NCBI RefSeq assembly: GCF_002270355.1
Contig: NZ_NJFZ01000039.1
Coordinates: forward strand, 1-32,713
Source: Flectobacillus sp. BAB-3569
GTDB lineage: Bacteria > Bacteroidota > Bacteroidia > Cytophagales > Spirosomataceae
DNA length: 32,713 nucleotides
Direction of reading: 5' to 3'
The notes below the pieces were generated by a model. That model was not told where the DNA came from and made no database searches. It saw nothing but the letters and a program-made list of their open reading frames with translations. Each line of letters begins with the position of its first letter. Position 1 is the stretch's first letter. This document shows, piece after piece, positions 1 to 32,713 of the stretch. Made by a program: the position numbers and the translations under genes.

Positions 1-346
1 AGAATCAGCTAAGGATGCTTGGGAAATATGTCATAGCTACATGCACCGATGGAATATTGAACAGGCGTTTAGATTCGCCAAAACTGAGCTAGCTATTGAA
101 TCTCCAAGGTTATGGTTTTTCGAGAATACCCTCAAATTATTAGCCATTGTCACGCTCATTTACGACTTCTTGATGAAACTCATCAGGAATTGGCCATCTA
201 TTATCAAGATAATCATCAATCAATTTGCTCATAGAACAGGAAATCGGTGCCAAAATGCTTTGACACCGATTTATCGATTGAGAACGGCCATCCAAAACAT
301 GCTATGGTGCTACTTCGCACAACAAAATTCGGGATGACTCATGTTA
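1..346 (+). mobile_element. IS4-type insertion sequence, 3' part (left copy)
   Basis: This is the inner end of an insertion sequence that begins outside the window. It matches the reverse complement of about 32378-32713 almost base for base. Identity with the right copy stops at about position 346, just past the transposase stop codon, in the motif TGACTCATGTT, and the flanks then differ. That marks the terminus to within a few bases. The other end and any target duplication are not visible. Confidence 0.8.
2..337 (+). CDS. IS4 family transposase, C-terminal part (partial)
   Basis: The reading frame is open from base 2, so the gene starts upstream of the window; the ATG at 41 is internal. 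The C-terminal end of a DDE transposase is visible. The tyrosine just before that methionine and the following residues fit the IS4 signature Y-(2)-R-(3)-E-(6)-K, read as YMHRWNIEQAFRFAK, and its glutamate would be the last acidic residue of the DDE triad. A hydrophobic stretch (LLAIVTLIYDFL) and a basic tail follow. An almost identical copy lies inverted at the other end of the window. The family call rests on the motif; whether the intact element is active cannot be judged. Confidence 0.85.
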   Translation, partial: ESAKDAWEICHSYMHRWNIEQAFRFAKTELAIESPRLWFFENTLKLLAIVTLIYDFLMKLIRNWPSIIKIIINQFAHRTGNRCQNALTPIYRLRTAIQNMLWCYFAQQNSG

Positions 347-349
347 TAT

Positions 350-420
350 CTGGGCTGTGTGCTTTAGGCACAAGGCAAAGAGGTGTGCTTGCCTAATGCC
401 TACGGCTTATAGCCCTATAT
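350..420. repeat. degenerate copy of a dispersed intergenic repeat
   Basis: Directly beside the IS end lies a short stretch containing GTGCTTTAGGCACAAGGCAA and GCCTAATGCC. The same words form the core of the repeat copies near 9640-10020, 24331-24637 and 30052-30217. This copy is rearranged and shorter, and is bracketed by TGGGCT and AGCCC. Confidence 0.5.
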
Positions 421-453
421 ATTAATACCATTTTATTTTGCATTTATATTTAT

Positions 454-884
454 TTACAAATATTTCACACGAATAGTAATGTTGTTATTAGCCAGTTTAA
501 TCTGTTTCTTAAAATCATTAAAACTCGGTTTTTTTAATTGCTCTAAATAAAAATCAGAAAACCCAAATCCTTCTTTAGGTACTTTAATGACGTTCCTATC
601 TAGCTCTGAATTTTCATTTTCATCATCTATCAGTGCTATTCCAAATTCTCCTTGCTCCAATTTTAATTGTACTGATAGGACACCGTTCACAGCATTTTTT
701 TATCAAACTTAAAAGTTTTTAAAGGCTGCTCTTTATCGTAACTAGCTTCACTATTATAGATATTAAGAATCACCTGTCCTTTGGCATTTCGTAATTCTCT
801 TATTGAAACTTGAACATTCTGAGCATGAGCGTAGACGCAATTTAGGCCAAGCAGTAGAAGGAGAATATTAAACTTTCTAATCAT
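454..884 (-). CDS. DUF2141 domain secreted protein, frameshifted
   Basis: Two overlapping minus-strand reading frames make up one DUF2141 protein. The first begins at 884 (MIRKFNILLLLLGLN, a signal peptide ending near AHAQ) and carries VSIRELRNAKGQVILNIYNS. It stops at 687-689 after KTFKFDKKML. The next frame continues with GEFGIALIDDENENSELDRN and PKEGFGFSD, the conserved second half of the family, and ends ITIRVKYL. One extra base in the 7-nt homopolymer at 695-701 would join them into a 143-residue protein, a normal length for the family. An upstream in-frame ATG at 920 is less likely because the signal peptide starts at 884. The function of the family is unknown; the protein is probably periplasmic. 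Confidence 0.75.
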
Positions 885-947
885 GATTGTAGAAATTTGA
901 AAATGAAATGAATAAAACACTAGTTTTGAATATTACTCTTATTGAAG

Positions 948-1773
948 TCATCTTGCCTTTTTAAATTTTTTAATTGCCATGATAACAAAGGTAATATAGT
1001 TAAATCCCATCCAACTTGCAAGCGTTGTATCAAATCGATTTAACAAAGACCTATAGCTATCTATTCATGCGTTAGTTCTTTCAATGGAATATCTCTCTTT
1101 ATAGAGTTCTTCGTCAATGATATGAGACCAATTATCGTCAGTAGTGTTTCTTTTGTTAGGAGCAATATTAGCGATAATTTGTTTTTGATGACATAATTGA
1201 TGTAGATTCTCTGCGTCAAATCGCAGCGGCGAACCGTCAGGCTGTGAAAAAACTAATTTGATTCATTTCTATACTCGAACACCTATCTGAGGAATTTTCA
1301 ACTATTAAAATCTAAAGGCTTAGATTTTAAGTTTTTTCACAGACTGCCGTCCTGCGTCTGCATAGTCCATCAACTGAAATAGTAGCGTCTTCTAAAATCT
1401 TAGTGGGTTCTCCAAATGTCTACTCAATGTTAAATAAATCATTGTGATTACCCGCAACTGGTGTCGACATAACCAATACAAGTCCTTGTTTATCAGTCAA
1501 GTAAAGAGCACTTGTTGTTTTACGCTTCTTTCGTCCCTAATAGCCAACTTCTTCGCCGCCACGGATACATGACGAATGACTTCCATCTAAATTCACCAAT
1601 GAAAGGTCGAAAGAAGACTTGTATTTTTTCAAAAGTTCTATCCAACACTTTTTCCAAATACCTTCCTTACACCAACGGCGATAATGTCCGAAAACAGTTT
1701 TGTAGTTAAGAGCACGAGTGCTGAATAAGCTTTCTACAGGCAATAAATGCCATTGAATATGTCGGCTTCCCAT
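948..1773 (-). pseudogene. IS5 family transposase remnant
   Basis: The minus strand encodes a decayed IS5-type transposase. Readable pieces are YKTVFGHYRRWCKEGIW, NLDGSHSSCIRGGEEVGY, then after a TAG (likely from CAG) GRKKRKTTSALYLTDKQG, and near the end RYSIERTNA-stop-IDSYRSLLNRFD and GFNYITFVIMAIKKFKK. There are at least three in-frame stops, a small frameshifting deletion near 1355 and an insertion at about 1221-1350. The N-terminal part before the IQWHLLP segment is missing and is replaced by the inverted-repeat sequence at 1758-1785. The gene is not functional. Confidence 0.85.
1221..1350. mobile_element. small inverted-repeat element (MITE-like) inside the IS5 remnant
   Basis: The sequence interrupts the conserved DAGFD region of the IS5 transposase: GACGCAGGA on one side continues as TTTGACGCAGAG on the other. 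The core 1242-1342 has perfect 13-bp terminal inverted repeats (CTGTGAAAAAACT and AGTTTTTTCACAG), with imperfect matching outside them. At about 130 bp it has no coding capacity. A two-base TC occurs at both borders and could be a target duplication, but this is weak. Confidence 0.6.
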
Positions 1774-1785
1774 TTTTAGTACAGT
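1758..1785. repeat. terminal inverted-repeat sequence of an unidentified element
   Basis: TGTCGGCTTCCCATTTTTAG followed by TACAG is repeated almost exactly at 15852-15881, where it faces an inverted partner. Here it sits exactly where the IS5 coding sequence loses its N-terminus. It therefore looks like the end of another mobile element that truncated the IS5 gene. Confidence 0.5.
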
Positions 1786-1880
1786 TTAAAAATATACACA
1801 ATATGTATGATTTGATTATGATCTTACTCCTTCTTAAGCTTCGTTCTGATACGCTACACTTACTCTAAGAAGGAGATGTT

Positions 1881-1997
1881 ATGTTTTTTCACCAAATAAC
1901 AAAAGATTGTACTAACCCTATAACTCTTGATCAGGTAGTCTGTCTCTATCAAGAACGTCTTCCGATGGTAATCATCTATCATATTAAAGTAATGTAA
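1881..1997 (+). CDS. possible 38-residue small protein
   Basis: The open frame starts MFFHQITKDCTNPITLDQ and ends IIYHIKVM. An AAGGAG lies five bases ahead of the ATG, unusual in this window where most genes lack a Shine-Dalgarno sequence. The AAGGAG is part of the right arm of the hairpin CTCCTTCTTA/TAAGAAGGAG (1827-1875), so folding would mask it. No family is recognised. It could equally be debris of a mobile element. Confidence 0.2.
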   Translation: MFFHQITKDCTNPITLDQVVCLYQERLPMVIIYHIKVM

Positions 1998-2244
1998 TGC
2001 ACCCACACTGCTCAAAATTTAACTCATGAAACCTATCCTTCAAAATACATATCAAATTACTAACCTTTAAATCGTACTTCTCAGGTGAAGCCTTGCACTC
2101 CCCTATTCAGTAGTTGTGCTTGCACACTGGTTTTAGGTAGTTTTTGACTGCCAGAAACCCCATCTTGCTCCAAAAAAGGTTATGCTAAATATTGGTTGAA
2201 ATTAGTGTACAAGACACAAACTTGAGTTGTGACACCTGATTGAT

Positions 2245-2376
2245 GGTAGATTGAACACAGATTGCATAAAGATTTACTAAACATTGCCTATACATTCCAC
2301 AAGGTTTAACGGTAGATTGAATACAGATTGTACAAGGTTTTACTAAACCTTACCTACACTTTGCATAGAGCTTAAC
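2245..2376. repeat. 66-bp tandem duplication, diverged
   Basis: Two head-to-tail units of 66 bp start with GGTAGATTGAAYACAGATTG at 2245 and 2311 and end with a TTAAC. They share most positions but differ throughout the second half, so the duplication is old. There is no open frame across it. Confidence 0.7.
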
Positions 2377-2580
2377 TATACATGCGAGATAAAGTGAACA
2401 TATTCACCTCTTCTTGATGCTTGGAGATAAATATTCGTTTAACTGTTAGCAGCTATTGAGAATATTGCATCACTATCCTACCAATATTTGAAGCAGATTG
2501 TCATGAGGCGCTAACAATCTTGGCACATTTCTAAGGGTTTTATATCCACATACCCCCACCCCCTATTCAACATTTGAATA

Positions 2581-2671
2581 AACGCGTGTAAACGCTGTTA
2601 ACCAAGCGTTTACACGCGTTAACCGTCTCGTTAACGCGATAAAACTGAACGTTAACGGCGTTAACGTTCAG
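2581..2671. repeat. hairpin cluster with phased GTWWAC hexamers
   Basis: Two strong inverted repeats are present. AACGCGTGTAAACGCT (2581-2596) pairs perfectly with 2605-2620 across an 8-nt loop, and CTGAACGTTAAC (2645-2656) pairs with 2660-2671 across GGC. Hexamers GTTAAC, GTAAAC or GTTTAC start at 2588, 2597, 2608, 2618, 2630, 2651 and 2660. The minus strand also has a 35-codon open frame (2567-2674) whose repeated VN dipeptides mirror the DNA repeat. Function unknown: protein-binding array, structured RNA or small repeat peptide. Confidence 0.7.
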
Positions 2672-2890
2672 CATTTTTAAATTCAAGAGAGTACGTGTAC
2701 ATACTCGGGTCGTAAAATTTTAAAGAGTAGTGACAATTATATCATCAAACAGTTATAATATGGATAACATATCTTTTAATTTTATATTTTCATCCATGGT
2801 TAGTTAAAAGACTAATAATGGCAAAGAGAGCATTCTTGTAACTGATATACTTTTAACTTATAACGTCTATTTAAACCCACACAATCTTCA

Positions 2891-3901
2891 ATGGAATTAA
2901 TAAACACTACACTTGTTAGCCAAATTAAAGCTGTTATTAAAGAAGCACAAGAAAGAGCTATTCGAGCAGTTGATCACGAACGTACACTCATGTACTGGCA
3001 TATCGGTAAGTATATTTTTGAAGAAGAACAGCAAGGAAAAGACCGTGCTGAGTATGGAAAGTATATCATAAAATATCTTTCTAAGCAATTAGAACCTGAA
3101 TTTGGTTCAGGATTCGGTATTAGACAGCTAGAACGTTGTCGAAAATTTTACAGGTTTTTTCCAATTGCGTCCGCAGTGCGGACGCAATTGAACTGGACAC
3201 AGTATAAATTATTATTAGCTGTAGAAGATACCGATAAAAGAGCTTTCTATATCGCAGAAAGTATCAAAAATCATTGGACTTCTCGACAACTCGAACGCCA
3301 AATTAATAGCCTTTTATACGAAAGACTTTTAATGAGTAATGACAAAGAAAGTGTACTGGCAGTTGCCAATGGTGAAAAACAGGTTTCAGAAGCGAAAGAA
3401 ATTATCAAAGACCCTATGGTTTTGGAGTTTTTGGGACTCAAACGAGAAAGTAGCTATTACGAAAAAGATTTGGAACAATCCATCATTACACACTTACAGG
3501 AGTTTTTGCTGGAAATGGGTAACGGTTTCTCCTTTGTGGCTCGACAAAAACGTATCTTATTAGAAGATGATGAGTTTTTTGTGGATTTAGTATTTTATAA
3601 TCGCCTGTTGCAATGTTTTGTCATTATCGAAATCAAAACCCATAAATTGACTCATCAAGACGTAGGACAATTACAAATGTATGTCAATTATTATGACCGA
3701 GTGGAACGTTTAGCCCACGAAAACCCAACAATTGGTATTTTGTTGTGTACTGATAAAAATGATACGGTCGTAAAATTCAGCTTGCCTGAAAATCAAAAAC
3801 ATATTGTTGCTAGTAAATATGAGTTGATATTACCAACCGAAACACAACTGAAACAAGCCATTGAAACGGAGTTAGAAAAATATCCTACACATGAATTTTG
3901 A
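2891..3901 (+). CDS. YhcG/DUF1016 family PD-(D/E)xK nuclease domain protein (solitary)
   Basis: This 336-residue protein has the two-part architecture of the YhcG family. An N-terminal helical DUF1016 domain (about 10-160) has LMYWHIGKYIFEEEQQGKDR and FGIRQLERCRKFYRFFP. A C-terminal PD-(D/E)xK fold has a likely catalytic set D232 (EFFVDLVFYN) and E247-x-K249 (FVIIEIKTHKL). Such proteins are often found beside type I restriction systems, but this copy stands alone. A perfect 29-bp palindrome at 3162-3190 codes for residues 91-100, just before L100-x-W102. A second family member lies in the restriction operon at 19501. The cellular role is not established; DNA cleavage is inferred from the fold. 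Confidence 0.85.
   Translation: MELINTTLVSQIKAVIKEAQERAIRAVDHERTLMYWHIGKYIFEEEQQGKDRAEYGKYIIKYLSKQLEPEFGSGFGIRQLERCRKFYRFFPIASAVRTQLNWTQYKLLLAVEDTDKRAFYIAESIKNHWTSRQLERQINSLLYERLLMSNDKESVLAVANGEKQVSEAKEIIKDPMVLEFLGLKRESSYYEKDLEQSIITHLQEFLLEMGNGFSFVARQKRILLEDDEFFVDLVFYNRLLQCFVIIEIKTHKLTHQDVGQLQMYVNYYDRVERLAHENPTIGILLCTDKNDTVVKFSLPENQKHIVASKYELILPTETQLKQAIETELEKYPTHEF
3162..3190. repeat. perfect palindrome inside the yhcG-like gene
   Basis: CAATTGCGTCCGCA (3162-3175) is followed by one G and then TGCGGACGCAATTG (3177-3190), giving 14-bp perfect arms. It is in frame and encodes the segment before the L-x-W motif. A different palindrome occupies the matching place in the second yhcG-like gene (20204-20236). 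Confidence 0.9.
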
Positions 3902-4031
3902 AAAACTTATTAACTCAATTGAATCTACGCATGTTCAATTGGTCAGCAATATAAAACCGAATGGAAAATATATAAGTGTTATTCGTAAGATAGATCATTT
4001 CGAAAAGACATACAAGCCTACAAAATGCTAG
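3891..4031 (+). CDS. 46-residue ORF resembling the start of a DUF1016 protein (remnant)
   Basis: The ATG overlaps the end of the preceding yhcG-like gene by 11 bases. The product begins MNFEKLINSIESTHVQL, which resembles the usual N-terminus of many DUF1016 proteins, then diverges and stops after 46 residues. It may be what is left of a second tandem DUF1016 gene. No RBS is visible. The assignment rests on a short resemblance only. Confidence 0.3.
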   Translation: MNFEKLINSIESTHVQLVSNIKPNGKYISVIRKIDHFEKTYKPTKC

Positions 4032-4033
4032 AA

Positions 4034-4752
4034 TTATCTCTTAAGTATTTTGTCTTGAGCGATTTTCTTAAGGAAAGTATCTCTGTATACGAGCCCAATA
4101 GGCAATTCTTTTGAATCAATTTTAAGAAAATCGTTGTCAAAGCTGTTTACATGATTTATGTTGACAATAAAAGACTTATTAATACGAACAAATTGACTTT
4201 CTGGTAATTGTGCTCCAATCGTTTTTATGTTCATGGCTACAGCTAGTTTTTCATTTAGTGTGTGTACTAAAACATAATCTTTTAGACCCTCTATATATTG
4301 AATATCATTAACCAAAACCCGATGTGTTCGTCGGTCAGCCTTTATGAGAATGTACTCTGTTGAATTTTGATTTGACAGTGAAGCTACAGACTTCTCTTGA
4401 AGTTTCCATTGTGCTTCAGCCTTGCTAACTGCTTGGAAAAATCGCTGAAACCTGATGGGTTTTGTCAAATAATCTATAGCAGCAACTTCATAACTTTCAA
4501 CAGCATATTCTGAATAGGCCGTAGTAAAAATTATCATAGGAGGATTTTGAATAATTTTAGCTAACTCCAATCCAGTTAGATTAGGCAAATTAATATCTAA
4601 AAAATCAAATCAACTTCATTGTCTTTCAAAAACTTATAGGCATCCATTGCATTAGCAAATGTGCCAACTACTTCTAGAGAATCTATTTGCCTAATGTTCA
4701 GAGCCATGCCTTCAATAGCCAAAGGTTCGTCATCTACAATAATACATTTCAT
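4034..4752 (-). CDS. LytTR-type response regulator, frameshifted
   Basis: The frame opens at 4752 with MKCIIVDDEPLAIEGMALNI, a receiver domain with the acidic pair D7-D8. It hits a stop at VDLIF because the homopolymer at 4599-4604 has six bases where seven are needed. Restoring one base gives DLIFLDINLPNLTGLEL with the phospho-aspartate at about residue 53, then TTAYSEYAVESYEVAAIDYLTKP and a C-terminal LytTR DNA-binding domain (about 135-239: IKADRRTHRVLVNDIQYIEG, FVRINKSFIVN). The repaired length of 239 residues is normal. The ATG follows the stop codon of the sensor kinase without a gap, so the two are a translationally coupled pair. It probably controls nearby genes such as the divergent receptor at 6032. 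Confidence 0.85.
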
Positions 4753-5820
4753 TTAATTGGCAATTTCTAAGGTTAAAAACACTGAAAACTTGTTAAGTGT
4801 GTTATCGATTCTCAACTGATATTTTTGGTGAAACAAGAGTTCCAATCTTTGTCTTACGTTTTTTAAGCCTACCCCCCCAACCTTACTTTTGTTCAATATA
4901 CCTTCGGTTTGTTGTTCATTGATAATTTCAAACTCTAAAAGGCATCCTTCAGAAATGGGTATAAAATTGAAACTAATCAATACTTCCCCGTCTATTTTAC
5001 CATGCTTTAAGGCATTTTCTATAAATGTCATAAAGATAAAAGGAGGCAGACGAAGAGTTTGGTAATCACCAGTTACTGATAAATGAAAATTAGCTTTGGT
5101 TCTTCTGATTTCCTCTAACATCAACCAAGTCTTTATAAATTCTATTTCTTTCGACATTAATATTGTATCTCCACTCCCTTCGTAAATCTGATACCTCAAT
5201 AAATCGGCTAGCCCAAGTATAACTTCTCCAGCCTCTGCAGGGCGGGTTTGATTTAGTACGTACAGATTGTTGAGTGTATTGAATAAAAAATGGGGATTCA
5301 ACTGACTTTTTAACATTTGCAACTGAGCAACATGAGCGTCCGATTCAGCACTTAAACGCTTTTTGGTTTCTATAATCCACATCTTGAAGGTCTTCAAGCC
5401 AATTGCAGCAATGTGAAAAATAGCATAATTAAGAAAACTACCAATTAAGTATAAAGTGTAAAATCTAGAATTTCCGTTCGAGCACTCAAAGTAAGAATAA
5501 ATACAAGACTCTAATACCACTTCAAGCAACACCAAAACAATAAATCCAATAGTATATAGCGGTATTTGCCCCTTAATCAAAAGGAGATTTGACCAATAAA
5601 GTAGATGAAAAATTAGCGTAATTATCGTGAAAAGATGTACTGAAATTTCAACAAATAAAACAAAAGTAAATTGAGAATCGTCAAGATTACGATAACTCAT
5701 AGAATCAAGAGAATAGAAAAGCCCCATTGAGAATATTACCATACAAAACAGTAAATATTGCCAGATTCTCAGTCGGGGATTGATTATCAGTTCGAATATA
5801 TGATTAATAGATTTGTTCAT
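4753..5820 (-). CDS. LytS-like sensor histidine kinase
   Basis: This 355-residue membrane kinase has four or so hydrophobic segments at about 18-38, 52-77, 86-106 and 121-142. A cytoplasmic His_kinase domain follows, with phospho-acceptor H177 in QMLKSQLNPHFLFNTLNNLY. A HATPase_c domain has the N box FIENALKHG (N269) and the glycine box VGGVGLKNVRQRLELLF. It lacks a recognisable extracytoplasmic ligand domain. It is the first gene of the operon with the LytTR regulator and is transcribed away from the receptor gene at 6032. The signal sensed is unknown. Confidence 0.93.
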   Translation of the reverse strand: MNKSINHIFELIINPRLRIWQYLLFCMVIFSMGLFYSLDSMSYRNLDDSQFTFVLFVEISVHLFTIITLIFHLLYWSNLLLIKGQIPLYTIGFIVLVLLEVVLESCIYSYFECSNGNSRFYTLYLIGSFLNYAIFHIAAIGLKTFKMWIIETKKRLSAESDAHVAQLQMLKSQLNPHFLFNTLNNLYVLNQTRPAEAGEVILGLADLLRYQIYEGSGDTILMSKEIEFIKTWLMLEEIRRTKANFHLSVTGDYQTLRLPPFIFMTFIENALKHGKIDGEVLISFNFIPISEGCLLEFEIINEQQTEGILNKSKVGGVGLKNVRQRLELLFHQKYQLRIDNTLNKFSVFLTLEIAN

Positions 5821-5850
5821 TGACGAAATTTATAAAATCTATAAAACTCT

Positions 5851-5878
5851 TTAGAATACTTTATACCAAGTATTCTAA
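5851..5878. promoter_or_regulatory. 28-bp palindrome in the divergent promoter region (operator candidate)
   Basis: TTAGAATACTT (5851-5861) and AAGTATTCTAA (5868-5878) are perfect 11-bp arms around TATACC. The site lies 31 bp upstream of the kinase ATG and about 150 bp ahead of the receptor gene at 6032. The word ATACCAAGT across its centre (5863-5871) is repeated inverted at 5945-5953 (ACTTGGTAT). A regulator dimer site is plausible. LytTR proteins usually bind direct repeats, so the binder may be another factor. Confidence 0.5.
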
Positions 5879-6031
5879 ATATTATACAAAATGGGACAAA
5901 TTAAAAGATTTACTTAAGTTGAGGTTTGGTATAATAATCTACCAACTTGGTATGAATATCCAGAAAATGCTATCAAAAAATAAGTGCTTTGCTAAATATA
6001 AGTAAGAACACTTAATTTAAGATAACATTCC

Positions 6032-8446
6032 ATGAAGCATTTCATAATTCTAATTCTTTTCATATTAAAGATTAGCGCAGCACAGTCACAGTATATTCAA
6101 GGTACAGTGAAGGATGAAAAAGGAAATCCACAACCATTTGTTAGTATAGTCATCGCAAAAATACCTGACTCCACTTTTGTTACAAGTGTTATTTCTGAGG
6201 AATCAGGGCAATTTAAAACTCCCATTATTAAGTCAGGAAAGTATTTAATCAAATCGACATCAGTCGGTTTTTTACCTTATTACCAAAATATCGAAGTTTT
6301 TACACAAAATCTACATTTAGAAATCATCCTAAAAGCAAGTAATGAATTATTATCCGAGGTAACGGTGACGAGTAAAAAGCCTGTTATAGAAGCAAAAGGA
6401 GATAAACTAGTTTTTAATGTTGTGGCAGCAAGTAATACAGTAGGTTTAAATGGCTTAGAAGTACTTAGAAAATCTCCTGGTGTAACTATTGACCAGCAAA
6501 ATAATCTTATGTTGAAAGGACGTTCGAAAGTTCAAGTGTATATCAATGGCAAACCATCAATGATTCAAGGCAATGAATTGGCTTCATTCCTGAAAAGTTT
6601 AAGAGCAAGCGATATCCAAGCTATTGAAATGTCAACTACTCCGGGGGCAAGTTATGATGCAGCTGGAGGCGGTGGTGTGATTAATATTCAATTGAAAAAT
6701 AATCTTAAAACAGGCTTAAATGGTTCTATTTCTACTACTGCTATGCAAGGAGTAACTCCCAAAGGAGAAGGAAACTTTGCCCTCAACTATAGTAATTATA
6801 AATGGAATGTTTTGACCTCAATTAGTACGGATAATGGTATTTGGCATGGTACCGAAGACGTTGTGAATATGACCTCTGAAAAAAAGATTGTGCGTCTAAA
6901 TTCTTTTGACAACGAGAACAGAAGAGGGCTAAGTATAAGATTTAGAAGTGATTATAAGATTTCAAAAAAATCTACTATTGGTTTTGAACTTTTAAAGAGT
7001 ACAAATATTGAAAATAGGGAAGTAATTGGCAACACACAAATTTTTAACACAAGTACAGATACATCGCCACAAGTAAAATTGAACTCATTGAATAATACAA
7101 ATAAGAACAATGATGTATTCAATTTGGGGCTAAATTATAGATTCGAAAACGAACAGAAACTAAAATGGGGTATTGACGCAGATTGGAATAGCAACATAAT
7201 TCGATCTAGCTCTTTTCAACCCAATTTGTATGTAAACCCAGTTAGTGGATCTACAGTAGTGAGCAGAACTTATTCCATTATCGCACCTGTCAATATTGGT
7301 ATTAAAATGATAAAATCTGATTTTGAAATTCCATTGAACACATCCGCAAAAATCAATATTGGCGCAAAATATTCGAATGTAGAAAGTAACAATAACTTCG
7401 ATCTGTACAATATAAATAAAAGTGAACAATTACTCGATTCTAGCCAATCTAACTACTTCAAATACATAGAACGTATCGCTGCTGGTTATGTTAGTTTAGC
7501 AGGACAAAAAGGGAAATGGGAATATAGCCTAGGTTTACGTTTAGAAAGAACACACAGTACTAGCCAACTTACCACCTTAGGTCGAAATCAAAATAAATTA
7601 GTAGATACCAGTTATCTAAATGTTTTCCCTTCTCTTTCGTTGACCTACACACTAAATGATAATAATGCCTTCTCTTTATCATACCGTTATTCTATCGACC
7701 GTCCTGACTATAACGACTTAAATCCATTTGAGAGAAGGATAAACGATTACAATAGTTCGAAAGGAAATCCATTTTTGAGACCTCAGTTTACCAATACCAC
7801 TGAATTAGGTTACACACTGTTTCAATCCATGAATTTTACCTTGAACTATTCACACACGAAGGATTTTGCAGCATACGTGACTGATCGAGGTATTAATGAA
7901 TCAACTAAACAAGAAGTATTTTTTGATATTACTCGAAATTTAGATAGAATGCAGCAGTATGGAGCAAATTTAAGTTTCCCAATTACAATCTCAAAGTGGT
8001 GGCAAGGGTTTGTCAATATTTACTCAAACTACACAATCTTTAAAGCGAACTTTGATGCAGGTAAAGTTATTGACCGTAAAGTTTTTGGTGGGGGGCTTTG
8101 GGTTCAACAACAGATGGAGTTTGGTAAGGGTTGGAGCTTTGACCTTTCAGGCTGGTATGACTTAAACTCAACATGGGGAGTCGCCATTTCGAATCCTATG
8201 GGTGTTTTTGATGCAGGAGTTACCAAAAAAATACTTAAGGATAGAAGTTCCATAAAACTCATGTTTAATGATTTATTTAGAGGATCGTCATGGAATTCAA
8301 CCTCTCAAATCGGGAATTTCACAACTTATAGCAAAGGTACGTGGGAGGGTCGTTACATTGCCATAAACTTTAATTACCGCTTTGGAATCCTAAAGTCAGA
8401 CGTAAAAACAGTTGACACAGATACCAAAAACCAAAGAAGAAGATAG
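6032..8446 (+). CDS. outer-membrane beta-barrel receptor (TonB-dependent receptor-like, OMP_b-brl_3 type)
   Basis: The 804-residue protein starts with a signal peptide (MKHFIILILFILKISAAQSQ). A carboxypeptidase-regulatory-like domain (about 21-108) follows. The plug region (about 115-225) has the family words LNGLEVLRKSPGVTIDQQNN, KVQVYINGKPS and IEMSTTPGASYDAAGGGGVI. The rest is a beta-barrel typical of the Bacteroidota outer_membrane_beta-barrel family. Length is normal for the family. The basic tail (NQRRR) runs past the last strand. The substrate is not known. It is divergent from a LytS/LytTR pair that may regulate it, and is followed by a strong terminator hairpin at 8505. Confidence 0.93.
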   Translation: MKHFIILILFILKISAAQSQYIQGTVKDEKGNPQPFVSIVIAKIPDSTFVTSVISEESGQFKTPIIKSGKYLIKSTSVGFLPYYQNIEVFTQNLHLEIILKASNELLSEVTVTSKKPVIEAKGDKLVFNVVAASNTVGLNGLEVLRKSPGVTIDQQNNLMLKGRSKVQVYINGKPSMIQGNELASFLKSLRASDIQAIEMSTTPGASYDAAGGGGVINIQLKNNLKTGLNGSISTTAMQGVTPKGEGNFALNYSNYKWNVLTSISTDNGIWHGTEDVVNMTSEKKIVRLNSFDNENRRGLSIRFRSDYKISKKSTIGFELLKSTNIENREVIGNTQIFNTSTDTSPQVKLNSLNNTNKNNDVFNLGLNYRFENEQKLKWGIDADWNSNIIRSSSFQPNLYVNPVSGSTVVSRTYSIIAPVNIGIKMIKSDFEIPLNTSAKINIGAKYSNVESNNNFDLYNINKSEQLLDSSQSNYFKYIERIAAGYVSLAGQKGKWEYSLGLRLERTHSTSQLTTLGRNQNKLVDTSYLNVFPSLSLTYTLNDNNAFSLSYRYSIDRPDYNDLNPFERRINDYNSSKGNPFLRPQFTNTTELGYTLFQSMNFTLNYSHTKDFAAYVTDRGINESTKQEVFFDITRNLDRMQQYGANLSFPITISKWWQGFVNIYSNYTIFKANFDAGKVIDRKVFGGGLWVQQQMEFGKGWSFDLSGWYDLNSTWGVAISNPMGVFDAGVTKKILKDRSSIKLMFNDLFRGSSWNSTSQIGNFTTYSKGTWEGRYIAINFNYRFGILKSDVKTVDTDTKNQRRR

Positions 8447-8504
8447 CCTTGAATATATGGTTTAATTCAAATCGTAATATTTACTCATTTTCATACGATA
8501 TATT

Positions 8505-8555
8505 AAATTAGCAAACGCTCCATAATCTGATTGACTATGGGGCGTTTGCTAATTT
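8505..8555 (+). terminator. strong hairpin after the receptor gene
   Basis: AAATTAGCAAACGC (8505-8518) pairs perfectly with GCGTTTGCTAATTT (8542-8555). The stem continues inward through TCCATA/TATGGG with one G-T pair, about 20 bp in total. It lies 58 bp past the receptor stop codon. There is no long T run, so it may act through the stem plus the AT-rich flank. Confidence 0.7.
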
Positions 8556-8730
8556 ATACCTTAGGTTTAGGATAAAAGTAATACTCGATACTGTATTTAA
8601 AAGACAAATAGCTTCATAAATGAAAATAGATAAAACAAGCTATTCTCCAGAATGGGATGATTACTCATCTTCGGACATATCTTTGATTAGCTCAAAAATT
8701 TAAGGGTATGTTATACCCTCATTGTAACTT

Positions 8731-8787
8731 GTTAACGGCGTAAACACCATAGTTAACTCGTGTAAATGATTGGTTAACAGTGTATAC
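8731..8787. repeat. 21-bp periodic array of GTTAAC/GTAAAC hexamers
   Basis: GTTAAC occurs at 8731, 8752 and 8773, exactly 21 bp apart. Between them lie GTAAAC (8740), GTAAAT (8762) and GTATAC (8782), 9-10 bp after each. The same hexamers with the same 9-12 and 21 bp steps occur at 2588-2665. The spacing equals about one and two turns of B-DNA. Confidence 0.65.
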
Positions 8788-9061
8788 TCTAATTTATATA
8801 AGTACTGCTGTAAACATTTGAATAAAAAACGCTCAGGATTTATGCATTGAAATGTTTGAAAGCTATAACAATTTGCTGCTCTAAAAATTGTATCAAAGAA
8901 CCTCCTTGATTCAAACTCCTTCATAATCTTGGCAATATCACTTTCTATCCCTAAAATCGGCGTTTTATCCCAGAAATTTTGTAGCCTTTACCTGTCAATC
9001 TAATTTCATTCTATAATCAAATATCAAGCAATTAAACACTCGGCGGAGATACGCAATAGCA

Positions 9062-9628
9062 ATGAAAAAATCATCTTTTCTACCCGTAATTTTATCAGCA
9101 TTGTGTTTCAGTTTACTATTTACTAATTGTAAAGGCCCAGCAGGGGACGTTGGTCCAGCTGGAGTGGCAGGACCTGTAGGGCCAGCTGGACCCTCAGGCC
9201 CTGCTGGACAAACTGGCAATGCCAACGTGATTCAAATCTCATACACAGCCAAAACTTGGGCGACAGCGAAAGGCTCAGCTCAACAATTTGTTTTCCCTTC
9301 TAACGTCACGACGGCAATAATGAATAATAGTGCTTTATTAGTCTATATGACCGATGGTACACCAAATAACACAACCTCTTATGGTTGGTATGCTATACCT
9401 GGTATTGTTCCATCAAATGGAGTAGAACATGAATTCTATACACAAACTACATTTGCTGGAAACACCGCAGGAATAAATATTTATAGAAAAGTAGCTTCGA
9501 CTTCAACACTATCAGCTTCAACTCGTATAGTGATTATTCCTGCAAACGACATACGTAGTGGGCGTAAAGCAGCAGTAGATTTCTCTGATTATAATGCTGT
9601 AAAAGCGTATTACAACCTAGAGGATTAA
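9062..9628 (+). CDS. collagen-like lipoprotein
   Basis: The 188-residue product begins with a lipoprotein signal peptide ending at the lipobox LFTNC (C23). Gly-X-Y repeats follow directly (GPAGDVGPAGVAGPVGPAGP and further to GQTG). The remaining 130 residues have a beta-rich appearance with many Thr, Ser and Tyr and no recognised domain. Proteins with a short collagen stalk behind a lipid anchor are common in Bacteroidota and are presumed to be displayed on the outer membrane. GC in the collagen stretch is clearly higher than in the flanks because of Gly/Pro/Ala codons. Function is unknown. Confidence 0.88.
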   Translation: MKKSSFLPVILSALCFSLLFTNCKGPAGDVGPAGVAGPVGPAGPSGPAGQTGNANVIQISYTAKTWATAKGSAQQFVFPSNVTTAIMNNSALLVYMTDGTPNNTTSYGWYAIPGIVPSNGVEHEFYTQTTFAGNTAGINIYRKVASTSTLSASTRIVIIPANDIRSGRKAAVDFSDYNAVKAYYNLED

Positions 9629-9630
9629 TA

Positions 9631-9790
9631 AGTTAGTAGGTAAAAAAAATTAAGATTGTGCTTTAGGCTTTCAGGTAACGGCTTTCGGCGGTGGGCTTTG
9701 GGAAAAAGTATACCTGTGGTTATTAAAAATATTTTAACACTCTTTGCCTTGTGCCCGTTGCCTAATGCCTAAACAAATATTCTGCACGAA
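9631..9790 (-). repeat. dispersed intergenic repeat, copy in reverse orientation
   Basis: Read on the minus strand it runs from TTCGTGCAGA through TTTAGGCATTAGGCAACGGG, CACAAGGCAAAGAGTGTTAA and GCCGAAAGCCGTTACCTGAA to TTTTTACCTACTAACTT. These words recur in the same order at 24331-24637 and 30052-30217. A second reverse-orientation copy lies at about 9855-10020 because of the tandem duplication. No open frame is conserved between copies. Confidence 0.8.
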
Positions 9791-10098
9791 TACTTAAAAT
9801 TTATTGAAAGCAGTCTGCCGAAAATGCTGATTTAGAGTAGGCGATAAACACTTAATTAGTTACAGATAGGTAAAAAAAAATTAAGATTGTGCTTTAGGCT
9901 TTCAGGTAACGGCTTTCGGCGGTGGGCTTTGGGAAAAAGTATACCTGTGGTTACTAAAAATATTTTAACACTCTTTGCCTTGTGCCCGTTGCCTAGTGCC
10001 TAAACAAATATTCTGCACGAATACTTAAAATTTATTGAAAGCAGTCTGCCGAAAATGCTGATTTAGAGTAGGCGATAAACACTTAATTAGTTACAGAA
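9639..10098. repeat. 230-bp tandem duplication (two near-identical units)
   Basis: Unit 1 (9639-9868) and unit 2 (9869-10098) differ by two substitutions and one base in a poly-A run, plus the last few bases. Each unit contains a copy of the dispersed intergenic repeat in the reverse orientation and about 70 bp of leader that ends right at the ATG of the gene at 10099. The duplication is therefore recent, and it doubles the upstream region of that gene. Confidence 0.92.
9855..10020 (-). repeat. dispersed intergenic repeat, second reverse copy
   Basis: This is the copy carried by unit 2 of the tandem duplication. It differs from the 9631-9790 copy at two positions (TTACTAAAA for TTATTAAAA and CCTAGTGCC for CCTAATGCC). 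Confidence 0.8.
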
Positions 10099-10494
10099 AT
10101 GAAAAGATTATTCTTTACCCTCGCAATAATTCTGTTTATTGGACATTTTGCAGATGCCCAAAATCACAATACCCTGTGGTGTGACAAAGACATGAAACTA
10201 AAAAAACCACATCACTTCATGTTGCAAAAAACTACTGAACCAGGTAAACTTAATGCCAAAATGAAATGGGGAGCGCCAAATGGTAGTGCTACTTTTTCGG
10301 CTGCCAATTTAGAAATTACCAACGGCACTTGTGAATCTTGTAAGCCCCTTGGCGCTATTGGTTCGGGCAATTACGAGCAAAATTGGGTTATTAAGGTAAC
10401 TGATCCCTCAAAACCTGTAACATTTGCGTGGAAAACTGCAGGTACAATTAATGTATGCGGTACTGGAAAACTTGTTGTCCCTAAACCATTCTAA
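10099..10494 (+). CDS. small secreted protein of unknown function
   Basis: The 131-residue product has a clear signal peptide (MKRLFFTLAIILFIGHFADA, cleavage before QNHN). The mature part has four cysteines, in WCDKD, CESC and NVCGTG, which could form two disulfides in the periplasm. It has a KMKWG and WKTAG beta-type layout and no family I can name. The ATG directly follows the second unit of a tandem duplication, so its expression signals may be doubled. A strong terminator follows at 10528. It does not obviously belong to the kinase operon downstream. Confidence 0.75.
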   Translation: MKRLFFTLAIILFIGHFADAQNHNTLWCDKDMKLKKPHHFMLQKTTEPGKLNAKMKWGAPNGSATFSAANLEITNGTCESCKPLGAIGSGNYEQNWVIKVTDPSKPVTFAWKTAGTINVCGTGKLVVPKPF

Positions 10495-10527
10495 TCAAAT
10501 ATGACTTATATTTACGATTAGAGGATC

Positions 10528-10574
10528 AAAACACCTTTTCTCTTCATAAATAACGAATAGAAAAGGTGTTTTTT
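10528..10574 (+). terminator. rho-independent terminator
   Basis: AAAACACCTTTTCT (10528-10541) pairs perfectly with AGAAAAGGTGTTTT (10559-10572), and the right arm runs into six T. It lies 33 bp after the stop codon of the secreted protein and 20 bp before the kinase gene at 10595. Confidence 0.88.
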
Positions 10575-10594
10575 AGTACTACTATCCACTGAAA

Positions 10595-12399
10595 ATGCCC
10601 GACATACTTATCAAAATAGCACTTTTACTTTTAGCTTCTTATACTGTATTTGGGCAACCTCTCTCCCTACCTGAAAGTGAAGTCAAAAAGCTGAAACAAA
10701 ATTTAGAAGTAGGCTCCGAAGACACCAACAGCGTCATCAGCTTGTGGCGCTTGGCAAGATATCATACCATGACAGCGCCTCACCAAGCTGTAATATATGC
10801 GACGGAGTCAATCAAACTTGCCCGAAAACTCGATTACACTTATGGAGAATTGGTTTCTTTACAGGCATTGAGCTTTGTCTCAACCATCACAGGCGACTGG
10901 CAAAACGGTATGCAGTCGGCTTATGACGGTTTACAGATAAGTCAAGCAAAATACCCCAAGCTGGAAATCGTTTTTTATAACTTAATCGCCCTTGTTTACG
11001 AAAAACAACAAGATAGCAAACACCGATTAGAATGGTTGTTAAAAGCCAAAAACGATCCCGAAATAGAATCACTGCCCAACAACGGGAAATGGCTAATTTA
11101 CCATAATCTTGGTGAGGTTTACGAAAATCTAAACGAATTTGACTTGGCTATCTATTATGCAAAAATAGTAGATACTAATTGCCGAAGATTGAACATTCCC
11201 ATAGAGGTATCCTATGCCAATGCCATCATGGGAAGGGTAGAAAAAAAGCGTAAAAACTTTACACAGGCATTAAACTACCTAAGAACTGCGATTAGCTTCT
11301 CCAACAAATTTGGCAATCCTTTTTTAGAATCTGAGCAGTCGGTTGATTTGGCAGGAGTTTTTCAGGCAATGAACCAGCCAGACTCAGCTATTTTTTATGC
11401 AGAAAAAGCCTTAGCAGGCGGCCGACAATTCAAAAACTTAGTGCTTACCATAAGCGCCGCCAAAATTTTAGCTAAAATCTACGAGCAACAAGATCCAGCC
11501 AAAGCAATCAATTATCTAAACATAGTAAATGCTGCTAACGATAGCCTTTATACTTCTTCTAGAATTTTTCAAACACAAAATATTGTCAATACCATCAAAC
11601 AACGTGAACGAGAATTAGTAGAAGCTAAAAAGGAATACGACAATTCTATCCGACAAAATACGCTCATTGGATTTCTTATTTTTTTGGATTACTAACCCTT
11701 ATTTTGATTCGCAATAACCGCCAAAAACAAAAAAACAATGCGATTTTAAAAGATAAAAACCGAGAAATAAGACTTCAAAAAGAGGAAATAGAGAAAACCA
11801 TGGATCAGAAACAGATGCTCCTTTCTGAACTGCAACATCGTGTAAAAAATAATTTGCAGTATGTGATCAGCATCTTAGAAATCCAGAAAGAATCGGCGAG
11901 CCATAGCAACATTGACGACTTGATAAGAAGCAACCAGAATCGGATTCACTCGATTGCTTTACTCCATAAAAAATTGAATGTTTCAGAAAGTGTCAATGAG
12001 GTGGACTTGAAGCGGTACATAACCGACCTATCCGAACTCGTAAAGGATTCTTATGACATCAAAGAGAAAAATATTAGCCTGTTTATCACTTGTGAAATTG
12101 AGATTTTGTCTATCACAAAAGCACTACCACTGGGTTTGATTATCGTCGAGTTGGTTAGCAATAGCATGAAACACGCCTTCAAAAATCAAACAAAAGGCAT
12201 TATCAATATCGAAATCACACAAGAGAAAAACTCAAAAAAGAATTGCCTTCACTATATCGACAATGGCGTTGGCTTTGATTTTAAGAATGTACAAACCAAT
12301 GGGCTTGGCGTAGAAATCATGAAAGGACTGATTGACCAGCTCAATGGCACCGTAGAAACGCACCTCAAAAAAGGATTTGAACTGAAAATGTGTTTTTAA
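10595..12399 (+). CDS. TPR-repeat sensor histidine kinase (HisKA_2 type), frameshifted
   Basis: Two frames form one kinase. The first (10595-11695) has a signal peptide (MPDILIKIALLLLASYTVFG) and a periplasmic domain of TPR-like helices (for example WLIYHNLGEVYENLNEFDLA, ALNYLRTAISFSNKFGNPFL). It then breaks at LIGFLIF in a seven-base T run (11679-11685). Adding one T gives LIGFLIFFGLLTLILIRNNR, a transmembrane helix running straight into the second frame. That frame has a coiled coil, then HisKA_2 with the phospho-acceptor in LLSELQHRVKNNLQYVISIL, and a HATPase_c domain (VELVSNSMKHAF, HYIDNGVGFDF). The repaired protein has 601 residues. The response regulator starts 10 bp downstream. Confidence 0.9.
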
Positions 12400-12409
12400 C
12401 ACCTCTACC

Positions 12410-13087
12410 ATGAATTCAAAAGTAATACTAATCGTTGAAGACGATTTTCTGAATAGAAGACTTACTAAAAAAATTCTTCAAGAAAATAGCTATCAGGTTT
12501 TAGAAGCCAAAAATGCAGGTGAAGCCTTGGCAATTCTTAATAAAGAATGGGTTGATCTCATCATCCTTGACATCAATCTTGGAGAAGGAGAAATGGATGG
12601 CATAAGTCTGGGCAGTCACATTCAAAACAAACAGAAAGTACCGTTTATCTATCTGACAGCCTACGAAAATACCAACATCATCAGTGAAGCTGTCGCAACG
12701 TCGCCTTATTCTTACCTTACCAAACCTTTTAAAAATAGCGACTTGATAGCGTCTATTGAACTGGCGCTCATAAAATCTTCAAAGGAAGACAAACCTAAGC
12801 CTAGTATTTTGGTAAAAGATGGTGAATATAAAGTCGAGTTATTAGTAGAAGACATCAATTTCATCAATTCAGAAGGGAATTATTTACTCTTTTACACCAA
12901 TGACAAAACCTTTAAATCTCGTGCTACGATTTCACAAATTTTAGAATTACTACCTCCTTCAAAATTCATCCAAATTCATAGGGCATTTATAGTGAACAAA
13001 GATAAAATTGAGAAGTATAACACTAAAAATGTAGTCATAAAAAATACCATCATACCACTATCCAAGAAAGATCTCTTTGATAGGTAA
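12410..13087 (+). CDS. LytTR-type response regulator
   Basis: The 225-residue protein has an N-terminal receiver domain with the acidic pair E10-D11-D12 (ILIVEDDFLNRRL), phospho-aspartate D54 (VDLIILDINLGEGEMDG), T83 (FIYLTAY) and K105 (YLTKPF). A LytTR DNA-binding domain follows at about 130-225 (LLVEDINFINSEGNYLLFYT, FIQIHRAFIVNKDKIEKY). It follows the TPR kinase by 10 bp and is surely its partner. Unlike the other LytTR regulator in the window, its frame is intact. Targets are unknown; the FecA-like receptor downstream is on the same strand but has its own promoter. Confidence 0.93.
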   Translation: MNSKVILIVEDDFLNRRLTKKILQENSYQVLEAKNAGEALAILNKEWVDLIILDINLGEGEMDGISLGSHIQNKQKVPFIYLTAYENTNIISEAVATSPYSYLTKPFKNSDLIASIELALIKSSKEDKPKPSILVKDGEYKVELLVEDINFINSEGNYLLFYTNDKTFKSRATISQILELLPPSKFIQIHRAFIVNKDKIEKYNTKNVVIKNTIIPLSKKDLFDR

Positions 13088-13475
13088 GATAGCCTTGCCA
13101 TAACGTGTCCTTGCCTAAAATAGAGTTGCCTTTAGTTTTAGCCAATTTTTTTAAGAAAAATTATACTTTTTAAGGTAAATAAAAATCTTTCCGAAGTCAT
13201 GAGCTGAAAGCTGAACACTCAATGGTTGAATTAAATTTTGCCTACGAACCTAAGGAACAATAAAGAATGAATTAATCATATACCTGCAACACACCTTGTT
13301 TATATTCCTAATAATGAGACTATTACAATATATCACATAGTGTATACTTACATTTTTCTCTTATTCATTAATAATAATCATAAATTTTTTTAATCATCTT
13401 TATTCTACTCTTTCTAGTTGAGAAAAACATTTCATACATAATTTTGTTTTTATTTGTAATTAATCTAAATAAATT
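13088..13475. other. intergenic region ahead of the FecA-like receptor
   Basis: Apart from the promoter at 13418-13446 I see no gene, no strong hairpin and no repeat in these 388 bp. The sequence is very AT-rich near the promoter. Confidence 0.6.
13418..13446 (+). promoter_or_regulatory. Bacteroidota-type promoter
   Basis: TTG at 13418-13420 and TAATTTTG (consensus TAnnTTTG) at 13439-13446 are separated by 18 bp, which fits the -33/-7 pattern used by the primary sigma factor of Bacteroidota. The -7 box lies 29 bp before the ATG of the receptor gene. Confidence 0.6.
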
Positions 13476-15710
13476 ATGAATGTTAAAATCTCTTGCTTAC
13501 TACTCGTATTTAGTACAACAACTTGGGCTCAAAATCAACAATCCGTAAGTGATAGTTCAAAGGTATTAGAAGAAGTTACGATTGTAGAAAGTAAATCAAA
13601 AATACTCTTTGGCTCTGGAGAGTACATAAATAATCAGAGGTTATCTAATCTTAATCAACCTGATATAAACAAAGTATTACGAGTTGTACCTGGGGTAAAT
13701 ATTCGAGATGAAGAAGGATTTGGGCTAAGACCCAACATAGGTCTTAGAGGTACTCCAGTGAACAGAAGTGCCAAAATTACACTGATGGAAGATGGCATAC
13801 TAATAGCACCAGCGCCGTACGCTGACCCATCTGCATACTACTTTCCAACGTTTGCTCGCATGGCTGGTGTCGAGGTATTGAAGGGAAGTAGCCAAATAAA
13901 GTATGGACCTTACACTATCGGTGGCGCGGTAAATCTTTTGTCGACGCCAATTCCAGACTCATTTAAAGGATTAGGACAGGTGTCTTATGGAAGTTTTGGA
14001 ACAAATCAGCAACGTTTTTGGGTTGGAGATTCTCAAAGCAGGTTTGACTATTTATTTGAAGTGAATCGACTGGCAAGCAATGGATTTAAAGAACTCGATA
14101 ATGGTGGAAATACAGGTTTTGATCGTCGTGATTTTATGGCTAAACTTCGTTGGCATACAGCGATGGACGCTAAAATAAAGCAATCTCTTACTTTAAAAGT
14201 AGTGAATACTACAGAAGATGGTAATGAGTCTTATTTAGGTCTCACTTATCAGGATTTCCTTAAGAATCCCAATCGTCGTTATGCGGCTACTCAAAAGGAT
14301 TTATTAACTATTCAGCATCAGGATATTAGCTTGAGTCATTCCATTGCCTTATCTCGAAAAATTTCTGTCAATACGACTGCTTATTATTCATATACTTTTC
14401 GTGATTGGGGTCGTGTAAACAGTATTGGAGATCAAAGCATTAATAACATTCTGAGCAATCCAGCAGCATATTCTACTGCCTATAGTATTATGACTGGAGA
14501 AAGTGATGGCAAAGTGGTTTTTCAAGGTGCAGCTAGGAAGTATTACAGTAAAGGAATACAAACAAACCTTCAATATCAATTCTCATCTGGAGCGGTCTCT
14601 CACAAAATTCAATTGGGCTTAAGAATACATGATGACCGTGCAGACCGGTTGGCTACTCAATCGACATATAATATGACCAAAAAGGTTATGGTTCTTACTA
14701 GTGCTGGTGTAAATGGGAATAGCGAAAACCAAATCAGATATGCAAGTAGTACGGCTACGTATTTATCCTATATTTTACACTTCAAAAACCTTACGATTAA
14801 CCCTGGGGTAAGATATGAAGATATTAGTTTGAAAATTGAAAACTTTGGAACGGCTGATAATGGCAGGTTAGGAACTAACCTACGTAGAGGTGAAAATCAA
14901 ATTAGTGTTTTTCTTCCAAGTATAGGTCTAAATTATGAAATAAATAACTACAGCAGCCTTTTTGCAGGGATTTATAAGGGTTTCTCTCCTCCTGGTACAC
15001 CTATGACAAATACCTCAAATGTACAAGCAAAACCAGAATCGGCTCTTAATTATGAGGTAGGTTATCGATTAGAGAAAAGTGGGATAAAATCTCAATTAAC
15101 ACTATTCCACAATAACTATTCTAATATTTTGGGTTCAGATAATATGTCGGGTGGTGGGCTTGGTACAGGCGATACCTATAATGCAGGTAATGCTAATACT
15201 GATGGAATTGAGTTTAGCTTAGGTTATGACCTACTCCAGCTCATGAAAGACGCTAACACTAAATTGCCTCTAAATCTTGCCTATACTTATACAGATGCCA
15301 GATTTGGAGATACATTTATAAATGCTGGGGGTGATTGGGGTAATTCAACGATTAATTCAGGCGATATCATTCCATTTATCACGCCACATCAGTTGAATGT
15401 AAGTTTAGGAATGGAAAAAGAAAAACTGTCCATTTATCTTACAGGTAGATATACAGGAGCTACTCGAATTAAACCAAGTCAAGGGACCTCGATTCTCCCG
15501 GGAAATACGGTGGCATATAACGATGTAAATACCTTACCTGCTTATTGGATTTTTGATATTAGTGGAAATTATAAGTGGTCAAAGCTATTAACGAGCTTTG
15601 TTCTTATTAATAACCTTACTAATAACCAACCAATTGTAGCTAATCTACCTCAAGGATATCGTTCAAATATTCCGCTAAGTCTAACGGTAGGTTTAAAAGT
15701 TACACTTTAG
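13476..15710 (+). CDS. TonB-dependent receptor, FecA-like
   Basis: The 744-residue protein has a signal peptide (MNVKISCLLLVFSTTTWAQ). A plug domain follows directly (about 30-170), with INKVLRVVPGVNIRDEEGFG, LRPNIGLRGT, EDGILIAPAPYADPSAYYFP, VEVLKGSSQIKYGPYTIGGA. The 22-strand-type barrel ends in VGLKVTL. The plug words match the iron(III) dicitrate receptor group, so ferric-chelate uptake is likely, but the ligand cannot be fixed from sequence. There is no N-terminal signalling domain, no carboxypeptidase-like domain and no fecR/sigma factor beside it. It is preceded by its own promoter and faces hsdM across a palindromic element. Confidence 0.92.
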   Translation: MNVKISCLLLVFSTTTWAQNQQSVSDSSKVLEEVTIVESKSKILFGSGEYINNQRLSNLNQPDINKVLRVVPGVNIRDEEGFGLRPNIGLRGTPVNRSAKITLMEDGILIAPAPYADPSAYYFPTFARMAGVEVLKGSSQIKYGPYTIGGAVNLLSTPIPDSFKGLGQVSYGSFGTNQQRFWVGDSQSRFDYLFEVNRLASNGFKELDNGGNTGFDRRDFMAKLRWHTAMDAKIKQSLTLKVVNTTEDGNESYLGLTYQDFLKNPNRRYAATQKDLLTIQHQDISLSHSIALSRKISVNTTAYYSYTFRDWGRVNSIGDQSINNILSNPAAYSTAYSIMTGESDGKVVFQGAARKYYSKGIQTNLQYQFSSGAVSHKIQLGLRIHDDRADRLATQSTYNMTKKVMVLTSAGVNGNSENQIRYASSTATYLSYILHFKNLTINPGVRYEDISLKIENFGTADNGRLGTNLRRGENQISVFLPSIGLNYEINNYSSLFAGIYKGFSPPGTPMTNTSNVQAKPESALNYEVGYRLEKSGIKSQLTLFHNNYSNILGSDNMSGGGLGTGDTYNAGNANTDGIEFSLGYDLLQLMKDANTKLPLNLAYTYTDARFGDTFINAGGDWGNSTINSGDIIPFITPHQLNVSLGMEKEKLSIYLTGRYTGATRIKPSQGTSILPGNTVAYNDVNTLPAYWIFDISGNYKWSKLLTSFVLINNLTNNQPIVANLPQGYRSNIPLSLTVGLKVTL

Positions 15711-15851
15711 TTTAAATGGGCTAAAGTAATCCCATAGAATAAGACCAACATCCATCAGTGCGTTTACGAAAAGATTGTCTGCTTTGATCTATATCATTGT
15801 GCTGTTTTCAATCTGTCTCGCTCACAGGATGTTTCACCAAGTCGTCTTGTT

Positions 15852-15918
15852 GTCGGCTTCCCATTTTTAATACAGATTATGTATATTGTTGAACTGTACT
15901 AAAAATACGAAGCCGACA
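15852..15918. repeat. palindromic element with facing IS-type ends (possible bidirectional terminator)
   Basis: TGTCGGCTTCCCATTTTTAA TACAG at the left faces CTGTACTAAAAATACGAAGC CGACA at the right; the arms match at nearly all of about 25 positions. The left arm is almost identical to 1758-1782 next to the IS5 remnant. It looks like a mobile element reduced to its two ends. It lies between two convergent genes, so the long hairpin may also end transcription from both sides. Confidence 0.65.
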
Positions 15919-15935
15919 AAACAAGAATACTATTT

Positions 15936-17453
15936 CTATTCTTCAATACTGATTGTTTCCATAATTTCTTTGAAACTATTCAGCCCTGCTTCGATGTTTT
16001 CGATGATTTCGTTGGCCAATACATCTGGATCTGGCAGATTATCCAAATCGGTAAGGCTTTTGTCTTTTATCCAAAATATATCTAAGTTGGTTTTATCTCG
16101 CTCAATGATTTCATCATAACTGAATTTACGCCATCTTCCTTCTGGATTTGCTTCGCTCCAAGTCTCTACTCGTTTGTTACGATTTTCTGGATGATAGCAC
16201 TCGACAAAGTCTTTTAAATCCGCTGAGCTCATTGGATTCTTTTTCAGTGTATGACTAATATTGCTACGATAATCATAAATCCACACTTCTTTTGTCCAAG
16301 GGTCTTTGGAGGCTGGTTTGTTGTCGAAAAACAATACGTTTGCTTTTACACCTTGTGCATAGAAAATACCCGTTGGTAGTCTTAAAATGGTATGCAGTTC
16401 GGTCGTTTTCAACAACTCCTTTCTAATCGTCTCTCCTGCTCCACCTTCAAACAGCACATTGTCGGGCAATACAACAGCGGCTTCACCATTGATTTTCAAC
16501 AATGTTTTGATGTGTTGCATAAAGTTCAGTTGTTTGTTGGCGGTGGTGGCTACAAAGTCCTGACGATTGATGATGTAATCTTGTTTTTCTTGTTTACCCT
16601 CTTCGTTGGTAATGGTCATGCTACTTTTTTTGCCAAAAGGCGGATTGGCCAAGACATAATCAAAACGCTGTCCATTATCCGAAATCAAAGCATCAGCCGA
16701 AGAGATAAAGGTATCTCCATCTATTTCCCCAATGTTGTGCAAGAACATATTCATCAAGCACATTCTTCGGGTATTGGCTACGATTTCATTACCATAAAAA
16801 GTTTTATTTTTCAAAAACTCCTTTTCTTCTTTGTCTAAGCTTTGACTTTTGATAAAATCATAAGCCGCCAAAAAGAAGCCTCCTGTGCCACAAGCGGGGT
16901 CGTTGATGGTTTTTAGTGGCTTGGGACGCACACAGGCTACAATGGTTTTAATCAACGAACGTGGGGTAAAATATTGCCCTGCTCCACTTTTGGTATCTTC
17001 GGCATTTTTCTCCAAAAGTCCTTCGTAAATTTTGCCCTTGATGTCTGTTCCCATTAAGCTCCATTGCTCTTTGTCTATCAAATCAATGATTTTAAGGAGC
17101 TTGGATGGGTCTTGTATTTTGTTTTGGCTTTTGGTAAAAATTTGCCCCAAAATGCCTTTTTCAGTACCCAAACTTCTGAGCATTTGGTTGTAAAAATTCT
17201 CAAGCTCTAAGCCTCGCTTTTGCGATAAGGTTTGCCAGTCGCAAGTTTCGGCTTCTGGTAATTCTTCCCCTTCGGCATTTTTGAGTTTAGGAAACTTTAA
17301 GCCTTTGTTGTAAGGTGGTTTGTTTAACTCATCGGCCATTTTGAGAAATAGCAAATAGGTGATTTGCTCTAAATAATCGCCATAACTTACGCCATCGTCA
17401 CGAAGGACGTTGGCGAATCCCCACACTTTTGATATAATTGCACTTTCTGACAT
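15936..17453 (-). CDS. hsdM: type I restriction-modification system methyltransferase subunit HsdM
   Basis: The 505-residue protein is an N6-adenine DNA methyltransferase. An HsdM N-terminal helical domain (about 7-150) precedes the N6_Mtase domain with AGQYFTPRSLI (158-168), the AdoMet-binding motif I DPACGTGG (185-192) and the catalytic motif IV NPPFG (270-274). It modifies the site chosen by HsdS and is needed for both methylation and restriction. The gene is the last of the minus-strand operon, separated from hsdS by an inserted S23-type gene and AATTACGA repeats. Length and motifs are complete. Confidence 0.97.
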   Translation of the reverse strand: MSESAIISKVWGFANVLRDDGVSYGDYLEQITYLLFLKMADELNKPPYNKGLKFPKLKNAEGEELPEAETCDWQTLSQKRGLELENFYNQMLRSLGTEKGILGQIFTKSQNKIQDPSKLLKIIDLIDKEQWSLMGTDIKGKIYEGLLEKNAEDTKSGAGQYFTPRSLIKTIVACVRPKPLKTINDPACGTGGFFLAAYDFIKSQSLDKEEKEFLKNKTFYGNEIVANTRRMCLMNMFLHNIGEIDGDTFISSADALISDNGQRFDYVLANPPFGKKSSMTITNEEGKQEKQDYIINRQDFVATTANKQLNFMQHIKTLLKINGEAAVVLPDNVLFEGGAGETIRKELLKTTELHTILRLPTGIFYAQGVKANVLFFDNKPASKDPWTKEVWIYDYRSNISHTLKKNPMSSADLKDFVECYHPENRNKRVETWSEANPEGRWRKFSYDEIIERDKTNLDIFWIKDKSLTDLDNLPDPDVLANEIIENIEAGLNSFKEIMETISIEE

Positions 17454-17562
17454 CTTATTTTAATTACGAATTACGATTATTTAATTACGAATCTTCAATT
17501 ACGAATTACGAGGCTTGTTATTTAAACTTTTTTCGTAATTCCTAATTTATCATTCGTAATTC
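17454..17562. repeat. AATTACGA repeats between hsdM and the S23 gene
   Basis: AATTACGAATTACGA occurs twice and AATTACGA a further time in direct orientation (17462-17511). Inverted copies CGTAATTCC and ATTCGTAATTC follow (17534-17562). The same words flank the other side of the S23 gene (17931-18008), so the gene sits between two blocks of the same repeat. Confidence 0.8.
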
Positions 17563-17912
17563 AATTTCTTTTTCATTGTTTTTTGAATGCTACCAATAAT
17601 TTTCAAAATTTCTTCGGTATCAGTTAAGATACTTTCACTTTGTTCTTTTGTGAGATAGTCAGTATCGGTTAGTAATCTTATCCAATAATGCGTTTCTCTT
17701 GTTTCTTTGTATGCAATGGTCAATTTTGCAAAAAAATCTTTTTCACTTTGACCACCAATGGCTTCTTCTATATTTGCACCAATTGAAGTTCCACTTCGCA
17801 ACAGTTGTTTGCTCAATACAAATTCCTTTTTCTCCTCACATAAGTATTTATAAAGCTTCACAATACGTATTGCAAAAGCATAACTTTTATCCCTGACTAC
17901 ATTATCTTTCAT
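17550..17912 (-). CDS. four-helix-bundle protein (S23 / 23S rRNA intervening-sequence family)
   Basis: The 120-residue protein shows the family words VRDKSYAFAIRIVKLYKYL, LSKQLLRSGTSIGANIEEA, KDFFAKLTIAYKETRETHYW and ends in a lysine-rich tail. Members form small all-helical pentamer-like bundles; relatives include the Avd accessory protein of diversity-generating retroelements. No reverse transcriptase or template repeat is seen here. The gene lies between hsdS (stop 22 bp upstream) and hsdM (97 bp downstream), on the operon strand, and is flanked by AATTACGA repeats on both sides. This suggests it arrived as a mobile unit. Role in restriction is not indicated. Confidence 0.9.
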   Translation of the reverse strand: MKDNVVRDKSYAFAIRIVKLYKYLCEEKKEFVLSKQLLRSGTSIGANIEEAIGGQSEKDFFAKLTIAYKETRETHYWIRLLTDTDYLTKEQSESILTDTEEILKIIGSIQKTMKKKLNYE

Positions 17913-17930
17913 ATATTCAATTATTAATTG

Positions 17931-18008
17931 TCAATTAGGAATTACGAATTTTTACTTTTTTCACTTTTTTTTCATTCGTCATTCGTAATTTTTCATTCGT
18001 AATTTTCT
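17931..18008. repeat. AATTACGA/CATTCGTAATT repeats overlapping the hsdS 3' end
   Basis: GGAATTACGAATTT and then ATTCGTCATTCGTAATTT and CATTCGTAATTTT lie here. On the minus strand they are read as the last 22 residues of HsdS (ITNEKLRMTNEKK and on to KIRNS), a low-complexity tail unlike the rest of the protein. Confidence 0.8.
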
Positions 18009-19511
18009 TCAAAAGTTCACTGGCTGGCTCGTAGTCTGCTTCTTGTTTGCATTGCTGTATTTCGGCCTCGGTGAGTAGTTTGCCTTCAAAGGCTTTTTTG
18101 AGAATACTTTGGCGTAATGCTTCGGCTTTTGCTAGGCTTTCTTTGATACTTTGCTCCATCTTATCGCAAACCGATAAACGCCTTTCTATTTCTTGAACGA
18201 TTTGGGTTTGTTCTGATAAAGAACTTAAAGGGAATGGCAATGAATTACATTTATCTTTATTTATATATTGGATAGTTGTTGATGTAGAAATCCTTTCATA
18301 GAAATTTTTATTTAACCTGATATAGTATGCCAATAGTTTTGGTAAATAATATTTTTCTGGCAAAAAGGCGTGTAACTGTTGATTAATGACTATTTCTTTT
18401 TCAACAATTGAACTCAATCCAAGTGTTCCAACACAAGTCATTATTACACTATTGACAGGAATTACTCTTGCGTTGTATTTTTCAGCCTCATTTTTTGTTA
18501 ATCCTAGTTCAATTTTTGAATAATCAAGCTTGATTAATTTCTCATCCAGATCAGGGGTTGTAATCCATTTAATATCTCCTGAAAATGATTTTGGTTTATC
18601 TCTATTGGGTACTATACAATCACAGATATTACCTATTTCTGAGTAAAACCAACAATCAGGGATAATTGATAATTCTTTCAAATCATTTTCTTCTAATAAA
18701 ATCAATTCCTTTAGTTGTGTCGGCTTGCTTGGCTTCTTCTCAACTTTCCCATCTTTCTCCCATTTCTTCACTGCTTTTTTCCATTCTTCAATCTGTTGAT
18801 TGTAGTGGTTTTGGCGTTCTTGTTTTATTTGTTGGAGTAGTTCTTCGGCGGTTGGCAGGTTTGTTTGTTTTTCTCGCCATTCTCTGGTGAGTTCGCCCTC
18901 AAACGCCTTTTTCAACACCGCTTGCCTGTAGATTTTCAACTGCTCTTGGGCTTTTTTGAAATTAGCAATGCCGTTGTCTAAATCAGAAAACAAGGCTTCG
19001 ATTTTGGACACGATGGCTCGTTGGATGGGGAGGGGAGGGATAGGGAAAACAAAATCTAAAATATGTTCTCTTTTTAAATTATTGATATTTGACCCTTTGG
19101 AAATCTCACTAATATTCTTTCTAAAATCATTTGATTGAAAGAAATATGAAATGTAATTGCCTGAGAGGTTTTCATTTGGTCTAAATACAGAACAAAAAGC
19201 TCCAAAGCTGCCCTCATAATGACCTTTTGACTGTGCAGATTTTCCGACAAGATGTTTACTTCCACTTGACATCGCTATCAAAATATCATTGGGTATAATT
19301 TTCTGAAAGTCATCAATTATTTTTTTTCAACATATTTAATGTCATCAAAATTTAGCCTGTTATCATTGATATTATTCGCTCTTAAAATCGGCAAATAATT
19401 ATCTTTCGGTATATCGGAAGCTTGATTTTTATTGTAGGTAATTCCCCTAATGAGTTCACCAAACTCTTCCGCCTTGCATTCAATCCAATCTTCTCTCATT
19501 TTATTCATCAT
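17935..19511 (-). CDS. hsdS: type I restriction-modification specificity subunit HsdS, frameshifted
   Basis: Two frames form one HsdS of about 525 residues. The first (19511-19317) starts MREDWIECKAEEFGELIRGI and breaks at IKYVEKK in an eight-base run (19320-19327). One more base continues it as KIIDDFQKIIPNDILIAMSS. The protein has two target-recognition domains (about 1-170 and 265-430). Each is followed by a conserved helix (FPIPPLPIQRAIVSKIEALF, RQAVLKKAFEGELTREWREK; SSLSEQTQIVQEIERRLS, RQSILKKAFEGKL) that spaces the half-sites. A charged insert (EEWKKAVKKWEKDGKVEKKP) lies in the first spacer. The last 22 residues come from an AATTACGA repeat. The start overlaps the end of the yhcG-like gene by 11 bases. 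Confidence 0.92.
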
Positions 19512-20529
19512 TTGTATTAAAAATTACGGCCAATTGTTCGGCACTTGGTAGGTTTTGGGCAATTTCCTTGGGTAGCTGCGAGTAAGTATAAGTGGCTACG
19601 CCCATCGGCTTGTTTACAATTTCCAGTGCGTATTCTACCGTAAGCTGGCTTTTGGTTTTGCATAGCAGTATGCCAATACTGGGGTTATCTTCGGGATATT
19701 TGACGGTTTTGTCGAGTAAGTGCAAATACCAATTGAGTTGTTGGCTGTATTCGGGTTTAAACTCGTTTACCTTTAACTCAATCGCAATCATTGATTTTAA
19801 TTTGCGGTGATAAAACAGTAAGTCCACAAAGTACTCTTTATCATCGAGTTCCAACCGAAATTGCTGTCCCATAAAGGCAAAATCACTCCCAAACTGCCCA
19901 AGCATTTTGGTGATATTTGCCACTAGGGCATTTTGGAGTTGCCTTTCGGTGTGGTGGTCGGGCAGGTTCAAAAAAGAAAGGTCATATTCGTCCTTAAACT
20001 GTAGGTGATAAGCAGCTATCTCCTGCGAGCTTAGCGTTTTATCAAAGTTGCTTTGAAACTGTAGGTAATTGGCATACAGATCAAACCTAATTTTTTCCTC
20101 CAGTATGCTTCTACTCCAGGCCTCTGTCTGAGCTTTTTCTAAATAAAATGCACGTTCGGCTTTGTCTTTTATCTTGCTAAAAATTAAAGAGGTATGTCCC
20201 CAGTGCAATTTCGCCACAAGCTGTGGCGAAATTGCATTTTCTTGCATTTCTTCATACACCAATTTCATACGGTGTAAGTTTCTTTCCGAAAAACCTTTTA
20301 CACCATTAAACTCCGCTTGCAGGTCTTTGGAGAGTTGTTGGATCACAGAAGTACCCCAGCCCGTTTTTGTTTTCTCAGAAATTATTTTTCCAATATCCAA
20401 ATACGCCAAAATCATCTCCGAATTTACGGCACTATAGCTATTGTATTGTGCTTGTAAGACTCTTTGCTTTAAAGAAATCAGCGTTTGTAAGTAATCCTTA
20501 TTTTCTACTTCGTTCATCATGCTGTTCAT
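19501..20529 (-). CDS. YhcG/DUF1016 family PD-(D/E)xK nuclease domain protein in the restriction operon
   Basis: This 342-residue protein has an N-terminal DUF1016 domain (EMILAYLDIGKIISEKTKTG, FSERNLHRMKLVYEEM, LHWGHTSLIFSKIKDKAERA) and a C-terminal PD-(D/E)xK domain with D236 (EYFVDLLFYHRKL) and E251-x-K253 (MIAIELKVNEFKPEY). A perfect palindrome at 20204-20236 encodes about residues 99-108, directly before L108-x-W110. It lies between the GxxExxY gene and hsdS, overlapping hsdS by 11 bases, so the two are co-translated. Association with type I restriction operons is common for this family; its job there is not established. It is only distantly similar to the solitary copy at 2891. Confidence 0.9.
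   Translation of the reverse strand: MNSMMNEVENKDYLQTLISLKQRVLQAQYNSYSAVNSEMILAYLDIGKIISEKTKTGWGTSVIQQLSKDLQAEFNGVKGFSERNLHRMKLVYEEMQENAISPQLVAKLHWGHTSLIFSKIKDKAERAFYLEKAQTEAWSRSILEEKIRFDLYANYLQFQSNFDKTLSSQEIAAYHLQFKDEYDLSFLNLPDHHTERQLQNALVANITKMLGQFGSDFAFMGQQFRLELDDKEYFVDLLFYHRKLKSMIAIELKVNEFKPEYSQQLNWYLHLLDKTVKYPEDNPSIGILLCKTKSQLTVEYALEIVNKPMGVATYTYSQLPKEIAQNLPSAEQLAVIFNTNDE
20204..20236. repeat. perfect palindrome inside the operon yhcG-like gene
   Basis: TGCAATTTCGCCACA (20204-20218) and TGTGGCGAAATTGCA (20222-20236) are perfect 15-bp arms around AGC. The position in the protein matches that of the unrelated palindrome at 3162-3190 in the other yhcG-like gene. Confidence 0.92.
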
Positions 20530-20578
20530 TTATCTGAACCTTTGATTTTTGTGATTAATGGATTTTCACGATTTTGGC

Positions 20579-20982
20579 TTACGATAGGATTCCCTTGTTT
20601 TTTTGGTTGAATTTTTTATTGATTAATCTTTTAAACTCAAGGCTTTTTGCTCCAAAGTTGATGAGTAGCCCAATTTCTAAATCGTATGCTTCCAAATAAT
20701 TAATGGCTTGCGCCAAGTGCACATCTTCTAATTGGGTTAAAGCCTTTAGTTCAACCGATATTTTTCCATCAACCAGAAAATCGACCCGCCTTGTGCCTAT
20801 TTGTTGTTCTTTATAGTAAATGGGCATTTCATACTCTCTTGTTGCCGAAATAGACTTTAATCCAAACTCAATATCTAAGGCTCTTTGATAAATGACTTCT
20901 TGAAAACCATTTCCTGCACTTCCATTGCACAACCTATAATCAATCCCGTTAATTCGCTGTATTTGTATTGTTCATTAATCAT
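20579..20982 (-). pseudogene. GxxExxY family protein (PDDEXK_3-like), frameshifted
   Basis: The frame from the ATG at 20982 reads MINEQYKYSELTGLIIGCAM EV, the usual start of GxxExxY proteins, then is lost. The rest follows in another frame from GNGFQEVIYQRALDIEFGLK, which contains the signature G-x-x-E-x-x-Y. A possible nuclease set comes next: VDFLVDGKISVELKA (D, then E-x-K). The residues normally between (about HKTL) are missing, so a deletion of roughly 10 bp, not a homopolymer slip, caused the shift. The protein was probably about 125-130 residues long and single-domain. It lies between hsdR and the yhcG-like gene. Confidence 0.8.
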
Positions 20983-21020
20983 AAAATCAATTAATCTGTT
21001 TAATCAAAGGTTCGGATATT

Positions 21021-23837
21021 TTATGCGGCCAATACTTCATTCAATTCCTCAATAATCTGTATCATTTCTGCACCAAAAAGTTGGTACATCTTGCCTCTTC
21101 CTCCTTTCTCGTCAAATGGCGTATAGTCAAGATCGTCAATTTCAATATGATAGGAATTGACCACATGGTTTTTGAGTTCACGGAGCCAGTCCATTTGCTC
21201 GGGCGAAAAACGGTTGTGATTACCCGTATGTTGTTTAAAAATCCACTTGTTAAAATTGTCCTCAATGGTTTTATCAAAGGCTCTCAATTCATTATCAATG
21301 CCACAGGCACGGCGAATTAACGAAATTAAAGCGGTTAATTCATCAATTGGCTGCTTACTTTTTACCTCTTCAAGCTGACTATATGCCTCCCACAAGTAAT
21401 GTGGTGCCAAGGTTGGTTTATCTAATTTGAGTTTATCAAACACCTCTTTAATCATCTTGAAGGTAACATTCCTACGGTTGTAGGGCTGCTTATAAAAAAT
21501 AGATAGCGCTTGAATTTCGTCTTTGTTGGCTTCGAGATACTCGCCAAAGCCCTGTACTAATACCCTAGCCTTATCTACCGAAGTAGTATCCCATTCCGAC
21601 TTAGTGACGGTGTCGATATTGTGACTATCAATGATTTGGTCGTGCTCTTGTCTCACTTTTTCGATATAGTCATTAAGCTTACCATTGAAAGTCGAAGCCG
21701 CTGTTTCTATCAGTTGCTGTTGAGCCTCTTGATGAGCTTGTTCTATCAGCAGGGGCGTTCGGTCATGTACAGGAGTAGCCTCCATAATAGACAGAGCTTT
21801 TATCTCTATTTCGTCCTTGTCAAAAGCCGAAAGTAATTCCTTACTGATTTGTTTGAGGCTCTTACCTTTAGAATATTCCAGAAGTTTTTCTTTTTCCTTC
21901 TCCGTAATTTCTTTTTCCAATCGAATAAGGCGATTGGCCAAGGAAAGAAATAGGTCCTCTTCGGCAACCCCCATCGTTATAGCGCCCAATAAGTCTTTGA
22001 GGGCAACGGTTGGTTTACGTTCGAGCGGACGGCTATCTGTTTTTTTGGATTTGGTCACACCAACGGCATCCACGATGATAAAATGCGTTTTAGCTCTGGC
22101 CGTTCTAGACACCATTTGCAAACTATCGTGGTTGATGGTGCGCGTACCTCTCCCCTTCATTTGCTCAAAGTAGTTGTTGCTTTTTACATCACGCATAAAA
22201 AGCAAAACCTCCAAAGGCTTTACATCCGTACCCGTTGCAATCATATCCACGGTAACGGCAATCCGTGGATAATAAGAATTGCGAAAGCGATTCAGTACCG
22301 ATTTGGGATCTTCCTGAATCTTGTAGGTAAGTTTTTTACAGAAGTCATCACGTTCGTCAAATTCCTCACGAATGATTTTGATAATATCGTCGGCGTGACT
22401 GTCAGTTTTGGCAAATACGAGGGTTTTAGGCACTTCGTATTCCCCATTTTCGTCTTTTCTATTGGGGAAAATTTCGGTTTGTAAAGCCCTTTTAAACGCA
22501 CGAATAATTGTTCGGATTTGACTTGGGTTTACTACCTTTTTATCCAAATCATTGCGGGTATAATCCGTATCTTCATCTTCCTGTTGCCAGCGCGTTTTTC
22601 GAGTTAGCTTGTCACGTCTATCCACAAACCAACCCGCCTGAATCGTACTGCCTTTTTGTGAAATTTCGGTTTCGATGGTATAAACATCATAAGGTACGTT
22701 TACGCCATCCACGACCGATTCCTCGTAGGTATATTCGCTCACTACATTTTCCTCAAAAAAGCCAAAGGTTCGTTTGTCGGGCGTAGCGGTGAGTCCAATC
22801 AAGAAAGCATCGAAGTAGTCTAATACTTGTTTCCAAAGATTATAAATCGAACGGTGACACTCATCAATCACAATAAAATCAAACTGCTCGATAGGTACTT
22901 TGGGGTTATATTCAACGGGCAATGCTTGTCTTTTGCCTCGTTGTTGCTCCATCCATGTCGATTCGTTAGGGTTATTATCTTCGGCATGTTCATCCAACTC
23001 TTCACCTTTCAAAATCGCGTACATCCGCTGAATGGTAGAAATACACACCTGACTATCAGAAGCAATATAGCTTGAAGTCAGTCGTTGAACATTGTAAAGC
23101 TCGGTAAATTTTCGGTTGCTTTCATTGGGTTGAAAAGCCATAAACTCCTGTTCGGCTTGTTCTCCCAAATTTTTGGTATCCACCAAAAACAAAATACGAT
23201 TGGCTTTGGCGTGTTCGAGCAAGCGATAGACAAAAGTAGCGGCGGTAAACGTCTTTCCAGCCCCCGTAGCCATTTGAATGAGGGCTTTGGGTCTATTTTT
23301 TTTGAAAGACACCTCCAAGTTTTTAATCGCCTTTATTTGAGCAGGACGAAGTTCTGCCTCATTCAATGAAGGGATACTTAAAAGCCTTGCACGTAAGCTT
23401 TTATCTTTTTGTAACCATTCTGCCAAAGTTTCGGGTTTGTAGAACCAGAATATATTTCGTCCCCTTGGCTTGGGGTCTCTTAAATCTCTGAAACGAGTAA
23501 CAATACCAGTGCTTTCAAAAACGAAAGGCAGAGGGTCGTTATTGAGATATTTTAGCTTAGCGTTCGCATATTCCACCGCTTGGTCTTCTGCTGCTGTAAG
23601 CTTATGGCCCTCGTCTTCTTTTTTGGCCTCGATAATTCCAACAGGCTTTCTATTTACAAAGAGTACATAATCGGCAAAACCAGAAGCTGCTTGATACTCT
23701 CTTACGGCAACACCTCTGCTTGCCCCCAAGTCCACCTCGTTTTTAGATTGTACAAGCCACCCAGCTTCTCTAAGCATGGTGTCTATTTTATCACGGGCTA
23801 TCTGTTCGGGATTTTGGTTTTTATCAGTACTCATCAT
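21021..23837 (-). CDS. hsdR: type I restriction-modification system endonuclease/translocase subunit HsdR
   Basis: The 938-residue protein has an N-terminal nuclease domain with the PD-(D/E)xK set D56 (FADYVLF) and E70-A-K72 (VGIIEAKKE). A superfamily 2 translocase follows, with Walker A ATGAGKT (190-196), DECH (325-328) and TATP (350-353). A later motif VI-like FEQMKGRGTRT and a long helical C-terminal domain (EcoEI type) that docks on the methylase complete it. It pulls DNA past the bound complex using ATP and cuts at a distance when the site is unmethylated. It is the first gene of the minus-strand operon. All key motifs are present and the length is normal. Confidence 0.97.
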   Translation of the reverse strand: MMSTDKNQNPEQIARDKIDTMLREAGWLVQSKNEVDLGASRGVAVREYQAASGFADYVLFVNRKPVGIIEAKKEDEGHKLTAAEDQAVEYANAKLKYLNNDPLPFVFESTGIVTRFRDLRDPKPRGRNIFWFYKPETLAEWLQKDKSLRARLLSIPSLNEAELRPAQIKAIKNLEVSFKKNRPKALIQMATGAGKTFTAATFVYRLLEHAKANRILFLVDTKNLGEQAEQEFMAFQPNESNRKFTELYNVQRLTSSYIASDSQVCISTIQRMYAILKGEELDEHAEDNNPNESTWMEQQRGKRQALPVEYNPKVPIEQFDFIVIDECHRSIYNLWKQVLDYFDAFLIGLTATPDKRTFGFFEENVVSEYTYEESVVDGVNVPYDVYTIETEISQKGSTIQAGWFVDRRDKLTRKTRWQQEDEDTDYTRNDLDKKVVNPSQIRTIIRAFKRALQTEIFPNRKDENGEYEVPKTLVFAKTDSHADDIIKIIREEFDERDDFCKKLTYKIQEDPKSVLNRFRNSYYPRIAVTVDMIATGTDVKPLEVLLFMRDVKSNNYFEQMKGRGTRTINHDSLQMVSRTARAKTHFIIVDAVGVTKSKKTDSRPLERKPTVALKDLLGAITMGVAEEDLFLSLANRLIRLEKEITEKEKEKLLEYSKGKSLKQISKELLSAFDKDEIEIKALSIMEATPVHDRTPLLIEQAHQEAQQQLIETAASTFNGKLNDYIEKVRQEHDQIIDSHNIDTVTKSEWDTTSVDKARVLVQGFGEYLEANKDEIQALSIFYKQPYNRRNVTFKMIKEVFDKLKLDKPTLAPHYLWEAYSQLEEVKSKQPIDELTALISLIRRACGIDNELRAFDKTIEDNFNKWIFKQHTGNHNRFSPEQMDWLRELKNHVVNSYHIEIDDLDYTPFDEKGGRGKMYQLFGAEMIQIIEELNEVLAA

Positions 23838-24330
23838 TCAATCTAGGTATGGTGCGGTAGTAAACTTCATTTTGTGGGTTAAATTTAGCTTATTTTTTAT
23901 GTTTTAGGTAAAAAATTTGGATAAAATAAGCTTGCTTCGGTAGGCTGGAGAAGTCTGACTATACATTAAGCGATTCAACCAAACTTACCGATGACATGCG
24001 CTAAATGCTTATGGCTTTGATTTTGGGGAAGAAGTTGGCGAACAAACTGATTTATGGATGGATGATACCCATTGCGTCCGTCCATATGTCTCTTGGGAGG
24101 TATATATTGGCTTCGGAAGAGAGTTCTATTCCAATGAAGTTTTATGTGGCTATTCAAAATCAGCAATTTATGGTGACAAGTTTTGTTGTTAATTGGTGCA
24201 AGAATCATTTCATATCTGAATTTCAAAGAATAAAAGACCCTTATTTACCGAAAGCTAAAGAATTTGGACTAGTATTATGAAATATAAAAAATGACATTTA
24301 TTCCCATGCTCACTACAAACTTAAGTATTA
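23838..24330. other. region upstream of hsdR with gene debris
   Basis: An inverted repeat AGCTTATTTT (23887-23896) / AAAATAAGCT (23923-23932) lies about 50 bp ahead of hsdR and could be an operator. From about 24000 to 24280 two plus-strand frames look like pieces of one broken gene: one reads YGFDFGEEVGEQTDLWMDDT and RPYVSWEVYIGFG, the other SIPMKFYVAIQNQQFMVTSF and KDPYLPKAKEFGLVL. I do not recognise the family, and neither piece has a convincing start. Confidence 0.4.
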
Positions 24331-24637
24331 GTGCAGAATTATATTTAAGTTTTGTGTTTTAGGGACAAGGCAACAGGCACAAGGCACAGAGTGTTAAAAT
24401 GTTTTTTATTGCCCACAGCCATGCTTTTTTCCAAAACCCACCGCCGAAAGCCGATACCTGAAAGCCCCAAGCATAATCTTAAATTTTATTTTAGGGACAA
24501 GGCAACAGGTACAAGGCAAAGAGTGTTAAAATGTTTTTGACGATCTTGGACATTCATTTTTCCCATAGCCCACCGCCGAAAGCCGATACCTGAAAGCCCA
24601 AAGCACAATCTTAAATTTTATTTTGCCCACTAACTTA
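24331..24637 (+). repeat. dispersed intergenic repeat, tandem pair in forward orientation
   Basis: The block runs from GTGCAGAATT to CCCACTAACTTAT. Its core is duplicated head to tail with a 132-bp step: TTTTAGGGACAAGGCAACAG at 24357 and 24489, each followed by GAGTGTTAAAATG and CACCGCCGAAAGCCGATACC. The two units differ by several substitutions and by sequence in the middle. Confidence 0.85.
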
Positions 24638-25416
24638 TGATATTTACTTATGGCACAGTGGACGTTCTGTTTTCTTGTGCCATTTTTATTTTAAATCTAT
24701 TGTGTGTGTTATATTTAATTTTACTTCTAAAAGCATAACATCCCAATGTCAACTGCCCTATAAAAGTCGTTTTTTTGATTAATTACAATAACTGTTTTTC
24801 CAAGTGGACATTTTGTCCGCTTGGTAACCCACTCAATCTGACCCAATATAGAAATACCCTATAAAAGTCGTTTTAATTTAAAATAGGAATATTTTTACTA
24901 TCCCAAAATCGATGGTAAGACGGTAGGGAATTTGAAATATTTAGTTTCAAAGAGTTGATTTCAGAGTACCCATAAAAGTCGTTTTAAAGCTTCTGTATTT
25001 TATAAATTTTGGCAGAAAAAGGGTTGTTCATATTTGAATTTCATTCACTTGTAACATGATTATGAATTTGTCAGCTAGCTATTGTTCTAATTTTTGAACT
25101 ATTCGGTTTGATCATTAGTATATTCTCCGAATTAAATTTTTAAACCTTTCGTTTAGATTAATTTGACTAAAAAAGAGAAGCCCACATGTCGATATAAATA
25201 TCTTATCAAAATAGACAAGAGTAGTATTTATACAATGCGTTACCGTTGAATTATTCTTACCGATTTATCAAGCTGATGTTGAACGTATAGGAAAATAGGT
25301 TACACCTTTTCCTTTTTAGCCAAAAGTATAAACTATGATATACATTCTTATTCGTACAGCTTAATGCGTAATCATATAACATAAAGTCATATAATTACGC
25401 ATCACTTCAATTTGGA
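24638..25416. other. non-coding region with an 18-bp motif in three copies
   Basis: No gene is seen. A terminator-like hairpin ATGGCACA/TGTGCCAT followed by five T lies at about 24652-24687. CCCTATAAAAGTCGTTTT occurs at 24756 and 24857, and with one base fewer at 24969. Between the first two copies lies an 11-bp inverted repeat (CCAAGTGGACA / TGTCCGCTTGG, one G-T pair). The rest is AT-rich with nothing recognised, up to the terminator of the dehydrogenase gene. Confidence 0.55.
25364..25402 (-). terminator. hairpin after the PQQ dehydrogenase gene
   Basis: ATGCGTAAT (25364-25372) pairs with ATTACGCAT (25394-25402) around a 21-nt loop, 14 bp past the stop codon of the minus-strand gene. Confidence 0.5.
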
Positions 25417-27528
25417 CTATGGTAAAGCATAAGCTACATATACATTTCCCTTGGGAGTACCCAACTTAGTACCCCCACAAGCGAGAACAATGTACTGTTT
25501 GCCTTTCACTGCGTAAGTAGAAGGTGTGGCAAAAGATGCTGCTGGTAACTGAGTTTCCCACAAAAGCTTACCCGTGAATTTGTCGAAAGCTCTAAAAAAA
25601 CCATCTTTGGTAGCCGCAATAAACAACAATCCACTTGCTGTGACTACAGAACCACCATAATTTTCGACGCCTGTATTTTTAATACCTTGTTTGGCGAGCA
25701 TAGGCTCAAAACCCAAAGGGATTTGCCATTTGAATTCGCCTGTATTCAAATCAATCGCTGTCAACTGCCCCCAAGGTGGTGCAATCGCTGGCAAGCCACG
25801 ATTATCCAAAAACTTGTTGTACCCATCACTTTTGAAAGGAATATAAGGCTCACTATCTGTTTGATTTGAAGCACTTACTTCTTTTTTCTCTTCTCCTAGC
25901 AAAAACGAAACGATGGCTTGCTTGTCATTTGCCGAGATAGCCGTAAAACCGGGCATCATTCCTTTTCCAGTACTAATAATTCGGTTGATATAGGCTTTAT
26001 CGTATTTCTTTTCTATGCCCAACAAAGATGGGTAATTACTTTTAGGATTTCCCATTCGGTCTTTGCCATGACAAGCCGAGCATTGAGAATAATACAATCT
26101 CTCTCCTACGGTCATCTGACTCAATTGAGCTTTTTGGGGTGTTTCGACCATTTTGAGAATCCAAGCCATTTCATTGGAATTTACATATAGAGTCCCTTCT
26201 GGATCGGCTGCTGCGCCGCCCCACTCAGCTCCTCCATCATAGCCAGGTAATAGCAATACGCCTGTTTTATTGCCCGGTTGATATATGGCTGTTTTGAGTT
26301 TTCTCAATTCTTTTATCAGCTCTTCTCGATTCTCAGCATACGGACTTATCTGGGCTTCAGTAATTGTATTAGCTTGTCGAGCGTAAGGCTTTGGCTTACT
26401 TGGAATCGGCTGGGTTGGCGATGTTATTTCTCCTGCTAGGCTTGATTTAGGCACAGGAATCTCATTAATCGGGAAAATCGGTTTTCCAGTTTTACGCTCA
26501 AATACATACACATATCCCTGTTTGGTTACCTGCGCTACAACGTCAATCTTTTTGCCTTTTTGTGTAATGGTCAACAAATTGGGAGGTGCTGGCAAGTCTC
26601 TATCCCAAATATCATGGTGTGTTGTTTGAAAATGCCAAATACGTTTGCCTGTACGAGCATCAAGTGCCAATAAACAGTTGGAAAAAAGATTATTTCCCTT
26701 TCTATTTCCTCCATAAAAATCATACGCTGCCGAACCCGTTGGTACGAATACAATACCATTTTCTTTGTCGACCGCCATTCCTGCCCAGTTATTGGCACCT
26801 CCGATTTCTTTATTTTGGTAGGCATTTTTAGGAAAAGTTTGGTAGCCAAATTCATTTGGATAAGGTATCGTATGAAAAGTCCAAACCAATGCACCAGTCT
26901 TCACATCAAATGCTCTGATATCGCCTGGGGCTGCATCTGCACCTTCCGATAAACGCACGGGCATAATAATCAAGTCTTCGAAAACCGTCCCGGGAGTGTT
27001 GGAAATGATAAATTTGTTTTGAGCGATTTCTGGTAACCCTTTATGCAAATCGATTTTACCATTCTCGCCAAAACTATCAATTGGTTTGCCTGTATTGGCA
27101 TCCAAAGCCCACAAACTTGGTCCGGTGGTAAATAGAATTCTTTTGTCGTCTCCTTTTTGCCAATATGATACGCCTCGGCTGGTACTCGACCAATGCTTGA
27201 GCGGGTCACCAAATTTCCATAATTGTTTACCCGTCGAGGCATCTAAAGCAAAGGCTTGCACCGAAGCACTCACGCCATACAGCACGCCATCGATGATTAA
27301 AGGGTTTACCTGCATTTGGCCAGAGTCAGGTAGGGCAAACGTCCACGCTACTTTGAGCTGACCCACGTTTGTGGGCGTAATCTGTCGCAAGGTCGAATAA
27401 TGATTGCGATCCGAGCCACCAAGGTAGTCGCTCCAATCATTTTCTGTTCCTTGATTTTTATTGATCCAAGCCCAACTTAGCATCGCTATGATTGAGAGTA
27501 CAGAAAAACTAAGGATTTTTATTTTCAT
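25417..27528 (-). CDS. PQQ-dependent dehydrogenase with inserted cytochrome c domain
   Basis: The 703-residue quinoprotein has an N-terminal export signal or anchor (MKIKILSFSVLSIIAMLSWA). The eight-blade PQQ propeller shows W-type repeats such as FALDASTGKQLWKF, RAFDVKTGALVWTF, LALDARTGKRIWHF and DLNTGEFKWQI. A cytochrome c domain is inserted before the last blades (about 470-550), with the heme site CSACH (483-487) and a likely axial methionine in GKGMMPGF (524 or 525). It oxidises an alcohol or sugar in the periplasm and passes electrons via heme to the respiratory chain; the substrate is not decided. HDIWDRDLPAPP is a typical family motif. No PQQ synthesis genes are in the window. Confidence 0.93.
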   Translation of the reverse strand: MKIKILSFSVLSIIAMLSWAWINKNQGTENDWSDYLGGSDRNHYSTLRQITPTNVGQLKVAWTFALPDSGQMQVNPLIIDGVLYGVSASVQAFALDASTGKQLWKFGDPLKHWSSTSRGVSYWQKGDDKRILFTTGPSLWALDANTGKPIDSFGENGKIDLHKGLPEIAQNKFIISNTPGTVFEDLIIMPVRLSEGADAAPGDIRAFDVKTGALVWTFHTIPYPNEFGYQTFPKNAYQNKEIGGANNWAGMAVDKENGIVFVPTGSAAYDFYGGNRKGNNLFSNCLLALDARTGKRIWHFQTTHHDIWDRDLPAPPNLLTITQKGKKIDVVAQVTKQGYVYVFERKTGKPIFPINEIPVPKSSLAGEITSPTQPIPSKPKPYARQANTITEAQISPYAENREELIKELRKLKTAIYQPGNKTGVLLLPGYDGGAEWGGAAADPEGTLYVNSNEMAWILKMVETPQKAQLSQMTVGERLYYSQCSACHGKDRMGNPKSNYPSLLGIEKKYDKAYINRIISTGKGMMPGFTAISANDKQAIVSFLLGEEKKEVSASNQTDSEPYIPFKSDGYNKFLDNRGLPAIAPPWGQLTAIDLNTGEFKWQIPLGFEPMLAKQGIKNTGVENYGGSVVTASGLLFIAATKDGFFRAFDKFTGKLLWETQLPAASFATPSTYAVKGKQYIVLACGGTKLGTPKGNVYVAYALP

Positions 27529-28021
27529 AAATTTGATAGTAAAAACTTGGGGTTATTATTCATTTGACCACCAGCAAAGGTAAATTTTATCCAAGAATAA
27601 TTATACTTATTTGCGGGTAGATCTACTTCAAAATCATATGTTTAGCCCTATTTGCTATCAAATTATAGGTAATCAAACGGAAAAAATTATATGGTTCTCT
27701 CTCTACAATTAGCGCGTATTGAGGAGACCGTTCAGATATTCAAGACTTTTCTAATTAGAACTTAGCTGAGGTTATCGCTCTTTTTGATTAGTTAAATATA
27801 AATGACCCGAAATTATGCTAAATCGCTACCGTTAACTATTTTTAAAATAAGAATAATTACTCTACTAAACTCAATTTTCTTCATTTAATTAAATTCCTAA
27901 ATTTAGTTTATATCTTTACATGAGGAGTATTCCATTTTAAACTTATTACAAATATTACCCAATAGAGTCGTTCCATTGATAATATTTATTATACCACATC
28001 ACACTAAAGGAGCATCTTTAC
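27529..28021. other. divergent intergenic region
   Basis: This region separates the dehydrogenase (minus) from the PAS kinase (plus). A minus-strand TACCTTTG (27575-27582) matches the TAnnTTTG -7 box about 47 bp ahead of the dehydrogenase, but no TTG is found at the right distance, so it is only a candidate. Nothing else is recognised apart from the ribosome binding site at 28006. Confidence 0.45.
28006..28012 (+). promoter_or_regulatory. Shine-Dalgarno-like site
   Basis: AAAGGAG lies nine bases ahead of the ATG at 28022 and supports that start. Most genes in the window lack such a site. Confidence 0.55.
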
Positions 28022-30040
28022 ATGAAAACTTTATTATTGCTTATCGTTGGCATTACAATTATTAGCGTTTATTATTTTATTAAACTTTTCAAATCAAAAA
28101 CAAATCAAAACCAATCTCAGGATAGTAACAACAACCTTCTTAACAGCATCAACAATGAATTTGCCTTCAAATTACTTGGTCAAATGCCCACTGCAATTGC
28201 AGTTTTTGACCTGAATATGAAATACTTAGTAGCTACTCAAAAATGGCTTAATGACTATAACCTTAAAGATCATGATATCATAGGTAAATCTCATTATGAG
28301 GTTTTTCCTGAAATTTCTGAAGAATGGAAGCAAATTCACAAGGACTGTCTTAAGGGAATGATTCATAGACAAAATGAAGCTCCATTTTATCGCTCTGATG
28401 GCACAATACAGTGGATTTCTTGGGAAGTTAAGCCTTGGTACGACCAGCATAATGAAATAGGCGGCATAATGATTTTTACCAATGAAGTAACAGAGCAAAG
28501 ACGGATATCGATTGAAAGTAATAAACTGAAGGAGATCCTTGAAAAAATAAGTCAAACTGCTAGAATTGGTGCTTGGGAAGTAAATCTTGAAACAAATTTT
28601 GTCTATTGGAGCAATATGACCAAGCAAATACACGGGGTTGCAGATAACTACCAGCCCAAATTAGCTAATGCTCTGGCATTCTACAAAGAGGGCGTTAGTA
28701 AAGATACCATCGTAAAAGCGGTAGATATTGCCATAGAGAAGGGGATTCCTTATGATGTAGAGGTAGAATTGATAACTGCTCAAAACGAAATTGTATGGGT
28801 TCGAGCCGTAGGAGATGCCGAATTTGTGGATGGAAAATGCGCAAGACTTTTTGGCGTATTTCAGGATATTCATCAGGCCAAAAGTCAAGAAATACAAATT
28901 TCACAGCTCTTGGCTGAACAAAATGCTATATTTAGCTCTGCCAGTGAAGTGGCTATAATCACGATGAATCAAGATATGGTCATCAGACACTTCAACAAAG
29001 GTGCTGAAAACTTACTGGGGTATTGCTCGGATGAAATCGTTAATAAAACGACTCCTTTTACTTTTATCAAAAATGACAAACTTTCACAAGTCAAAAATGA
29101 GTTGAAGCAATTACTATCTGCGGAATTGAATGACCTCGATGTATTACCGACAATTGCCCAAATACGTGTCTTTAATAATCAAGAATGGACCTTCATTAGA
29201 AAGGATAACAGTGAGGTACCCGTACAACTTTCTATTACCCAAATACAAGACTTTGATAATAAGGCTATTGGGTATTTGGTTACAGCGATAGACTTGAGCC
29301 AAATCAAACAAATGCAAGAGCAATTGGTAGAGTCTAACGACAACCTCAATACACTGATCAAAACCTTATCAAAGCAAAATTGGCAGCTTTCTAACTTTGC
29401 ACATGTGGTCTCTCATAACCTTAGGTCACCTGTTGCCAATCTGGTATTACTTCACTCTTTGCTTACTCAAAGCGAAGACGAGGATGAAAAGCAGTTGCTT
29501 CTTGAAAATCTAGAAATAATCGTTGGCCATTTGTCCGAAACCTTAAACACTTTGACCGATACGATTAAAATTCAAGAGTCTGCAAAAGATGATTTGGTAT
29601 TGGTAACCTTTGAAGAGGTTTTGCAAAAAACAAGAGAAATCCTCTCTGGACAAATTATGGAAAACGACTTTAAAATCACTTTTGATTTTAAAGAGGCTTC
29701 ATCTGTACACTACAAACTCGACTTTATGGAAAGCATTTTCTTAAATCTAATTTCCAATGCTTTGAAATATAAATCATTACAAAGAACCCCGAGTATTCAT
29801 ATCGAAAGTTTTGTTATGGAAAATGGAAACATTATTCTTAAATTTCAAGATAATGGACTAGGGATTGATTTGAAAAAATACGGGACAAAAGTTTTTGGTC
29901 TGAACAAAACCTTCCATAAGCACCCTGAAGCCAAAGGAATAGGGTTATTTATTATCAAAAATCAAATCGAATCACTCGGAGGAAATATTTCAGTCGAAAG
30001 TGAAGTCAATGAGGGGACTACTTTTACGATTACATTTTAA
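28022..30040 (+). CDS. multi-PAS sensor histidine kinase
   Basis: The 672-residue protein has one N-terminal transmembrane helix (about 3-22) and then three PAS domains. They lie at about 45-158 (AIAVFDLNMKYLVATQKW, ending TNEVTEQRR), 165-288 (ISQTARIGAWEVNLETNFVY) and 300-428 (AIITMNQDMVIRHFNKGAEN, ending TAIDLSQIKQ). A HisKA domain follows with H465 in LSNFAHVVSHNLRSPVANLV, and a HATPase_c domain with N579 (LNLISNALKY), D610-x-G612 (FQDNGLGI) and KGIGLFIIKNQIESLGG. The middle PAS is of the PAS_3 kind that binds small ligands. There is no receiver domain and no regulator next to it. A dispersed repeat follows. The signal is unknown. Confidence 0.94.
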   Translation: MKTLLLLIVGITIISVYYFIKLFKSKTNQNQSQDSNNNLLNSINNEFAFKLLGQMPTAIAVFDLNMKYLVATQKWLNDYNLKDHDIIGKSHYEVFPEISEEWKQIHKDCLKGMIHRQNEAPFYRSDGTIQWISWEVKPWYDQHNEIGGIMIFTNEVTEQRRISIESNKLKEILEKISQTARIGAWEVNLETNFVYWSNMTKQIHGVADNYQPKLANALAFYKEGVSKDTIVKAVDIAIEKGIPYDVEVELITAQNEIVWVRAVGDAEFVDGKCARLFGVFQDIHQAKSQEIQISQLLAEQNAIFSSASEVAIITMNQDMVIRHFNKGAENLLGYCSDEIVNKTTPFTFIKNDKLSQVKNELKQLLSAELNDLDVLPTIAQIRVFNNQEWTFIRKDNSEVPVQLSITQIQDFDNKAIGYLVTAIDLSQIKQMQEQLVESNDNLNTLIKTLSKQNWQLSNFAHVVSHNLRSPVANLVLLHSLLTQSEDEDEKQLLLENLEIIVGHLSETLNTLTDTIKIQESAKDDLVLVTFEEVLQKTREILSGQIMENDFKITFDFKEASSVHYKLDFMESIFLNLISNALKYKSLQRTPSIHIESFVMENGNIILKFQDNGLGIDLKKYGTKVFGLNKTFHKHPEAKGIGLFIIKNQIESLGGNISVESEVNEGTTFTITF

Positions 30041-30385
30041 TCATAAATAATCGTGCAGAATTATTTTTCAGTCTTGTGTTTTAGGCACAAGGCAACAGGC
30101 ACAAGGCAAAGAGTGTAATAAACACAGACATGCATTTTTCCAAAGACCACCGCCGAAAGCCGATACCTGAAAGCCGAAAGCACATAAATTATATTCTATT
30201 TTGCCAACTAACTTAGTTAAACAAAATATTTACATGAGTATAAAATTTGTTTTTAATTACTGAATATCAGATATTTAGCTTTTATTTGATACAAAATAAT
30301 AAAAATCATACCGTCGAAAAAATAGGTTTTTGATTTACCAGAATAGTTGAACGTAGCCACATACAATTAAACTGAGACCGCCATT
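30041..30385. other. intergenic region with a dispersed repeat
   Basis: The repeat occupies 30052-30217. The remaining 170 bp before the PAS gene at 30386 are AT-rich and hold nothing recognised. Confidence 0.55.
30052..30217 (+). repeat. dispersed intergenic repeat, single forward copy
   Basis: This is the clearest single unit: CGTGCAGAATTATTTTTCAG, then TTTTAGGCACAAGGCAACAG, GCACAAGGCAAAGAGTG, CACCGCCGAAAGCCGATACC, TGAAAGCC and TTTTGCCAACTAACTTAGTT. It starts 11 bp after the stop codon of the PAS kinase. Confidence 0.85.
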
Positions 30386-31405
30386 ATGAAAAACCTTATT
30401 CTTTACAAACAACTATCTATTCTGAACTATGTATATGTAAGTTTTGATAGTAGTTTTAATATAATACCAGTAGAAGATCAGTCTTGCTTAAAATATTGGT
30501 CCACTGAACGAAGATATAGTACTCTTGATGAAGTCCTCCAAGACTATCATGACCTTTCTTTGAATCAAATCGAAAGTCAGCTTAGGAGCGATTCATATAT
30601 TCATTTTCCTGAATTGATCTATTTGCCAACAGGCAATATTCATGAGATTTTTATTCACAAAATAGAAGGCAACTTTCACTTATTTGTGAAAGAAATAAAG
30701 GTTTCTTCAATCTCTCAAAACACTGACAAACAACTATTTAATGAGACACCCGTAGCAATACTTGTGTCAAAAGTTGAGGAGCCAAATCCAATCGTCAATC
30801 AGCAGTTTACCACACTTTTGGGATATACCAATGAGGATATTTCTACCCTAAAAGATTGGGCAAATAGTATCTTCATCGTTGAAGAAGAAAGAGAGATTAT
30901 CCATAAAAATCTGGAGCAAGATAAACAAGCGGAATTACCCAAAGACGATACTGTTCTCACATTTGAAGGTAAAATTCTTTGTAAAAATAAGGAGCTCAAG
31001 GTGTGTGAAATCAGCCTTCGGTTTACGAATTATTCCTACGTAATGACCTTCGTTGACGTAACCGAAAGGGTAAAATCTCAAAACTCATTTGTCGAAAGTC
31101 TACAGAATTTTAAAGAAATTTCAAATAACGCCAATGACATCCTATGGATACTTGATGAAAAGGATGATAAAATCTTGTATAGCAACAAAAAGTTCAAAGA
31201 ACTTTTCCCTGAAGTAAAGCACGAAGATAGCAATATCACCTACCTATCAAATTTGGTTTATCCCGATGACAAAATCGGTCTCAATGAAGCTCAAGACAAT
31301 TATCTTAAATCGGGCTATACCTCTTTTAATCATTCATTTAGAGTAAAAATTCAGGATGATATACGCTCGTTTTCGGGTACAAGCGACCCACCCACCACAA
31401 TTTAA
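30386..31405 (+). CDS. PAS domain protein, probably a truncated sensor kinase
   Basis: The 339-residue product has an unassigned N-terminal part (1-110), a PAS domain at about 112-233 (TPVAILVSKVEEPNPIVNQQ, FTTLLGYTNEDIST, closing FVDVTERVKSQ) and the beginning of a second PAS at about 240-330 (ISNNANDILWILDEKDDKIL, YSNKKFKELFP). The second PAS ends abruptly in RSFSGTSDPPTTI instead of its last strand, and no HisKA or ATPase domain follows in any frame nearby. It is therefore likely the front of a sensor kinase cut by a rearrangement near 31380-31405. The downstream 800 bp are decayed DNA. Confidence 0.75.
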   Translation: MKNLILYKQLSILNYVYVSFDSSFNIIPVEDQSCLKYWSTERRYSTLDEVLQDYHDLSLNQIESQLRSDSYIHFPELIYLPTGNIHEIFIHKIEGNFHLFVKEIKVSSISQNTDKQLFNETPVAILVSKVEEPNPIVNQQFTTLLGYTNEDISTLKDWANSIFIVEEEREIIHKNLEQDKQAELPKDDTVLTFEGKILCKNKELKVCEISLRFTNYSYVMTFVDVTERVKSQNSFVESLQNFKEISNNANDILWILDEKDDKILYSNKKFKELFPEVKHEDSNITYLSNLVYPDDKIGLNEAQDNYLKSGYTSFNHSFRVKIQDDIRSFSGTSDPPTTI

Positions 31406-32243
31406 AGTCACTACGATTATTCATATAAACAATACTTATACCTTTTATTAGTGTTTATTATATATTATAATATTAAGTAAAAGGTACTTTACTGTATTTT
31501 ATCACAGTGTAATTATTTTACACTAGCTTTCTGTTCCTTTGTAAAAATTGATGAATGTTAAGAAATAATCCTATTGAGTCAGAATGGTACTTCCACAAAA
31601 ACAAGCGTTTTGGCACAGCAATAATGATTTAGTAGAGTGCTGTATCTGCCATCAGGTCAATCCAATCAATGTTGGGTATTGGTTTTGCGAGGCTAATATA
31701 GTGCCGTCAGCTCTTGTGGCCGAGATAGCACAGTAATATTGCCTACAAAATGGTTTTACGGCAGCCCAATATAGTTGGGTAATTAATCCGTGGACAGCAC
31801 CACTGTTTTAAGTATATACACTCATCTACCAATATTCTTTCTAAACTTAAATCACGGTATATCAGCCAGCGAGTATATAATTTGGAGTATCGCCAAATAC
31901 AGTTGCAGTAGGTATAGCACAAGATGAAAATGAAAAGAGAAAATACGCCAGCAATTACAAGAAATTGAAGCATTACAAACCTAAATTGACGAACCCATCG
32001 CTGAAGGCTACTACTCTAAACTGGACGATGGTGTTGACAAAAACATTACTCCACTGCAAAATCACAACTGGAGAAATACCAATTGACAGCAGGCAAAGTT
32101 TTTTGCATTAATTGTTACCACAAATCTTTTCTAAATTTGGGACAATAATTAACATTCGAGTACCCGCATCAAATGCTCTAAATCAGAATATTTTTTGTCA
32201 CAAATATTTGCTAAATTTGTGACAAAAATAAAATTTATATTAA
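31406..32243. other. decayed region between the truncated PAS gene and DUF6088
   Basis: No intact gene is seen. At about 31945-32080 a plus-strand frame with stops reads QQLQEIEALQT, then IDEPIAEGYYSKLDDGVDKN and ITPLQNHNW. This resembles the C-terminal end of some DNA methyltransferases of phage-defence systems (D-D-G-V-x-x-N-I-x-P-L-Q), but it is too short to be sure. Two operator-like inverted repeats lie at 32112-32146 and 32192-32228. Confidence 0.4.
32192..32228 (+). promoter_or_regulatory. 37-bp inverted repeat over the promoter of the DUF6088 gene (operator)
   Basis: TTTTTGTCACAAAT (32192-32205) and ATTTGTGACAAAAA (32215-32228) are perfect 14-bp arms. The spacer and right arm contain TAAATTTG (32212-32219), a match to the TAnnTTTG -7 box, 24 bp before the ATG. 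A weaker second copy (ACCACAAAT and TAAATTTGGGACAA) lies 80 bp upstream at 32117-32145. This fits self-repression by an AbiEi-like antitoxin binding inverted repeats at its own promoter. Confidence 0.7.
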
Positions 32244-32384
32244 ATGGAAAGCGTTGAAAAACAAATAGAAAAGTCGATAAAAAGTAAGCCTAGGGGAGTA
32301 CTAATATTGCCTGATGACTATTTGAGTTATGGCTCTTCCGATGCCATACGTAAAGCCCTAGATCGTTTGGAAGATAAAACATGA
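32244..32384 (+). pseudogene. DUF6088 (AbiEi-like antitoxin) gene, truncated by the IS4 copy
   Basis: The frame reads MESVEKQIEKSIKSKPRGVL, ILPDDYLSYGSSDAIRKALD and RLEDK, the N-terminal winged-helix part of the DUF6088 family, whose members are about 200 residues long and usually pair with an AbiEii-type nucleotidyltransferase toxin. After RLEDK the sequence changes into the IS end and stops (T, then TGA at 32382). Only 46 residues remain, and no toxin gene is visible in the window. The promoter and operator ahead of it look intact. Confidence 0.8.
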
Positions 32385-32713
32385 GTCATCCCGAATTTTG
32401 TTGTGCGAAGTAGCACCATAGCATGTTTTGGATGGCCGTTCTCAATCGATAAATCGGTGTCAAAGCATTTTGGCACCGATTTCCTGTTCTATGAGCAAAT
32501 TGATTGATGATTATCTTGATAATAGATGGCCAATTCCTGATGAGTTTCATCAAGAAGTCGTAAATGAGCGTGACAATGGCTAATAATTTGAGGGTATTCT
32601 CGAAAAACCATAACCTTGGAGATTCAATAGCTAGCTCAGTTTTGGCGAATCTAAACGCCTGTTCGATATTCCATCGATGCATGTAGCTATGACATATTTC
32701 CCAAGCTTCCTTA
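32378..32713 (-). mobile_element. IS4-type insertion sequence, 3' part (right copy)
   Basis: This is the same element as at the left end, in inverted orientation. Its inner border is at about 32378, where it interrupts the DUF6088 gene. Differences from the left copy are a few substitutions (for example GAATATCGA here against GAATATTGA). The outer end lies beyond the window. Confidence 0.82.
32386..32713 (-). CDS. IS4 family transposase, C-terminal part (partial)
   Basis: The frame is open to the window edge (reading K-E-A-W ahead of the internal methionine), so the start lies outside. From that methionine on, the 98 residues are identical to the left copy, including the R-(3)-E-(6)-K part of the IS4 signature. 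Confidence 0.85.
   Translation of the reverse strand, partial: KEAWEICHSYMHRWNIEQAFRFAKTELAIESPRLWFFENTLKLLAIVTLIYDFLMKLIRNWPSIIKIIINQFAHRTGNRCQNALTPIYRLRTAIQNMLWCYFAQQNSG

Follow-up and report, generated by a model that had tools for sequence, protein, structure and literature searches.

What is the function of a long perfect palindrome that lies within a coding sequence, and why should two genes of one family each carry one at the same place? The question is raised by a window of 32,713 nucleotides from Flectobacillus sp. BAB-3569 (the whole stretch of DNA analysed here), in which two genes are matched by the Pfam profiles DUF1016_N (PF17761) and YhcG_C (PF06250). Both domains score above the gathering cut-offs of 32.8 and 32.5 bits, at 145.4 and 197.1 bits in gene 1 and 125.9 and 176.9 bits in gene 2. 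Both proteins also match the PADLOC profile PDC-S02, a phage defence candidate (best E 1.7e-142 for gene 1 and 6.1e-124 for gene 2), and it is by these Pfam and PADLOC matches that they resemble the YhcG/DUF1016 family. Gene 2 belongs to a locus whose genes read as type I restriction genes, as judged from the ORF translations of the neighbours.

2891..3901, plus strand: gene 1, DUF1016_N and YhcG_C (PD-(D/E)XK) protein, 336 aa; Pfam E 1.5e-42 and 2.1e-58
19501..20529, minus strand: gene 2, DUF1016_N and YhcG_C protein, 342 aa; Pfam E 1.6e-36 and 3.3e-52
3163..3189, no strand: 27-bp putative self-site of gene 1, AATTGCGTCCGCA-G-TGCGGACGCAATT, inside codons 91-100; the perfect palindrome extends over 3162-3190
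20207..20233, no strand: 27-bp putative self-site of gene 2, AATTTCGCCACAG-C-TTGTGGCGAAATT when read along the gene strand, positions ±1 non-complementary; the palindrome extends over 20204-20236

The palindrome of gene 1 reads CAATTGCGTCCGCA-G-TGCGGACGCAATTG (arms of 14, loop of 1), and that of gene 2 reads TGCAATTTCGCCACA-AGC-TGTGGCGAAATTGCA on the plus strand (arms of 15, loop of 3). They encode residues 91-100 and 98-109, respectively, and both end at an L-x-W motif, in line with the two perfect palindromes that the first-pass annotation had described at this place. It had also called them unrelated in sequence, which is correct only in part: they share a layout, AATT-N9-N-N9-AATT, set in the same codon register. 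Among the nine palindromes listed with arms of at least 10 and loops of at most 12, these two are the only ones that lie within an ORF with arms of at least 13 and a loop of at most 3.

The palindrome is a genuine and family-wide feature of DUF1016 genes. A comparison with synonymous shuffles, proposed in the first-pass annotation as a way to refute its claim, left the claim standing: a perfect arm of at least 10 bp (loop of at most 4) is found in 115 of 238 DUF1016 ORFs, compared with 1.4 per 238 after shuffling (mean of five shuffles), and arms of at least 14 are found in 58 ORFs and in none of the shuffles. Seven ORFs lacking the palindrome region were removed before counting. A single protein position holds 116 of the 133 palindromes with arms of at least 9, and the parallel drawn with E. 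coli YhcG is borne out by a palindrome in K-12 yhcG, with a further one directly downstream of the stop codon. Among genes from domain searches, 167/203 retain at least 7 of the 8 pairs, where the centre chosen for each gene is the best placed within columns 110-135, a choice that flatters weak sites. The number of palindromic units is one in 233 of 286 genes, none in 36, and two to four in 17. Palindromes remain fairly well paired even in broken gene copies, at 6.64 of 8 pairs (n=42) against 7.27 (n=233), which counts against the self-binding reading given below. Plasmid loci, pattern-fetched loci, and non-K-12 E. coli alleles were set aside for the counts of units, broken copies, poor sites, and gene-start palindromes, and for the first part of the catalytic-motif and pair-retention analysis; one peptide search pattern overlaps the edge of the palindrome site.

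The symmetry is kept at the level of DNA. At four-fold sites from position 2 outward, the third base complements its partner's second base in 1057/1129 cases vs 276 expected, which holds for each common partner base separately, and partner matching of synonymous bases extends to ±13 with background beyond, giving a dyad of 27 bp. Half-sites are diverse (151 distinct among 293 genes) with pairing retained, and along the tree 353 changes run from pair to pair vs 15 from mismatch to pair, a ratio inflated because ties were settled toward paired states. Wide variation with retained pairing is what would be expected if structure alone mattered, with a resolvase-like nuclease binding or cutting a DNA cruciform or hairpin whose sequence it does not read, and Kosinski et al. 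2005 placed YhcG near YraN-like Holliday junction resolvases (PMC1189080). This is very unlikely, however, as constraint extends to the ±1 pair (251/298, with 91 expected) even though a one-base loop precludes its pairing, and as single bases co-vary with protein residues, described below. The suggestion of an mRNA hairpin governing translation or decay fares worse and is most improbable. The transcript does have a perfect stem, and mismatches at third-base positions lean toward G.T over A.C (36 vs 24), but overall G.T is not favoured (66 vs 79 A.C, with 209 others), which speaks against pairing in RNA. The constraint at ±1 also disfavours it, as do the swaps between C and G at the centre base, which outnumber synonymous C-T changes (27 vs 8), and the occurrence of some sites out of the usual frame and of one that lies upstream.

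Template switching in hairpins is a known process (PMC8794818, PMC8604942) that could copy one arm onto the other as a mutational bias serving no function, and the excess of pair-to-pair changes, inflated as it is, would fit this. We consider it highly unlikely as the whole explanation given the edge at ±13, the co-variation of single bases with residues coded outside the palindrome, and the finding that most palindromic sites detected are inside or beside DUF1016 family genes, with sporadic copies elsewhere. Template switching may still contribute to generating the changes.

Three helices of the DUF1016 domain carry seven residues that co-vary with individual bases of the half-site, Arg with G and Glu with C, as in known protein-DNA contacts, and the computation shows this co-variation. 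In a branch co-change scan of 2176 tests, the Bonferroni-passing hits beyond the columns coded by the palindrome fall within columns 100-106, 129-136, and 157-158, with p-values that are not independent-sample values because the genes are related. The assignments are column 101 to -7, 104 to -8, 105 to -5, 132 to +4, 129 and 157 to +3, and 158 to +2. That of column 132 comes from residue-base tables and not from the scan, in which the column co-changes most strongly with positions 5 and 6, and position 4 (p 4.8e-4) fails Bonferroni. The tables keep 293 of 310 contexts after removal of weak dyads and genes in another register, and they display the columns on the same alignment in which these were discovered. 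Arg101 is present in 149/163 genes with G at -7 and in 0/130 otherwise, Glu or Asp104 in 74/82 with C at -8 and 0/211 otherwise, Arg or Lys132 in 147/150 with G or A at +4 and 2/143 otherwise, Arg or Lys157 in 49/53 with G at +3 and 9/240 otherwise, and Arg158 in 212/241 with G at +2 and 2/52 otherwise. Ser129 is found in 99/104 genes with T at +3, and Arg or Lys104 goes with G at -8 (58/69), yet non-exclusively, as it also goes with T (36/135). In the two window genes, the corresponding codons are as follows.

3122..3136, plus strand: gene 1 codons 78-82, with R78 (-7 G), E81 (-8 C), and R82 (-5 C) as predicted readers of half-site GCGTCCGCA
3197..3208, plus strand: gene 1 codons 103-106, with T103 and K106 the predicted readers of +3 C and +4 G
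3281..3286, plus strand: gene 1 codons of S131 and R132, predicted readers of +3 and +2 G
20269..20283, minus strand: gene 2 codons 83-87, with R83 (-7 G), H86 (-8 C), and R87 (-5 C) as predicted readers; His is atypical at -8
20188..20199, minus strand: gene 2 codons 111-114, with G111 and S114 in columns 129 and 132
20107..20112, minus strand: gene 2 codons for R140 (column 157) and S141 (column 158), with R140 the predicted reader of +3 G

Co-variation of this kind could also arise if columns 101, 104, 105, 129, and 132 packed against the helix that the palindrome encodes, the serious alternative to DNA readout. The two codon families of serine separate the possibilities, since packing would follow the amino acid. 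Arg at column 101 is present in 51/51 genes with TCN and 0/11 with AGY (p 2e-12), Arg or Lys at column 132 in 0/59 and 5/5 (p 1e-7), and Ser at column 129 in 54/59 and 0/5 (p 3e-5); column 104 gives a weak split (9/12 vs 0/4, p 0.02), and column 105 has no AGY cases. These Fisher values ignore relatedness and draw on few AGY genes (11, 5, 5, and 4); the tree-aware version is the count of branch co-changes, which run in the same direction 30 times for R101, 15 for column 132, and 32 for column 129, with none opposite and 2.6, 0.5, and 4.0 expected by chance. Residue 101 tracks the base and not the amino acid, and DNA readout is therefore preferred over packing, which the split opposes for columns 101, 132, and 129 and weakly for 104. 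When trained on proteins less than 40% identical, the prediction gives base -7 correctly in 241/293 genes, where the training majority would be right in 91; the corresponding numbers are 190 and 21 for -4 and 207 and 30 for -3, with no gain at -2 (241 vs 241); positions ±6 and ±9 are symmetric, yet no clean single reading residue was found for them. In a structure model of gene 1, the seven residues occupy the initial turns of three helices (77-89, 102-109, and 131-139), and a PDB fold search gave no match at E <= 0.001. Taken together, these data suggest that this large and poorly understood bacterial nuclease family has a decodable protein-DNA code, and they offer a first residue-to-base code that can be tested.

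In 19 genes the usual site is poor. Eight of these carry a strong one at another place in the gene, part of them fitting the code, and in 11 there is no strong replacement within the gene. Displaced, upstream, or frame-shifted sites match the protein of their own gene in L161, L291, L197, L304, and L052. Of 24 non-canonical sites scored, 17 rank among the top 10% for the protein of their gene, against a yardstick of 94/98 canonical sites, and 14 of the 24 are biased because their resemblance to the internal site led to their detection. Among the ten found otherwise (L161, L052, L011, L291, L173, L177, L296, L311, L197, and L304), 5 passed. Below the mark are L339, one of six sites in L125, L011, L173, L177, L296, and L311. 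A clade thought to be free of palindromes proved not to be, as L173, L177, L180, and L311 carry one elsewhere in the gene, as does L296; the four of these that were scored, in L173, L177, L296, and L311, do not match the code learned from the rest, and in L298 of this clade no palindrome was found in the gene.

Residue-base co-variation, base prediction, and displaced sites all favour one proposal of the first-pass annotation, a self-recognition site for the encoded nuclease. We infer that the N-terminal domain of DUF1016 proteins would be a sequence-specific DNA-binding domain that binds as a symmetric dimer to a 27-bp palindrome, in its commonest form AATT-N9-N-N9-AATT, located within the protein's own gene or occasionally just outside. 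The half-site would be read by the seven residues on three helices, and a shift in specificity would bring a symmetric shift of the site, tolerated by the short helix it encodes. As site and specificity would change together, each gene would stay addressed by its own product. The nuclease may then sit on its own gene and hold down its own expression, and such symmetric self-binding for the purpose of autoregulation is probably the correct explanation. Autoregulation is the purpose we prefer; because extra palindromes close to the gene start are rare, the case for it is one of analogy. Toxin-antitoxin operators and those of restriction-modification controller proteins are palindromes in or adjoining the gene of the protein that binds them, as a rule upstream; the DUF1016 site, at which binding is predicted, differs in that across phyla it usually sits within the reading frame and at a single codon position. 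If the protein reads the near-perfect 27-letter palindrome base by base, as it appears to, the gene serves as an address label for its own product, and one stretch of DNA carries an unusually clear double message, protein and predicted binding site, in step across phyla.

The same self-binding could instead lead to cutting. Gene 1 and the family carry the PD-(D/E)XK nuclease motif (D232, E247, and K249 in gene 1; D in 230/235, E or D in 233/235, and K in 231/235 intact family genes), from which nuclease activity is predicted. At 27 bp the dyad is as long as a meganuclease site, and the oligomeric PD-(D/E)XK homing endonuclease I-Ssp6803I has a long pseudo-palindromic site. Its target is the gene invaded, whereas the DUF1016 site is in the protein's own uninterrupted coding sequence; it is intact in the gene in 167/203 genes and not split by an inserted gene. 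Cleavage might act against alleles or mobile elements with the same DUF1016 gene, through kin-element exclusion, gene conversion, or homing-like spread. The PDC-S02 match fits this, as does the association of E. coli YhcG with HsdMRS and McrABC and the synthetic lethality of yhcG deletion with dnaN, dnaB, and parE alleles (PMC2672614). Against it, the protein's own gene would be cut too unless protected, and in the clade of L173, L177, and L180 the aligned motif is E-D-G with a perfect palindrome still in the gene. We regard such cutting as unlikely though worth keeping in view. Equally tentative is the broader idea of DUF1016 proteins as self-addressed meganucleases, with address and reader in one stretch, a nuclease that polices or converts DNA with the same gene, and paralogue addresses kept distinct to avoid mutual attack, in keeping with the differing half-sites of the family genes read in the genome of the window.

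An insertion hotspot, also raised in the first-pass annotation, is not the main explanation because a single site in a constant register is the rule among members (233/286 with one unit), but tandem extra units do occur in some genes. A mobile element of the Rickettsia palindromic element type, which can likewise lie in coding sequence without breaking it (PMC4316617), would account for the tandem units in 17/286 genes, for an in-frame copy within an unrelated ORF (L317), and for sporadic copies elsewhere. The Rickettsia elements, unlike the 27-bp DUF1016 palindrome that keeps mostly to one family and one register, are about 100-150 nt and are also intergenic and in RNAs (PMC4316617). A search of 40 genomes with one layout gave 0-4 matches per genome and not the many unrelated copies of REP/RAYT or Rickettsia-type dispersal, and with most members holding one site in one register this origin is hardly tenable. 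Perfect inverted repeats in functional coding sequence are also described in Nematomorpha mitochondria, where they are longer (mean 43 bp) and present in several mitochondrial genes, with no cognate protein mentioned in the sections cited (PMC6649704).

The sections of the YhcG/DUF1016 literature at hand leave the N-terminal domain unassigned or undiscussed and mention neither a DNA target nor an intragenic palindrome. For this widespread nuclease family, whose target we did not find described, most members would gain a predicted target that can be read from the gene, and the question of YhcG recognition is made testable in a laboratory strain of K-12. In the genome of the window, the six DUF1016 family genes read have six distinct half-sites, and a search with the layout of gene 1 returns one exact place and one place with two mismatches.

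The palindromes of the two YhcG genes in the window are as the first-pass annotation had described them, being exact, in frame and at matching positions within the gene. The 6.6-Mb host genome holds eight DUF1016_N matches, in at least six separate genes, and others of these DUF1016 genes have palindromes of their own (e.g., a 17-bp arm at L005). Features of the window are listed here.

41-337 and, in opposite orientation, 32386-32682: the same 98-residue transposase-like ORF at both window ends; the contig is probably broken at either end by a copy of the same insertion sequence
2581-2620 and 2645-2671: two more perfect palindromes (arms of 16 and 13 bp) upstream of gene 1, differing in sequence from its internal site
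2891-3901, + strand: gene 1
15936-23837: genes that on our reading resemble the M, S and R genes of a type I restriction system; gene 2, a presumed four-helix-type protein and a presumed GxxExxY-type ORF lie between them
19501-20529, - strand: gene 2

DUF1016 genes were sampled through genome searches over several phyla (the best 30 loci at most per search), with 80 close relatives and E. coli added. An excess of inverted repeats over synonymous shuffles had been proposed beforehand as a check, and it is present: perfect arms of at least 10 bp with a loop of at most 4 occur in 115 of 238 ORFs vs 1.4 when these genes are shuffled synonymously. On a 365-column profile built here, 116 of the 133 palindromes with arms of at least 9 bp fall within one five-column bin. 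Taking the best-placed centre and counting complementary pairs at ±2 to ±9 from it, at least seven of the eight pairs are kept in 167/203 domain-search genes and 73/81 close relatives. The suggested parallel in E. coli also holds, as K-12 yhcG has a palindrome with a 15-bp arm plus two additional tandem units. Of the 15 E. coli sequences examined, 13 carry unit 1 with 13-bp arms and one strain carries it with 11-bp arms; K-12 lacks the 13-bp arms of unit 1 owing to base changes.

The conservation lies at the DNA level. In 310 distinct contexts, four-fold degenerate third bases at positions 2 and beyond complement the second base of the partner codon in 1057 of 1129 cases, where the codon use of each gene itself predicts 276, and the match is seen separately for every common partner base. 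The ratio of observed to expected is 1.7 to 3.7 out to ±13 and 0.7 to 1.3 at ±14 to ±29; because the excess ends at ±13, the element is taken to be 27 bp long. Among mismatches at positions 2-12, G.T is not the commoner kind (66 vs 79 A.C), and where a third base is involved the counts are 36 G.T vs 24 A.C. On a 297-tip tree built without the palindrome-coded columns, with parsimony ties resolved towards paired states, changes at ±2 to ±9 comprise 353 pair-to-pair, 149 pair-to-mismatch, 15 mismatch-to-pair and 11 mismatch-to-mismatch. The odd centre base among NTG codons is C in 132, G in 53, T in 14 and A in 2, and it changes between C and G (27) more often than synonymously between C and T (8), as expected if both strands are equivalent.

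DUF1016 proteins very probably recognise the 27-bp palindrome inside their own gene, and residues of the protein co-vary with its bases. A scan for co-changes on shared tree branches (2176 tests, Bonferroni) returned, outside the palindrome-coded columns, 101 (position 7), 104 and 100 (8), 105 (5), 106 (6), 129 and 157 (3), 132 (5 and 6), 136 (6) and 158 (2). In residue-base tables of 293 genes, Arg101 accompanies -7 G in 149/163 and no other base (0/130), while Glu/Asp104 accompanies -8 C in 74/82 (0/211 otherwise). Arg/Lys104 is found in 58/69 with -8 G, yet also in 36/135 with T. Arg105 occurs in 63/85 with -5 C, 8/11 with G or T and 0/197 with A. Column 132 is assigned to +4 from these tables, Arg/Lys132 being present in 147/150 with G or A there (2/143 otherwise), even though the scan linked this column to positions 5 and 6. 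At +3, Ser129 goes with T (99/104; 26/189 otherwise) and Arg/Lys157 with G (49/53; 9/240 otherwise); at +2, Arg158 goes with G (212/241; 2/52 otherwise) and Asn158 with T (23/38). Contacts of Arg with G, Glu with C and Asn with A are well known. Across eight traits, co-changes on the tree in the expected direction number 30, 19, 16, 24, 15, 32, 3 and 5, and none runs opposite. When trained on proteins less than 40% identical, prediction over the 293 genes was correct for base -7 from column 101 in 241 (training majority 91), -4 from 132 in 190 (21), -3 from 129 and 157 in 207 (30), -5 from 105 in 253 (197) and -8 from 104 in 165 (101); column 158 gave no gain for base -2 (241 vs 241).

Alternatively, these columns could be packing partners of the palindrome-encoded helix instead of reading DNA. 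Serine tells the two apart, since its TCN and AGY codons give an identical amino acid from different bases. Residues follow the codon: Arg101 accompanies TCN in 51/51 and AGY in 0/11, Arg/Lys132 0/59 and 5/5, Ser129 54/59 and 0/5, and Glu/Asp104 9/12 and 0/4. These counts argue for DNA readout, and the corresponding residues of the window genes are as follows.

Half-sites and code residues (columns 101, 104, 105, 129, 132, 157, 158)
Gene 1: GCGTCCGCA; R78, E81, R82, T103, K106, S131, R132
Gene 2: TCGCCACAG; R83, H86, R87, G111, S114, R140, S141

Every gene 1 residue is among those common for its base, and in gene 2 H86 (2/82) and S114 (1/74) are uncommon. A predicted gene 1 structure (mean pLDDT 70.9, pTM 0.46; as far as residue 140, block means are 72-92) would place the code residues in the opening turns of three helices, 77-89, 102-109 and 131-139.

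The usual site is poor in 19 genes, 8 of which have a strong palindrome (score at least 10) elsewhere in the gene, compared with a second one in 9 of 253 genes with a good site; the remaining poor-site genes gave no comparable replacement within the gene. The palindrome is displaced to near codon 207 in L173, L177 and L180, lies elsewhere in the gene in L296, L311 and L291, is shifted in register in L197, forms three tandem units translated in a different frame in L304, and is centred 26 bp upstream of the open frame in L161. The code of the gene's own protein fits the sites of L161, L291, L197 and L304 and one before the open frame of L052, and does not fit those of L011, L173, L177, L296 and L311. 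In the L173, L177 and L180 branch the catalytic columns align to E-D-G; judged from this alignment, the branch may be nuclease-dead or misaligned. Sites resembling the internal one also occur near the gene, with 31 matches for 253 genes, partly tandem units within the gene, vs 14 in 757 swapped controls. They lie directly past the stop codon in E. coli, before the start in L087 and L339, and downstream in L070, L078, L120, L137 and L125. No single residue clearly reads base 6, yet the six palindromes within about 550 bp downstream of L125, which differ from one another at that base, are each symmetric there.

The layout CAATT-N7-CANTG-N7-AATTG was found by pattern search in 47 of 355 Bacteroidota genomes. 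Among 30 fetched loci, 15 have the site within or at a DUF1016 frame, 7 have a palindromic site outside such a frame (though two of the seven loci do contain DUF1016 genes) and 8 have a site that is not palindromic. A search of 2.9 million viral contigs for one core pattern found 12 sites, of which 4 lie in DUF1016 ORFs, 2 in seemingly decayed ones and 6 elsewhere. Sites therefore exist outside the family and are possibly further targets. The perfect palindrome AATTTAACAGACA-N-TGTCTGTTAAATT lies directly upstream of a gene that we presume to be RhuM-like in two loci (L319, 5812-5838; L322, 1208-1234), and a near-identical word stands 11 bp before the DUF1016 open frame of L052. The C-terminus of a non-DUF1016 ORF in L317, presumably AAA-type, contains a palindrome (3206-3232) translated in frame as IFQTLSGKLE.

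The purpose of self-recognition is less certain than self-recognition itself. Autoregulation is our first choice, and the main alternative is that the protein cleaves the palindrome of its own gene. The nuclease domain was predicted earlier, along with a helical N-terminal domain that received no assignment (Kosinski et al. 2005, PMC1189080), and YhcG of E. coli is reported to associate with HsdMRS and McrABC, its deletion being synthetic-lethal with replication alleles (PMC2672614). Few papers in the open-access literature searched name the family, and those consulted contain no mention of an intragenic palindrome or target. At least 80% of yhcG is found in 3310 of 5426 genomes. The gene is broken or shortened in five E. 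coli genomes (L238, L239, L240, L242 and L243), with adjoining insertion sequences or a deletion; the strain B copy (L238) is broken where the third palindrome ends.
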